Origin: Candidatus Woesearchaeota archaeon
GTDB taxonomy: Archaea > Nanobdellota > Nanobdellia > Woesearchaeales > WJKR01
Assembly (NCBI GenBank): GCA_016927245.1
Contig: JAFGNA010000008.1
Coordinates: 1-59,260, forward strand
Reading direction: 5' to 3'
DNA length: 59,260 nt
The notes beneath the pieces are model-generated. The model ran no database searches and had not been told where the DNA came from. It saw nothing but the letters and a program-made list of their open reading frames with translations. A program made the position numbers and the translations under genes. Below, in pieces: positions 1 through 59,260 of this stretch (the stretch's first letter is position 1; the number at the start of each line of letters is the position of its first letter).

Positions 1-957
1 GGCGTCAGCGACCAGAACGGCGCAGACGACATAGCAAACACGACCATCGACAACGGCGCGTGCACGTACACGACAAACACCACCAACGGCGACTACTTCA
101 ACGCCACGTACACGTGCACCGGCACCCCCTACACAACAGAAGAGATGAACATCACCTTCTGCGACTCCAACAACGACTGCGTCTCCTCCTACACCAGCAG
201 CAACACCTACCCCAACCAAGCGCCGACAACACCAACCCTGCAATGGCCAACAAGCGGCAACCACAGCATCAAGACCAGGACGCCGACGTTCAACTGGACC
301 GCCTCGACGGACGAGGAAGGAGACGACATCAACTACACCATCAACATCACCAACGACTACGCCCCTGACTACGACCGCGACAACCTCACCACGAACAACC
401 ACACCACCCAGGAAGAGCTCTGGACCGAGTACGAAACGTACGACCACGCGTACAACTGGTCCGTGCGCGCGTGCGACAACTGGGACTGCTCCAACTACAC
501 AGCAGTCTGGAACTTCAGCATCGACGACTACCTCTCCGTCACCATCACCAACCAAGAGGTCAACTTCGGCACGAGCCTCTCGCTCGGCAGCACGAACGAC
601 ACCACCAATGACAAACCACAACCGTTCACCTTCCGCAACGACGGCATCATCCTCGCCAACCTGACCAACGTGAGCGCCACGCAACCATTATGGGCCACGG
701 TAAGCCTCGGCACGCACTACTGGCAGTACAAGGCGAACAACGCCTCCGAACCAGGATCATTCACCTGGGCCGACTCCCTCACTGATTGGCAGAACGTCAC
801 GGTCATGCAGGCCAACCAGACCGTCATCGCCAGTCTCGACTACGCTGATGCGAGCGACGAGGCCGCCGTGGACGTCGCCATCGAAGTGCCCTGGATGGAG
901 ACGGGCGGGAGCAAGACGGGCAGGATACGATTCTCCTGGAGGTCGACGAAAGGATGA
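1..957 (+). CDS. Partial secreted/surface protein, Asn/Thr-rich with Ig/fibronectin-like character; open at left window edge
   Basis: Frame 1 is open from base 1 to TGA 955-957; overlaps the next ATG (ATGA at 954-957). Confidence 0.75.
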   Translation, partial: GVSDQNGADDIANTTIDNGACTYTTNTTNGDYFNATYTCTGTPYTTEEMNITFCDSNNDCVSSYTSSNTYPNQAPTTPTLQWPTSGNHSIKTRTPTFNWTASTDEEGDDINYTINITNDYAPDYDRDNLTTNNHTTQEELWTEYETYDHAYNWSVRACDNWDCSNYTAVWNFSIDDYLSVTITNQEVNFGTSLSLGSTNDTTNDKPQPFTFRNDGIILANLTNVSATQPLWATVSLGTHYWQYKANNASEPGSFTWADSLTDWQNVTVMQANQTVIASLDYADASDEAAVDVAIEVPWMETGGSKTGRIRFSWRSTKG

Positions 958-2141
958 GGACGACGAAGACAGCAACGGCCATCATCATCCTACTCCTCAC
1001 CCTGCAGCTCGCAGGCGCGTGGGGCATCCAGCCGGCGCGGCAACGAGCGGCATACCACTACGAGCAGCAATCCCTCAGCGTCACCATCGAGAACCCTGAA
1101 CGAGCGGAAGGCTACTTCACGGTCAGCTTCGACGGGCAACTCGCGCCGTACGCGCACTACGCCTCAAAAGTCATCCACCTCGACGAGGACACGCGGAGCG
1201 CTGACGTCCCGTTCAGCCTCAAGCTGCCAGAAAGCCTCCCGCCGGGGAAGAGCACGATGAGCATCAGGATAGAGCAGATACCAGGGCCGGAGATGGGAAG
1301 CACGGTCTCCAGCCTCGTCACCCTCATCGCGGACGTCAGCGTGGACGTGCCCGTCAACGGCGACCACATCAACGCCCAGCTCAGCATCGGCGAGAGCGGC
1401 CCGACACAGCCGACGCCCATCACGATTAGCATCGTGAACAAGGGAGAAGAAGCCGTCGCCGTCTGGGCGGACATCACCATCAAGGGCCCGACGAACAAGG
1501 AACTGGCGTCGTGGCAGACCGAGAAGACCGTCATCAGCTACCTCGGCACGGGAAAGCTGGAGACGGCCTGGGAGGAGGAGAAAGAGCCGGGAGAATACGT
1601 CATCCACATCAACCTGCACTACGGGGACAAAGCGATCGGGCTGCGCGACGAGTTCACCGTCGGCCTGAAAGAGGTCGTGTCGGAAAGCATCAGCTCGTCA
1701 TCGTTCGCCCTCGGCGGCATCATCCCCCTCGACGTCACGGTCAGGAACAAGTGGAACGACCTCGTCGAGGACGTCCACGCCGACGTCTACGTCCTCACCA
1801 AGGAAGGAAGCATCGTCCAAGACTTCGAGACCCTCACAGCAGACGTCAAGGCGCTGAGCAGGGCGGTCCTCACCGGCTACTGGGACACGGATAAGCTCGT
1901 CGTCGGCGCGTATGACATCAACGTCATCGTCAACTACGAAGGAAAGCAGACCCAGCAGACCTACCCCGTCGTGGTCAAGATGGACGAGCTCTACGTGGGC
2001 GGGAAGGCGACGGGAGAGGTCACCGGGGCCGAGACGGGCTTCATCGGCCAGAACGCGCTCGTCATCGCCCTCATCCTCATCGTCATCACCACCAATGTCA
2101 TCATCATCGCCTACTTCAGGAGGATGAAGAAGAAGAGATGA
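954..2141 (+). CDS. Membrane-anchored surface protein, COG1470/CARDB-like, signal peptide and C-terminal TM
   Basis: N-terminal hydrophobic signal, C-terminal TM plus RRMKKKR; FALGGIIPLDVTVRNKWNDLVEDVHADVYV matches FSLGGIAKFDILLRNEWSGVIEDVHAEVQV in the 20252-21439 product. Confidence 0.8.
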   Translation: MRTTKTATAIIILLLTLQLAGAWGIQPARQRAAYHYEQQSLSVTIENPERAEGYFTVSFDGQLAPYAHYASKVIHLDEDTRSADVPFSLKLPESLPPGKSTMSIRIEQIPGPEMGSTVSSLVTLIADVSVDVPVNGDHINAQLSIGESGPTQPTPITISIVNKGEEAVAVWADITIKGPTNKELASWQTEKTVISYLGTGKLETAWEEEKEPGEYVIHINLHYGDKAIGLRDEFTVGLKEVVSESISSSSFALGGIIPLDVTVRNKWNDLVEDVHADVYVLTKEGSIVQDFETLTADVKALSRAVLTGYWDTDKLVVGAYDINVIVNYEGKQTQQTYPVVVKMDELYVGGKATGEVTGAETGFIGQNALVIALILIVITTNVIIIAYFRRMKKKR

Positions 2142-2229
2142 GCAAGGCAGAGAGGACGACCACGCACGCAGCCAGCTATAAAAAGCAAGGAAAACAGTTA
2201 AAAACACCGAAGACCTCAAGACACAGCAC

Positions 2230-4101
2230 ATGATACCGCAGCAATCACTCATCATCGACGCCACGAACAAAGCCTACGAGATCACCACCATCGAGGACCC
2301 TGACATCATCGGCCCCATGGACTACGGCCTCAAGGAGTACCGGAAAGGAGAGGACTACCTCATCCTCGGCAGAGGACTATTAGCGGGGAGCAACATCCCC
2401 GGCACGCACCGCCTGATCGTCGTCGGCCGCTCAAAACTCTGGGGGCACTACTACGACAGCACCATGGGCGGCGCGGCGTACGTCATGCTCCGGCTCGGCG
2501 TGCACTACCTCCACGTCAAAGGCAAGTGCGCGGAGACCAGCATCCTCAAGCTGAACAAGAAGCAAGGACAAGACATCAGCGTCACGTTCATCCCCATGGA
2601 CGTCGAGGACGCCTGGAAAGGCTACAAGGAAGAGCAAGGGTTCTACGCGTTGCAGCAGTACATCTACGACAAGTTCCACGATGACTTCAAGGAATGCCGG
2701 GTCATCGCCACAGGCCCCGCAGCCCTGCACAGCCGCGCAGGAGCCCTCGGCTCGGCGCCGACGGACAAGGACGGCATCACCCCGGTGGACTGCTGGGCGG
2801 GAAGGGGCGGGCTCGGCAGCCACCTCCTCCAGAACCACGGCATCGCAGGCATCATCTACGGCGGGGACGAGATGATCAGGGACGAAAGACTGACCGACCG
2901 GGCCAAGATCGACGCCCTGTTCGAAGAGGAGTTCAAGCTCAAGATGGTCGCGGAAGACTTAGCCGCGACGAAGAAGTACCGGTACGACGAGCACTTCCAC
3001 TCAGGAGGAACGCTCGGCGTCAACTTCACCAAGCTCAAAGGAGAAATGTTCAGCTTCAACTACCGCAGCAACGGCTGGACCGAGGAGCAAAGGATAGACG
3101 TCCACCAACGGTTCGTCATCGACCACTACCTAAAACAATTCAACGAGGAATCCATCGACACCAAGCAGTTCAGGCACTGCGGCGAGCCGTGCCCCGCAGT
3201 GTGCAAGAAGATGCGCGGCAAGTACAAGAAGGACTACGAGCCGTACCAAGCCCTCGGCCCCTTGTCAGGCATCTTCGACCAACGAGCCGCCGAGCTGGCG
3301 AACCACCACGCAGACACATTAGGAGTGGACGCCATCCAGATAGGCGTCATCGTCGCGTGGATCATGGACTGCCTCGACAGCAAGGTATTCCCGAAAGAGG
3401 ACTTCGGCCTCACCAAAGACCCCAAGTTCAGCCCGGAAGGCTTCGACGTCGTCCTGGACAGCATGCACAACGCCGAACTGGCGATAGAGATCATGAACAT
3501 GGCCATGCGCAACGACACGTTCAAGGACGGGATGCGCGTCGCCGCGAAGCGCTTGGCAGAGAAGTACGGGGAGAAAGCACTGCACCTCGCCATGTACAAC
3601 GCGCACGGAGAGCAAGGCTGCATGGCCCCTAACCAGTACTGGAGCCCGGGCATGTACAGCCCCATGCCCCTCATGGGCAAGTACTGCACGAGCTACGGCG
3701 GCGACTACGCGGAGCCGGAAGACGTGGGGAGGAAGAACGTGGAGCGCATGGTGTTCGAGCTGTACAGCGATAATGGGGGGTTGTGCAGGTTCCACCGCAA
3801 ATGGATCGAGCAGATACTCCCCAAGCTCGTGAATACCCTGTACGGCGAACAAATAGACTACCAGCAACACCACGAGCAGCTGGCGAAGGGCATCAACGAG
3901 GAGAACGACGCCGTGTTCTGGGAGACGGAAAAAGTCATCGATTTGATCCACGGCTACCTCCGACGGCAAGCGAAGGACCACCCCGGCGCCCAGGCGTGGC
4001 AGGAACGGTTCGACCAGGACAAGTGGCGAGCGGCGAAAGAGTACTGGGAAGCCATCAAGCGAGGACAGGACGAGGCGTTCAGCAAGCTCGGAGGAGGATG
4101 A
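2230..4101 (+). CDS. Tungsten aldehyde:ferredoxin oxidoreductase family, probably glyceraldehyde-3-phosphate:ferredoxin oxidoreductase (GAPOR)
   Basis: GPMDYG, GSNIPGTHRL, DSTMGGAAYV, EEQGFYALQQYIYD, GPAALHSRAGAL and CWAGRGGLGSHLL; AOR-like Cys motif CGEPCPAVCKK; GAPOR subfamily assigned from recalled motif similarity. Confidence 0.75.
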   Translation: MIPQQSLIIDATNKAYEITTIEDPDIIGPMDYGLKEYRKGEDYLILGRGLLAGSNIPGTHRLIVVGRSKLWGHYYDSTMGGAAYVMLRLGVHYLHVKGKCAETSILKLNKKQGQDISVTFIPMDVEDAWKGYKEEQGFYALQQYIYDKFHDDFKECRVIATGPAALHSRAGALGSAPTDKDGITPVDCWAGRGGLGSHLLQNHGIAGIIYGGDEMIRDERLTDRAKIDALFEEEFKLKMVAEDLAATKKYRYDEHFHSGGTLGVNFTKLKGEMFSFNYRSNGWTEEQRIDVHQRFVIDHYLKQFNEESIDTKQFRHCGEPCPAVCKKMRGKYKKDYEPYQALGPLSGIFDQRAAELANHHADTLGVDAIQIGVIVAWIMDCLDSKVFPKEDFGLTKDPKFSPEGFDVVLDSMHNAELAIEIMNMAMRNDTFKDGMRVAAKRLAEKYGEKALHLAMYNAHGEQGCMAPNQYWSPGMYSPMPLMGKYCTSYGGDYAEPEDVGRKNVERMVFELYSDNGGLCRFHRKWIEQILPKLVNTLYGEQIDYQQHHEQLAKGINEENDAVFWETEKVIDLIHGYLRRQAKDHPGAQAWQERFDQDKWRAAKEYWEAIKRGQDEAFSKLGGG

Positions 4102-4105
4102 AGCA

Positions 4106-4288
4106 TTGGGAGTCGTCGCCTGGGCGAAGCACCTCCTCACCATCTACGTGTGCCTCTGCCTCATCGGCGTGTGGCTCTTCCAAGCGGAGTTCACCAACCG
4201 CCTCGGCGTCCTCGTCATCATCATCCTGCTCAGCTCCCTCGTCTTCCTCCTCCAGATGATAGGCGTCCTGCCATCGCACAAAAACTAA
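4106..4288 (+). CDS. Small two-TM membrane protein
   Basis: 60-aa hydrophobic ORF tightly spaced between AOR and NTPase genes. Confidence 0.5.
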   Translation: MGVVAWAKHLLTIYVCLCLIGVWLFQAEFTNRLGVLVIIILLSSLVFLLQMIGVLPSHKN

Positions 4289-4298
4289 GGAGAATGCC

Positions 4299-4805
4299 AT
4301 GAACATCATCATCACCGGAGAGAAACGCGCCGGGAAGACCCGGGCGGCGAGGACGCTCGCCGAACTGCTCAGGCAAGGAGGCACCGCGCCGGGCGGCTTC
4401 CTGTGCGAAGGGCCGTACATCACCGACCTCGCCACGGGCGATCAGCGACGGTTCCTGCACAAGCAACCCATGGAGGACGCGCAGTACATCGGCCCGTTCG
4501 CCATCCCGAACAGCGCCATCAGGTTCGGCGAAGCAGCGGTCGAGGAAGCCCTGCGGAGAGGGCGGTACGCGTTCATCGACGAGTACGGCAAGCTCGAGCT
4601 GCAAGGACAAGGATTCCGCCCCTTACTCGAGCGGTGCCTGCCTGAGGAGCGGTGCGTCGTGCTCGTCCGCGACCTGAACCTCGACGATTTCCTCGAACGG
4701 TTCGCAGCCCACCAGCACAGGGCGTACACCGCCACGAGGGAGAACAGGGACGCCCTACCAAAGACAATTTATAAGCAGATCATCGAAGAAAAGGAAAAGG
4801 TTTAA
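4299..4805 (+). CDS. THEP1-like nucleoside-triphosphatase
   Basis: P-loop GEKRAGKT, FLCEGPYI, AFIDEYGKLEL pattern of the NTPase_1 family. Confidence 0.8.
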   Translation: MNIIITGEKRAGKTRAARTLAELLRQGGTAPGGFLCEGPYITDLATGDQRRFLHKQPMEDAQYIGPFAIPNSAIRFGEAAVEEALRRGRYAFIDEYGKLELQGQGFRPLLERCLPEERCVVLVRDLNLDDFLERFAAHQHRAYTATRENRDALPKTIYKQIIEEKEKV

Positions 4806-4899
4806 ATAAATATTTTTAAACCCATGTATGGGGAGGTGAGGACGAGCGTTCTCAGCACGGCAAGCGCAGCCCTACACCGCACCAGAGGCGAAAAACACC

Positions 4900-7800
4900 A
4901 TGACCAAGCACAGCACCATCGACGGCAACACCGCGGCATCGACGATAGCGTACGCGTTCAGCGAGGTCGCCGCCATCTACCCCATCACGCCGAGCAGCAA
5001 CATGGGAGAGCTCGCGGACGAGAACGCCGCGAAAGGCAAGCTGAACCTGTTCGGCCAGCCCGTCGAAGTGATAGAGATGCAATCAGAAGGAGGAGCGTCA
5101 GGAGCCGTGCACGGCGCGCTCAGCGCAGGCGCCCTCACCACCACCTTCACCAGCTCGCAAGGACTCATGCTCATGCTCCCCAACATGCACAAGATAGCGG
5201 GCGAGATGCTCCCCACCGTGTTCCACGTCGCCGCGCGCTCATTAGCGTGCCAAGCCCTCAGCATCTTCGCAGACCACTCGGACGTCATGGCCGCGCGCAA
5301 CACCGGGTTCGCCATCATGGCGGCCGCGGACGTGCAAGAAACACAAGACCTAGCGGTCATCAGCCACTGGGCCACGGTCAAAGCGAGGATTCCCTTCCTC
5401 AACTTCTTCGACGGCTTCCGCACCAGCCACCAAGTGGAGAAGATAACGGTGGTGGACGAGGACACCATGCGAGCAGGGCTGGACGAGCAAGCCATCAAGG
5501 AATTCAAGGCAAGAGCGCTCAACCCCGAGCACCCCGTGTGCAAGGTCGGCGCGGAGAACCCCGACGTATACTTCCAAGGACGAGAGACGGTCAACAAATA
5601 TTATCAGGCGTGCCCAGGCATCGTGAAAAAATGCATGCTCCTCTTCGGCGAGAAGACCGGTCGCCACTACCAGCCATTCGACTACGTCGGCAGCCCCGAC
5701 GCGGAAAAAGTCATCATCGCCATGGGCAGCGCTAACAACACGCTCCACGAAGTCGTCGACTACCTCAACGCCCGCGGCGACAACGTCGGCGCCATCAAGG
5801 TCAGGCTGTACCGGCCGTTCAGCGTCGAAGACTTCCTCGCAGCCCTCCCAAAAAACGTCAAGAAGATAGCCGTATTGGACCGCACGAAAGAGCCAGGAAG
5901 CATAGGAGAACCCCTTTACTTAGATGTCATCGCAGCCCTCAAAGGCAAGGACGTCACCATCATCGGCGGCAGGTACGGGCTGAGCAGCAAGGAATTCACA
6001 CCCACCATGGCCAAATCCGTCTATGACCACCTCGACAACGAGTGCTTCCACGGCTTCACCGTCGGCATCAACGACGACGTCACGCACACCAACACGAAGA
6101 TCCTCGAGGAGATAGACTCAGAACCGCAAGATGACATCAAGTGCAAGTTCTGGGGGTACGGCAGCGACGGCACGGTCAGCGCGAACAAGAACAGCATCAA
6201 GATCATCGGGGAGAGCACCGACCAATACGTCCAAGCCTACTTCAGCTACGACAGCCACAAAGCGGGCGGCGTCACGGTCAGCCACCTGCGGTTCGGCAAG
6301 CACCCCATCCGCTCACAGTACTTCCTCACCAAGACGAACTTCGTAGCGCTGCACAAGACGAGCTACATCGGACGGTACGACATCCTAGAAGGCATCACCG
6401 AAGGAGGAACCTTCCTCCTCAACAGCCCGTGGCAGCCAGGAGAAGCGTTCAACAACCTCACCGAGGACATGCAACGAACCATCAAAGAAAAAAATCTCAA
6501 GTGCTACACCATCGACGCGAACAAGATCGCCGCCGACGTCGGGCTCGGCAACCGCATCAACACCGTCATGCAAGCAGCGTTCTTCAAGATCAGCGGCGTG
6601 CTCCCCGAAGAAGAAGCCCTGCAACTCATGAAGGAAGCGGTGAAGAAGCAGTTCAGCAGCAAAGGAGAAAAAATCGTGCAGATGAACTATGACGCCATCG
6701 ACCGCGCACGAGAAGCACTCCAAGAAGTGGTCATCCCCGAACAACCGAGCGGCGCGACACCGCCACACCAACACGTCCCGCCAGAAGCGGGGGAATGGGA
6801 GAAAGGCGTCATCGAACCCATCATGCGACTCAAAGGGGACGACGTGCCGGTGAGCAAGATGCCACTCGACGGTTCCGTGCCGACGGGTACGAACAAGCTC
6901 GAGAAGAGAGGCATCGCGCTGACCATCCCGAAATGGCTTCCGGAGAAATGCACGCAGTGCGGCATCTGCGCCATGGTGTGCCCGCACGCGAGCATCAGGA
7001 CGAAGCAGATAGACCCCAAAAGCCTGGAAGGAGCACCGGAAGGGTTCACCACGCTGGAAAGCAACACGAAGAACGATCGAGGACTACGCTTCCGAGTACA
7101 AGTATACCCGCAAGACTGCACCGGCACGAACGCGTGCGGCAACTGCGTCGACCTCTGCCCCGTCGGCGCCCTCGTCCAGCAACCGCTCGAAGAAGCGATG
7201 GCGTCAGGAGAGGCTGAACGAGCAGCGTACTTTGACTCATTACCCGACATCACGGACGGCACGCGCACCAACACCATCAAAGGAAGCCAGCTCATCACAC
7301 CCCTGTTCGAGTTCTCAGGCGCATGCGCGGGGTGCGGAGAAACCCCCTACCTCAAGCTCGTCACGCAACTCTTCGGCGACCGCATGATCATCGCGAACGC
7401 GACGGGGTGCAGCAGCATCTACGGCGGCACCTTCCCCATCACGCCGTACGCGAAGAACAAGGAAGGCAGAGGGCCTGCGTGGGCGAACTCGTTGTTCGAG
7501 GACAACGCGGAGTACGGCTTCGGCTTCCGACTAGCAGTGGACGCGAACCGTCGAGAGCTCAAAGCAACCCTGGAACGGCTCCTCAAGACCGGGACGACGG
7601 AAGAGCTGCGAGGAGCGATAGAGCGGATGCTCGGCGCGTGGGAGAAGACGGACGACGAGGCGAAGCAAGCGGCGAAGGACGTGCTCGCGCACCTCCCGAA
7701 AGCGAAGGAGGAATCCTACGGCGAGAGCGCGCAACTACTCTCCAAAGCGGACGAGCTCAAGGACTTCCTCGTGGACAAGAGCGTATGGGCGATCGGCGGC

Positions 7801-8424
7801 GACGGCTGGGCGTACGACATCGGCTACGGCGGGCTAGACCACGTCATGGCCTCGGGCAGGAACGTGAACGTACTCGTCCTCGACACCGAGGTGTACAGCA
7901 ACACCGGCGGCCAATGCAGCAAAGCAACACCGAGAGGAGCAACGGCGAAGTTCGCCGTGTCCGGGAAGAAGCAGTCCCGGAAAGACCTCGGCCGCATGCT
8001 GATGACGTACGGGAACGTGTACGTCGCCACGGTCAGCCTAGGAGCGAACATGAACCAAGTCATCAAGGCCATGACTGAGGCGGAGAGCTACGACGGGCCG
8101 AGCATCATCATCGCGTACAGCCCGTGCATCGCGCACCACATCGACATGCGGCACAGCAACAAGGAGTACAAGCTCGCCGTCGAATCAGGGTACTGGCCCC
8201 TGTACCGGTACGACCCGCGATTACGGAGCGAGGGCAAGAACCCGTTCCAGCTCGACAGCCACGAACCCAAAGTGCCCTTCACCGACTACCTGAACAACGA
8301 GGGAAGGTACAAGAGCCTCAAGATAGCGTTCCCCGAAGAAGCTGAGAGATTGTTCAAGCTCGCAGAACAGGACGCGCAGTGGCGGCTCCAAGAGCTCAAA
8401 GCACTCAAGGACACCGAAAAATAA
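4900..8424 (+). CDS. nifJ: Single-chain pyruvate:ferredoxin (flavodoxin) oxidoreductase, NifJ type
   Basis: N-terminal AYAFSEVAAIYPITPSSNMGE, two 4Fe-4S motifs (CTQCGICAMVCP, CTGTNACGNCVDLCP), TPP half with GGDGWAYDIGYGGLDH; 1174 aa. Confidence 0.95.
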   Translation: MTKHSTIDGNTAASTIAYAFSEVAAIYPITPSSNMGELADENAAKGKLNLFGQPVEVIEMQSEGGASGAVHGALSAGALTTTFTSSQGLMLMLPNMHKIAGEMLPTVFHVAARSLACQALSIFADHSDVMAARNTGFAIMAAADVQETQDLAVISHWATVKARIPFLNFFDGFRTSHQVEKITVVDEDTMRAGLDEQAIKEFKARALNPEHPVCKVGAENPDVYFQGRETVNKYYQACPGIVKKCMLLFGEKTGRHYQPFDYVGSPDAEKVIIAMGSANNTLHEVVDYLNARGDNVGAIKVRLYRPFSVEDFLAALPKNVKKIAVLDRTKEPGSIGEPLYLDVIAALKGKDVTIIGGRYGLSSKEFTPTMAKSVYDHLDNECFHGFTVGINDDVTHTNTKILEEIDSEPQDDIKCKFWGYGSDGTVSANKNSIKIIGESTDQYVQAYFSYDSHKAGGVTVSHLRFGKHPIRSQYFLTKTNFVALHKTSYIGRYDILEGITEGGTFLLNSPWQPGEAFNNLTEDMQRTIKEKNLKCYTIDANKIAADVGLGNRINTVMQAAFFKISGVLPEEEALQLMKEAVKKQFSSKGEKIVQMNYDAIDRAREALQEVVIPEQPSGATPPHQHVPPEAGEWEKGVIEPIMRLKGDDVPVSKMPLDGSVPTGTNKLEKRGIALTIPKWLPEKCTQCGICAMVCPHASIRTKQIDPKSLEGAPEGFTTLESNTKNDRGLRFRVQVYPQDCTGTNACGNCVDLCPVGALVQQPLEEAMASGEAERAAYFDSLPDITDGTRTNTIKGSQLITPLFEFSGACAGCGETPYLKLVTQLFGDRMIIANATGCSSIYGGTFPITPYAKNKEGRGPAWANSLFEDNAEYGFGFRLAVDANRRELKATLERLLKTGTTEELRGAIERMLGAWEKTDDEAKQAAKDVLAHLPKAKEESYGESAQLLSKADELKDFLVDKSVWAIGGDGWAYDIGYGGLDHVMASGRNVNVLVLDTEVYSNTGGQCSKATPRGATAKFAVSGKKQSRKDLGRMLMTYGNVYVATVSLGANMNQVIKAMTEAESYDGPSIIIAYSPCIAHHIDMRHSNKEYKLAVESGYWPLYRYDPRLRSEGKNPFQLDSHEPKVPFTDYLNNEGRYKSLKIAFPEEAERLFKLAEQDAQWRLQELKALKDTEK

Positions 8425-8468
8425 TTAAAGCACGAACCCAGGAAAGAAATCTCACAGGTGATACGCCC

Positions 8469-8654
8469 ATGGTACGCATAGAAATCGATTATGAGAAGCT
8501 CGGAGACGACAAATCAGCGCTCGACGTCTGCCCCACCCAGGTCTTCGAGGAACAGGACGGCAAAATCGTCGCGGCGCACCCAGAGAACTGCACGGTCTGC
8601 CGAGCATGCGAAGCCTCAGCCCCTGAAGGAGCCATCAAGGTCATCGAGGAATAA
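8469..8654 (+). CDS. Ferredoxin with a single predicted [4Fe-4S] cluster
   Basis: MVRIEIDYEKL...DVCPTQVF...CTVCRACEASAPEG; start at 8469 preceded by AGGTGAT. Confidence 0.8.
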   Translation: MVRIEIDYEKLGDDKSALDVCPTQVFEEQDGKIVAAHPENCTVCRACEASAPEGAIKVIEE

Positions 8655-8663
8655 GGACGAGCA

Positions 8664-9527
8664 TCACTCCTTCTCAGAGAAGCCTAACCTCACCACGTCA
8701 CGCACCTGGAAATAGTTGCCCAAAGAAGGGGCGTACAGGTCGTACGTGCCGTCATCATCGAGGAGCAGCGTCGAGCCCTCAAGATAACGCCGCTGCACCA
8801 CGGCCTTGTGATCATCGCTACCGATGACCAAAGCGTCAGAGCCGCCCAGCAACGACAAAGAAACATCACCCCTCAAGCCGCGCTCCTCGAGGAGGGACTC
8901 CAATCCCCTAACGTCGTACGAGCGACCGTCACTCGCGACGAGGCCGGTATCAGACGCCAACACGGGCGCCACGCCGGTCACCTTATCGAGATAGAACGCC
9001 CCGCCGCCCACCACGGCGCCGAGCGCGTAATTATTATCATGCTTGCCATCATCGTTCTCCCGGGACATGCTGAACGCGAGCCGCGCATCGAACGGCACGA
9101 CGAGGCGCAAGCCGTCAAGGGCGGTGAACGACCACGCGTCAAACCCTGCCTGGCGGGCAGCGGACTCATACCCTGACAAGACGCCGGAGAGGTCCTGGCC
9201 GCGCAACGAGATCCTGAGCCAGCCCTTGTACGGGCAGTAGAACTCCAACGGGAGGACGACGGGCTTGGCATCAGCCAACGACCCGTAGGAGAGGACGCCC
9301 TCGGCGGCGAAGGGGAACGCGACGGGCGCAGCTGCGTACACCGCCTCGGGGATGACCGAGGTGGCCTGCATCGCGGTCAAGGGGATGGGCATGTCAGCCA
9401 CGGCCACTTGCTCCCGTCGCGACGTCGAGTGATGGATGCCGGTGGCGACGAGCGCCGCGGTCACCGCGCCCACCGCGACGTAATGTCTGAGGCGGTCAGC
9501 GAGACTCTCCTTGAGGGCTACGTCCAT
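8664..9527 (-). CDS. Hypothetical protein with N-terminal TM/signal
   Basis: 287-aa ORF in the same direction as pta, 6 bp between coding regions. Confidence 0.6.
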   Translation of the reverse strand: MDVALKESLADRLRHYVAVGAVTAALVATGIHHSTSRREQVAVADMPIPLTAMQATSVIPEAVYAAAPVAFPFAAEGVLSYGSLADAKPVVLPLEFYCPYKGWLRISLRGQDLSGVLSGYESAARQAGFDAWSFTALDGLRLVVPFDARLAFSMSRENDDGKHDNNYALGAVVGGGAFYLDKVTGVAPVLASDTGLVASDGRSYDVRGLESLLEERGLRGDVSLSLLGGSDALVIGSDDHKAVVQRRYLEGSTLLLDDDGTYDLYAPSLGNYFQVRDVVRLGFSEKE

Positions 9528-9533
9528 AGGGCA

Positions 9534-10526
9534 TCACGATTGCTGCGCCTGCACCGCGGTGATGGCAGCGACCTGGACGATGTCCTCGGCGGAGCAACCA
9601 CGTGAGAGGTCGTTCATCGGCCGCTTGAGCCCCTGGATGATGGGGCCTATCGCTTGGTAGCCGCCGAGCCGCTGCGCCACCTTGTAGCAGGCGTTCCCGG
9701 CGTCAAGCGACGGGAATATAAAAACGTTCGCCTCTCCTTTTAAAGGGCTGTCCGGGCACTTCTTCATCGCCACGGACGGCACGTACGCCGCGTCGAACTG
9801 CACCTCGCCGTCCACGACGATATCCGGCCGGCGCTCCTTGACCAGCCTCGTCGCCTCAGCCACCTTGTCCACCATGACATGCTTGGCAGAGCCGTGCGTG
9901 GAGAACGAGAGCAAAGCCACCCTCGGCGAGACGTCATACGTCCTGGCAGAATCATTCGTCGCGACGGCGATGTCGGCCAACTCCTCAGCGGAAGGGTCGA
10001 CGACGAACGCCGAGTCGGCGAAGAACAGCTTCTCATCACCCTTAAGCATCAAGAAATAAGAACTGGATATCTTGAACCCTTCCTGCATGCCGATGACCTG
10101 CACAGCCGGCCTGATAGTCTCCGCCGTAGGATGAGTGGCGCCAGTGACGCAGCCATCGGCGTGCCCCACGTGCAGCATCATCGCGGCGAAGTACTTGACA
10201 TCCTTCAATGTCTCGCGCGCCTTCGCCTCGTCCATGCCCTTGTGCGCTCGCAGCCTGACGAGTTCTTGGACGTACTCCTCGACGTGCCCGTCATGGGCAG
10301 GGTCGCGGACCTCCACACCGTCCAAAGGAACACCCAGCTCCGCGGCTTTTGATCGTATGGCATCCAAGCCACCGATAAGAAAGGGCCGCGCGAACCCTTC
10401 CCGGACAATGCTCGCGCACGCCCGCAAGACGCGCTCATCCCCTGACTCGGGAAACACGATGCGCTTCCTGTCGCTCTTCGCCTTGTCCTTAATCATCTCC
10501 ATAATATCCATCATGCTCATCACCAC
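9534..10526 (-). CDS. pta: Phosphate acetyltransferase
   Basis: [74 protein letters not shown]; exact start uncertain. Confidence 0.92.
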
Positions 10527-11209
10527 TGGTCTACTCGTATCTCACCGCGAGGCACGCCGAGGTGCTCCAACGACTGCACCAATTGCGCCACCAACCTCGG
10601 CGGGCCATGCAGGAAGAACCTGCTACGCTCCACGTCGCAGTACTGCCGTATGAGGTCCTCATCGATGGGCCCAGGGCCGCCATCCCAATCAACCCCTCGT
10701 CCCGAGTGGTCGATGCTGTACACCAAACGCAACCCGGCGTCGCGCGCGAGCCTATTGAGCTCGTCACGGTACGCGACGTCCTCCACTGAATGATTAGTGT
10801 AGATGAGCGTCATCTCACCCTTATACCCTATGAATTCCAAGTGCCGGAGGATGCCGAGCACCGCTGACAAGCCGACGTCCCCGGCGAGGAAGACCATCTT
10901 CTCAGGCAAATCATGGTCTTCGACGAAGAACCGGCCATAAGGCATCTGCAACTCCACCTCATCACCCACTCTGAGGGCGTGCATCAACGGGCTCACCCTC
11001 CCACCAGGGTGCCGCTTCACCATGATCTCGATATTCTCCCAATGAGGGGCTGAGACGAGCGAGTACGCCCGCCTGAGCGGCCTGCCGCCGACCTGCACGG
11101 TGACGACGATGAACTGCCCAGGCTTATAAGAAGGCCTGCCAGGAACGTTGACGTGCAAGGACTTGATAGTCGGTGTCAGTTCCGTGACCTGCGTGACAAC
11201 ACCCTTCAC
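10520..11209 (-). CDS. FAD/NAD(P)-binding oxidoreductase (ferredoxin reductase-like)
   Basis: [48 protein letters not shown]. Confidence 0.85.
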
Positions 11210-11329
11210 CCGCTCACCTCAAGCCTTGCAGGTATACGCCGAGAATAAAAATGTTTTGGCCCCTGACACCAAGCAAGGAAAGAGACGAAGACAAGAATGT
11301 TTATATAGGGGAGGTGGAAAGGGAGAACC

Positions 11330-14300
11330 ATGAGAAGATTCCTCTTCCTGGCACTCATCAGCATCATGCTCAGCACGCTCGTCCCAGCGTATGACGGCTA
11401 CAGCGACCCCTATGAAGGTTTCCGCCTCGGCACGAGAAGCCTCCTCTTCGCCGAGGAGGAGGCGACGAAGACGCTCACCATCACCGTGGAGGACGACGCC
11501 GTCTACCAGACAGGGCACTACTCCATCAACAACCAATGGGTCCCCTTCACCTTCACCGAAGAAGCGGTGAACGGCTGGATACGGACAGGAACAGCGAGCG
11601 CGAGCATCACCATACCCAGAAGCAGCAACACCGACAACTTCGTCATCACATACAGCTGCTCGCGCACCGGCGAATCATGGGACTGCCACGGCAACCGATG
11701 GCAACTACACCAGTTCAACACCACCACCGAGGACGCACAGAGGCAATGGGACTTCGAGAATGACATCGGAGGGACGCTCCACGGAGCCAGCATCACCGAG
11801 GACGAGGAGCGCGGCAACGTCCTCCTCCTCGACGGGCAGGACGACTACCTCGACATCGGCGCGTTCAGCACCGCAGGCGACGAACTCACCATCGCTGCGT
11901 GGTTCAACCTCGAACGCCTCCCGCCCGAGAAGGACCCGCGCATCATCTGCAAAGGGGAAAGCCAAGACTACCAAGACTGGGCGCTCCTCATCCACCGCGA
12001 CGGCTACCCTGAGTTCAGGTACGACTACGGGTGGCAGGCCAACCCTGAAGGAGTGGTGGCGGGCGCGACGACGAGCGTGACGACCGGCGAATGGCACCAC
12101 GTCGCCGGCGTGTACGGCCAAGGACGAATGACCCTCTACTATGACGGGGTAGCGGTCGCGAGCAAGACGCTCAGCACGGGAACGGTCGGCGAGACGAGCA
12201 ACCCCGTCTGGATAGGAGGACAACCCACCGACCCGACGAACAGGCCGTTCCCCGGCATGATCGATGACGTACGGGTATACGAACGAGCGCTCACCGCGGC
12301 GGAGATAGCAGGCCTGCACGCAGGCCTAGGAACGACAGGGAAAGGCGTGTACCTCGACTGCGAGGCAGTCTCAGGAACTATCGTGGCCGACGCCTCAGGA
12401 GCGGGGAATGACGGCGAGCTCCACGGGCCGGAACAAGCCACGGGCAAGCACGGCAAAGGGCTGGCATTCGCGCACGGCGACCACGTCAGGATACCAGGGC
12501 TGCTAGGGATGCCCGAGAGCATGACGCTCGCCGCGTGGGTGAACCTCGAATCGCTCGGCAGCTACGGCTCCGACATCATCTCGCTAGGGGACAACGCCCT
12601 CTTACGGCTGAGGAACGACCGGCTCGACGCGTACTTCTACGACGGCAACGACTGGCAGGAGACGTCAGGGGCAGCGACGATAACAACAGGGAAGTGGACG
12701 CACGTCGCGTACACGATCGACAACGACGCGCACGCACAACGGCTCTACCGAGACGGGATGGAGATCGCCGCCACGAACCACGCGGGAAGCATCGACTACG
12801 CCCGCAACGCCGACACGTACATCGGCATCCACGGCGACGGGCAAGGACACTTCAGCTTCGCAGGGACGCTCGACGAGATACGAGTCCACGGCAGGGCGCT
12901 CTCGGCCGGGGAGATAGCGGCGCTCGCAGGCACGTCGTGCTCATCAGACGAGGAGTGCCCGGAAAGCACGACGACGACGTACTGCTCGGGGAACGACGCG
13001 TACCGACAGATCGTCGACTGGTCCTGCGCGGACGGCGCGTGCGAAGAGGAAACAACAACGACGTTCATAGAAACGTGCACGTACGGCTGCTCTTCAGGCG
13101 CGTGCACGGCGTGCACGCCCAACGACAACGAGTGCGGCAGCGACGGCTGCGGAGGACAACACCCCGCCTGCGCGGAAGGCCATGAATGCCAGGAAGGGGT
13201 GTGCGTGCAGCGACCAGTCCCGAACAACGAATTACAACCGTTGCGGGTGAGCGATAATAACCGCTACGTGGTCAAGGAAGACGGCACCCCATTCTTCTAC
13301 CTAGGAGACACGGCCTGGCGGCTACCCTACAGGGCGTACCCATCAGAGGTCGACGAGTACTTGGAAACCAGGGCGGAGCAAGGGTTCACGGTCATCATGA
13401 TGGACGCGTTCGAACTCAGCCCTGACAACCAAGCGATCATCAACCTCGCGGGGGAGAAACCATTCATCAACGACGAGGTCACCCGTTTCAACGAGGCGTA
13501 CTGGGGACAGGTCGACCACATCATCGACAAGGCGGACGCGCTAGGACTGTACGTCGCGCTGCTCCCGGTATGGGGGAGCACGGTCGTGAGGCATCAGTAC
13601 GTCGACGCCGATAACGCCTATGACTACGGCGTCGCCATCGGGGAGCGCTACAAAGACCGTGATAACCTCGTCTGGGTGATGGGCGGCGACCACCGCCTGT
13701 ACGACTACTCGACCGACTACATCCACGTCTATAACGAGATCGCCAGAGGGGTCACGCAAGGATGCACCGGCGGGCAACACCACGACGAGGTCATCATGAC
13801 CCTGCACACCGCTGGATGGACGTACGACGTGCCTTACAGGAGCTCCAGCGACCACTTCCACGACGAAGCATGGCTCGATTTCAACTCGTTCCAATCAGGG
13901 CACGGCGAAGACTACCCGAACCACGACATCGTCGAGCACGACTACGCGCTCACCCCGGCGAAGCCGACGCAAGACGCAGAGCCGATCTACGAAGGGCACT
14001 GGTTCAGCTGGAACGAGGCGAACGGGATGGCGAACGACGTCGACGTCAGGCACGCCGCTTACTGGTCGGTCTTCGCAGGCAGCTTCGGGCACACGTACGG
14101 CCACTGCATGGTCTTCCAGTTCTACAAGGAAGAATTCTCTGGCAAGGACGCCACGTACCACTTCGTCTGCGGCGACGAGGAAGCATGGATGACCTCCCTG
14201 CAAGCGGCGGGGGCGAACGACATGCGGCACTTGCGCAACCTGATGGAATCACGGCCATTCCTCGAACGGGTGCCAGACCAGGCGATCATCGCGTCCTCCA

Positions 14301-14581
14301 CAGGAACCGGCGACGACCACGCGCAGGCCACGAGGGCGAGCGACGGCTCCTACCTCATGGTCTACTACGGGTCTCCCAGGAGCCTGAGCATCGACCTGGA
14401 CAAGCTCTCAGGGACGCAGGCAAAGGCGTGGTGGTACGACCCGAGGACGGGACAAGCGGCAGACGCCGGCACTCACACCAGCAGCGGCGAGAAATACTTC
14501 ACGCCGCCGAGCAGCTCCGGCCCTGACTGGGTGCTCGTCATCGACGACGAGAGCAAAGGATTCCCGCAGCCGGGCACATGA
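11330..14581 (+). CDS. Secreted multidomain protein: N-terminal WDCHG module, two LamG-like domains, Cys-rich linker, GH140/DUF4038-like catalytic region
   Basis: Signal peptide; LamG-like LDGQDDYLDIGAF...AAWFNLE and GMIDDVRVYERALTAAEIAGL; RVSDNNRYVVKEDGTPFFYLGDTAWRLPYRAYPSEVDEYLETRAEQGFTVIMMDAF. Confidence 0.82.
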   Translation: MRRFLFLALISIMLSTLVPAYDGYSDPYEGFRLGTRSLLFAEEEATKTLTITVEDDAVYQTGHYSINNQWVPFTFTEEAVNGWIRTGTASASITIPRSSNTDNFVITYSCSRTGESWDCHGNRWQLHQFNTTTEDAQRQWDFENDIGGTLHGASITEDEERGNVLLLDGQDDYLDIGAFSTAGDELTIAAWFNLERLPPEKDPRIICKGESQDYQDWALLIHRDGYPEFRYDYGWQANPEGVVAGATTSVTTGEWHHVAGVYGQGRMTLYYDGVAVASKTLSTGTVGETSNPVWIGGQPTDPTNRPFPGMIDDVRVYERALTAAEIAGLHAGLGTTGKGVYLDCEAVSGTIVADASGAGNDGELHGPEQATGKHGKGLAFAHGDHVRIPGLLGMPESMTLAAWVNLESLGSYGSDIISLGDNALLRLRNDRLDAYFYDGNDWQETSGAATITTGKWTHVAYTIDNDAHAQRLYRDGMEIAATNHAGSIDYARNADTYIGIHGDGQGHFSFAGTLDEIRVHGRALSAGEIAALAGTSCSSDEECPESTTTTYCSGNDAYRQIVDWSCADGACEEETTTTFIETCTYGCSSGACTACTPNDNECGSDGCGGQHPACAEGHECQEGVCVQRPVPNNELQPLRVSDNNRYVVKEDGTPFFYLGDTAWRLPYRAYPSEVDEYLETRAEQGFTVIMMDAFELSPDNQAIINLAGEKPFINDEVTRFNEAYWGQVDHIIDKADALGLYVALLPVWGSTVVRHQYVDADNAYDYGVAIGERYKDRDNLVWVMGGDHRLYDYSTDYIHVYNEIARGVTQGCTGGQHHDEVIMTLHTAGWTYDVPYRSSSDHFHDEAWLDFNSFQSGHGEDYPNHDIVEHDYALTPAKPTQDAEPIYEGHWFSWNEANGMANDVDVRHAAYWSVFAGSFGHTYGHCMVFQFYKEEFSGKDATYHFVCGDEEAWMTSLQAAGANDMRHLRNLMESRPFLERVPDQAIIASSTGTGDDHAQATRASDGSYLMVYYGSPRSLSIDLDKLSGTQAKAWWYDPRTGQAADAGTHTSSGEKYFTPPSSSGPDWVLVIDDESKGFPQPGT

Positions 14582-14629
14582 TTACCACAGGCAAAAGCTA
14601 TATAAAAGCGCTATCATAGGAAGAGCAAC

Positions 14630-15952
14630 ATGTACGACGTCATCATCGGGAGGGGTGAGCAAGACCGCGAGAAGCTCGGCAAGCGCGGCACCATCCTCCT
14701 CGGCAAGCACTTCGTCAAGATGGGACGCATCACGTCCCTCTCCAACCCGGTGTACATGGACATGACGCGCAGCCACGTCGTGTTCGTGTGCGGCAAGCGC
14801 GGCAGTGGCAAGAGCTACTCGCTCGGCGTCATGGCAGAGGGCATGGCCGACCTGCCATCGGAGATCAAGGAGAACCTCAGCGTCATCATGCTCGATACCA
14901 TGGGCATCTACTGGACGATGAAGTACCCGAACAAGAAGGACAAGGACCTCCTCCAGGAATGGGGCTTGGAGGAGAAAGGGCTCGACGTCAAGATCTACAC
15001 GCCAACAGGATATTATAAGGAGTACCGGGAGAAGGGCATCCCCACCGACCACCCGTTCAGCATCAAGCCGGGAGAGCTCGGCCCGAATGACTGGCTCATG
15101 AGCTTCGGCATGCGCGAGGACGACCCCGTCGGCGTCCTCATCGCGAGGGTGGTGCACGAGCTCACCGAGCTGAAAGGCAACGACTACAGCATGGACGACC
15201 TCATCTCCACCATCATGAAGGATGAGGACGCGGAGCACAACGCCAAGCTCGCTGCGAAGAACCGGTTCCTGAACGCGAAGCAGTGGGGACTGTTTGATGA
15301 GCAGGGAACTCCTTTGTCAGAGCTCGCCAGGGGAGGGCAGGTGACCGTGCTCGACGTCTCGTGCTACGCGACGATGCCGGGGAGCTGGAACATCAAGAAC
15401 CTCGTGATAGGATTAGTATCGCAGAAACTGTTCATCCAGCGCATGATCGCCAGGAAGGATGAGGAGTACCACGACGTGCACAAGTCCATCAACCCGTTCA
15501 GCGACGACACCGGCTCCGAGCAGGAATCGCCCTTGGTGTGGCTCGTCATCGACGAGGCGCACGAATTCCTCCCCGTCAAGGGAAAGACGCTCGCCACCGA
15601 CCCGCTCGTCACGATCCTACGGGAAGGGCGGCAGCCGGGCATCTCGCTCGTATTGGCCTCGCAGCAGCCGGGCAAGATCCACACCGACGTGATGACGCAG
15701 AGCGACATCGTCATCAGCCACCGCATCACGGCCAAGCTCGACACGGAAGCGCTCGGCATGCTCATGCAAAGCTACATGCGAAAAGGGATGGTCGAAGAGC
15801 TCGACCAGCTGCCACGCGTCAAGGGAGCGGCGCTCATCTTCGACGACACGAACGAGCGGTTGTACCCGATGCGCGTGCGTCCTCGGTTCACCTGGCACGG
15901 CGGAGAAGCGCCGAACGCGATGAAGAACGCGAAGGAGGAATTCAAGTTCTAG
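14630..15952 (+). CDS. HerA/DUF87-family ATPase
   Basis: Walker A VCGKRGSGKSYS, Walker B VWLVIDEAHEFLP, ISLVLASQQPGKI. Confidence 0.8.
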   Translation: MYDVIIGRGEQDREKLGKRGTILLGKHFVKMGRITSLSNPVYMDMTRSHVVFVCGKRGSGKSYSLGVMAEGMADLPSEIKENLSVIMLDTMGIYWTMKYPNKKDKDLLQEWGLEEKGLDVKIYTPTGYYKEYREKGIPTDHPFSIKPGELGPNDWLMSFGMREDDPVGVLIARVVHELTELKGNDYSMDDLISTIMKDEDAEHNAKLAAKNRFLNAKQWGLFDEQGTPLSELARGGQVTVLDVSCYATMPGSWNIKNLVIGLVSQKLFIQRMIARKDEEYHDVHKSINPFSDDTGSEQESPLVWLVIDEAHEFLPVKGKTLATDPLVTILREGRQPGISLVLASQQPGKIHTDVMTQSDIVISHRITAKLDTEALGMLMQSYMRKGMVEELDQLPRVKGAALIFDDTNERLYPMRVRPRFTWHGGEAPNAMKNAKEEFKF

Positions 15953-15957
15953 GAAAA

Positions 15958-18117
15958 ATGAGACGCGGCGCCAAGGGGTGGATGGCCCTCATACTCCTCG
16001 TCGCCGTCGGGTGCGCCGGCGCGACGCCCCACCCATACTATGAAGGGTTCAGCGCGGCAGAGCCGGGATTCACCATCAACGACGAAGTACAAATAGCTGA
16101 CGACGCAGTGTATGAACAAGCATGGTACAGCATCAACGAGACCGACTGGCAACCGCTCACACTCACAGGGACGCCCTACGGGCAGAACGACTCTTGGCTC
16201 AGAGGAACAAGCACCGCGGCACTACCACCAGGACTCCGAGGACCAGGGCTCCACTACGTCATCGCCTACACGTGTACCTACGAACAGGATTGGGACTGCC
16301 ACGGAGGACAATGGCAACTGCGCACCATCAACAACTCTCTTAACAACACCCTAGACAACCTCGACCAGGGATTCCTACGCACGTTCTACGTCTCCAACGA
16401 CGGCGACGACGCGAACGACGGGACGACACCATCAACCCCTTGGAAGACTATTGCCCAGGTGAACGAGCAGGCGTTCCTGCCCGGCGACGCAGTCCTGTTC
16501 CGGAGAGGCGACACCTTCATCGGCTCGCTGACGCCGCCGAGTTCGGGGAACGCCACTCATTACATCACTTTCGGCGCTTATAGTGCTGGTGAGCGACCGA
16601 TCATCACGCCAAACGATTACGTTGAAGGCTTGACGTGGACCGCTCACGGCAACGGGATTTACAAAACAACCGACATCCCTTTCAACCCAGGGAATGTATT
16701 GATTGACGGGACTACGAAGATCAATAAGATAAACGATAAGTTCTTCGCGACACCAAGCCCTTATTTAAATTATACTTCATTGGATTTCTTGGCCCTTCCC
16801 GACGATCACAAATGGGATGATGATCATTATATCAGCCCCTACTGTCTTGACACTCAGTTCTGGGATGGGCTAGACGCTTTATACGCGTATGATAACATGA
16901 CGGGGACGACCTACATCCGTTTTCGGGGAGGGGATGACCCGAATGATTACTCCTTTGCTATTTCCCCACAAGACAGGTTTTATGCTGCGGTCACTATAAA
17001 TCGTATGAATCATTTAGTCATACAGAATTTGCATATCGTTGGGGGAGAAAGAGGCGTTTATGTTCTGGGATCGAAATCCGAGTCAAATGAAAACATCATC
17101 ATCGAGAACAACCTCATAGAATCGTCCAACGGAAAGATATATTTGTCCAGCTCAGAAGCGATTATTGTCAGGAACAATACGTTCAGAAACAATTATCTCA
17201 GCCCTTACAAGCCCGGGGCGTGGTCAAAGGGGAACACGTACGAGGATGGCGTGCAATTCCAATACTATCTTTTTTTCAAGGTCGTAGTGACTCCTAGTTC
17301 ATCCTGCTCAGCTGACGGAGCGGTCGTGATGTCAGGAGGGTATTCTGACAACTCCGCATTTTACAATAATACTGTGTCGGGGTTGTGCTGCGGTTTCAGC
17401 ACCTACGGGGATAACATCAGCATCCATGATAACTACATAGAAGGCACCTCGAGCATCGGGGTGTATCTCGGTATGCGGGGCACGTCATACGTGCATGACA
17501 ATTACATCGTTGACAGCAACATCCCGTTCAGGTTCGGCTCGGTTGACAGGACCACGTTTGACAACAGGGTGCATTACGTGTACAGGAACAAGGTGTACAT
17601 CCCTGACGCCGGAGAGGTCATCTACATCCATTATGACAACACAGGACCATCAGTCACAAAAGCGTACATTTATCACAATAGCTTCATAACGCGTACAGGG
17701 CCGCAGATATCCGGTTATGTCAAGAATTATCCTCCTTATGGTTCAGGATTCGTCTTCATCAACAATATCATCTCAGCAAGCCAGACAGCATTCTACACCT
17801 GGTCAACCTCAGGAGAGTACGACGATCTTTTCACCGTTGACTATAACTGGATCAGCGGACGATATTACGGCAAGGAATCCGTTCCCTGGGCGCCGGTACC
17901 GAACAATATCGCGTATCCCGACGGACCGACCTTTTGGGATCACGCCATAAACCCTCCTGATTTCACCGCCATCGAGGGCACGGAAGCCATCGACGCAGGA
18001 ATCGATGTCTCCCATGATTTCGTCCTGGGTGGCGTGACGTACCCTGCCCTGCCAGGGATGGACGCCTACTATTGCAAGTCCCCGCCGGACATGGGAGCAG
18101 TGCAGCACTGCCCGTGA
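15958..18117 (+). CDS. Secreted lipoprotein-like protein: N-terminal WDCHG module plus right-handed parallel beta-helix (pectate-lyase-like)
   Basis: Lipobox-like VAVGCAG; module DDAVYEQAWYSINETDWQPLTLTG...WDCHGGQWQL; FYVSNDGDDANDGTTPSTPWKTIAQVN start and repeated NN/VHDNYI rungs. ATG 15958 chosen; the listed longer ORF overlaps the HerA-like gene. Confidence 0.82.
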   Translation: MRRGAKGWMALILLVAVGCAGATPHPYYEGFSAAEPGFTINDEVQIADDAVYEQAWYSINETDWQPLTLTGTPYGQNDSWLRGTSTAALPPGLRGPGLHYVIAYTCTYEQDWDCHGGQWQLRTINNSLNNTLDNLDQGFLRTFYVSNDGDDANDGTTPSTPWKTIAQVNEQAFLPGDAVLFRRGDTFIGSLTPPSSGNATHYITFGAYSAGERPIITPNDYVEGLTWTAHGNGIYKTTDIPFNPGNVLIDGTTKINKINDKFFATPSPYLNYTSLDFLALPDDHKWDDDHYISPYCLDTQFWDGLDALYAYDNMTGTTYIRFRGGDDPNDYSFAISPQDRFYAAVTINRMNHLVIQNLHIVGGERGVYVLGSKSESNENIIIENNLIESSNGKIYLSSSEAIIVRNNTFRNNYLSPYKPGAWSKGNTYEDGVQFQYYLFFKVVVTPSSSCSADGAVVMSGGYSDNSAFYNNTVSGLCCGFSTYGDNISIHDNYIEGTSSIGVYLGMRGTSYVHDNYIVDSNIPFRFGSVDRTTFDNRVHYVYRNKVYIPDAGEVIYIHYDNTGPSVTKAYIYHNSFITRTGPQISGYVKNYPPYGSGFVFINNIISASQTAFYTWSTSGEYDDLFTVDYNWISGRYYGKESVPWAPVPNNIAYPDGPTFWDHAINPPDFTAIEGTEAIDAGIDVSHDFVLGGVTYPALPGMDAYYCKSPPDMGAVQHCP

Positions 18118-18180
18118 CCGCAGGGATAACGCTTATATAATACTCTCCCCACTAACCAGAAGAAGAGGCGGCTCTCACCG

Positions 18181-18273
18181 ATGAAACCACGAACAATCAT
18201 TCTTCTGCTCGCCATGACCCTGCTCTTCGCTGGCTGCCAAGACAACCTTGCCCGCCACGCCCAAGGCTTATAA
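18181..18273 (+). CDS. Tiny putative lipoprotein (30 aa)
   Basis: MKPRTIILLLAMTLLFAGCQDNLARHAQGL*; TATA-like TTATATAA upstream at about 18132. Confidence 0.35.
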   Translation: MKPRTIILLLAMTLLFAGCQDNLARHAQGL

Positions 18274-18296
18274 ATGACCTGTTCTTCCCCCTATCC

Positions 18297-18548
18297 ATGG
18301 ACCTCGAGGAGCACCACCACCAGTTCGAAGCGATAGCGGAGCGGCACGGGCTGAAGAACGAGGAGCAAGCCGGCAGGATAGCCGACTTCTTGGTCTCGCA
18401 CCCCGCAGGCAAGGTCTCAGCGCCAGAATTCTCAGAGGAGTTCGGCATGTCAGAGGAAGAAGCAGTAGTGTTCTTGTCGTTCATCGACCGGGGCTTGCGG
18501 TTCAAGGAGCGCGTCGTCGACCGGAAAGATTCCGGAAAAGAGTTCTGA
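18297..18548 (+). CDS. Small acidic helical protein
   Basis: 83-aa ORF with TTATAAA just upstream. Confidence 0.6.
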   Translation: MDLEEHHHQFEAIAERHGLKNEEQAGRIADFLVSHPAGKVSAPEFSEEFGMSEEEAVVFLSFIDRGLRFKERVVDRKDSGKEF

Positions 18549-18581
18549 ACTATAATAAACATTACGGTCCTCACCAATCCC

Positions 18582-19889
18582 ATGGTTGACGACGACAGCG
18601 TCCCCCTCCCTTTTACCCTGGAAGAGATCCGCAAGCTCACCAAGCTAGGCAGCGGCATCACGAGCGAGAACAACTTCTTCCCAAAGGACGAATGGCACCA
18701 CAGCGACTGCTCAGGGAAAGGGCCTGCGCACACGCCCATCATCAGGCACGGCCACGAATGGATTCATGAGGATGTAGCCGACACGCTACGAGACCTCGGC
18801 TACAAGACCCCTGGCTTCCACGGAGACACCACGACGCGCAAGTTCGGTAAGGATTTCCTCGGCAAACCCGCAACGTACGAACACCCTTTCGACCAACTCA
18901 TGGAAGTAGTAAGGCCTATCATCGATGCCGACATGTGGAACACCCCGCTCAAGGTAAAAGACCTCAACGACTACGCAAAGAGCCTCCCAGGAATAACAAC
19001 CAAGACAGAATGGCCAACAATAGATGTCAACCCGCCACACCATAACATACTTGTAAAACCTGAAAAACCAATCATCTACCTTAACAAGATAACACCAACC
19101 CTGTTCGAGAACAAACACGAATGGTGGAGAAAACCAGAAGAGAAAACAAGGACATACAACCTGCCAAAGACAAGCCTCAGCAACTGGTTCACGAATGAGA
19201 AAGAAGAACCAAACTACGAACTGCCAAAAATCGACCTCGCCAGCATCCTCCAAAAGAAAAAAGAGAAATCCCCGCTCGAAAAAGCAATGGATAAACTGCC
19301 AATCTTCAACAACGAGATCCTAGGGAAAAAATACGAACCGCTCAAAATCAGCCTCAACGACTACGCAAAAAAAGCAGGACTGGACTACGGACTGCCAAGA
19401 ATAGAACTCGACAAGATAACACCAACCCTGTTCGAGAACAAGACGCTCCTCCCCTTAACGGACACACCAATCATCACGGCCACGCCCGCGAACGAGCCCA
19501 GGGAGTCACTGACCTACCGGGCGAACCAGGACCACTGGTTGGGCAGGAACCAGTTTACCATGAATGAGTACAAGTCGGTGCAAGACTCCTGGACGCCCGT
19601 CGCCATGAGCAACAACTCGCCGTCCCTGCGGCCACTGTTCGAACGAGTAGACCCGTACATCAGCCAGTACGATCGGGGCAAGGCCATCGTGGACGGCCTC
19701 ATCGCGCGGGAAAATACTAAGCAAGCGATGCATGATTGCAGCTTCGACCACGCGGCGTACGAACGACAGGTCGCTAGGGAAAGCTTGAGCCCCACGTTCG
19801 GCATCCGGAGTGAGCACCTCGCGTCAGGCATGCGTTTCACGCCTTCCGACACGAGCGGCCTCGTCACCAAGTATCCTAAGTTCTTCTGA
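18582..19889 (+). CDS. Hypothetical protein with tandem YxLPKxxL-type short motifs
   Basis: 435 aa; repeated KITPTLFENK (x2), LNDYAK (x2), NLPKTSL/ELPKIDL/GLPRIEL. Confidence 0.75.
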   Translation: MVDDDSVPLPFTLEEIRKLTKLGSGITSENNFFPKDEWHHSDCSGKGPAHTPIIRHGHEWIHEDVADTLRDLGYKTPGFHGDTTTRKFGKDFLGKPATYEHPFDQLMEVVRPIIDADMWNTPLKVKDLNDYAKSLPGITTKTEWPTIDVNPPHHNILVKPEKPIIYLNKITPTLFENKHEWWRKPEEKTRTYNLPKTSLSNWFTNEKEEPNYELPKIDLASILQKKKEKSPLEKAMDKLPIFNNEILGKKYEPLKISLNDYAKKAGLDYGLPRIELDKITPTLFENKTLLPLTDTPIITATPANEPRESLTYRANQDHWLGRNQFTMNEYKSVQDSWTPVAMSNNSPSLRPLFERVDPYISQYDRGKAIVDGLIARENTKQAMHDCSFDHAAYERQVARESLSPTFGIRSEHLASGMRFTPSDTSGLVTKYPKFF

Positions 19890-19953
19890 CTGTCGCAGGG
19901 CGTCCGGGCAGCAACGGTAAAGATTTTTATACTATCCTTGCTTCTCCTCTGCC

Positions 19954-20250
19954 ATGGCATTCTCCAAGCCGTTCCCGAAGAGGTCTGACAAGTCGGTGTA
20001 CCCGCAATGGGAAGATGTCACCCTGACGCCGGAAGAAGAAGCCAAGGCTGAGAAGGCTTGCCGCGAGGCGAACCAGAAAATCATGGCCGAGTGTCTCGAG
20101 GATGCGGAGAAATTATTGGTGGGTAAGGGGTTGAAGGGTTATGAGACGAGCATGACCCAGGTGGCGGCTTCGCTGTTCGAGAAGCGGGCTTCTCACGTGG
20201 CTTACTGGAAGGAAGAGCTCGCGCGGGAGAAGTTCGAGAAGCGGCAATGA
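19954..20250 (+). CDS. Small charged hypothetical protein
   Basis: 98-aa ORF with TTTTTATACTAT promoter-like sequence about 30 bp upstream. Confidence 0.6.
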   Translation: MAFSKPFPKRSDKSVYPQWEDVTLTPEEEAKAEKACREANQKIMAECLEDAEKLLVGKGLKGYETSMTQVAASLFEKRASHVAYWKEELAREKFEKRQ

Positions 20251-20251
20251 C

Positions 20252-21439
20252 TCACTTCTTCCTCCTGAACAGCTTCCGGAACAACACCGCGTTCACCACG
20301 AGCACGACCACCACCAACGCGACGAGGAGGTAGATGGCGCTTGATTCCCCTCCTTCCCGCCCGCTGACGACCTGTGCGGTGAATCCCGTGTCGATGCCTC
20401 GCTGCGTGACCGTGATGGGGAACACGCGTTCCTCGACGGCGTCGCCGTGGAACAGCGTGACGACCAGATCGTAGCCGCCCGTCACGACGTTCTTGGTGTC
20501 CCAGTACGCGTTCACGGCCTGTGACTGGAGCGGTTGGAGGGTGATGGTCTGCGTCGTCGAGGAGGCGAACAAGCTCTCTCCCCGGCGCACCTGGACCTCT
20601 GCGTGGACGTCCTCGATGACGCCTGACCACTCGTTCCTGAGGAGGATGTCGAACTTGGCGATGCCGCCGAGGGAGAAGTCGTCCACGCTGATGGACGACA
20701 CGCGCACGCTCCTGCTCCCGATGGAGAACACCTTCTGGTCCTCGACGGAGTCGCCGTCGTACACCGCGGTGGCGACTGCCTTGTACACGCCGTTAGGCAC
20801 CTCGGGCGACCAGGGGATGGTGAAGAGCTTCTTCGTGCCTTTGGGGACGCGGACGTCGTCTGAGACCAGGGAGGCGACGACGTCGTCAGTCCTCGCGTCC
20901 AGGACGTTGACGTAGACCTGCGCCGAGGCGATGTCCTCGAGCCCGAGGTTGGCGAGCTCGGCGACGAAGTTGCCTTGCTTGCCCGCTTGCAGGTCGCCGA
21001 CGAACAGCTTCAGTTCAGCGTAGGTGCCCGTGTATGGGACTATGAGGTCCAGCCTGGACACCACGCTGAGCGACGCGCCGAGCTGCCCGCTGGTCAATGA
21101 GAGGTCGCGCGCGATGATGCGTCCTTGTAGCCGTCCTTGCACGGCGAGCCGTTCCGGTTGGAGCACGGTGACCGTGACGATGCGCTCCTCCTCGTCCTCA
21201 GCGAAGCTGATGAGGCTGTCTGACAGGCTGATGATGCTGGACAGCTCGCCGTCGGTGTAGAGCAGTACTTGGCGCGCGTCGCCGTCGTTGTTCACGACCT
21301 TGAGCTTGTACGTGGTCGTCTTTCCCGGCTCGAACGTCAGTTCATGGCTGCTCGGCACCACGCCGAGGCCGCTTGCCATGCTCGTGAGGAGCGCGCTGGT
21401 GAGGAGGAGAAAGGCGAGTCGTGGGGGAACGCGGTGCAT
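20252..21439 (-). CDS. Membrane-anchored surface protein, COG1470-like, paralog of 954-2141
   Basis: Signal peptide, C-terminal TM plus RKLFRRKK, shared motif with the 954-2141 product. Confidence 0.8.
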   Translation of the reverse strand: MHRVPPRLAFLLLTSALLTSMASGLGVVPSSHELTFEPGKTTTYKLKVVNNDGDARQVLLYTDGELSSIISLSDSLISFAEDEEERIVTVTVLQPERLAVQGRLQGRIIARDLSLTSGQLGASLSVVSRLDLIVPYTGTYAELKLFVGDLQAGKQGNFVAELANLGLEDIASAQVYVNVLDARTDDVVASLVSDDVRVPKGTKKLFTIPWSPEVPNGVYKAVATAVYDGDSVEDQKVFSIGSRSVRVSSISVDDFSLGGIAKFDILLRNEWSGVIEDVHAEVQVRRGESLFASSTTQTITLQPLQSQAVNAYWDTKNVVTGGYDLVVTLFHGDAVEERVFPITVTQRGIDTGFTAQVVSGREGGESSAIYLLVALVVVVLVVNAVLFRKLFRRKK

Positions 21440-21493
21440 GGCCTTGTTGCTCGTTGGAGAGTATAAAAAAGTAGCGGAAAAAAAAGGGTTGTT

Positions 21494-23008
21494 CTAGATG
21501 GTGCAGCCGGTCTCCCTGGAGAGGGCGTTCAATGACTGTTTGCCTTTGAGGGTGGTGCCGTCGCCGATGGTCCAGGTCGGCCACACGGTGATGTCCCTGC
21601 AGGCGGCTGGCGGCTGGTCGGCGTCGCAGTCCACGTAGTCTATCTCTTTGAACGCCTCGCCGAGGATCGCTATCTGTTCCTCCACGTCGGGCGCCCAGTC
21701 GACGCCGTACATCGTCGCCCCTGCTTCGTCGAGGCACTTGCCGAAGTCGCCGGTTCGGATGGGCTTGGTCTTCTCGACCTCGACTTCCAGGTCCTCTTCT
21801 TCGTCGGGGTTGAGGGGTGCGGTCGCTTCCTCAACAGGGGTCTTTTCGGGGTAGCGCTCGATGACGGCCTCGTCGCGGAGCGCTTTGAGGTACGCGGTGA
21901 CCGCTGCTGACGCTTCTTCCTGGAAGAGCTGCGATGCTATGAGGTTTGAGACTTCCTCGAGGGGGAGCACGCCTGCCTCGTCGTGCGCGACCTTCAGCAT
22001 GATGTGCTGGCCGAACCGTGATTGTGTGATTGTGGTCTCGTTCACGTCCATGTCGAACGCCGCTTCCTCGAACTCCTCGACGAATCGTCCGTCCTGCGCC
22101 ACGACGTACTCGCCGCACGTCGCGATGCTGACGGTGTCGTTGGTGTATTCCTCGACGAGGTCGCAGAAGTTGCTGAAGTTTCCTTCTATGAGGCCGTGCA
22201 CGTCCTCTGCTCGCTCCTGGAGCTCTTCGTCCGTCTCGTTCTCCCTCGGCTCGAGGAGGATGTGCCTCACCGTCGCCGTCTCGGGGATGGCGTAGGCGTC
22301 AAGGTTTTCCTCGTAGCGGGCGGCTATCTCCTCGTCGGTGATGTTGATGGTTGGGTAGACTGTCTGGTTGATGAGCTTGCTCACGAGTATCTGGTTCTTG
22401 CTGTCCTCTTCGAACGATTCCCTGGTGACGTTCTCCGCTGCGAGCAGGCTGTCGAGCTGTTCTTCGTCGATGCCGAAGTAGGCGATGAGTTCTGCGATGT
22501 ACGCGTCGATCTCGTCCTCTGTGGCTTTGATGCCTTGTTTCTTCGCTTCTTGCAAGAGTAGTCGTTGCTCGATGAGCTGGTCGAGGATGGATTCCTTGTC
22601 GGTCTCTGTCTTCACGGTCGGCGAGAGGCGGTCGTAGATATCGTCTACTTCTGCGGCGTAGATGGGCTCGTTGTTGACGAGGGCGGCGATGCGCGTGTCT
22701 TCCTCGCCGTCGGTTGCGGTGATGTCTTTGAGGGAGAGGTAGATGACCGCTGCGATGACGAGGAGGCCTATGATGAGGAGCGTCGCCCATATCCAGTTGT
22801 TGTTCCTTTCTTTGGGTTGCTTCTTGGGCGTGACTGGCTTGGCGGCCTTCTTCTTCCGGGCCTTCTTCTTGGGCTTCCCTGCTTGTTTCTCCGGTTTCTT
22901 CTCTTCTTTCGGCCTTTCTTCTTGCCGTTCGGGAGCGGGTGCCTCTTGGTTTGGTATCTTGATTTCTATGTAATCCTTATCCGTGTGTTCTTTCGGGTCT
23001 TCTGCCAT
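21494..23008 (-). CDS. Membrane-anchored SurA/PpiC-like peptidyl-prolyl isomerase with C-terminal thioredoxin-like domain
   Basis: Lys-rich N-terminus then one TM; SurA_N-like ESILDQLIEQRLLLQEAKKQGI; PpiC-like TVRHILLEPRENETDEELQERAEDV and SQSRFGQHIMLK-like region; Trx-like MYGVDWAPDVEEQ...VWPTWTIGDG. ATG 23008 preferred over GTG 23017. Confidence 0.75.
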   Translation of the reverse strand: MAEDPKEHTDKDYIEIKIPNQEAPAPERQEERPKEEKKPEKQAGKPKKKARKKKAAKPVTPKKQPKERNNNWIWATLLIIGLLVIAAVIYLSLKDITATDGEEDTRIAALVNNEPIYAAEVDDIYDRLSPTVKTETDKESILDQLIEQRLLLQEAKKQGIKATEDEIDAYIAELIAYFGIDEEQLDSLLAAENVTRESFEEDSKNQILVSKLINQTVYPTINITDEEIAARYEENLDAYAIPETATVRHILLEPRENETDEELQERAEDVHGLIEGNFSNFCDLVEEYTNDTVSIATCGEYVVAQDGRFVEEFEEAAFDMDVNETTITQSRFGQHIMLKVAHDEAGVLPLEEVSNLIASQLFQEEASAAVTAYLKALRDEAVIERYPEKTPVEEATAPLNPDEEEDLEVEVEKTKPIRTGDFGKCLDEAGATMYGVDWAPDVEEQIAILGEAFKEIDYVDCDADQPPAACRDITVWPTWTIGDGTTLKGKQSLNALSRETGCTI

Positions 23009-23226
23009 GCGCTTCACCTATGGTTTCTGCCCCCACCTCTCAAGGATAACAACAGCAGGTCATTATTTAAGCTTTGCGTTTGGGGCTCTTCTTCGGGGGG
23101 TGCTCCTTCGTGGTTTTTATAGGTTTCTGCGTTTGTTTTGCGGGGAAGTTGTTCGTATCAGGGGGTTGTGTGTCACGCCGAATTCATTTCACTATAGAAA
23201 AGAAAACGGGTGCACCCAGACACAAG

Positions 23227-23236
23227 CTTTAAATAG
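23227..23236 (+). promoter_or_regulatory. TATA-box-like element for the structured RNA/dnaG transcript
   Basis: CTTTAAATAG followed about 26 nt later by the start of the hairpin-rich region. Confidence 0.45.
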
Positions 23237-23254
23237 CGGGGTCGCTTCCCCAAC

Positions 23255-23600
23255 GACACGCCCACATGGGACGTACGGGGAGCGGCACACGAAACGTGTA
23301 CCAACAATGACCCATACACACTCGTGGGCGTACCAGCCCGGCACGAGAGTACTCGAGCGAGAAGGCAGCAATGCCTACACGATGAGCTAGGACGTGGCCG
23401 CACCTTACGGCCGACACCGTCCCCGCACGAGCGGGAGAGTTAGTGACCCGGGCGACAACCACCCACGGTCACTATTTTCAGCGACTGACAAGCTGATCAC
23501 CACATTCATCATCATCACCGCCCCCCACGAAGGGGCTTGCGACGAGCAGGCCACCAAGGCCCACGCACGACACAGCTTGTTCTGAACTAGTGCCCGACAC
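23255..23600 (+). ncRNA. Candidate structured RNA (free-standing or long dnaG 5' leader), family unassigned
   Basis: Many perfect helices: ACGCCCAC/GTGGGCGT, ACACG-AAA-CGTGT, GGCA-GCAA-TGCC, GGCCG/CGGCC, CCCGC-ACGA-GCGGG, TAGTGACC/GGTCACTA, ACAAGCTG/CAGCTTGT; no convincing ORF. Strand inferred from TATA position. Confidence 0.55.
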
Positions 23601-23635
23601 CGACAGACCAAAGAAAAACAGGAGTTGAGCACAGC

Positions 23636-24895
23636 ATGGCAAAAATAGCACAAGTGTCAGCGAAATACATCGTCCACGCAAGCATCTTCATCGACGGCGT
23701 CGTCGACCGACCAGACGTGATAGGAGCAATATTCGGACAGACCGAAGGGCTCCTCGGAGCGGACCTCGAGCTGCGAGAACTGCAGAAATCAGGCAGGATC
23801 GGCAGGATAGAAGTCAACGTGGACACCAAAGGCGGCAAGACACAAGGAGAAATCATCATCCCCTCAAGCCTGGACAAGGCGGAGACCGCCATCGTCGCGG
23901 CGGCGCTAGAGATCATCCAACGCATCGGCCCGTGCAACGCGAAGATCAAGTCGGAGAAGATAGAGGACATCAGGATCAGCAAGCGGCAGCACGTCATTGA
24001 ACGAGCGAAGGAGCTGCTCAAAAGCCTCATGGACACCAGCATGCCTGACTCGCAAGAAATAGCGGACGAGGTCGCGTACAGCGTCCGCGTGATGGAGATC
24101 CAGGAGTACGGCAAGGAACGGCTCCCCGCAGGGCCCGCCATCGACGAATCAGACGACATCATCGTCGTGGAAGGACGGGCGGACGTTCTTAACTTATTGA
24201 AGCACGGGTTCAAGAACGCCGTCGCCATCGGCGGGACGGGCGTGCCGAAAGCCGTCGCCGACCTGTGCAGGGAGAAGACCGCGACGGTCTTCGTAGATGG
24301 CGACCGCGGCGGGGACCTCATCATCCAAGAACTGCTCGCAGTCACCGAGGTCGACTTCATCACCAAGGCGCCCGACGGCAAGGAGGTCGAAGAGCTCACC
24401 AAGAAGGAGATCCACAAATCCCTCAGGGGGAAGATGGCCCTAGAGCAATGGAAGCTCGAAAGCAGCGCCAGACCGCAACGAGACAACGGCAGGCGGGAGC
24501 AACCACGGCAAGTGACGACGAGAAGGGAAGCGCCGGCGCAACGACGAGAAACGACGACGCAACGACGAGAAACGCCCATGCCAAAGGCGGAGAAGAAAGA
24601 CGCCACGGACAAGGAGAAAGAAACGTTCGGCAAGATGCTCGAAGACCTCATCGGCACGAGAGGAGCCTACATCCTGGATGAGAAGCTGAACATCCTCGGC
24701 AAGGTGCCCGTCTCGGAACTGCAAAGCACGGTCAAATCGTTATCAAGCGGCATCTACGCGGTCATCTTCGACGGCTCGATAGACAAGGACATCATCGCCA
24801 CGTGCGAACGAGCAGCGGTGAGCTTCCTCACCGGCATGGACGCCAAGGCCAAGACGTCGGCGAGCGTGACCGTGTTCACCGCGGAAGACCTCTGA
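23636..24895 (+). CDS. dnaG: Archaeal DnaG primase
   Basis: TOPRIM region IVVEGRADVLNLLKHGFKNAVAIGGT, VFVDGDRGG, archaeal DnaG N-terminus. Confidence 0.95.
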   Translation: MAKIAQVSAKYIVHASIFIDGVVDRPDVIGAIFGQTEGLLGADLELRELQKSGRIGRIEVNVDTKGGKTQGEIIIPSSLDKAETAIVAAALEIIQRIGPCNAKIKSEKIEDIRISKRQHVIERAKELLKSLMDTSMPDSQEIADEVAYSVRVMEIQEYGKERLPAGPAIDESDDIIVVEGRADVLNLLKHGFKNAVAIGGTGVPKAVADLCREKTATVFVDGDRGGDLIIQELLAVTEVDFITKAPDGKEVEELTKKEIHKSLRGKMALEQWKLESSARPQRDNGRREQPRQVTTRREAPAQRRETTTQRRETPMPKAEKKDATDKEKETFGKMLEDLIGTRGAYILDEKLNILGKVPVSELQSTVKSLSSGIYAVIFDGSIDKDIIATCERAAVSFLTGMDAKAKTSASVTVFTAEDL

Positions 24896-25070
24896 GGAGC
24901 ACAAGGAGTCTTCCCGGCGACGCCAACGATACAACCTTCTTTTTTTTCTCTCAGACCTTCTATGGCAAGGCAGGCACGGGCATGGCAGGCGACGACCCGG
25001 TCATTGAAAAAAGCCAGCAAGCATTCAAAAGAAAATCTTCCTAGGCCTCCAAAACAGCCCAAAAAAAGAA

Positions 25071-25106
25071 ACATTTATAAAGTTTTTTCGTGATGAGCCA
25101 TCACGA
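25071..25106 (+). promoter_or_regulatory. TATA box plus perfect inverted repeat CGTGATG-AGC-CATCACG upstream of the 25135 gene
   Basis: ACATTTATAAAG then 7-bp perfect inverted repeat at 25089-25105 near the expected transcription start. Confidence 0.5.
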
Positions 25107-25134
25107 CATTCAAACCTCGTGAGGTGCACACATC

Positions 25135-25443
25135 ATGGCGAAAGAAGAACGAGAGAACAACTTCGCGCTGATCGCGCTCGTAGCCATCGTGGCAGTAGTC
25201 GGGCTGGTAGGCCTCGTGATGATGCAGAAAGGAGTAACGGCAGCAGAAGAACCAGTGTACATCGTGGGAACCGGAGATACAGACGGATTCACAGAGGCAG
25301 AGCTGGCAAAGATTGACGCATACTTCATGAGCCTGAGCGAAGAAGGCAACGAAGCAGGAATGGCCGTCTCAGGCGGGTGCTATAGAAGTTGCAGGGACAA
25401 AGGCAGCGGAGTACTACGCTGTTTAGAAGTATGCTTACTTTAG
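25135..25443 (+). CDS. Small single-TM protein with four-Cys C-terminal tail
   Basis: NNFALIALVAIVAVVGLVGLVMM; GGCYRSCRDKGSGVLRCLEVCLL; strong TATA and SD (GAGGTG). Confidence 0.65.
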   Translation: MAKEERENNFALIALVAIVAVVGLVGLVMMQKGVTAAEEPVYIVGTGDTDGFTEAELAKIDAYFMSLSEEGNEAGMAVSGGCYRSCRDKGSGVLRCLEVCLL

Positions 25444-25649
25444 TTAGCGATTAACGCGCCTAGGGTAACACGTGCGCGCCCTGAAGTCGCACGATTATTT
25501 TCTTATCATATTCCACCAACAACTAGCACGAGCAGGCGACAACTAAACAGGCTCTTCATGAAAAACTAGCGGAGAAGAGCAGAAAGAGATACCGACGCGC
25601 CTTCGAATAAGCATACCGGTAACGAACCCCGCATGAAACGCGGCCAGCC

Positions 25650-26849
25650 TCACCGCCCCAGCCACGCCACCTCCTCCCCGTCCAGGTCGAGGTACGAGGC
25701 GACGGCCAAGGCCTGCCTCTTATCATTCACGAACAAGGACTGCAGGTAAGGGACGTCACCCATCGCCCGCCTGACCGAGCAGTGAGACTTATTCGCCAGC
25801 TTCTCCGCGACGGCCTTCCTCCTGAGACGCTTCTGGTTCGCGATCCATATCTTGAGGACGCGATCGGACTCCTCATACTCCCTCACGCCAGGATACTTCT
25901 CGTCCTTGGCCAAGGCGACGCCCGCCGTCAACAAGTCATACGCGTACACGTAGAACCGGTAGTGCTGCCACCGCCGTATCCTGCCAAGGAACACGTCAGC
26001 GGCTGACAAGGCGTCGTAGCCGCGGCAGAGGTCGAGCGGCCTCACGTACTCCAACGACAAGTTGTGGTCCGCCCAGAGCATGACCTTGTCCACGTCTTCC
26101 TGCACGTTGTCGAACGCGCCGCGCGCCACGGACGCCTGGGTCGTCTTGAACACGCGGAGCAACGCCTGCTGCATGGTCTCCCTGCGCTCACGCTCACCCA
26201 GAACACCAAGATCCTCGACCATGAGGCTGCCGCCATCGCTGAACGTCTGCGCATCATTGACGGCGGCGCGCAAATCACCGCCGGAGGCCATGGCGATCCT
26301 AGTCAACGCGGCCTCCTCGAACACGACCTTCTCCTGCGCCAAGACTTGTTTCAGATACGCGACGATGTCCTTGTAGTCCAACGGCTTATAAGCGACGAGC
26401 TCGCACGCCTTGCGCAACGAGGAGAACTTCCGATCATAAGGGTCCTGGCCGGTGAGCAAGACGGGATACGGGCTCCCCTTGACGACCCGCAAGAGCTCAG
26501 GGATGCCGCCACGGTCCTTCGTGCCTGACAAGCCGTCCACCTCATCGACGAGGATGAGCTTGCCCGTACCGAACAAGCTACCCTGAAAGACCGCGCCGCC
26601 GATAAGCGAGGAGATGGCATCCTTGTTCCTCGTGTCAGAAGCGTTCACCTCGACCAGCTCGAGGCCGAGCTCGTGAGCCAAGGCCACGGCCGTGGCGGTC
26701 TTCCCCGTGCCAGAACCACCCCATAACCAGACAGGCTTGCTCTTGCGAGACCAGCGCTGCACCAACGACCTGGCCGTGGCGACACCTGGCTGGCCGACGA
26801 TAGCACCGACCGATGACGGCACGTGCTTCTTAATCCAAGGAAGGCCCAT
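25650..26849 (-). CDS. rfcL: Replication factor C large subunit
   Basis: PWIKKHVPSSVGAIVGQPGV, Walker A WLWGGSGTGKTATA, VNASDTRNKD, ILVDEVDGLSG; ATG 26849 selected. Confidence 0.93.
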   Translation of the reverse strand: MGLPWIKKHVPSSVGAIVGQPGVATARSLVQRWSRKSKPVWLWGGSGTGKTATAVALAHELGLELVEVNASDTRNKDAISSLIGGAVFQGSLFGTGKLILVDEVDGLSGTKDRGGIPELLRVVKGSPYPVLLTGQDPYDRKFSSLRKACELVAYKPLDYKDIVAYLKQVLAQEKVVFEEAALTRIAMASGGDLRAAVNDAQTFSDGGSLMVEDLGVLGERERRETMQQALLRVFKTTQASVARGAFDNVQEDVDKVMLWADHNLSLEYVRPLDLCRGYDALSAADVFLGRIRRWQHYRFYVYAYDLLTAGVALAKDEKYPGVREYEESDRVLKIWIANQKRLRRKAVAEKLANKSHCSVRRAMGDVPYLQSLFVNDKRQALAVASYLDLDGEEVAWLGR

Positions 26850-26937
26850 GCCCGGAAGAAAAACGCCCAAGCATAATAAACCTTTTGCAAGGACGAACCA
26901 AAAATTAATAAGCGATCTCCGCGGAGAAAAAGCGGTG

Positions 26938-27879
26938 ATGAGAGCGGAAGAGGAGAAGGACGAGAAACTGGAAGGAAGGGCGCTCAAGGAGGAACTGGAG
27001 AGAAAAGCGACCCCGCTGCGCCTCACCAAGCATAACAACAGGGTCGTGTACGCGTTCGACCACCGCGACTCAGCAGCGCTGATGAGCACCTTGGGATTGT
27101 TGCGACAGGAGAGCTTCACCAACGCCGGCGGCGGGGTGCAGAACAAGCCGTCAGACGTGGACGAGCATGACCTGCACCCGGAGAATCCTTACCGGCAGCT
27201 CGTCGTGTGGGACCCGCAAGCGTTGGAGATCATCGGGGGCTACCGCTACCAGTTACTGCGGGACAGCCCCAAAGCGGGCGGGTTGCCCTTGCTCGCGAGC
27301 GCCAAGCTCTTCATGTTCTCGCCGCGGTTCATGAACGAGTACTACGACAAGACGATCGAGCTCGGCAGGTCGTTCATCAGCCCGAAGTACCAAGCCGCGC
27401 AGCGGCACTCAGCGTTCGCCCTGGACAACCTGTTCGACGCGCTCGGCACCCTCATCCATGACTACGAGGACATAGAACACTTCTTCGGCAAGGTCACGCT
27501 CTACCCGCTCAGGAACGAGCACTCCAAAGCGCTCATCTACGCGTTCGTAGAGCGGCACTTCCGCGACGACGAAGACCTGGTCAGCCCTCGGGACAGCCTC
27601 GTCGTGAACGACGTCGACCACGAAGGGCTCGAAACGGTGCTGAGAGACGTGCGCGGCGGGTTCGTCAAGGAATTAGGCGCGCTCAGCACGCACATCCACC
27701 AGGAGTACGGCGAGCGCGTACCGCCCTTGCTCGTCAGGTACATGAAGCTCGGGATGCGCTCGTTCGGCACCGCTGAGAACAAGGGGTTCGGGGACGTGTA
27801 CGAGACCGCCATCCTCACCACGATCAACGAGATAGACGAGAAGACGCTGGACCGCTACGTGCGGTACGAGAAACTATAA
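26938..27879 (+). CDS. GNAT-like acyltransferase, OlsB/COG3176-like (ornithine-lipid or related N-acyltransferase)
   Basis: EIIGGYRYQ, FMNEYYDKTIELGRSFISPKYQ; ATG 26938 chosen because the upstream part of the listed ORF is antisense to rfcL. Confidence 0.6.
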   Translation: MRAEEEKDEKLEGRALKEELERKATPLRLTKHNNRVVYAFDHRDSAALMSTLGLLRQESFTNAGGGVQNKPSDVDEHDLHPENPYRQLVVWDPQALEIIGGYRYQLLRDSPKAGGLPLLASAKLFMFSPRFMNEYYDKTIELGRSFISPKYQAAQRHSAFALDNLFDALGTLIHDYEDIEHFFGKVTLYPLRNEHSKALIYAFVERHFRDDEDLVSPRDSLVVNDVDHEGLETVLRDVRGGFVKELGALSTHIHQEYGERVPPLLVRYMKLGMRSFGTAENKGFGDVYETAILTTINEIDEKTLDRYVRYEKL

Positions 27880-27896
27880 GAAAAAAATAATCTTCT

Positions 27897-30800
27897 TTAG
27901 CACGTCGTGGAAGGCGCGTACATGCCGTCGCGCGTGGCGAACAACCAGTAGCCGGCGCCAGGGTCCATGCGTGACGACTCGTCGAAGTACAGCCACTTGT
28001 CCGTGAAGGGTTCCCAGTAGCCCAGGAGCGAACTGTACCCCTTGACATCGACGCTGGGCGAGAGCGATGACAACGCGCAAGCGGCGGTCTTGCCGTTGCC
28101 CACGTAGCCGTCGAAGGATGACTGACCATCGGTGCCGTAGTAGCCTATCATGTTCCATCCCATCTTGACATCCACGTACAGCTCTGGATGGATGCCTTGA
28201 TGGCCGAACAAGGGGATATCGGTCGCTCCTGTCGTCAAGACCCAGTAGCCCGCGCCGGGCTTGAGGTGGTGCAGGTCGCTCGGCGCGTCAGGCTTCCAGA
28301 TGAGCCAGGAATCGCTAGAGGCGTTGTAATACCAGGCACCAGCAACTTCTGGGTAATCGCCGAAGACGTGGCCAGGGCTGTCGTTGAGGAGGGTGAACGG
28401 CACGCTGACCAAGTTCCACTTCTTGTTCAGGTGCAGGGTGAACTCTTCACCCGTCACCTTGAAGTACTCCAGGTCCGCTGAGGCCTTGTTCACGCGGTCC
28501 TTGCACGTGATGTTGAGCTCGTGCCAGGAGTCCTCGCCGAAGCGCAGCGTGAAGGGGTCGGAGCCCACGCAGCACTTGCCGTCGACCATGGTGCCTTCGC
28601 AATAATCGGCCGTGGCGTCATCGCCGTCGAGAAGGACGGTGAAGCAGATGTCCTGCACGCCTGACGGGTAGTCGCCGAGGTCATCGCAGGAGACGAGTAT
28701 GTCGGTGTCCTTAGAGACCTGCCAGCAATTGCCGGTGAACGCGCAGTAGTTCTCCCCTTCAGGGTCGATGACCGGGTAGTAATGGGCGCCGAGCGATTGC
28801 TGGTCGAGCGGCATGGGTCCTGACGGCGCGCCGACCTCCTTGGTGATGACGGGCGGGGTCTTGTCCACGAACACGCAGTCCCAACCTATCGATGAGTCGC
28901 CGTACGTCGTCCAAGAGTAATGCTCGATGACGTAGCACGCCTCTGATGGGAGGGCGAAAGGCTCGGTGTAGGGCGTCCAGCCGTCGATGCCAGGCTGCCA
29001 GGCGTCGCACGCGCCGAGGCAGTACGCGTCGTCGGCCTCGTAGTAGCGGTAGCGGTGGTCTCCTTCGAGGCACGCGTCCACCTCATTGATGATGACGAGC
29101 TCGACGCGAGAGGCGGTGTCGATCCACTGGCTGGTGCCGTTCGTGTAGTATGGGTCCTTGTAAGCGATGTCGAGGCAGTCAGGAATCCATTCCAGGGAGC
29201 ACTCCTCCGTGCAGGCGTACCCTTCCGGGACTCCTGCCGTGCCGTCGCACTCCTCCTCACCATTCACGATGCCGTCGCCGCAGAACGGTCCTTCCTCTGT
29301 CTCCGGCTGGCATGAACCAGAGCAATAGGTGCAGGTCCCGCCGTAGCCGGGCGTGCAGGCAACACCATTCAACGTGCCGTTGTCGCAGGTCTCAGGAGGG
29401 TCCTGGAGGAGGCCGTCGCCGCAGAACGGTCCTTGGAGCACGACCTCCTCGCACGTCTCCGAGCAATACGTGCACGAGGAGCCATAGCCAGGAACGCAAG
29501 GAATGCCGTTATCCTCTCCCCGGTCACACTCCTCGCCGTCGTCGAGGAAGCCGTCGCCGCACCCAGGAACGTGTTCGAGAGCGTTGAACGCGATGCAGTG
29601 ATAGGTCTTGCCCAACTGCAGGTCGCCCACCCAGTCATAGTTGTCGAAGTTCAGGACGTCGTTGCCGCAGTACAGCTCAGCGCTCACCGGGTCCTGAGGG
29701 TCTCCTGGGGGGTTCACGAAAGGAATGTAGCCTGCCTGGAGGTTCTCGCGTACCCATAGGTGGGGTGATTCTCGCAAGTCGTAGATTTCCGCCGTCGCGG
29801 GAACGCCGCCGGGATTGGTGGGCGTGTCGAAGTCCTTCCATTCATCATAGCCAGCCCCCGTGGTTGTTGGTCCGATGAAGCTGCCATCAAGCTTGGGGAC
29901 GTCGCTGTACCCCCACTGGAAGCTCCAACCGTCCTCGAGCCAGCAGTGCTCGTTGTTCGCGGCGACGTACTCAGCAGCGGTGCCGTCGTCGAGGATTGTC
30001 GGCTCGCCAGGCTGGGTTCCTGAGAGCCCCCAGTCAGGGAGGTGCTCTTCCGCTTCGCACACCACCTTGTACGCCTTGAGGATGAGCGGTTCTATCTCGC
30101 ACGTGGCCGAGCAGCCGTCACCGTCAACGTTGTTGCCGTCATCGCACTCCTCACCTTCATGGACTATGCCGTCACCGCAGTACTCGTCCACGCAGTACCC
30201 GTTGTCGTTGTTGTGCTCCCAGTCGATCTTGCGGTCGCCGTACAATTCTTGGGAGAGGTCTGTGATGGCGTCGCCGCAGAACAGGTCTATCTGGTACGCG
30301 CACTCGGGCAAGGAAACGGAGAGGTCGACGCTGCCGAACGCCGGCGCGACGTCCTCGTCAAAGTCATAGAGGACTTGGTTGGCGATGACCTCGTCAAACT
30401 TCTCGTAGACCGCGAGGCCGACCTCGTAGTCGTGCGGCGCGCCGTTGGTCACCGTGGCTGAGCCGCCCGTGATGCTTCCTGATAGCAAGCCGGCCTGCAA
30501 GGCCTCGACACAGGAGAGGTCGAGGTAGGTGCAGTCAACAGCGCAATACGATTCTCCATCGCACTCCTCGTACTCCCCGTGATCATTGGGGTGTTGCACG
30601 ATGCCATCGCCGCAGTAGCTCAAGCACTCGACCGTGGTCTCTTCCTCGATGCACTGGGTGCCTAGCTGGTCTGACCACACGCACACCTCGTTGAGCAAGG
30701 TGCTGTCGCACGCAGCCTCTTCGCTGACGGTCATCTGGATGTCGATGACGTGCAAATCGCCGGGCATGACCGTGCCGAAATTCCAGTGGTCGTCGCCTGA

Positions 30801-31688
30801 TTTAGGAGTGGGGGATGAGGAGACATAAGAGGTCATGGCGTCGTAATGCTCGGTGACCTGCACGCCGCCACCGGTGCAATACGCGGTGCCGGTGTTCTCC
30901 AGCTCGATGCGGTAGGAGAGTGAATCGCCTGGCTTCACCGGGTCCTTGTCGTCAGTTTTCTCGAAGCGGAACTCGCAATATTGTGTCTTGCAGTCGTCAG
31001 AGCACTCGTCATAGTCGACGTCGTTGCCGTCATCGCACTCCTCATCGCCCTGGACGATGCCGTCGCCGCACACCGGTGCGGGGGTGAAGACGGCGCAGAA
31101 CGGGCGGACGCTGTTCGGGCTTGACGTGTCCGGGTAGTACGCGTGCTCCGCGAGGACGTTGGTGGCGTCTCTCTCTAGTGTCAAGGAGGTGTCCGTGACT
31201 TCTGAGATGGTAACGTACTCTTCGTAGTCAGGGAGGTCGGTCGTTTCTGAGGTCTTGGTGAGGGGGTCTTCGTCCGACAGGGCGAGGAACCATTGCTCGT
31301 GCTGTTGGTTCGCGTTCGACCTTCCTTCGTAGCCGTCATGGGAGACGAGCGTGACCTCGTAGTTGCCTTTCGGGATGGAAACGGAGAACGGTCCGAGCGT
31401 CGCGTCATCATGATCACGGTTGGAGACGATGAAGTCCACGCCGAGGCCTAGGTCGAGGATGATGTCATCAGGAGTCCGGGGGACGCATGGCGTGTCTATC
31501 GTGACTTCCTCGCACGTCTCGGAGCAGTACGCGCAGGAGGAGAGGCCGGGGTTGCACCACGCGGCGTTATCCTCGCCTTCATCGCACTCCTCGCCTGCGA
31601 CGTTGATCAGACCGTCGCCGCAATGGCATGCTAGTGCCATCGATATAGAAAAAAGCAGTACCAGTGCCCACACGCTCGCTTTACTCAT
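27897..31688 (-). CDS. Giant secreted Cys-rich protein with CGDGxxxxGEECDxG (DUF4215-like) repeats and a C-terminal LNKKWN domain
   Basis: Signal peptide; many CGDGIVQ/NGEEECDDG repeats; C-terminus FTLHLNKKWNLVSVPF...GWNMIGYYG...GAGYWLFATRDG. Confidence 0.82.
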   Translation of the reverse strand: MSKASVWALVLLFSISMALACHCGDGLINVAGEECDEGEDNAAWCNPGLSSCAYCSETCEEVTIDTPCVPRTPDDIILDLGLGVDFIVSNRDHDDATLGPFSVSIPKGNYEVTLVSHDGYEGRSNANQQHEQWFLALSDEDPLTKTSETTDLPDYEEYVTISEVTDTSLTLERDATNVLAEHAYYPDTSSPNSVRPFCAVFTPAPVCGDGIVQGDEECDDGNDVDYDECSDDCKTQYCEFRFEKTDDKDPVKPGDSLSYRIELENTGTAYCTGGGVQVTEHYDAMTSYVSSSPTPKSGDDHWNFGTVMPGDLHVIDIQMTVSEEAACDSTLLNEVCVWSDQLGTQCIEEETTVECLSYCGDGIVQHPNDHGEYEECDGESYCAVDCTYLDLSCVEALQAGLLSGSITGGSATVTNGAPHDYEVGLAVYEKFDEVIANQVLYDFDEDVAPAFGSVDLSVSLPECAYQIDLFCGDAITDLSQELYGDRKIDWEHNNDNGYCVDEYCGDGIVHEGEECDDGNNVDGDGCSATCEIEPLILKAYKVVCEAEEHLPDWGLSGTQPGEPTILDDGTAAEYVAANNEHCWLEDGWSFQWGYSDVPKLDGSFIGPTTTGAGYDEWKDFDTPTNPGGVPATAEIYDLRESPHLWVRENLQAGYIPFVNPPGDPQDPVSAELYCGNDVLNFDNYDWVGDLQLGKTYHCIAFNALEHVPGCGDGFLDDGEECDRGEDNGIPCVPGYGSSCTYCSETCEEVVLQGPFCGDGLLQDPPETCDNGTLNGVACTPGYGGTCTYCSGSCQPETEEGPFCGDGIVNGEEECDGTAGVPEGYACTEECSLEWIPDCLDIAYKDPYYTNGTSQWIDTASRVELVIINEVDACLEGDHRYRYYEADDAYCLGACDAWQPGIDGWTPYTEPFALPSEACYVIEHYSWTTYGDSSIGWDCVFVDKTPPVITKEVGAPSGPMPLDQQSLGAHYYPVIDPEGENYCAFTGNCWQVSKDTDILVSCDDLGDYPSGVQDICFTVLLDGDDATADYCEGTMVDGKCCVGSDPFTLRFGEDSWHELNITCKDRVNKASADLEYFKVTGEEFTLHLNKKWNLVSVPFTLLNDSPGHVFGDYPEVAGAWYYNASSDSWLIWKPDAPSDLHHLKPGAGYWVLTTGATDIPLFGHQGIHPELYVDVKMGWNMIGYYGTDGQSSFDGYVGNGKTAACALSSLSPSVDVKGYSSLLGYWEPFTDKWLYFDESSRMDPGAGYWLFATRDGMYAPSTTC

Positions 31689-31708
31689 GCGTACCCCCCC
31701 ACTTGTCG

Positions 31709-31729
31709 CGCCGACGTTCGCGGTCGGCG
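31709..31729 (-). repeat. Perfect 7-bp stem hairpin in the 5' leader of the 27897-31688 gene
   Basis: CGCCGAC-GTTCGCG-GTCGGCG. Confidence 0.5.
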
Positions 31730-31764
31730 GAGCATTTTTTGCTGAATGAAAAAAAAAGGGATGT

Positions 31765-32586
31765 TCAGTCCTTGGCCTTCTTTTGCCTGATGGCGACGAG
31801 GCCGATGATGCCTGCGATGACGAGGAGGAAGGCGACGAGGAGTATCCACGAGGTCGCGCCGCCGCCGACGACCGCGCCGGTGATGCGGTTGAACACGCCT
31901 TCTTTCTGCGTTGCTGGGGGCGCGGTGAACGCTTCCATGTTCTCTATCTCGCAGGATTGACGCTCGGCGGGCATGCCGTCATCGGTGCCGCACTGGTTCT
32001 TGTCGGCGCACGTCCTGGTCTGCTGTCCGTTGGCGCACTCGCCCCACGCGGTGCACACCCAGTCAGGGGTGCACGTGACGATCTCGATGGTCTCGTTGTC
32101 GTCATCGTCGGTGGCATTGTCGTCGTCGCCTGTCGTCGTGATGATGATGTTATTGTTTGAGCTGCTGCTCGAGCTGCTGCTGGAGGAGCCGCCGCCTGAG
32201 GATCCGCCGTCGTCATCGCCGGTGTCTATCTCGACGGAGAGGTCGAGCTCCGTGCTCTGGCCGTTGTCGAACGTGTACGTAGCCGCGAGCTTGAGGTTGT
32301 CCTCGTCGGGGCCGACGTAGAACCGTATCTTGTCTCCTTGCCGGTCGTTGTTCGGGTCCTCGATGTAGAATATGGGTTCGTGGCCGTACTGGCCGTCGAT
32401 GACGAACACCTGCTTGGCCACGCCATTGATGACTGCTTCGACGAGGTAGAGGTCTGGTGCTGGTTCGTCGTTGACGAGGACGTCGCCGTAGAATTGGTGC
32501 GGGACGCCCGGGGCGGCGCTCGTCGCTGCGGTCATGATGACGAGTAGGAAGGCCGCCGTGAATCCTTGGGAAACGCGCTTGTTCAT
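31765..32586 (-). CDS. Membrane-anchored surface protein with poly-Ser linker and TSP1-like Cys motif
   Basis: Signal peptide, SSGGGSSSSSSSSSSNNN, CTPDWVCTAWGECANGQQTRTCADKNQCG, C-terminal TM. Confidence 0.75.
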   Translation of the reverse strand: MNKRVSQGFTAAFLLVIMTAATSAAPGVPHQFYGDVLVNDEPAPDLYLVEAVINGVAKQVFVIDGQYGHEPIFYIEDPNNDRQGDKIRFYVGPDEDNLKLAATYTFDNGQSTELDLSVEIDTGDDDGGSSGGGSSSSSSSSSSNNNIIITTTGDDDNATDDDDNETIEIVTCTPDWVCTAWGECANGQQTRTCADKNQCGTDDGMPAERQSCEIENMEAFTAPPATQKEGVFNRITGAVVGGGATSWILLVAFLLVIAGIIGLVAIRQKKAKD

Positions 32587-32697
32587 AGGATCAACCCCTT
32601 TGCTTGTTCTTGTGGAGAGGAATACGCTTTCATTTATAAATATTCTGATTTGAAATCACTATAAAGTGATAAAAAAATAAAAAGAAAAAAGTTTGGC

Positions 32698-35600
32698 CTA
32701 GCTAGCGAAGACTGGCTTGTAGTCGAGGAAGCCGCAGCCCGTGGCAGGGGCATAGATGCCCGACACCTCACCGACCTCGCCGCCCTGGTTGTACAGCAGC
32801 CAATAGCCGGCGCCCGGGTTCATCCAGTGCACCTGGTCATCGAGCTGCTTCCACACAGCAGGGTTGTCAGGCTCCCAGTACGTCCACAACGACGGCGCCA
32901 CGTTCGTGCCCCATGCAGGGTTCAACGTGTCCAGCGCGCACAACACCGGCCTGCCCTCACCCCAAAGGTTCGGGCCGCCATAGTACGGCACGTCATCGTC
33001 ATCTGTCGGAGCGCCCTCGACGCCGTAATAGCCGATGAGGTTCCAGCCCTTAACGATATCCTTGCCAGGAGGCGTGACGGTCGGGCTCAGCAGGCTGCCG
33101 CCGATGGTCAGCGTGCTCGGCTCGGTCGTGAGCACCCAGTAGCCATCACCAGGCACCAGGGTATCAAGGTCGTTCACGCCGCCAGGCGTGTACACATGCC
33201 AGTCATGGCCATCAAAGCTCCACACCGACACGATGCCTGGCTGGTCGAGGAAGACCGCGTCCATGCTGTCATCCTGCAGTCGCACAGGGACGCTGATGAG
33301 GTTCCACTTCTTGTTCAAGTCAATCTTGAACGAGGTACCCTCCACCTTGAAGTACTCCACATCAGGCACACCGACGTTGCCGACATGGTCCTCGCAGTAG
33401 TACGTCAACTTGTGCCAGGTCTCCTCGGTGAAGTAGAAGCTGCTCACACCACTAGCGACATAGCAGAAGCCGTAGTGCTCGCTCTCCACATCATCGATGT
33501 ACTCGCCGCCACTCACACCACTGCAATACTCGGGCGTCACGTCATCGCCGTCGAGGCTCACCTGGAAGTAGATGGCCTCGCCGTTGCTCGGATGCGGCTC
33601 AGGGTCGTTACACGCGAGGTCGATGCTCGTAAGCAAGGTGACCTCCATGCAGTTCTCCTCGCCTTCGGCGCAGAAAGCCGTCGTGAGGTTCTCGAAGTAA
33701 ACCTGGCCAAGCTCGATGTTGCCCTCGCTCATCGGCGACTTCGGGATGCCGATCACCTTGGCCGTCTCCGGCGCCGTGGCATCCACATAGACGTACTGGC
33801 GGTGCAGCTTGCACTTGTCGACGTTGTCCGTCGCCATGACCTCTATCAAGTGGCAGGACTCCTCGCCAACGGTGAAGTTGAACTCGTCGTAGTCCTCAGG
33901 ATCAACAGTCACCCAGTCACCCGCAGACGCCTCGTCGCAGCCGAACTCATACGCGAACTGCGGCAGCTGCTGCATCGCGGTTTCCACGTGGATGTCACCG
34001 TTGGGCACCTCCAAGTAGTACTTGCACGCGTCATCAGCGGCCAAGGAGACCTTGTACTTGACCTCCGCGATGCCTGACTGGTGCGGCCCCTCATCCCAGA
34101 CGCCGGCGTAGATAGGCGCGTCAGCACTGGTGAACTTGGCGTAGTAATCACCGACCTCGTCCTTATAGACATCGCTGAACAGCCACGAGTACTCCTTCCA
34201 GATGCCCGGGGCGGTCTTGTCCACGAGGTAAACCTCGTCCTTGGTCGCGGTGTTGCCCAGCGCGTCCCAGCACTCGATGCTCAGGACGTGCTCCGACTCC
34301 TCAGGGAAGTTCACCTTGAACGGAGGCGCCAATTCCTGCTCTTCCTCCGGCAAGCCCTCCTTGGGGCCGCCGATGACGTCATAGGTGAAGTTGCACAGCA
34401 CGCCCTCGACCGGGTGAGGGTCAGGGTCATACGCGTCCACGGTGATGTTCGTCACGCCGTCGATGAAGACGTGCGTGCCGTTATCGACGGACGGCCCCTC
34501 AATGCCGGTCGTGATGACCGGCGCCACGGAATCAACGATATCGATCTCGGTGAACGGCCCCGCGGTGTTGCCCAAGGCGTCGACGCACCAGTACTCGAGC
34601 TCGTGGCACGAGTCCTCAGGGAAGTAAATGGTCTTCTCCAAGCGGTACGGGTCCGCCAGTTCCAAGTCCTCAGCGGTCACGCTCTCCAAATCAGTCCATC
34701 CCTCCTCCATGCCGACCAGCTCACCGCAGGTCTCCGCAGACCTGTAATGCCAGAACAATTCGACGTGGTCGACGGGGTGGTCGTCGACGCGGTCATCGCA
34801 CACCATCGTGATAGGCGTGTCCATGGTGATGTACAGGTCATCGTCCTTCGTCACGTTCGGCGCGCCGATGAGCTTGTCCACCATGGGCGGCTGGTTGTCC
34901 ACGAAGACGCACTGCCACTTGATATCCTCGACGTTGCCGAGGAGGTCCGTGCTCCTATACTCGATGACGTGGCACGAGTCCTCCGGTATGCTGAACGGCT
35001 CCGCGTACGTCGACCAATCGCCCATGTCAGGCCTCAAGGCGTCCATCCATCCATCGCAGTTCGCGCACAAGCTCTCCCCGAGCGGGCGGCTCACACGGTA
35101 CTCCGTGAAGTCGGTGCCGACCTTCTCATCCGACGCGCTCAAACTGATGTTCGTAGCGGAGGTGATATACTTTGCCAGGACACAGGGCTCGAAGCCGTTC
35201 CCGTTACGGACCGACATATATTCCAGCGATAAAGGCATATCATCCACGCACCCCTTAGGGTACGGGAACTCCACGTACTCATCGTACGTCTTGGTCGTGA
35301 CAGGAGGCGTGCTGTCCACGAGGAACTCTTGGACGTCCTCAAGCATCTCATTGCCGAGGTCGTCCGCGCAGTTCACTATCAGGACGTGCGTCGAGTCCTC
35401 ATTGAAGATCACGTCCTGCCCGGACTCCCCGAACTCTCCCCCTTCAACGAAGCACCAGCCCTTGCTGAAATCGTACAAGTGCTCTGGGCCGAGCACGTCC
35501 TGGCATTCCTCGAGAGAAGCATTCCACCACAACTCGTACGTGCACAGGGTGTTGTCAACCGCGCAGACAGCTCCGCCGTCCGCCACCGCGATGCTCACGC

Positions 35601-37494
35601 CGTTCTCGCCGTTATCAGCGACGTAGCACTCGTCACTGCTCGGCTCAGGCGAAGGCGGGCACGTGCCGAGGTGGTCCTCGCCGATCATCGTCTTGGTGAT
35701 GCTCGGCGCGGTGTCATCCACCTTGTAGTACTGCGTGTGCACGTCAGTCTTCTTCTCCACCGCGTCGACGCAGTAATACGAGAGGCTGTGCTTCGACTCC
35801 TCATCAGCGTTGAAGGAGAACTCGAACTCCTTTTCCTCATCGACCGCGACGCAGCAGAAGCCGTCATCGGTCAAGTCACCATCGCAGTAATCGGCCGTGA
35901 TGTCCGTCTCCCAAGAAGGCATGTCATACCCGACCTTGTAGCAGAGCAGCTCATCCTCTGAGGGGTGGTCCGCCTCGCCGTTCCACGTGTCATCGCACGT
36001 GAAGGTGATCGGCATGCTGCTGGTTATCCAGTGGAACGCTCCCTCAAGGTTGTCATCGGTCATGAAGGCCGACTCGCCCCTGTCCAGGATGGCGTCGCCG
36101 TTGTCCTTCTTGAGCTCAGGCGCGGTCTTGTCCACGAAGAAGCAGTTCGTCTCGACATCCTCGACGTTGCCGAGGAGGTCGACGCTGAAATACTCCATGA
36201 CATGGCAGGACTCCGAGATGTCAGAGATGACCTGGCCGGGGCGGTAGAGCTTCCACTCACTACTGACCTCACAGCGCCGGTAGGACATCTGCTCGACGCA
36301 GTCGTACCAGTCATCGAACTCGCGCTCGCCGCCAGTGGCGCACTCCTTCTGCACCTCATCGATGCATCCTTCATAACGTTCCTCGTCATAAGGAGTCTCG
36401 CCGCTCACCACGCAGTAATCAGCAGGCTTCCAGCAAGCGTCCTCGGACTCGTCCAGCGAGATCCGATACCAAGTCTTGTCAACGCCGATGTCACAACCGA
36501 ACCCGGTCGGATCAGGATCAGGATCCACGGCGGAGAGGGAAATCTCCGTGACAGAATCAATCCACTCGACATCGCCATCGACCTTCTTCGGGTCGCCGAT
36601 GACCTTCGTCGTGACAGGAGGCGTGTCGTCCACCTTTTCTGCTTCTGTTATCGTCTCTTTGTTGCCCACGACATCATAACATTCGATAGTGACGTCGTGC
36701 ATGGAATCCTCATTGAACTGGAAGTCGAAGTCGAGCGTTTCGCCGTTTTTGAACACGCACCAACCATCCTTATAGGTACCGCCGAATCCGGCGCATTCTG
36801 TCGCGAAGTCAGCGTCTGCTTTGCCATCGACAGTGTAGGTGTATTGGCAGTAGTCCAACCCAAGGTTGCATTCGTCCTGAACTGTGCTATCATTAGCGAA
36901 GATATTAATGTTCGTGCTATAGGTCATCCAACCATCGAAATCATCATCACAATATGTGGGTTGTGTCGTGCAATTGATGAATGGTGAACCGATTGTCTTA
37001 TTCATCAGAGGTTTTGAGCAATCGACATATAAATTTAGGTTCTGTTTCCTCTCCTCTCCGTCATTTGATCCGCCAGCAAGTCCTTCGTTATCAAGGGTGC
37101 TTACCGTGAAAACACTTGTGCACGCGGTCGGATTCTTTAATACTGCATCAAAAGTGAAGTTTAAATGACTCCCGTTATCAATCGCGTAAGTGCCAGTAGG
37201 ATCATCTGCGCGATAATGACAGAAATATGCATCGTCAACTATCTTTGTCCAACCAAGAGGAGCAAGCCCACAGGTTATAGTATCCACATTTACCTGTGTC
37301 TTCTGAATCTTAACATCATAAATATCGCCAGTGCTGCCCCCGTTATTCTCCACAATCACCGTGAACGTGTTTCCGGGCTGATCACAGTTCGCCATGTTTG
37401 GTGTTAAGGTAACTGTTGACGTGTGCGCCGCGCTCACCATGCCCACGGCAAGCAATGCTATTACTATCAGAATTCCTATGTTCTTGTTCCTCAT
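32698..37494 (-). CDS. Giant adhesin-like secreted protein (about 1598 aa) of tandem Ig-like units with C-terminal LNKKWN domain
   Basis: ATG 37494 (MRNKNIGILIVIALLAVGMVSAA signal peptide); repeated VDDTPPVTTKVIGDPK-like units; C-terminus FKIDLNKKWNLISVPV...GWNLIGYYG...GAGYWLLYNQG. Confidence 0.85.
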   Translation of the reverse strand: MRNKNIGILIVIALLAVGMVSAAHTSTVTLTPNMANCDQPGNTFTVIVENNGGSTGDIYDVKIQKTQVNVDTITCGLAPLGWTKIVDDAYFCHYRADDPTGTYAIDNGSHLNFTFDAVLKNPTACTSVFTVSTLDNEGLAGGSNDGEERKQNLNLYVDCSKPLMNKTIGSPFINCTTQPTYCDDDFDGWMTYSTNINIFANDSTVQDECNLGLDYCQYTYTVDGKADADFATECAGFGGTYKDGWCVFKNGETLDFDFQFNEDSMHDVTIECYDVVGNKETITEAEKVDDTPPVTTKVIGDPKKVDGDVEWIDSVTEISLSAVDPDPDPTGFGCDIGVDKTWYRISLDESEDACWKPADYCVVSGETPYDEERYEGCIDEVQKECATGGEREFDDWYDCVEQMSYRRCEVSSEWKLYRPGQVISDISESCHVMEYFSVDLLGNVEDVETNCFFVDKTAPELKKDNGDAILDRGESAFMTDDNLEGAFHWITSSMPITFTCDDTWNGEADHPSEDELLCYKVGYDMPSWETDITADYCDGDLTDDGFCCVAVDEEKEFEFSFNADEESKHSLSYYCVDAVEKKTDVHTQYYKVDDTAPSITKTMIGEDHLGTCPPSPEPSSDECYVADNGENGVSIAVADGGAVCAVDNTLCTYELWWNASLEECQDVLGPEHLYDFSKGWCFVEGGEFGESGQDVIFNEDSTHVLIVNCADDLGNEMLEDVQEFLVDSTPPVTTKTYDEYVEFPYPKGCVDDMPLSLEYMSVRNGNGFEPCVLAKYITSATNISLSASDEKVGTDFTEYRVSRPLGESLCANCDGWMDALRPDMGDWSTYAEPFSIPEDSCHVIEYRSTDLLGNVEDIKWQCVFVDNQPPMVDKLIGAPNVTKDDDLYITMDTPITMVCDDRVDDHPVDHVELFWHYRSAETCGELVGMEEGWTDLESVTAEDLELADPYRLEKTIYFPEDSCHELEYWCVDALGNTAGPFTEIDIVDSVAPVITTGIEGPSVDNGTHVFIDGVTNITVDAYDPDPHPVEGVLCNFTYDVIGGPKEGLPEEEQELAPPFKVNFPEESEHVLSIECWDALGNTATKDEVYLVDKTAPGIWKEYSWLFSDVYKDEVGDYYAKFTSADAPIYAGVWDEGPHQSGIAEVKYKVSLAADDACKYYLEVPNGDIHVETAMQQLPQFAYEFGCDEASAGDWVTVDPEDYDEFNFTVGEESCHLIEVMATDNVDKCKLHRQYVYVDATAPETAKVIGIPKSPMSEGNIELGQVYFENLTTAFCAEGEENCMEVTLLTSIDLACNDPEPHPSNGEAIYFQVSLDGDDVTPEYCSGVSGGEYIDDVESEHYGFCYVASGVSSFYFTEETWHKLTYYCEDHVGNVGVPDVEYFKVEGTSFKIDLNKKWNLISVPVRLQDDSMDAVFLDQPGIVSVWSFDGHDWHVYTPGGVNDLDTLVPGDGYWVLTTEPSTLTIGGSLLSPTVTPPGKDIVKGWNLIGYYGVEGAPTDDDDVPYYGGPNLWGEGRPVLCALDTLNPAWGTNVAPSLWTYWEPDNPAVWKQLDDQVHWMNPGAGYWLLYNQGGEVGEVSGIYAPATGCGFLDYKPVFAS

Positions 37495-37663
37495 GTTGTA
37501 CCACCTTCTTTGATTATTTTCGGCGGATGGAGGGCTTGAGCGCGCAGTCTTAATTCTAGCAGGTTTCAACAATACCAGTAACATGCCACTCTAGCGGTCC
37601 CCCTACCCCCCAACAACACCATATCCAAAGGGGAAGACGAATTAATATTTAAATTTTCGTGTT

Positions 37664-37939
37664 TAGACACTTTTCGGGAGTGATAACAATACACAAGCAA
37701 ATAATACACTAGTAGCTTTTTCCGGTCTTCCAGGAAAGAAGGCAAGGCTGCCAGACCTCATCCGGGAACCGTCCCGACACGCTCAAAAACAGACGCACGC
37801 CACCGAGCAACACTACCGGAAAGCGCTCAACGACAACGAACCACTCGCCAAAGAACTGCAGCACCACCACGTCATCCTCCACCGACCAGGACAATACATC
37901 GACCTCCTCTGGGAGGACGCACGCCGACGAGCGCAATGA
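37664..37939 (+). pseudogene. Decayed nucleotidyltransferase (MNT)-like remnant
   Basis: Frame open 37664-37939 with no ATG; TLFGS...LNDNEPLAKELQHHHVILHRPGQYIDLLWEDARRRAQ* resembles the C-terminus of MNT-type proteins. Confidence 0.35.
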
Positions 37940-38042
37940 CCGCCTCGCATGGTACAAGCGACAGAAGACCAGCATCAGGCTCGAAAGGCCCAGCAGCCAC
38001 CTCTGCGAGGCCTACCTTCGGAAAGCGAGGAGCGCGCTCCGC

Positions 38043-38435
38043 ATGCTCGCAGCAGCAAGAGAACAGGAAGAGCATGAATGGATAGCGACGACGGCGTACT
38101 ACGCCCGCTACTTCTCGGCGTACGCAGTGCTCCAGAGATGCGGCATCACATCGAAGATCCACGACTGCACCATCGCCGTCATCAGCCTCATGGCAGCAGC
38201 AGGCATCGTCGAGGAACGACACCACCAAGAGCTCGAGGAAGCGAAACACGCGCGCATCGACACCCAATACTACCTGCCACGACCAAAAGACGAAGAGAGG
38301 ATGGTACGAGAAGCGACAAAAGCCCACGCGTTCGTCCTCGACATGGAAGAAGCCGCGAGCAAGCTACGCGAAGCAAGTATACGCCGCATCAGGGAACGAG
38401 CGGGCTTGACCGAAGGGAAACCCGCATCAAGATGA
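38043..38435 (+). CDS. HEPN-domain-like protein, possibly decayed
   Basis: YLRKARSALRMLAAA...WIATTAYYARYFSAYAVLQRCGI; C-terminal AGLTEGKPASR is encoded by a hairpin repeat; true start unclear because frame stays open upstream without ATG. Confidence 0.5.
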   Translation: MLAAAREQEEHEWIATTAYYARYFSAYAVLQRCGITSKIHDCTIAVISLMAAAGIVEERHHQELEEAKHARIDTQYYLPRPKDEERMVREATKAHAFVLDMEEAASKLREASIRRIRERAGLTEGKPASR

Positions 38436-38464
38436 TAAGCGTGAAGCCCTTCTACGGCTGCCGG
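38400..38464. repeat. Copy 1 of 65-nt repeat (26-nt hairpin + spacer + tRNA-Gly 3'-end fragment)
   Basis: GCGGGCTTGACCGAAGGGAAACCCGC then ATCAAGATGATAAGCGTGAAGCCCTTCTACGGCTGCCGG; 63/65 identical to 39259-39323. Confidence 0.85.
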
Positions 38465-38473
38465 CGAAGTCAC
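38453..38473. repeat. Left direct repeat flanking the TA-like cassette
   Basis: TACGGCTGCCGGCGAAGTCAC; 20/21 match to 39197-39217. Confidence 0.85.
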
Positions 38474-38805
38474 AACGGCACTTCCAACGGCACGCGCACC
38501 TTCATGGGAAGCTCCTTCTCCATGGTTTTCGTCTTCAGCGAAAACCCTAGCATCAGCGCGTGCGGCCGCATCTGAACCTGGAAATCGGCATCGATGAGGC
38601 TGGTGAGCACCGACTTAGGAATCCTGAAGTCCTTGAAGAAAGAAGAAGCCTCAAGGATCTCCACTCCCCGGACACGGCCCTTGGTAGAGACATCCAAGAT
38701 GACGTCACCGGCATCGATATTGCCCTTGAAACGCTCCTCGCGAGAAAAACCCTTATGCACCACCAAGATGTCCTGCTCCCGATCGTACGACAACGTCTTC
38801 ACCAC
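38470..38805 (-). CDS. DUF2283-like protein, putative antitoxin
   Basis: YDREQDILVVHKG...GDVILDVSTKGRVRGVEILEAS. Confidence 0.6.
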   Translation of the reverse strand: MVKTLSYDREQDILVVHKGFSREERFKGNIDAGDVILDVSTKGRVRGVEILEASSFFKDFRIPKSVLTSLIDADFQVQMRPHALMLGFSLKTKTMEKELPMKVRVPLEVPL

Positions 38806-38806
38806 C

Positions 38807-39136
38807 TCATCTCCCCCTCCGCACCATGCTCTGCCATTTCCGATGACGCAAGATGTACGTCAGGACAAAAATGTTCCTCTGGCCACCCTTATCGAAGATG
38901 ACGGGCAACCGCAACGTCCTCGTCGCGCTCATCTTGAAGTGCAGCACCTGCTTGTCATCTCCCTCAGGATACGCATAGACAAGTCGTTCAGGATTTAAAA
39001 GTGTATCGATGACTTCCTGCTCATCACCATCACGAAGAGCGAGCTGCTGAGAAAAATGAGGCTCATTAAAGCACACGTCAGACGCACAATACTCCTGTAG
39101 CTTTCGCCTCACGTGCTCAGTGAACGAGTCACCCAT
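38807..39136 (-). CDS. Putative DUF4258/RelE-like toxin partner
   Basis: 109 aa from ATG 39136; HFSQQLALRDGDEQEVIDTLLNPERLVY...LRLPVIFDKGGQRNIFVLTYILRHRKW; 1 bp from the DUF2283-like ORF. Confidence 0.5.
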   Translation of the reverse strand: MGDSFTEHVRRKLQEYCASDVCFNEPHFSQQLALRDGDEQEVIDTLLNPERLVYAYPEGDDKQVLHFKMSATRTLRLPVIFDKGGQRNIFVLTYILRHRKWQSMVRRGR

Positions 39137-39196
39137 ACCTGAAAGGAAAAAAAAGAATGATATAACCATTGTCCCAACATGACCAGTGGGAAAAAA

Positions 39197-39217
39197 TACG
39201 GCTGCCGGCGGAGTCAC
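39197..39217. repeat. Right direct repeat flanking the TA-like cassette
   Basis: TACGGCTGCCGGCGGAGTCAC. Confidence 0.85.
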
Positions 39218-39258
39218 TGGCGTTTCTGGCCAGCAGCCCAAACAGTCACCGATAACAA

Positions 39259-39323
39259 GCGGGCTTGACCGAAGGGAAACCCGCATCAAGATGATAAGCG
39301 TGAAGCTCTTATACGGCTGCCGG
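39259..39323. repeat. Copy 2 of 65-nt repeat, running into the tRNA-Gly 3' end
   Basis: GCGGGCTTGACCGAAGGGAAACCCGC + ATCAAGATGATAAGCGTGAAGCTCTTATACGGCTGCCGG. Confidence 0.85.
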
Positions 39324-39450
39324 GATTCGAACCCGGGTGACGACCTCTCTCCATCGGCTTCCCGCGGGCTTGACCGAAGGGAAACCCGCTTCGGTGTCAA
39401 CGGACGAAACCGTTGGGAGGGTCGTATCATAGCCACTAGATCACAGCCGT
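39312..39450 (-). tRNA. tRNA-Gly(CCC) with about 67-nt intron at 37/38 (intron 39347-39413)
   Basis: ACGGCUG/CAGCCGU acceptor, CCGGG-UUCGAAU-CCCGG T-arm, CGACC/GGUCG anticodon stem, loop CU-CCC-AA; BHB central helix CUCC/GGAG. Confidence 0.8.
39364..39389. repeat. Copy 3 of 26-nt hairpin element, inside the tRNA-Gly intron
   Basis: GCGGGCTTGACCGAAGGGAAACCCGC, identical to positions 38400-38425 and 39259-39284. Confidence 0.9.
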
Positions 39451-39532
39451 GCCCCCCGAAGAAAGCAGCAGCTCTTTAAAAAAAATTCGTTTATCGAAGG
39501 CCATAAATACGAGCGAAGCAAACGAGCACGGC

Positions 39533-40231
39533 ATGGACCACAAATACCAAGCCATCATCGACAAAGCCATCTCAGAACTCAAACGAGAGCCGTACGTCGA
39601 AGCCATCATCCTCTTCGGCAGCCTCGCAGAACGACCAGGAGGCGACCACAACGACGTCGACCTCCACGTCATCATCAACGAGCCATGGCGGCGAAGAAGC
39701 AGCAAGGTCACCGACGGCGTCCTCGTCGAGCGCTTCTACAACCCCGCGGACAAGCTCCTCGAGTACGCGAAGAAGTACAAGGAGAGCACGTACACGGAAC
39801 GCCTCATCAACGGCAAGGTCCTCTACGACCGCAACGGCACGATGCCCAAACTCAAGGAACAACTCAAGGAACAGCTACGGAAGACCATCACCTATGACGA
39901 GCGAGAGGACGCCGGCATCAAGTACGCCTGCCACGACCAGGAACAGGACATCGAGAAGGAACGAGACCGCGAGCAACGACGCTACCTCCTCGACCGCTAC
40001 CTCGCCTACCTCCTCGAGCAGTGGTACCAGACGCGCTCACGCGTACGGCCCAAGCCCAACCACATCGTCAAGCAGGCCAGGAAGGACTACCCGGAACTGG
40101 CAAAGAAGATAAGCGATTTCTACGGCGGCACGAACGAGGAGAAGCTTACTATCCTCCAGGCCATCAGGCACGAGCTCATCGGCGAAGCGGACCCGGAATG
40201 GACGTCGGAGAGGCAAGTTCTCGAAGAATAG
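39533..40231 (+). CDS. Nucleotidyltransferase-fold protein (N-terminal NTase, C-terminal HEPN-like helical region)
   Basis: EAIILFGSLAERPGGDHNDVDLHVII matches GSxxRG...DxD motif; helical C-terminal half. Confidence 0.7.
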   Translation: MDHKYQAIIDKAISELKREPYVEAIILFGSLAERPGGDHNDVDLHVIINEPWRRRSSKVTDGVLVERFYNPADKLLEYAKKYKESTYTERLINGKVLYDRNGTMPKLKEQLKEQLRKTITYDEREDAGIKYACHDQEQDIEKERDREQRRYLLDRYLAYLLEQWYQTRSRVRPKPNHIVKQARKDYPELAKKISDFYGGTNEEKLTILQAIRHELIGEADPEWTSERQVLEE

Positions 40232-40239
40232 GAAAAATC

Positions 40240-40363
40240 TGCGGACGGCAGGATTCGAACCTGCGAAAGCACTAAGCTACGAGCCCCTGAAGCCCGCCCG
40301 TCTCGTCTGAACACGCAGAAGCAAAGCTCCGCGATACTCATTTGACCGCTCCGGCACGTCCGC
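40240..40363 (-). tRNA. tRNA-Leu(CAG) with about 39-nt intron in the D-arm (about 40303-40341)
   Basis: GCGGACG/CGUCCGC acceptor, GCAGG-UUCGAAU-CCUGC T-arm, contiguous anticodon arm CGGGC-UUCAGGG-GCUCG, long variable arm; excess length between D-loop and anticodon stem. Confidence 0.8.
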
Positions 40364-41288
40364 ACAGTTGTTGCAGCTTCCGCACCTTCTTGCGGGAGCT
40401 GAGCAGGCCAGAATCAGCCACTGTTTTTAAGTATTTTGTCCTTATACGCAATTCATAATGGATGCTGACCCGTTCTGCACCGCTGATGTGGACCCTTATA
40501 GGGTATATGGTGGATGGAATTCCTATACGCAACAGGAGTTCCTGGACACCAAGAAGGATGTTGGACGAGGCAGGTCTTTCTTCAAACAGGTCTTTGACGT
40601 GACACCAACCACAGATTCTGTAAGCGATATTCTTCATGGTATACGGTTTTCCGCGGGCGAAAAGTGCCTTGCGTAGCTGCTTGTCAGGAAAAATTCGTAC
40701 AGATTGATGTACACACACCGTCTTATGCACAGACGCTTCAGCATTGAAGAAGCCACGCAAGAATGCTTTTTGCATTGCAGGAGTCACAAGGAAAGACAGA
40801 GGAAGAACCGGATTCAGCACACTCTTCTTTCCCAAAGGATAGCCAAACTCATGCAAGTATCTCGCAAAGCTCCGCCGCAACTTAATACAGAAATAACCCT
40901 TGTCGATAACCCGCGGCTCAAAACCAAATAAACGACTTGTGATGAATGCGATGCGTTCAACAACATCCCTTTCGTCAGCAGAAAATACGAGAACAGCATC
41001 ATAGCAACCATGTCCAGCGTTCTTGTTCTTACTTAGAGAACCATCCCCATACATACATCCCAATAACTCAGCAAAAAGACATACTTCTTCACCAAAAAAT
41101 GAAGAAGCATCCCTATACTTCACCCCTCTTCCACGTAGTGGAACACCACCTCCCTTCAAGATGATCCGAATCGACTCCCGGCCACACACACCCCCAGTGA
41201 AATCAACCACTTCTCGAATAGACATGCCCATCTCATAGGCATCGATAATCATCGCGCGATCAACAGCGTCCATGAAGAGAAGCATCAA
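40338..41288 (-). CDS. LAGLIDADG homing-endonuclease-like protein overlapping tRNA-Leu
   Basis: Two LAGLIDADG-like motifs (FAELLGCMYGDGSLS, AFLRGFFNAEASV); C-terminal GRAGAVK* encoded by tRNA-Leu 5' sequence. Confidence 0.75.
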   Translation of the reverse strand: MMLLFMDAVDRAMIIDAYEMGMSIREVVDFTGGVCGRESIRIILKGGGVPLRGRGVKYRDASSFFGEEVCLFAELLGCMYGDGSLSKNKNAGHGCYDAVLVFSADERDVVERIAFITSRLFGFEPRVIDKGYFCIKLRRSFARYLHEFGYPLGKKSVLNPVLPLSFLVTPAMQKAFLRGFFNAEASVHKTVCVHQSVRIFPDKQLRKALFARGKPYTMKNIAYRICGWCHVKDLFEERPASSNILLGVQELLLRIGIPSTIYPIRVHISGAERVSIHYELRIRTKYLKTVADSGLLSSRKKVRKLQQLCGRAGAVK

Positions 41289-41339
41289 GCAACACTATAA
41301 AACCGCTACGCACACACATGACCAGTGGAGAGAAAAATA

Positions 41340-41435
41340 TGGGCCCGGCCGGACTCGAACCGGCGATCCTCTCCACGTGAAGGAGATATCATCTGTGGCG
41401 CCCTTCGCTGGACGTAGCCACTAGACCACGGGCCC
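41340..41435 (-). tRNA. tRNA-Val(CAC) with 23-nt intron in the D-loop (41393-41415)
   Basis: GGGCCCG/CGGGCCC acceptor, GCCGG-UUCGAGU-CCGGC T-arm, UCUCC-UUCACGU-GGAGA anticodon arm; removing ACGUCCAGCGAAGGGCGCCACAG gives a 73-nt tRNA. Confidence 0.88.
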
Positions 41436-41502
41436 TGGCAAGAGAGCGGAGAGGAACACCTTATTTAAAAGCGTTGCTGCTCCGGCCACCAAGATGAGCC
41501 CA

Positions 41503-41754
41503 TCACAGCCTGCCGAGCAGGCGATCGAGGCGATCGAGCTCGGCCACGACATCCCTGATGTTCACGACCTCCTTGCGCCGCAAGAGGTTGGCCACGGCGT
41601 GCCGGTAATTGTCAACCTCCTGGCCGAGCTCACGCAAGACGTTGTTGACATCATCATAATCATCGACCAACGACAAGGCGAGGTCGACATCACGCGCCTC
41701 TAGCGCTCCCTCGAACTTCTTCTTGAGCTTATGCAGCTTTCCCATCATCGACAA
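41503..41754 (-). CDS. Small coiled-coil protein
   Basis: 83 aa, helical, charged; overlaps the downstream end of the NUDIX ORF. Confidence 0.55.
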   Translation of the reverse strand: MSMMGKLHKLKKKFEGALEARDVDLALSLVDDYDDVNNVLRELGQEVDNYRHAVANLLRRKEVVNIRDVVAELDRLDRLLGRL

Positions 41755-42190
41755 CCTCCTTCAAATACGCGAACGCCCGCTCCCCAAAAACCTTCACCCG
41801 CCCGTCCACAACCTTCGAGGAACGCAAACCCTCCAGGGAGAACCACTGATAATCCACCAACTCCTCCTCCCGCAAAGAGAACCGCGACACGTCATCAGCG
41901 ACGGCGACGAAGTCCAGGACGAGCTCCTCGCCGTCAGGACCAGCGTGCGAAGACACGCGGAACGGCAACGGGAGCTCCTCTGACCGCTCGGTGTTCCCCA
42001 CGAGCGGCGGCGAGCCCATGACATCGGCGTACAACCCCACCTCCTCGTGCACCTCACGGCGCAGCGCGTCCAGGACGTGCTCACCAAGCCCGACATGACC
42101 ACCGACGGGCAGCCAGCGGTGCAGGCGCCGGTGCTGCACCAACAACAACCGCCCCTCATGAAAGACCCACGCGGCCACGACGACGACCAT
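41729..42190 (-). CDS. NUDIX hydrolase
   Basis: NUDIX box GGHVGLGEHVLDALRREVHEEVGL. Confidence 0.88.
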   Translation of the reverse strand: MVVVVAAWVFHEGRLLLVQHRRLHRWLPVGGHVGLGEHVLDALRREVHEEVGLYADVMGSPPLVGNTERSEELPLPFRVSSHAGPDGEELVLDFVAVADDVSRFSLREEELVDYQWFSLEGLRSSKVVDGRVKVFGERAFAYLKEVVDDGKAA

Positions 42191-42289
42191 GCACCCACGA
42201 CAACGACACGATTATAAAAACCTTTCCGGAACACAACCATTAAATATCACTTAAATATCACCTGACAAGGAGAAGAGGTGTTATCAACC

Positions 42290-42700
42290 ATGGCAATGGA
42301 CTACGGAAACCTCGGCATAGGAGCGCTATTCGGCGGCCTGGTCGTGCTAGGCATCTTCGTCATGATAGGCCTGTACGTGTACATGGCGCTCGTCTACATG
42401 ACCCTGGCGAAGAAGCTCGGACAGAAAGACATCGCCTGGCTCGCCTGGATCCCCATCGCGAACCTGGCACTGATTCCCATCCTGGCAGAGAAGCACTGGA
42501 CGTGGGCGTTCATGTTCCTCCTCCCCATAGCGAACCTCGTGTTCTACTTCATCTGGACGTGGAAGATCTACGAGCGACGAAAATACCCAGGAGCGCTCTG
42601 CCTCATACCCCTCGCAGGGTTCATCCCCTACCTGGGATGGCTCGCCGGCATCGCCAACCTCGTCGTGCTCGGACTCGTGGCGTGGAGCGACAAGAAATAA
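42290..42700 (+). CDS. Four-TM membrane protein (DUF5684-like)
   Basis: MALVYMTLAKKLGQKDIAWLAWIPIANLALIPILAEKHW... Confidence 0.65.
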   Translation: MAMDYGNLGIGALFGGLVVLGIFVMIGLYVYMALVYMTLAKKLGQKDIAWLAWIPIANLALIPILAEKHWTWAFMFLLPIANLVFYFIWTWKIYERRKYPGALCLIPLAGFIPYLGWLAGIANLVVLGLVAWSDKK

Positions 42701-42772
42701 ACAAATCCTTTTTTTCTTTCTATTAAATCACTAAAGAAACCTTTAAAAGGCATTTCTCATTCTCGCCCAGCC

Positions 42773-43966
42773 ATGCTCATCGGCGTCGTCGGCAAGGCCA
42801 ACACGGGCAAATCCACGTTCTTCAAGGCAGCCACCCTGATGGACGTCGAGATAGCCAACTACCCCTTCGCCACGATCAAGCCCAACCACGGCGTCGGCTT
42901 CTTACGGGTGCCCTGCGTGGACAAGGACTTCAACACCCAATGCAACCCCCGCACCGGTTATTGCAAAGAACACGAACGGTTCATCCCCGTCGACGTGATA
43001 GACGTCGCAGGCCTCGTGCCAGGAGCGCACGAGGGCAAGGGCATGGGCCTCGAATTCCTCAACGACCTCAACCAAGCGGACTGCCTAGTGCACGTCATCG
43101 ACTGCTCAGGAAGCACGAACGAGGGCGGCGAGCCGGTCGAGCCAGGAACGCACGACCCAGCAAAAGACATCAAATTCTTAGAAGAAGAGCTCGACCACTG
43201 GTACCTCGGCATCCTCAAGAAGCCATGGGAGAAGTTCTCCCGGGCGACGGCGCAGACCAACGAGGACGTCGCGAAATCATTGCACAAGCAATTCTCAGGC
43301 CTAGGAAGCACGGAAGACATGATCAAAGACCTCCTCGAACGGACAGGCCTAGAGGACAAGAAGCTCAACACGTGGAACGAGGAAGAGCTGTTCCGCTTCG
43401 GCAAGGCCCTCAGGAAGGCCACCAAGCCGATGATCATAGCGGCGAACAAACTAGACCTCCCACAAGCGCAGGAAAACCTCGAACGATTGCGAGAAGAATT
43501 CCCAGAACACGTCATCGTCGGGTGCAGCGCGGTCTCCGAATTAGCGTTGAAAGAGGCGGACAAGCACCAAGCCATCCACTACCTGCCGGGAGACGACCAC
43601 TTCACCGTGAAAGGCGAGCTGAACGAGCAACAGAAGAAAGGACTCGAATACATAAAAACCAACGTCTTAGCAAAACATGGTTCTACCGGCGTGCAAGCAG
43701 TCATCAACAAAGCAGTCCTCGAAGTGCTCGACCACATCGCCGTCTGGCCGGGAGGCGTGCACAAGCTCGCGGACAAGGACGGCAACGTCCTGCCAGACGT
43801 GTTCCTGCTACCAGCAAAAAGCACGGCGCTCGACTTCGCGTACAAGGTGCACACCGACTTCGGCAAGCACTTCATACGAGCGATACACGTACCGACCAAA
43901 AGAACAGTAGGAAAGGACTTCGAACTGCACCACCGGGACGTCATAGAGATCATCGCGGACAAATAA
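42773..43966 (+). CDS. YchF/OLA1-like Obg-family GTPase with TGS domain
   Basis: GVVGKANTGKSTFFKAATLMDVEIANYPFATIKPNHG, IDVAGLVPGAHEGKGMGLEFLND, TGS-like C-terminus. Confidence 0.92.
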   Translation: MLIGVVGKANTGKSTFFKAATLMDVEIANYPFATIKPNHGVGFLRVPCVDKDFNTQCNPRTGYCKEHERFIPVDVIDVAGLVPGAHEGKGMGLEFLNDLNQADCLVHVIDCSGSTNEGGEPVEPGTHDPAKDIKFLEEELDHWYLGILKKPWEKFSRATAQTNEDVAKSLHKQFSGLGSTEDMIKDLLERTGLEDKKLNTWNEEELFRFGKALRKATKPMIIAANKLDLPQAQENLERLREEFPEHVIVGCSAVSELALKEADKHQAIHYLPGDDHFTVKGELNEQQKKGLEYIKTNVLAKHGSTGVQAVINKAVLEVLDHIAVWPGGVHKLADKDGNVLPDVFLLPAKSTALDFAYKVHTDFGKHFIRAIHVPTKRTVGKDFELHHRDVIEIIADK

Positions 43967-44008
43967 GAAAGAAAAAGAAAAAAAAGAGAGGCGAGGGAGG
44001 AAGGAAAG

Positions 44009-44500
44009 ATGCCCGAAGGATACAACATCAGCATCAAGAACGATAAGGAAACAAGCCTCGACAAGGAAACCGACCACGCCTGGCAGCTCATCGGAGAACG
44101 CCACGTCAACCACTTCGGCAGGGTGTTCCCAGGCCACGACCAAGCATACCACGACCACCGAGAAGGCACCATCACCCACGAAGACCCAGAGAGAGGAGGG
44201 ACGGCCATCGTGCGCCTCAACGAGGAAGAAGCCATCGCGTACTGGCGGCCGAAGCACGACGAGCACTGGTACGACCTCGGACAGCTCCAGACCTACAGCC
44301 TCCACGTCCTCCTCAACATGGGCATGCTCGAGCAACTCCTCGCGGAAGGGCCTGACCCACGGACGGTAGGGCCGCTCCAAGAGAAGCTACGCCGGCTGGA
44401 AAGCATCTATGAGCAGGTCGAGCAGACCAGGAACCACCCGGAACGGTACGACCGCATAAGCCTCCCCGACGACGCACCGGACATCAGGTACACAGGCTAA
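44009..44500 (+). CDS. Hypothetical protein
   Basis: 163-aa ORF in line with the GTPase gene. Confidence 0.6.
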   Translation: MPEGYNISIKNDKETSLDKETDHAWQLIGERHVNHFGRVFPGHDQAYHDHREGTITHEDPERGGTAIVRLNEEEAIAYWRPKHDEHWYDLGQLQTYSLHVLLNMGMLEQLLAEGPDPRTVGPLQEKLRRLESIYEQVEQTRNHPERYDRISLPDDAPDIRYTG

Positions 44501-44553
44501 GGAAGAGCGACACCTGCAAGGAAGACAGAACGACCGAGAGGGCAAGCCATTCC

Positions 44554-47500
44554 TCAACCGTAGACGACGAAGCCGCCGGAACGCGTGAACGGCACCGACT
44601 TACCGTTGAGCAAGAGCGTGTCAGCGGCGGGCGCGTACAGCCTCAGAGAAGAGACGCCAAGCCCATCCACCGAAGCGACAGGCCCGGTCCGCGAACTCGA
44701 CGCGGAAACAGGACCGGAACTCGTCACGGAGAACAGCGCCGTCCCGGAGAACGACAACGACTTCCCCTCCTCCAACAACAAAGCCTCCACGGTCGACCCC
44801 GTCGTCCTCACCGCGGCGAAGAGCGCGTCGGTCGCCACCCCGTTCGCGCTGTAAGACGAGGACTTGCGCTCCAGCAAGTAATCCTTCCTATCACCACCCC
44901 AATCAAGCGTCGCCCAAGTGCCCGATGCTGAGGAGCCGGACGTGATAACCGGCAAAGGCATGCCGCTCCTGCGAGGATAATGGACGGTGAAGAAGTGAGC
45001 CTCGACACCGTTCTGCACGGCGAGGGCCAAGTTATGCGTCAAGCCCGCATAGGAGGAGTAATACGTCCCGATAGTCCCAGAGAACGATTCTGGCTGGACG
45101 AAATACACGTACAAGTCAGCAGACGAGCCGTCCAGCACGAACGGATCACCGATAGCGCCCGAACCCGTCACTGTTTTGTACGTGTGCACGCGCCACTCAT
45201 ACTTATGCGTGGACGAATCCTTCCTGACCTGGTCAATCGTGACGAGGTACGGAGGCGCGTGCTCCCCATTGACCAAGGAGAAGATACGGTTCGCCTTCTG
45301 AAAAGGAGGATAAGGCACGCTCCTATCAGCGTACGGCACGCTCGCTTCGCCCCTCGCAACCGTGCCGCCACTACCAGAAGTGAAACCAATAATCTGCCCC
45401 TCGCTCGAATAGAAATCATTAGAAGGAACCTCAGGAGACTCATGATCATCAATAACGATAGTATTATGCTCAAGCACGTTACCGCGACCCTTCTCAGTAT
45501 AGGGCTTCTGCTGCTCATCAGTATAGAACCGGTCACCATACGCGGTGAGGCTGAAACCGTTCGCGTCATAATGCATGTGCTGCGTACGCGCATACCTTGT
45601 AGTCACCCAAGCAGTAATCTCGTCCACATCATCCCAGCCCGTGCGCAACCCCAAGAACCCGCCCTTGCCTGAGTGGTCCTTGAAGAAATAACTATCCGGC
45701 AAGCGCGCAACCTCAGGGCTCACCGACGAGTAATCCTCAGGATAGAACAACACGACATAAAACTCCGGATAATACCCGTACTGAGAAGTCAACCCAGGAT
45801 TGCTGAACGACCAGAACCAACGCCACACCGGATCCTCAGAGAGGGCTATAGGGACGAGCGCGTACGGAGGCATGCGCGACGTATAATAATTATCAGGGCT
45901 CTTACCAGCAGTGCCGGGCTTCTGCGTGTTATCACCATAGTTCGGCATGCCATTATCCGTGGTGTGCGCGTACGCGAAGAACAACGGGGCGTTGTACGCA
46001 TAGCCGCCGGTCACGAAGTCCTTGCCGAGGTAGCGCTCGTACGCGTACGCGAAGAGGAACTCCTGAGGACCCCCATAGGTAGCGTAGCCATGGCCATCAT
46101 TGTAAAAGCCGTGCGGCTCGTACGAGCTCCAAGCGGCCGTGTTGAAGAGCGTGTTGATCCGGGACACAGCAGTGGTGAAATAAGTGCCCTTGATGAGCGC
46201 GTCATCAGTCTCGTCATGCAAGACCAAGCATATCATGCCGAGCGACGCCCAGCCGCCCGACCAGAAATTGGACGTGCTCGCCTTGCCGTCATTCAAATGC
46301 TCCCAATGCCAATGCGCCATGCCCTCCAACCAGCTCTTGACCTGGGCCCGCTCAGCAGAGGTCAAATGATCATACACGAGGTCATACGCGACGGCCATGG
46401 ACCAACCCCACATGTCATCACCATACATCCGATCGTCATACATGGGGACGCACGTGTCAGGATCGCAGGCATACATGATATTCTTCATGGAAGCCACCGC
46501 TGCGTCACCATACGCGCCGCTCCCGGTCAACGCGTACTTCAAGGAAAGCTCGACGAGCTCATGGTCCCAGTAATCGCCCGACGCCGACACCGTGCCGGTG
46601 TGCAGACGAGAGAACGCGGCGGCAGAAAGACTCCCTGACTTGGCCACCTTCGCCTGCAAAGAGGGCACGTCGGCCGCGGAGAAGAACAGGAAAGGATGAT
46701 CGCCCGACACGGGAACCGAGCAATCATTATCATTCGAGGAAGTGCAACCGCTAGGGCAACAGCCATCGTAGGATGTGCAAGCAGTGACCGCGGCAGGAAC
46801 ACACACCACGTCGCAACTAGCAGGACTGCCCGTCAACGTCTCGGTCGTGCACGGATCGCCATCATTGCACGACGAGGGACAATCACCGTCGCACGTCTCC
46901 GGAGGCTCCGTCACGCCATTGCCGCACTCGGCCTCGATGCCGAACACCACGCCGACCTCCGCCGCGGTGAGCGGCCGGTCCCAGACCATCACCTCATCGA
47001 TGACACCCCGGAAGCTCCGCCCCTCGCTCCCGATCTGCGAGAACGTGAACCCATCAGCACCAGCGACCGTCGACTGGGCCTGATACGCCCCGTCCAAGTA
47101 GAGAGTGAGCCTGTCGCCGTCCTTGACGAGCACGACATGGGTGAGCGTATCCGCAGGCGGCGCGTACGCAGAGCTCAGCTGCATCTCCTGGCCATTAGTG
47201 TCCGTCTCGAGCCGGAACGCGGCGTTATCCCTCCGGAGGAAAATCCTCGAATATGAGGAGTACCTTGACAGGACGAGCCGATCGTCCGAAAGGTCTGCCG
47301 AACGGGAGATCCAGAACGAGTACGTCCCGTCATCCTGGGAGTTGAGCCGGTCGAGCAGGATGAAGTCATCATCCCCGTCGAACAAGTAGCACCGCCCCGA
47401 CTTGCACCCTGACGAGACCGCTGCGAGCGTGCTCGAAGGCGTGCCGTGATTGTCGCCCACCACGTCCCGGCCATCGCCGTCCAGCGGCCACCACGACACC

Positions 47501-48585
47501 AACCCCGAAGGCAGGTCGTCCAGGCACAGAGGGCACGAGCCGCCGCAATCAACACCCGTCTCGTCCTGGTTCTGCACGCCATCGCTACAAGTAGGAACAA
47601 CCGTGACGCCCTCCTCGTACAGCAATAACACCTCCTCGTCCGTGAGCGCCGACGAGAATATGCTTACGTCATCAATCATCCCAGGAAAAGGCCTGCTCAG
47701 AGGATCAACACCCTGACCTCCCAGCCACACCGCATGACCATTCTCCTCCAAACCACCAACAATCATCCTAGAAGCCACCGGCACCCCATCAAAATAGAGC
47801 GTGGCCTCACCGCCATCAAAAACACCCGCGACATGATGCCAAACACCCGGAGAGACCTGTATCTCTTGGTTACGCACCTGACCGTCATTCACGCTGCTCC
47901 CATGATGATAACGGAACTCAGGATAACCATCACGGCTGACGAGCAACGCCCAATCCTGATAACCCGTGGAGTCCCCCTTGCTGATGACACGAGGGTCCTG
48001 GTCAGAAGGAACGCTATCAATGTTGAACCACGCAGCAACGCTCAACGCATCACCGACAACACTGAACGAGCCTGCGTCCAGATAATCATCCACGCCGTCA
48101 AGGAAGAGCACGCCTCCCCTTCCAGGATCCTGCACGACCGCCGCTCCGTGAATCGTGCCAAGACCGACACCACCATCAAAATCCCAATAATAATCGGGAC
48201 CAACCGAGGAAAGACCGCTATTATTGATGATGAGCAGCTGCCACTGCCCGCCATGGCAGTCCCAAGCGCGCTCGACCAACGAACAAGAATAAACGAGCAC
48301 GTAATGCTCACCACTACCAAAACTTGGCAAGGAAGCGGAAGCCTCGCCGGCAAGCCACTCATCATGACTACCCAACGAAGCACCGGACAACTCAAAAGAC
48401 ACCCAGCCACCACCACCAACACTATACCAACCCTGATGAAACACGGCGGTGTCAGCGATGAGCAACGAGCCATCATCAAACAAGACGTCATGCGCCTGCG
48501 AGAACCCCTGATGAACAGGGTGCTGAGCGGCGATGACCGCCGCCACGAGCAGCAAGGAGACCAAGAACCACGAAGCACACCTCAT
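44554..48585 (-). CDS. Secreted multidomain protein: N-terminal WDCHG module, two LamG-like domains, heparinase II/III-like lyase
   Basis: Module TAVFHQGWYSVGGGGWVSFELSG...AWDCHGGQWQLLIINN; LamG-like LDGVDDYLDAGSF; HPFLFFSAADVPSLQAKVA; MHYDANGFSLTAYGDRFYTDEQQKPYTEKGRGNVLEHNTIVIDDHE. Confidence 0.82.
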   Translation of the reverse strand: MRCASWFLVSLLLVAAVIAAQHPVHQGFSQAHDVLFDDGSLLIADTAVFHQGWYSVGGGGWVSFELSGASLGSHDEWLAGEASASLPSFGSGEHYVLVYSCSLVERAWDCHGGQWQLLIINNSGLSSVGPDYYWDFDGGVGLGTIHGAAVVQDPGRGGVLFLDGVDDYLDAGSFSVVGDALSVAAWFNIDSVPSDQDPRVISKGDSTGYQDWALLVSRDGYPEFRYHHGSSVNDGQVRNQEIQVSPGVWHHVAGVFDGGEATLYFDGVPVASRMIVGGLEENGHAVWLGGQGVDPLSRPFPGMIDDVSIFSSALTDEEVLLLYEEGVTVVPTCSDGVQNQDETGVDCGGSCPLCLDDLPSGLVSWWPLDGDGRDVVGDNHGTPSSTLAAVSSGCKSGRCYLFDGDDDFILLDRLNSQDDGTYSFWISRSADLSDDRLVLSRYSSYSRIFLRRDNAAFRLETDTNGQEMQLSSAYAPPADTLTHVVLVKDGDRLTLYLDGAYQAQSTVAGADGFTFSQIGSEGRSFRGVIDEVMVWDRPLTAAEVGVVFGIEAECGNGVTEPPETCDGDCPSSCNDGDPCTTETLTGSPASCDVVCVPAAVTACTSYDGCCPSGCTSSNDNDCSVPVSGDHPFLFFSAADVPSLQAKVAKSGSLSAAAFSRLHTGTVSASGDYWDHELVELSLKYALTGSGAYGDAAVASMKNIMYACDPDTCVPMYDDRMYGDDMWGWSMAVAYDLVYDHLTSAERAQVKSWLEGMAHWHWEHLNDGKASTSNFWSGGWASLGMICLVLHDETDDALIKGTYFTTAVSRINTLFNTAAWSSYEPHGFYNDGHGYATYGGPQEFLFAYAYERYLGKDFVTGGYAYNAPLFFAYAHTTDNGMPNYGDNTQKPGTAGKSPDNYYTSRMPPYALVPIALSEDPVWRWFWSFSNPGLTSQYGYYPEFYVVLFYPEDYSSVSPEVARLPDSYFFKDHSGKGGFLGLRTGWDDVDEITAWVTTRYARTQHMHYDANGFSLTAYGDRFYTDEQQKPYTEKGRGNVLEHNTIVIDDHESPEVPSNDFYSSEGQIIGFTSGSGGTVARGEASVPYADRSVPYPPFQKANRIFSLVNGEHAPPYLVTIDQVRKDSSTHKYEWRVHTYKTVTGSGAIGDPFVLDGSSADLYVYFVQPESFSGTIGTYYSSYAGLTHNLALAVQNGVEAHFFTVHYPRRSGMPLPVITSGSSASGTWATLDWGGDRKDYLLERKSSSYSANGVATDALFAAVRTTGSTVEALLLEEGKSLSFSGTALFSVTSSGPVSASSSRTGPVASVDGLGVSSLRLYAPAADTLLLNGKSVPFTRSGGFVVYG

Positions 48586-48619
48586 ATCGAAGATTCAAAG
48601 AAGAAAATCCTTTATAAAA

Positions 48620-49198
48620 CTACTCTTTCTTGATGAGCCCGTACTTCTCCAGCGTCGCCTTGTAGCGCTGGAAATCATCAGAACGCTTGAACGCCTGCAT
48701 CTCGCCTCGCGGCAACCGCTCCAGCCAAGAATGCAAGAGCTTGAGCGTCTCCTTCACGTCCTCATCGATGACGGGCACGACCTCCTCCAACAACTCGTCC
48801 TTGAGCTCGTCCTTGGACTCCCGGCCAGGCCAGCGAAGACGGTTCATGAACCGTTCCCACAACGACTCGCGACGATCCTCCAACTCCTCTATCTCTTCAG
48901 AGACCTCTTCGAGCTCGTCCTCCATGGACTCGAGCTCGGCCGCCTCCGCGGGAGGCACGTCATCGGACAACGCCTCATCAGGGATGCGCCTCGAGAACAA
49001 GGAAGCGAGCCACTCACGAACGCCCACACCAGGCCTGGCATTGTCATACTCGACGTAGACCTCCTCCTCGGAGAGCTCAGGAACCCGCTCCTCAACGGGC
49101 CGCTTCCGCTTCTTCACCGTGTCGACGTACCGCTCCTTCTTGCCGTACACCCTCGACAAGTACTCATCCATGTCATCGTTGAAGTTCTTCGCTATCAT
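48620..49198 (-). CDS. Acidic coiled-coil hypothetical protein
   Basis: Continuous ORF, EEVSEEIEELEDRRESL; ATG 49198 selected. Confidence 0.6.
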   Translation of the reverse strand: MIAKNFNDDMDEYLSRVYGKKERYVDTVKKRKRPVEERVPELSEEEVYVEYDNARPGVGVREWLASLFSRRIPDEALSDDVPPAEAAELESMEDELEEVSEEIEELEDRRESLWERFMNRLRWPGRESKDELKDELLEEVVPVIDEDVKETLKLLHSWLERLPRGEMQAFKRSDDFQRYKATLEKYGLIKKE

Positions 49199-49502
49199 GA
49201 CCACCCGGGAATAAAACTCGTGGAGAACAAGACGAACACCGCATATTTAAAGATTATGCTTCTAGAAGAAATAGGGAAGCAGGATGAAGATAACGAGGAG
49301 GACGAGCAGGATGATGAACAAGGCCCGCCACGGTCTCCTCCTCCGGGAAACACTCCTCGCCAACCGCTGCTTATCAGCGCTGCTCAACCGCCGCAACGCC
49401 CGCTCCGAACGCGCCATGCCACCACCAACAAGAACAACCCCTTAATAAACGTTTGGCCAAGAAAAAGAAGCACTTAAATACAGCCGGCGCGGAAGGGCAC
49501 TC

Positions 49503-50180
49503 ATGACCGCAACGACGAGCCCGAACAAGCCGAGCAGCCCGGGAAGCGCGGAACAAGCAGAGAAAACGCCAGGCATCGCCATCGCAGCCCTTATCCTGGG
49601 CATCAGCTCCTTCATACCGCTCCTCGGGTTCCTCACCGGCATCACCGGCATCATCCTCGGCGTCACCGCCCTGAGAAGCACAACCCACACCCAGCAATCC
49701 GGCAAAGGACTGGCCACCGCCGGCATCATCCTCGGACTCCTCGGCATCACCCTCCACATCGTCGCCGTGGCCTTCCTCGTCAACCTCGTGCAGGACGTGC
49801 AAGAAGACCCCGCAGGCCTCATCAAGCGCATGCCAGGCGTCGAAGCAGGATGCTCGTTCGACGACCCCCTCACGTGCGACGGCTACGGCACCACCGACAA
49901 CAACGTCACCATCACGCTCAGCGCGAGCAACAACGGCATCGTCACGAGCATCGAAGGAGCACTCCTCCAAGACGGGAAGAGCCTCGAAGAGCTGGCCGGA
50001 GAAGGAGAAGGGAGCAACGAGTGCTCCTGGGAAGGAGCAGTGGCGCTGACACCAGGGACGACGCGCGACGTCACCATCACCTGCGGAAGACCCGTCACGC
50101 CAGGAGACCTCATCATCCTCAGCGCCACGTACGACCAACCCTACCCGCAAGAAGTCGCCGGGTACATCATCCAAGGATGA
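49503..50180 (+). CDS. DUF4190-like membrane protein with extracellular domain
   Basis: GIAIAALILGISSFIPLLGFLTGITGIILGVTALR...GKGLATAGIILGLLGITLHIV. Confidence 0.7.
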   Translation: MTATTSPNKPSSPGSAEQAEKTPGIAIAALILGISSFIPLLGFLTGITGIILGVTALRSTTHTQQSGKGLATAGIILGLLGITLHIVAVAFLVNLVQDVQEDPAGLIKRMPGVEAGCSFDDPLTCDGYGTTDNNVTITLSASNNGIVTSIEGALLQDGKSLEELAGEGEGSNECSWEGAVALTPGTTRDVTITCGRPVTPGDLIILSATYDQPYPQEVAGYIIQG

Positions 50181-50203
50181 AGTTCTAAAAAAAAAAGGAA
50201 GAG

Positions 50204-50404
50204 TGGGGACGTGGGGATTCGAACCCCAATTTGCTGGTATCACCATCGGCCCTCATACCAGGATGAGATCAGTCATCGGTCGTAAGACCTCGTCGCTCCA
50301 ACGCTGGAGCCAGCCGTTAAGACCGCGGAAAAGCCATGCTTGACCGCTCTAGCCAGGCTGTACCCTTCGTGGGAGAGTTCCCAAGAGGTTTATACTACGC
50401 CCCC
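50204..50404 (-). tRNA. tRNA-Trp(CCA) with apparently three introns (about 32, 30 and 65 nt)
   Basis: GGGGGCG/CGUCCCC acceptor, UGGGG-UUCGAAU-CCCCA T-arm, GCUGG...CCAGC anticodon stem with CUCCAG, D-arm AGCCUGGCUAGAGC; 201 nt minus 127 nt gives a 74-nt tRNA. Confidence 0.75.
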
Positions 50405-50431
50405 GACTCTTCAAGGCAGATGAATAGCGGA

Positions 50432-51084
50432 TTATTTAAAAAGGTTGTGTCTAGTCAGATGCTCCTGATTCCTTGGCCTAATCAAGTCAAAGAAGCGTTC
50501 AATCTCCGCCTGCCTGGACAAATACACCTTCCACGAAGAGAAACCCGAGGAAACAGCATGTTGAATCCTCGTGGGATGAAAACCCGCCAGCTCTAGCAAG
50601 CGACGCACCGAACAAATCAATGGATAAGAGGAGAATTTGAACTGTATCTGCTGGTAAGAACCATATTTCCCGTAAACACAACCGTCAGTATCAAACAGAC
50701 CTCGTAAACAAGCAATCGCAAAAGATTCTTTTCCGAATAACCAATCAGGAACAGCGACCTGATTCGCTACCTCGTTGCCGACCATTAATCCTTGCTGGAC
50801 GAGAAATGAGCCAACCCGAACAGAGACATTCTTTATCTGCAACCCAGAGGGAACATTCCTTATCAGGGAACATTCCTTATCAGGAATGAATAACCGAAGA
50901 ATTTCCCGAATAATCCTTGCACATACAAAGCATAGTCCTCTTCCTCGTCATGCAGCGTAATTATCGTGTGATACTTCTCCCTATAATCGAGATAGAGACA
51001 ACCATCACCAAGCATGACACCAATAATCTCAGCCAAGGCAACGGTTCTTCCCCACATACAAGCAAAGAACAAACAAGAACTCAT
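50432..51084 (-). pseudogene. LAGLIDADG homing endonuclease disrupted by 17-bp tandem duplication
   Basis: LAEIIGVMLGDGCLYLD in one ORF and CLRGLFDTDGCVYG in the next; GGGAACATTCCTTATCA duplicated at 50849-50865 and 50866-50882; removing one copy restores the frame. Confidence 0.85.
50849..50882. repeat. Exact 17-bp tandem duplication
   Basis: GGGAACATTCCTTATCA x2. Confidence 0.97.
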
Positions 51085-51217
51085 AAGTGTTACACGCAGA
51101 GATGACCAGTGCAAACATTAAAATGACACCCTTCGCGAACGAGCCAACCCCTCAGCAGTCTCTACCCAACAAAAAAAAGACATATTTAAATAACCGTTCT
51201 GCCGAGACCACACCAAG

Positions 51218-54109
51218 ATGCGCCTCCCCCGCGCCGAGGCCGCAGGCCTCCTCATCATAGCAGTATCCGCAATAGCCCTCGCCCTGCTCGCCCCGACCAA
51301 CCCCGCAGGCCTCGCAACGCACGAACACTACCCCCTCTTCAGCGAGCCGCACGGCGCCTCACTGAGCGACAACGATCTCCACGTCACCGACGACGCCGTG
51401 CACAAGACCGCGTACTACAGCGTCGCCGGCGAGGATTGGCAACCATTCACCCTGCAAGGAACGGCATACGGCACGAGCAACGACTGGTTGAGAGGACCAG
51501 TCTCGCACCCGTTACCAACCTCGCTACGAGGCGACGGCGAACACTACATCATCACGTATTCCTGCTCGCTCATCGAAGACGACTGGGACTGCCACGGCAA
51601 CAACGACCACCCAGGCGGCTTCTGGCAACTCCTCATCACCAACAACACAAACGGCCAAACACTCATCAACAACATCAAAACGACGAGCGGGAAAGCCTAC
51701 GAACCAGCCCGGCTCTCCCTCAACGAGCGCGCCTACCTCGACCGAGACTTCTTGTTCAGCGACATCCCCCCCTCATTAGAAGGAGAACTCTTCCTGCGCA
51801 CCGCGAACAACGACAAAGGATACACAGGCGACTTCCTCACCTTCGACCTCACAAAGGACGCCACCCTCTACGTCGCGATGGACGAACGCAACACGCCACC
51901 CCCCTCCTGGCTTGACAAGTGGACGAAGACGGGACACACGGCGGCCATCGACGAAGGAACGACCTACGAGCTCTACCAGGAAGAACACGAGGCAGGAATG
52001 GTCATCCTCGGCGGCAACGAGAACTACGGCGACAACAGCATGTACGTCGTCATCATCACCGAGGAACCCGCCGAGCCCGCGACGGGCTTCCTCGCGGACG
52101 GATTCGAAACAGGGCTCAAAGCACCGTTCCTCACCATCACCAACGACGGGCTCATCGAGACGACGACCGCGCACGCCCATTCTGGCATGAGCTCACTCCA
52201 CCTCAGAGGATACGGCACGCACCACTACACGCGCCCGGACAGCGGCAACGACGGCCTGGTCGCAGCGCTAAACGGCGGAGAAACAGTCACGCTCTCAGGT
52301 TACGCCCGCGGCGACAGCTCCGCGGAAGGTTACCTCATGCTCCTCTGCCTCGGCACCACGCTCAACTACTGGGAGAACGGCGGCTCGACCCGCAGCACGG
52401 TATTCACGCCGACCGACAACTGGGAACACTATTCCGTGACCGCCACGTGCGACCCCGAAGCGGTCGGAGTCGGCGTACGCGTCTCCGTGAGGCACAACGG
52501 CGACATCTGGTATGACGACCTGACCATCAGCGTCGACGGCGACGACTGCCTACCAGCGACCTGCGCCTCGCTCGACAAGGAATGCGGCGAGTGGAACGAC
52601 GGCTGCACCGGCACCATCGATTGCGGCAGTTGCGAGGAAGGCATGACGTGCAGCGATGACGGGGAGTGTGTGAGCTGCACCCCCGAACCACTAGCAGAGA
52701 CGTGCGGCGACGATTGCGGCTACCACACCAACAACTGCCACCAACAAGTGTACTGCGGCAGCTGCGACACCGGCACGGAACGGCTCGTCGTCATGGACAA
52801 CGGCCGCTACCTGATGAAACGAGACTCCCAAGCGCCGTTCTTCTACCTCGGCGACACCGCGTGGTGGTTGTTGGGAAAGCTCACCAAAGAGGAAATCACC
52901 ACGTACCTGGACGCCCGCGAAGCCCAAGGGTTCAACGTCATCATGATCATGGGGCACGCGTACGCCCTGGAACCGAACAAGTACGGCCACAAGCCTTACA
53001 ATAATGATGACTTCACCGACCCGCGCGTAGTGACGGGGCCTGACAACGATTACTGGGACCTCATGGACTTCTTCCTCGACGAGGCGGAGGCGAGGGGAAT
53101 GTACGTCGCCATCGTCCCGGTGTGGGGCAAGTTCTACATCCTCGGCGAGAGAGGACAAAAAGTCACGGCGAGCAACGCGTACGAGGTGGGGAGGTTCTAC
53201 GGCGAGCGCTACGGCGGCCGAGAGCACATCGTCTGGATCATGGGCGGGGACATGAGGCCTGACGGCTACGAGCACGTGTTCTCCTTGATGGCCGAAGGCA
53301 TCATCGACGGCTCGGGGAAGAGCGAGGAGGACGTCCTCCTCACGTATCACCCGCCCGGGTGGTACGAGGACCAAGGCTACAGGCACTCCTCATCCTACGA
53401 GCTGCACGACGAGGCCTGGCTGGACATGAACGGCATCCAATCAGGGCACTACGACAGCGACACCTACCCGTTGCCTAATTACAAGTACGTCGAGCACGAC
53501 TACTTGCTTACGCCGGCGAAGCCCACCGCGGAGATGGAATCGTTGTACGAGGACATCCCCTTCAAGAACAACCCTGACAATCACCGAGGAGACGCGTACG
53601 ACGTGCGGAGGAACGCTTATTGGAGCGTGTTCGCGGGCGGGTACGGCTACACGCTCGGCAACCTGCACATCTTCTCGTTCTGGGACCCGGACGCGGGCAC
53701 AAATAATAATTGGTATGCGTACGAGCACTGGGAAGAGAACCTCTACACCGAAGCGTCACAAGACCTGACCCACCTCGCAGCGCTGATGAACGAGCGGCCG
53801 TTCTCAACGCTCAGGCCAGACCAAGAGCTCATCACCTCCTCCAACAGCGACGACACCAACAGGGTGCAGGCCATCAGGGCGAACGACGGCAGCTACGCCT
53901 ACGTCTACGTCCCGAACAAGGACGCAAGGCCGACCGTGACCATCGACCTCGGCCGCCTATCAGGCAACACCTTAGACGCCAAGTGGTACGACCCGCGAGA
54001 AGGGACGTACGGACCGACAAGCACCATCACCAACACGGGGACGAGCCGCACGTTCACCCTCCCCACCACCTCAGGACAGGACTGGGTGCTCGTCATCGAA
54101 GAGGAGTAA
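51218..54109 (+). CDS. Secreted multidomain protein: N-terminal WDCHG module, carbohydrate-binding-like region, Cys-rich linker, GH140/DUF4038-like catalytic region
   Basis: DDAVHKTAYYSVAGEDWQPFTLQG...DDWDCHGNNDHPGGFWQLLITNN; RLVVMDNGRYLMKRDSQAPFFYLGDTAWWLLGKLTKEEITTYLDAREAQGFNVIMIMG. Confidence 0.82.
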   Translation: MRLPRAEAAGLLIIAVSAIALALLAPTNPAGLATHEHYPLFSEPHGASLSDNDLHVTDDAVHKTAYYSVAGEDWQPFTLQGTAYGTSNDWLRGPVSHPLPTSLRGDGEHYIITYSCSLIEDDWDCHGNNDHPGGFWQLLITNNTNGQTLINNIKTTSGKAYEPARLSLNERAYLDRDFLFSDIPPSLEGELFLRTANNDKGYTGDFLTFDLTKDATLYVAMDERNTPPPSWLDKWTKTGHTAAIDEGTTYELYQEEHEAGMVILGGNENYGDNSMYVVIITEEPAEPATGFLADGFETGLKAPFLTITNDGLIETTTAHAHSGMSSLHLRGYGTHHYTRPDSGNDGLVAALNGGETVTLSGYARGDSSAEGYLMLLCLGTTLNYWENGGSTRSTVFTPTDNWEHYSVTATCDPEAVGVGVRVSVRHNGDIWYDDLTISVDGDDCLPATCASLDKECGEWNDGCTGTIDCGSCEEGMTCSDDGECVSCTPEPLAETCGDDCGYHTNNCHQQVYCGSCDTGTERLVVMDNGRYLMKRDSQAPFFYLGDTAWWLLGKLTKEEITTYLDAREAQGFNVIMIMGHAYALEPNKYGHKPYNNDDFTDPRVVTGPDNDYWDLMDFFLDEAEARGMYVAIVPVWGKFYILGERGQKVTASNAYEVGRFYGERYGGREHIVWIMGGDMRPDGYEHVFSLMAEGIIDGSGKSEEDVLLTYHPPGWYEDQGYRHSSSYELHDEAWLDMNGIQSGHYDSDTYPLPNYKYVEHDYLLTPAKPTAEMESLYEDIPFKNNPDNHRGDAYDVRRNAYWSVFAGGYGYTLGNLHIFSFWDPDAGTNNNWYAYEHWEENLYTEASQDLTHLAALMNERPFSTLRPDQELITSSNSDDTNRVQAIRANDGSYAYVYVPNKDARPTVTIDLGRLSGNTLDAKWYDPREGTYGPTSTITNTGTSRTFTLPTTSGQDWVLVIEEE

Positions 54110-54172
54110 GCGACGCGTCTGGGAGAACCACCGCACAAGAACGCTCTGCAAGGGAAAAAACCAAGGAGGGAA

Positions 54173-56611
54173 TCACTTCTTCCGCTTCTTGAGCCGACGC
54201 TTCGGCATCCTCTTCGTGCCAGAAGACTTCTTCACAGGCTTCTTCTCAGGCGCTCTCCTCGCAGCACCAGCCTCCTTCAGAGCAACCTTCTTCTTCGACG
54301 GCCTCGGCGGCTCCCGCAACTCCTCCCGCTGCTGCACCGGCCTCGCCAGCAAGATGATCACCACGGCGACGACGAGCAACAAGACGAGGTTGACATGCCC
54401 GCAATACCGCACGTACAACGACCACGCATCATACTCAGGCCTGTCGACGACCTGCAAGGACATGCGCGGGCTCTCCGCCACGCCGCCGGCGCCGTCATAC
54501 GCGGTGACCCGGAACCGACGGCTGCCAGACCAGTCAGGGTCAGGCGTGAACCACGCCTTGCCGTTCACCAAAGATACCGAGACGTTATCCATCTCAGACA
54601 CCACGAAGGACAGCACGTCATCGTCAGGATCAGCGAAATAAGAGGAGAGGTTGAGCGAGAACGAGGTGTCCTCGGCCATGACGACCGTCAAGGGATCATC
54701 GCTCGGCGCCACCGGCTCGTACAAGGGCGGCAGGCCGTACACGAGGAGCAAGGCGATGACCGCGACGAGCCACAACAATAAGATGATGACCGCGAGCTCG
54801 GCGTTCACGCGGCGAGGCCTATCAGGCCTGGCGAGCAGGACGAGGATGCCGATGATGAGGAGGAAGAGCAACACCAAAGTGACGAGCTGGCACGGATGAG
54901 CGGAGAAGTACGCGTACAACCGCTCCGAGAACCCCCTGCTCCTCATAGTGATCTCGACCTCGTGCTCGTACACCAGGACGTGCTCGCCGTCACCGCTCCT
55001 CACGAACGCCTGGAAGAGGCCGGCGTACCGCGGCTGCGGCTCTGAATCATCCTGATAGGTGAGCAAGGAGACCGTGCGGGACTCGCCAGGGGCGAGGACG
55101 ACGACCGCGTCAGAAGCGTTCAGGGCGAAGAAGGACGATCCCTCGAACCCTAGTTCGTACGACGCCGCGCGCACGCCATCGTTCCTGACCGTCAACAGCA
55201 CCGCCTCGTCGCTGTACCGCGCCCTGAGACGCTGATCCAGGAGCGCGGGCCGATAACAAGCGTACTCATCCACGAGGCTCACGCCGAGGGAATCCTCGGC
55301 CGTGACTTGTTTGCCGTACACCGTCGCGGTGAGCGTGAGGGTGGTGTCCAGCGAGGAGTTCAGCGGCGCGTCCATGACGAGCATGACGAGCGCCTCCTCC
55401 CCCGGCTCGAGGAAGAGGTCTGGCGTGTCATACGAGGCGTACGGAGAGCCGCTCACCGCGAGCGAGACGTCCTCATCAACGACGCCCGTGTTCTTGACGA
55501 TGACCGGGAACTCTGCGTAGCCGCTGCACCCGCGAACGTCTTCCTGGAGGTCCACGTTGACGGACACGCCATAGCACTCCTCGACCATGATAGTGGCGTT
55601 CAGGACCTGGACCACGCCGCCCACCGCGTCAGCAACGATGAGCGAGAGGGACGCCTCCCCCGGCTCGACGTCAGGGGAGATGATGATGGCCGTCTCGGCA
55701 GAGGCGTTCGGGACAAGGGTGAGGGAGGAGTCGCGCAGATAGAAGGAGGGTGATGGCGAGCGCAAGGTGAGGGTGTAGGCGTCCTCGAAAGAGGCCTCGT
55801 TCGTGATGGTGACGGGGATGACGCTCTGCTCGTCAGCGCAGACATCCCTCGGCACGACTACCACGGTGAAATCATAATGAGGAGAGACCTCGAGGACGTG
55901 CTCGAGCCCGGCGACGAGGCCGTTCTGCCTAGCGGCGACCGCGAAGGGGATGGCGAACCTGCCTGAGCGCGAGCAGTCGAGCAGTAACGAGCTGCTCGCC
56001 ACGCCTGACTGGCCGGGCGGGATGATCAAGGTCTGGTACGGGGTGCCGAACGATTCCTCGTAGCCGCCGCGGCCGAACACGACGTCGTACGTCTCGGTGA
56101 ACACGCCGGTGTTCTTGACGAGGACCTCGTACGTGACCGGGGTGCACGGCTTGACAGGGCCGTCGGCGTCGACGGCGAGCGTCGCCTCGAGGTTCTGGCA
56201 TTGCACCACGTCATAGGTCTTCTCGAACGAGTAGGCGTTGCCGAAGAGGTCTCTGACCGTGAACGTCACTGTCTCCGACAACTCCCGATTGCACGGCGCC
56301 TGGACAAATGCATAGATGGTCTTCGCCTCGCCGGGGAGGAGTTCGAACTCCGCCTCTGAGACGGTGACGAGGTCTGAGGAGAAGGATAACGAGTACCTGC
56401 TCGCGAACCGGCCGATGTTCGTGATGACGAGCCGGTCAGCGAAGGGCTCGCACTGGCACAACGACACCGACTCAGGACCGGGCGTCACGGAGAAGCCGTC
56501 GCCGACGGAATAGGTCTCGATGTCGATGCTGGCGAGGACCAAGGGCGATGACAGGAGCAGGATACACAGGAACGCTGTTGGCCAGGCGTGTGCTCTCATC
56601 GATGTCATCAT
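54173..56611 (-). CDS. Large membrane-anchored surface protein, COG1470-like with cadherin-like region and two TMs near the C-terminus
   Basis: Signal peptide, repeated CARDB-like units, EDTSFSLNLSSYFADPDDDVLSFVVSE; ATG 56611 preferred. Confidence 0.75.
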   Translation of the reverse strand: MMTSMRAHAWPTAFLCILLLSSPLVLASIDIETYSVGDGFSVTPGPESVSLCQCEPFADRLVITNIGRFASRYSLSFSSDLVTVSEAEFELLPGEAKTIYAFVQAPCNRELSETVTFTVRDLFGNAYSFEKTYDVVQCQNLEATLAVDADGPVKPCTPVTYEVLVKNTGVFTETYDVVFGRGGYEESFGTPYQTLIIPPGQSGVASSSLLLDCSRSGRFAIPFAVAARQNGLVAGLEHVLEVSPHYDFTVVVVPRDVCADEQSVIPVTITNEASFEDAYTLTLRSPSPSFYLRDSSLTLVPNASAETAIIISPDVEPGEASLSLIVADAVGGVVQVLNATIMVEECYGVSVNVDLQEDVRGCSGYAEFPVIVKNTGVVDEDVSLAVSGSPYASYDTPDLFLEPGEEALVMLVMDAPLNSSLDTTLTLTATVYGKQVTAEDSLGVSLVDEYACYRPALLDQRLRARYSDEAVLLTVRNDGVRAASYELGFEGSSFFALNASDAVVVLAPGESRTVSLLTYQDDSEPQPRYAGLFQAFVRSGDGEHVLVYEHEVEITMRSRGFSERLYAYFSAHPCQLVTLVLLFLLIIGILVLLARPDRPRRVNAELAVIILLLWLVAVIALLLVYGLPPLYEPVAPSDDPLTVVMAEDTSFSLNLSSYFADPDDDVLSFVVSEMDNVSVSLVNGKAWFTPDPDWSGSRRFRVTAYDGAGGVAESPRMSLQVVDRPEYDAWSLYVRYCGHVNLVLLLVVAVVIILLARPVQQREELREPPRPSKKKVALKEAGAARRAPEKKPVKKSSGTKRMPKRRLKKRKK

Positions 56612-56670
56612 CCCCCTGCGAACTATCCAGTAAAAGGAAAAAAAGAGGAAAAAAAAGGGAAAGCTTCCTC

Positions 56671-57957
56671 TCAATAGTAGGTCTGGCTCTCCTCGTCGTA
56701 GTCTCCTCGGTCGCCTCGGATCTTGTTGAACCCGATGATGAGGCCGAGGATGATCAGGATGACCACTAGGATGATGAGCCCGATCTCGAGGCCGCGTCGC
56801 AGGCTGTCATACGAGGCGGTGTCGCCCTCGCCCACGTTAGCGGTGAGCACGACCTGCTTGCTCTCCTCCTCGCTCTCGACCGTCAGCTTGAAGACCTGCG
56901 CGCCCGCCTGAGCGTCCTCCTTCGCGGCGACGTACATGTACACCGTCTTCACGCTCTCCGGCTGCACGACCACCACGGCCGCGGGGTCGAAGCGCACGGT
57001 GCCCCAGGCATCGATGCCGGAAGCGGTGAGGGTGTACGTCTTCGCCGTGCTGCCGAGGTTGCTGATCATCACGGGGTAGACGCCGCCGGTCGTGCCCATC
57101 ACGACCTCCTGGCTCTCAGGAACGGTCACGACGGTCTTGCTCGTCGGCTTCTTGTCATCCTCGTCAGCAGTCCCGCCGCACACATCGCCTTCGAGGACGG
57201 TGATGGTCATGGTCTGCTTGGTGACTTGGTACTCGTCGAACATGACAGTGGCCTCGACGGTGTAGGTGCCCGGGTCGACGCACTGCGGAATCCTGAGGAG
57301 GAGCTCCTCGAAGGTTTCCGTCTCGTCGGCGTTGAGCTCGTCCAGGTACTCGTCATCCGCGATGCCGAGCGCGGGGATGGCTACCTTGACTGAGATGTCG
57401 TCCAGGTCGTCATCGCCGTAGTTCTTGACCTTTACCTTGAAGCTCAGCGGCCTGCCCGCCTCGACGACGGTGCTCGGGCTCACGCTGAATTCCTTGATGA
57501 CGATGGCGTCCTCCTCGTCCAGTCCTGAGACGCCGATCGGGAATAGCTCTTCCAAGACATCACCGGTCCTGCCCGTGATCTGCACGCGCAGGTCGAAGGA
57601 GTCCTTGTCCATCTTGACCGGGACTTCCAATTGGAAGGTGAACTTCCTGTTAGAGTCGTTGTTCATCTTGAACCGCTGGTAATCAGTCACGAGCTCGTGC
57701 TCATAGGCCTTGTAGCGGTAGCCGTCGATGGAGACCTCAATCTCCCCGTTATCGATGTCGCCGAGCGCGTGTAGGTACACCTCGACCTCTATCTCCTCCC
57801 CCCGATTGACGTCCTCGTAGCCAGACATGCTGGCCAGGTCGAAGCCGTTCACTTCCACCTTGGTGATCTCAACCGGTATGGCGGCGCTCGCCGCGGCGGT
57901 CGCCATGGTAGCGGTCATCAGCGCCACCAGCAATAGCACAATACTGTTCTTCTTCAT
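56671..57957 (-). CDS. Membrane-anchored surface protein, COG1361/CARDB-like
   Basis: Signal peptide; VVEAGRPLSFKVKVKNYGDDDLDDISVKVAIPALG; C-terminal TM. Confidence 0.8.
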   Translation of the reverse strand: MKKNSIVLLLVALMTATMATAAASAAIPVEITKVEVNGFDLASMSGYEDVNRGEEIEVEVYLHALGDIDNGEIEVSIDGYRYKAYEHELVTDYQRFKMNNDSNRKFTFQLEVPVKMDKDSFDLRVQITGRTGDVLEELFPIGVSGLDEEDAIVIKEFSVSPSTVVEAGRPLSFKVKVKNYGDDDLDDISVKVAIPALGIADDEYLDELNADETETFEELLLRIPQCVDPGTYTVEATVMFDEYQVTKQTMTITVLEGDVCGGTADEDDKKPTSKTVVTVPESQEVVMGTTGGVYPVMISNLGSTAKTYTLTASGIDAWGTVRFDPAAVVVVQPESVKTVYMYVAAKEDAQAGAQVFKLTVESEEESKQVVLTANVGEGDTASYDSLRRGLEIGLIILVVILIILGLIIGFNKIRGDRGDYDEESQTYY

Positions 57958-58121
57958 GTTATTTACCCCCTAACACGTTTGTTGTTCGTTTTATCGTTGT
58001 CGGACTTTTATCGTTGGAGCAAAAAAAAGGTTTTTTGCCCGGATATGAGGGATAACAAACCCCAACAAATATATAAAGCTTTTGTTTTTAACCATTACTG
58101 AGTAAAGACGAATAGTTCTCA

Positions 58122-58140
58122 CTCAGGAGTCCTTCCTGAG
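58122..58140 (-). terminator. 7-bp stem hairpin downstream of the 58153 gene (terminator or 3' UTR element)
   Basis: CTCAGGA-GTCCT-TCCTGAG. Confidence 0.35.
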
Positions 58141-58152
58141 CGAGGAGCCAGT

Positions 58153-59260
58153 CTACTCGTCAACCACCTCCAAAGAGCGATGCAACGACCGCCGAAGGTC
58201 GCCATTAGAGACCGTGATCTCAGTATAATACTCACCTGGGATCGCGTCGTATGGCAGGTAGACAGTGATTGATCTCGTGACTCGCTGCCCAGGCTTGACA
58301 TCAAAGAGGCTGCTCTTCTGCTTCACGCCCAGCTCGGGGACTGAGAAGCCGACGCGCAGGTCCTCGATGGTGGAGCCGATGGTGTTCTTGAGCACGACCT
58401 CCACCACGATGACGTCACCGGGAACGGCGCGCTCATAGCCCTCATAGCCATAAGTGCTGACGCTCACGACGTCGATGCCGTACTCCGCGCCCGAGGAGCC
58501 GAAGTTATACTCGGTCGGGTCGTACGGGTCGCTGCAGCCAGGGTCGTCCATGTCGATGAGGCCGTCGTGGTCGTTGTCCTTGCCGTCGCTGCACTGCGGC
58601 ACGTACGGCGGCTCGTCCACCGTGACGGAGAGGGTGTCTGTGTCTTGGTCGCCCTCATCATCGGTGACCGTGAGCGTGACCGTATAGGCACCCTCATCAT
58701 CATAAACAACAGATGCATGGGCCCCGGTGGCGGTGTCGCCGTTGCCGAAGTCCCACTCGTACAGGACTATGCTGCCGCCGTCAGGGTCATAGCTGGCAGA
58801 GCCGTCAACGCTGACCACGTCTCCCTCATGCACACGCTGATCAGGGCCCGCCACGGCGACCGGCGCTTCGGGGATGAAGTCGACGGTGACGACGACCTGC
58901 GCGGCGTCAGTAGCGGTGCTGCCGTCAGTGTCATCAGCGGTGGCGGTGAACACGCCCGAGCCGACGAAGCCAGGAACAGCTGTTATCGTGTAGACGCCGT
59001 CACCGATACTCGTCAAGAAGAGGCCCGCAGGCGCCACGACTGCGGCGTAGGTCATGTCTTCAGGCACGGTCTCCACGTCACTGACGTACTCCTTGAGGTC
59101 GATGGTGATGGAAGACTCGTCCTGCGCCACGTACTTCGCGATGGTGAGCGTCGATGGGATGTCGAGAGTGACTGGGTTGTTCAGGATGTTGACCTGCTTT
59201 GAAGCCTGACCAGCAGTATTATCACTAAAGTTGAACGTGAACGAGAACACGCGACCATCA
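58153..59260 (-). CDS. Partial surface protein with cadherin-like and PKD domains; open at right window edge
   Basis: VAGPDQRVHEGDVVSVDGSASYDPDGGSIVLYEWDFGNGD PKD signature; frame open through base 59260. Confidence 0.8.
   Translation of the reverse strand, partial: DGRVFSFTFNFSDNTAGQASKQVNILNNPVTLDIPSTLTIAKYVAQDESSITIDLKEYVSDVETVPEDMTYAAVVAPAGLFLTSIGDGVYTITAVPGFVGSGVFTATADDTDGSTATDAAQVVVTVDFIPEAPVAVAGPDQRVHEGDVVSVDGSASYDPDGGSIVLYEWDFGNGDTATGAHASVVYDDEGAYTVTLTVTDDEGDQDTDTLSVTVDEPPYVPQCSDGKDNDHDGLIDMDDPGCSDPYDPTEYNFGSSGAEYGIDVVSVSTYGYEGYERAVPGDVIVVEVVLKNTIGSTIEDLRVGFSVPELGVKQKSSLFDVKPGQRVTRSITVYLPYDAIPGEYYTEITVSNGDLRRSLHRSLEVVDE

What the first reader, a model, noticed from the sequence alone, without database searches (positions are those of the whole stretch)
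11330..54109. Shared N-terminal module on four secreted carbohydrate-active-like proteins
The products of 11330-14581, 15958-18117, 44554-48585 and 51218-54109 carry unrelated catalytic regions (GH140/DUF4038-like x2, beta-helix, heparinase II/III-like). All four begin, right after the signal peptide, with the same module of about 110-130 aa: DDAVxxxxxYSxxxxxWxxFxLxGxxxGxxxxWLxG...LP...GxHYxIxYSCxxxxxxWDCHGGxWQLxxxNN. Examples: VYEQAWYSINETDWQPLTLTG...HYVIAYTCTYEQDWDCHGGQWQL and VHKTAYYSVAGEDWQPFTLQG...HYIITYSCSLIEDDWDCHGNNDHPGGFWQL. I cannot name a family for it. The invariant Cys pair (YSC...WDCHG) suggests a disulfide-stabilised beta domain acting as cell-surface retention or carbohydrate binding. 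Together this looks like a dispersed archaeal extracellular polysaccharide-degrading system unified by one targeting module.
Basis: partly seen in the sequence, partly recalled or inferred. Interest (0 to 1): 0.82.

Follow-up and report, generated by a model that had tools for sequence, protein, structure and literature searches.

The report
Archaeal N-terminal header on secreted enzymes
A tiny-genomed archaeon puts the same small, previously unnamed surface domain at the front of every polysaccharide-degrading enzyme we detected in its genome; the domain looks like a general cell-surface 'header' of its lineage rather than a sugar-binding part, much like the unrelated spacer domains that gut Bacteroidota use.

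Summary
The four window proteins share a ~105-aa module just after the signal segment, on unrelated effector regions. The host genome (1.1 Mb) holds 15 copies on five contigs, including two operon-like runs of four genes. All Apiosidase (3), DUF4838 (4), GH5 (1) and beta-helix (5) proteins found in this genome carry it; three LamG proteins without a recognised enzyme domain do not.

The module matches no Pfam, NCBIfam or PHROG family and no PDB sequence. AlphaFold2 models (pLDDT 92-94) give a compact all-beta domain; the nearest folds are Ig-like, with no confident match.

It is not specific to carbohydrate enzymes. 34 of 371 genomes of the phylum carry it (named ones: Woesearchaeota), mostly 1-4 copies, on lipoproteins and membrane-anchored proteins such as cupredoxins, CARDB and S-layer-like proteins. 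It is almost always the first domain after the anchor. Thirteen host copies form one clade although their enzymes differ, and those enzymes are nearly absent from relatives.

Best reading: a lineage-specific Ig-like membrane-proximal header/spacer, functionally like Bacteroidota BACON/DUF1735, fused to enzymes that look acquired. Carbohydrate binding or S-layer docking is possible but unshown.

The parts
11330..14581 (+). Secreted protein P0001 (1083 aa): signal segment, module, two LamG, Cys-rich linker, Apiosidase-like (PF13204), Collagen_bind_2
   Evidence: aligns with solved Apiosidase 8t9w over residues 638-1081, E=1.5e-93
11399..11719 (+). Header module, most divergent of the main 14 copies
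11831..12310 (+). LamG domain 1 of P0001
12476..12919 (+). LamG domain 2 of P0001
13250..14263 (+). Apiosidase-like catalytic domain of P0001
   Evidence: 5.3e-95
15958..18117 (+). Secreted protein P0002 (719 aa): signal segment with possible lipobox (AVGC), module, right-handed beta-helix
16024..16335 (+). Header module (AlphaFold2 query, pLDDT 92, pTM 0.83)
16987..17517 (+). Beta-helix region of P0002
44554..48585 (-). Secreted protein P0004 (1343 aa): signal segment, module, two LamG, Cys-rich linker, heparinase II/III-like region
48220..48528 (-). Header module
47629..48099 (-). LamG domain 1 of P0004
46954..47352 (-). LamG domain 2 of P0004
45172..45600 (-). Hepar_II_III_C-like region of P0004 (weak, below curated cut-off)
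   Evidence: 0.0086; oligoalginate lyase model 0.0024 upstream
51218..54109 (+). Secreted protein P0003 (963 aa): signal or anchor segment, module, unassigned region, Cys-rich linkers, Apiosidase-like, Collagen_bind_2
51314..51646 (+). Header module
52796..53803 (+). Apiosidase-like catalytic domain of P0003
   Evidence: 1.1e-81

Best explanation
The module is a lineage-specific, Ig-like beta-sandwich domain that sits first after the signal or anchor segment and acts as a membrane-proximal header: it lets the exported protein fold, spaces it and presents it at the archaeal envelope. It is used generally on lipid- or membrane-anchored proteins across Woesearchaeales. In this organism it was duplicated and fused to a set of polysaccharide-degrading enzymes that look acquired (apiosidase-like, DUF4838, GH5, alginate/heparinase-lyase-like, beta-helix), giving a surface-displayed degradation system. 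Shown here: the shared module, its N-terminal position, its lineage distribution, its fusion to unrelated effectors, the single clade of most host copies, and a confident all-beta model. Inferred: the precise Ig-like topology, the spacer/header role, surface retention, the disulfide and the acquisition of the enzymes.
For: Fifteen host copies, all the first domain after a hydrophobic N-terminal segment. All 3 Apiosidase, 4 DUF4838, 1 GH5 and 5 beta-helix proteins found in the genome carry it; the 15th copy is on a polysaccharide-lyase-like protein (weak). In other genomes it is first after the anchor in 51 of 56 distinct copies by a simple hydrophobicity test, and in 2 more by eye; 31 of them have a lipobox-like Cys. 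In 58 non-host proteins the attached domains are CARDB, Big_7, MopE motifs, cupredoxin, PEBP, PD40, S_layer_C and a few carbohydrate-active ones. AlphaFold2 models: pLDDT 92.2 / pTM 0.83 and 93.8 / 0.85. Best fold matches are Ig-like domains, with no hit at E<=0.001. Thirteen of 14 host copies form one clade (94/95) across different enzyme types. DUF4838 was found in 1 of 288 genomes of the order, and Apiosidase in 2 of 60 relatives, own genome included. Precedent: BACON, DUF1735 and SusE/F N-terminal Ig-like spacers of Bacteroidota (PMC11216935).
Against: Only 2 of 15 host copies have a lipobox-like Cys; several others look like cleavable signal peptides. If so, a pure spacer has nothing to be spaced from, and the module would itself have to bind the surface. 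Four invariant Trp are many for a plain spacer, and no coordinates were available to see whether any is exposed. Foldseek gave no confident fold match, so the Ig-like label rests on weak similarities (TM about 0.45 or less). In this host the module is only on carbohydrate-active-like or LamG proteins.
Confidence: 0.58

Rival explanations
1. The module is a carbohydrate-binding module that brings the enzymes to their substrate.
For: In this genome it occurs only with carbohydrate-active-like or LamG domains. Conserved aromatic residues (invariant Trp in the family alignments).
Against: In 58 proteins of other genomes it mostly precedes non-carbohydrate domains. Always one copy and almost always N-terminal next to the anchor, unlike typical CBMs. 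The same proteins often already carry LamG or Malectin, candidate sugar-binding domains. No CBM family matches the module. The similar BACON domain, named for carbohydrate binding, was later assigned a spacer role (PMC11216935).
Confidence: 0.2
2. The module is a docking domain that holds secreted proteins to the archaeal S-layer or another envelope component, replacing a lipid anchor where the signal peptide is cleaved.
For: Kept across three kinds of N-terminus: lipobox-like, long hydrophobic anchor, apparently cleavable. No C-terminal membrane segment in the host proteins. Lineage-restricted, as expected for a domain fitted to a lineage-specific envelope.
Against: A docking domain is not needed on the lipid- or membrane-anchored majority of the family. 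No known S-layer-binding family matches. Signal type was judged by eye and pattern only.
Confidence: 0.17
3. The shared region is an integral part of one ancestral enzyme, inherited by common descent of whole proteins.
For: Three tandem DUF4838 proteins on C22 are co-linear over their whole length (44-53% identity after the module).
Against: The other copies sit on unrelated folds; the module tree does not follow enzyme type (the three Apiosidase proteins have modules on three different branches); the module is predicted to fold alone.
Confidence: 0.03

Closest known systems
BACON domain (PF13004) of Bacteroidota carbohydrate-active proteins
   Same: N-terminal, anchor-proximal, Ig-like beta sandwich, many unrelated C-terminal domains including GH5; several copies per genome (PMC11216935).
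   Different: No sequence match to PF13004; archaeal Woesearchaeales instead of Bacteroidota; conserved Cys pair and WDCH/WKCGC motif; host copies mostly without lipobox.
DUF1735 (PF08522) and the N-terminal domains of SusE/SusF
   Same: N-terminal spacer proposed, Ig-like fold, joined to LamG and GH domains (PMC11216935).
   Different: No sequence match; no Sus-type locus seen; not restricted to polysaccharide loci in the wider family.
Ig-like E-set domain of sulfite oxidase and immunoglobulin folds (PDB)
   Same: Best fold-level neighbours (1sox_A, E=1.3e-3, TM 0.44; antibody domains).
   Different: No sequence relation; similarity limited to general fold class.

Membership tests
BACON (PF13004) | Sequence match to the family profile | tested here: not met
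   no hit to PF13004 in the proteins or in 14 modules at E<=1
BACON (PF13004) | N-terminal, anchor-proximal place before varied C-terminal domains | tested here: met
BACON (PF13004) | Ig-like beta-sandwich fold | tested here: inconclusive
   all-beta model of high confidence; nearest folds Ig-like but none at E<=0.001
DUF1735 (PF08522) | Sequence match to the family profile | tested here: not met
DUF1735 (PF08522) | Lipoprotein signal in nearly all members | tested here: not met
   lipobox-like in 2 of 15 host and 31 of 51 other copies with a visible anchor, by pattern only
Carbohydrate-binding module (any CBM family) | Match to a CBM profile | tested here: not met
   the only CBM hit (CBM60, 0.012, sub-threshold) lies at residues 408-479 of the L015_12975 protein, outside the module
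Carbohydrate-binding module (any CBM family) | Measured binding to a glycan | not testable with these tools
   needs purified protein
Apiosidase-like PF13204 (P0001, P0003 enzyme parts) | Match above the curated cut-off and alignment with a solved apiosidase with the GGD and YE motifs retained | tested here: met
   (GGD and YE aligned to 8t9w for P0001; P0003 read by eye)
Heparinase II/III-like (P0004 enzyme part) | Match above the curated cut-off | tested here: not met
   16.0 bits against a cut-off of 24

The most novel reading that the evidence does not exclude
The module is an envelope-docking tag of Woesearchaeales: it binds the S-layer or another surface component and holds otherwise released enzymes on the cell. 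This archaeon would have used it to convert a whole set of acquired bacterial-type polysaccharide enzymes into a surface-bound degradation system, an archaeal analogue of both a Sus-type display and a cell-wall-binding domain.
Probability: 0.2. Interest if true: 0.75.

Novelty: new variant of a known kind. Interest (0 to 1): 0.55.

Why it matters
DPANN archaea are usually seen as reduced and dependent on partners. Here a 1.1-Mb genome carries 15 large secreted proteins, mostly built for complex polysaccharides, each with the same native header, on enzyme domains nearly absent from its relatives. That gives a concrete picture of how a small archaeon may capture foreign enzymes and display them. 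It also defines a previously unnamed domain family for annotating the many 'hypothetical' surface proteins of Woesearchaeota, and it parallels the independent use of N-terminal Ig-like spacers in Bacteroidota.

Tried and rejected
(1) A named family for the module: none in Pfam, NCBIfam, PHROGs or by sequence in the PDB (only lipocalin-type chance hits at E>=0.2). (2) WDCHG-form relatives in 84,980 species genomes or in viral contigs: none outside the own genome; the distant WKCGC form gave seven Woesearchaeota/Nanoarchaeota loci. (3) Fold neighbours in PDB and viral models: none at E<=0.001. BppU-like phage domains in the viral list (TM 0.42-0.44) were judged fold-class noise. (4) Common descent of whole proteins: rejected for most copies by the module tree and the unrelated effector regions. 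(5) A published description of this domain: none found in seven literature searches. (7) Signal-peptide type could not be decided without a predictor; only patterns were used.

Full report
The observation. The four ORFs exist as stated; the one at 44554-48585 reads on the minus strand. Each begins with a hydrophobic signal segment followed by a module of about 105 residues. Module identity among the four is 31-48%. The host genome, 1.11 Mb in 24 contigs and rated 100% complete, holds 14 copies of the same form on five contigs and a fifteenth, divergent one on C21. Across the 14, twelve columns are invariant, including Trp-Asp-Cys-His, Tyr-x-Cys and Trp-Gln-Leu.

What it is attached to in this genome. 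Besides the window's two Apiosidase-like proteins, beta-helix protein and heparinase-like protein, contig C6 has four consecutive genes 25-63 bases apart: Malectin + beta-helix; Malectin + LamG + Apiosidase; Malectin + GH5; two LamG + Alginate_lyase. Contig C22 has four consecutive genes 30-46 bases apart: three DUF4838 + beta-helix and one LamG + DUF4838. C20 has a 1567-aa protein with LamG, FG-GAP and a 3-keto-disaccharide hydrolase domain; C21 has a LamG protein cut by the contig end and the divergent copy, on a protein with weak polysaccharide-lyase matches. Searching the genome by enzyme family shows that every Apiosidase (3), DUF4838 (4), GH5 (1) and beta-helix protein (5) found carries the module. 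Three LamG proteins without a recognised enzyme domain lack it, as far as they were read; two of them (813 and 4580 aa) were read only in part, but the whole-genome module search found no copy there either.

What it is elsewhere. A profile of 16 modules finds it in 34 of 371 genomes of the phylum, 30 in the same order (own genome included) and 4 in the same class, with at most 4 copies in any other genome against 15 here; the one other genome of the same genus, 92% complete, has none. Loci with names are Candidatus Woesearchaeota or Nanoarchaeota. There the module follows a lipobox-like Cys (31 copies) or a membrane segment, often through a linker of the type LPPEPG...GPIGKA, and it is the first domain in nearly all cases. 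One real exception has it at the C-terminus (L118). The attached regions of 58 such proteins match CARDB, bacterial Ig, MopE metal motifs, cupredoxins, PEBP, beta-propeller, S-layer-like and phosphoesterase families, with only a few carbohydrate-active ones (GH114, Sde182-like, LamG). So the module belongs to exported proteins in general, and its tie to carbohydrate enzymes is a feature of this genome.

Fold. AlphaFold2 with only 14 aligned sequences gives pLDDT 92.2 and pTM 0.83 for the window module, and 93.8 and 0.85 for a lipoprotein relative; both are all-beta. Foldseek finds no solved structure at E<=0.001. The nearest are Ig-like: the sulfite oxidase E-set domain (1.3e-3, TM 0.44), antibody domains, FN3-type binders, PapD-like domains. 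'Ig-like' is therefore the most likely class but not proven. No coordinates were available, so the disulfide and the exposure of the Trp residues could not be checked.

How it arose. In a tree of 62 modules, 13 of 14 host copies form one group (UFBoot 94, SH-aLRT 95), whose neighbour is a copy from another genus (99/88); the copy at 11330 falls outside. Within the group the module tree cuts across enzyme types: the three Apiosidase proteins have modules on three different branches, and closely similar modules (60-77%) sit on beta-helix, Apiosidase, GH5 and LamG/FG-GAP proteins. DUF4838 was found in 1 of 288 genomes of the order (this one) and Apiosidase in 2 of 60 relatives, this one included, so the enzymes look acquired, though no tree against bacteria could be made. 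The simplest account is that a native header was duplicated and fused repeatedly to incoming enzymes. With about 100 alignment columns, deep branches are unresolved.

How it most likely works. The closest functional precedent is the N-terminal Ig-like spacer of Bacteroidota: BACON, DUF1735 and SusE/F N-domains, which carry a lipoprotein signal and hold varied C-terminal domains off the membrane (PMC11216935). Our module shares the position, the probable fold class and the variety of partners. It does not match those families by sequence and lies in another domain of life, so it works like them but is not a member. The weak point is that only 2 of 15 host copies have a lipobox-like Cys and several look like ordinary cleavable signals. 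If those are cleaved, either the proteins are released or the module itself docks to the envelope. I put the spacer/header reading at 0.58, carbohydrate binding at 0.20 and envelope docking at 0.17.

Are the enzymes sound? P0001 aligns over its whole Apiosidase part with the solved Apiosidase 8t9w (E=1.5e-93), with the Gly-Gly-Asp and Tyr-Glu motifs kept; P0003 shows the same motifs by eye. The heparinase-like assignment of P0004 is below the family's cut-off. Woesearchaeota have been suggested to secrete carbohydrate-active enzymes (PMC8421398); I found no report of a shared header.

Noticed in passing
40338-41288 (-): ORF with a LAGLIDADG-like domain and a weak helix-turn-helix match, a probable free-standing homing endonuclease or a regulator derived from one.
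   Followed up: partly
27897-31688 (-) and 32698-37584 (-): Two large Cys-rich surface proteins with a similar C-terminal part (LNKKWNLVSVP...GYWVLTT...GWNLIGYYG) that no Pfam model matched; possibly a second shared module of this genome, at the other end of the protein.
   Followed up: partly
N-termini of module proteins; also 31765-32586 (-) and 954-2141 (+) near their C-terminal membrane segments: A G-x-A motif, often ITGxA or GPIGKA, lies between anchor and module in most members (G nearly invariant in 58 proteins); a similar ITGAVV sits next to C-terminal membrane segments of other proteins in the window. Could be a processing or interface motif.
   Followed up: no
L118:2123-5080 (+) and L101:2936-4849 (-): Exceptions to the N-terminal rule: a module at the C-terminus of a 986-aa frame in G327, and a protein with two weak partial matches in G013.
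   Followed up: no
G000:C6:19192-30619 and G000:C22:6547-18472: Two operon-like runs of four module genes each, 11-12 kb, with 25-63 bases between genes.
   Followed up: partly
2230-4101 (+), 4900-8424 (+), 9534-10526 (-): By eye: aldehyde ferredoxin oxidoreductase-like, pyruvate:ferredoxin oxidoreductase-like and phosphotransacetylase-like proteins, suggesting fermentation of sugars towards acetate. Not tested by family search.
   Followed up: no
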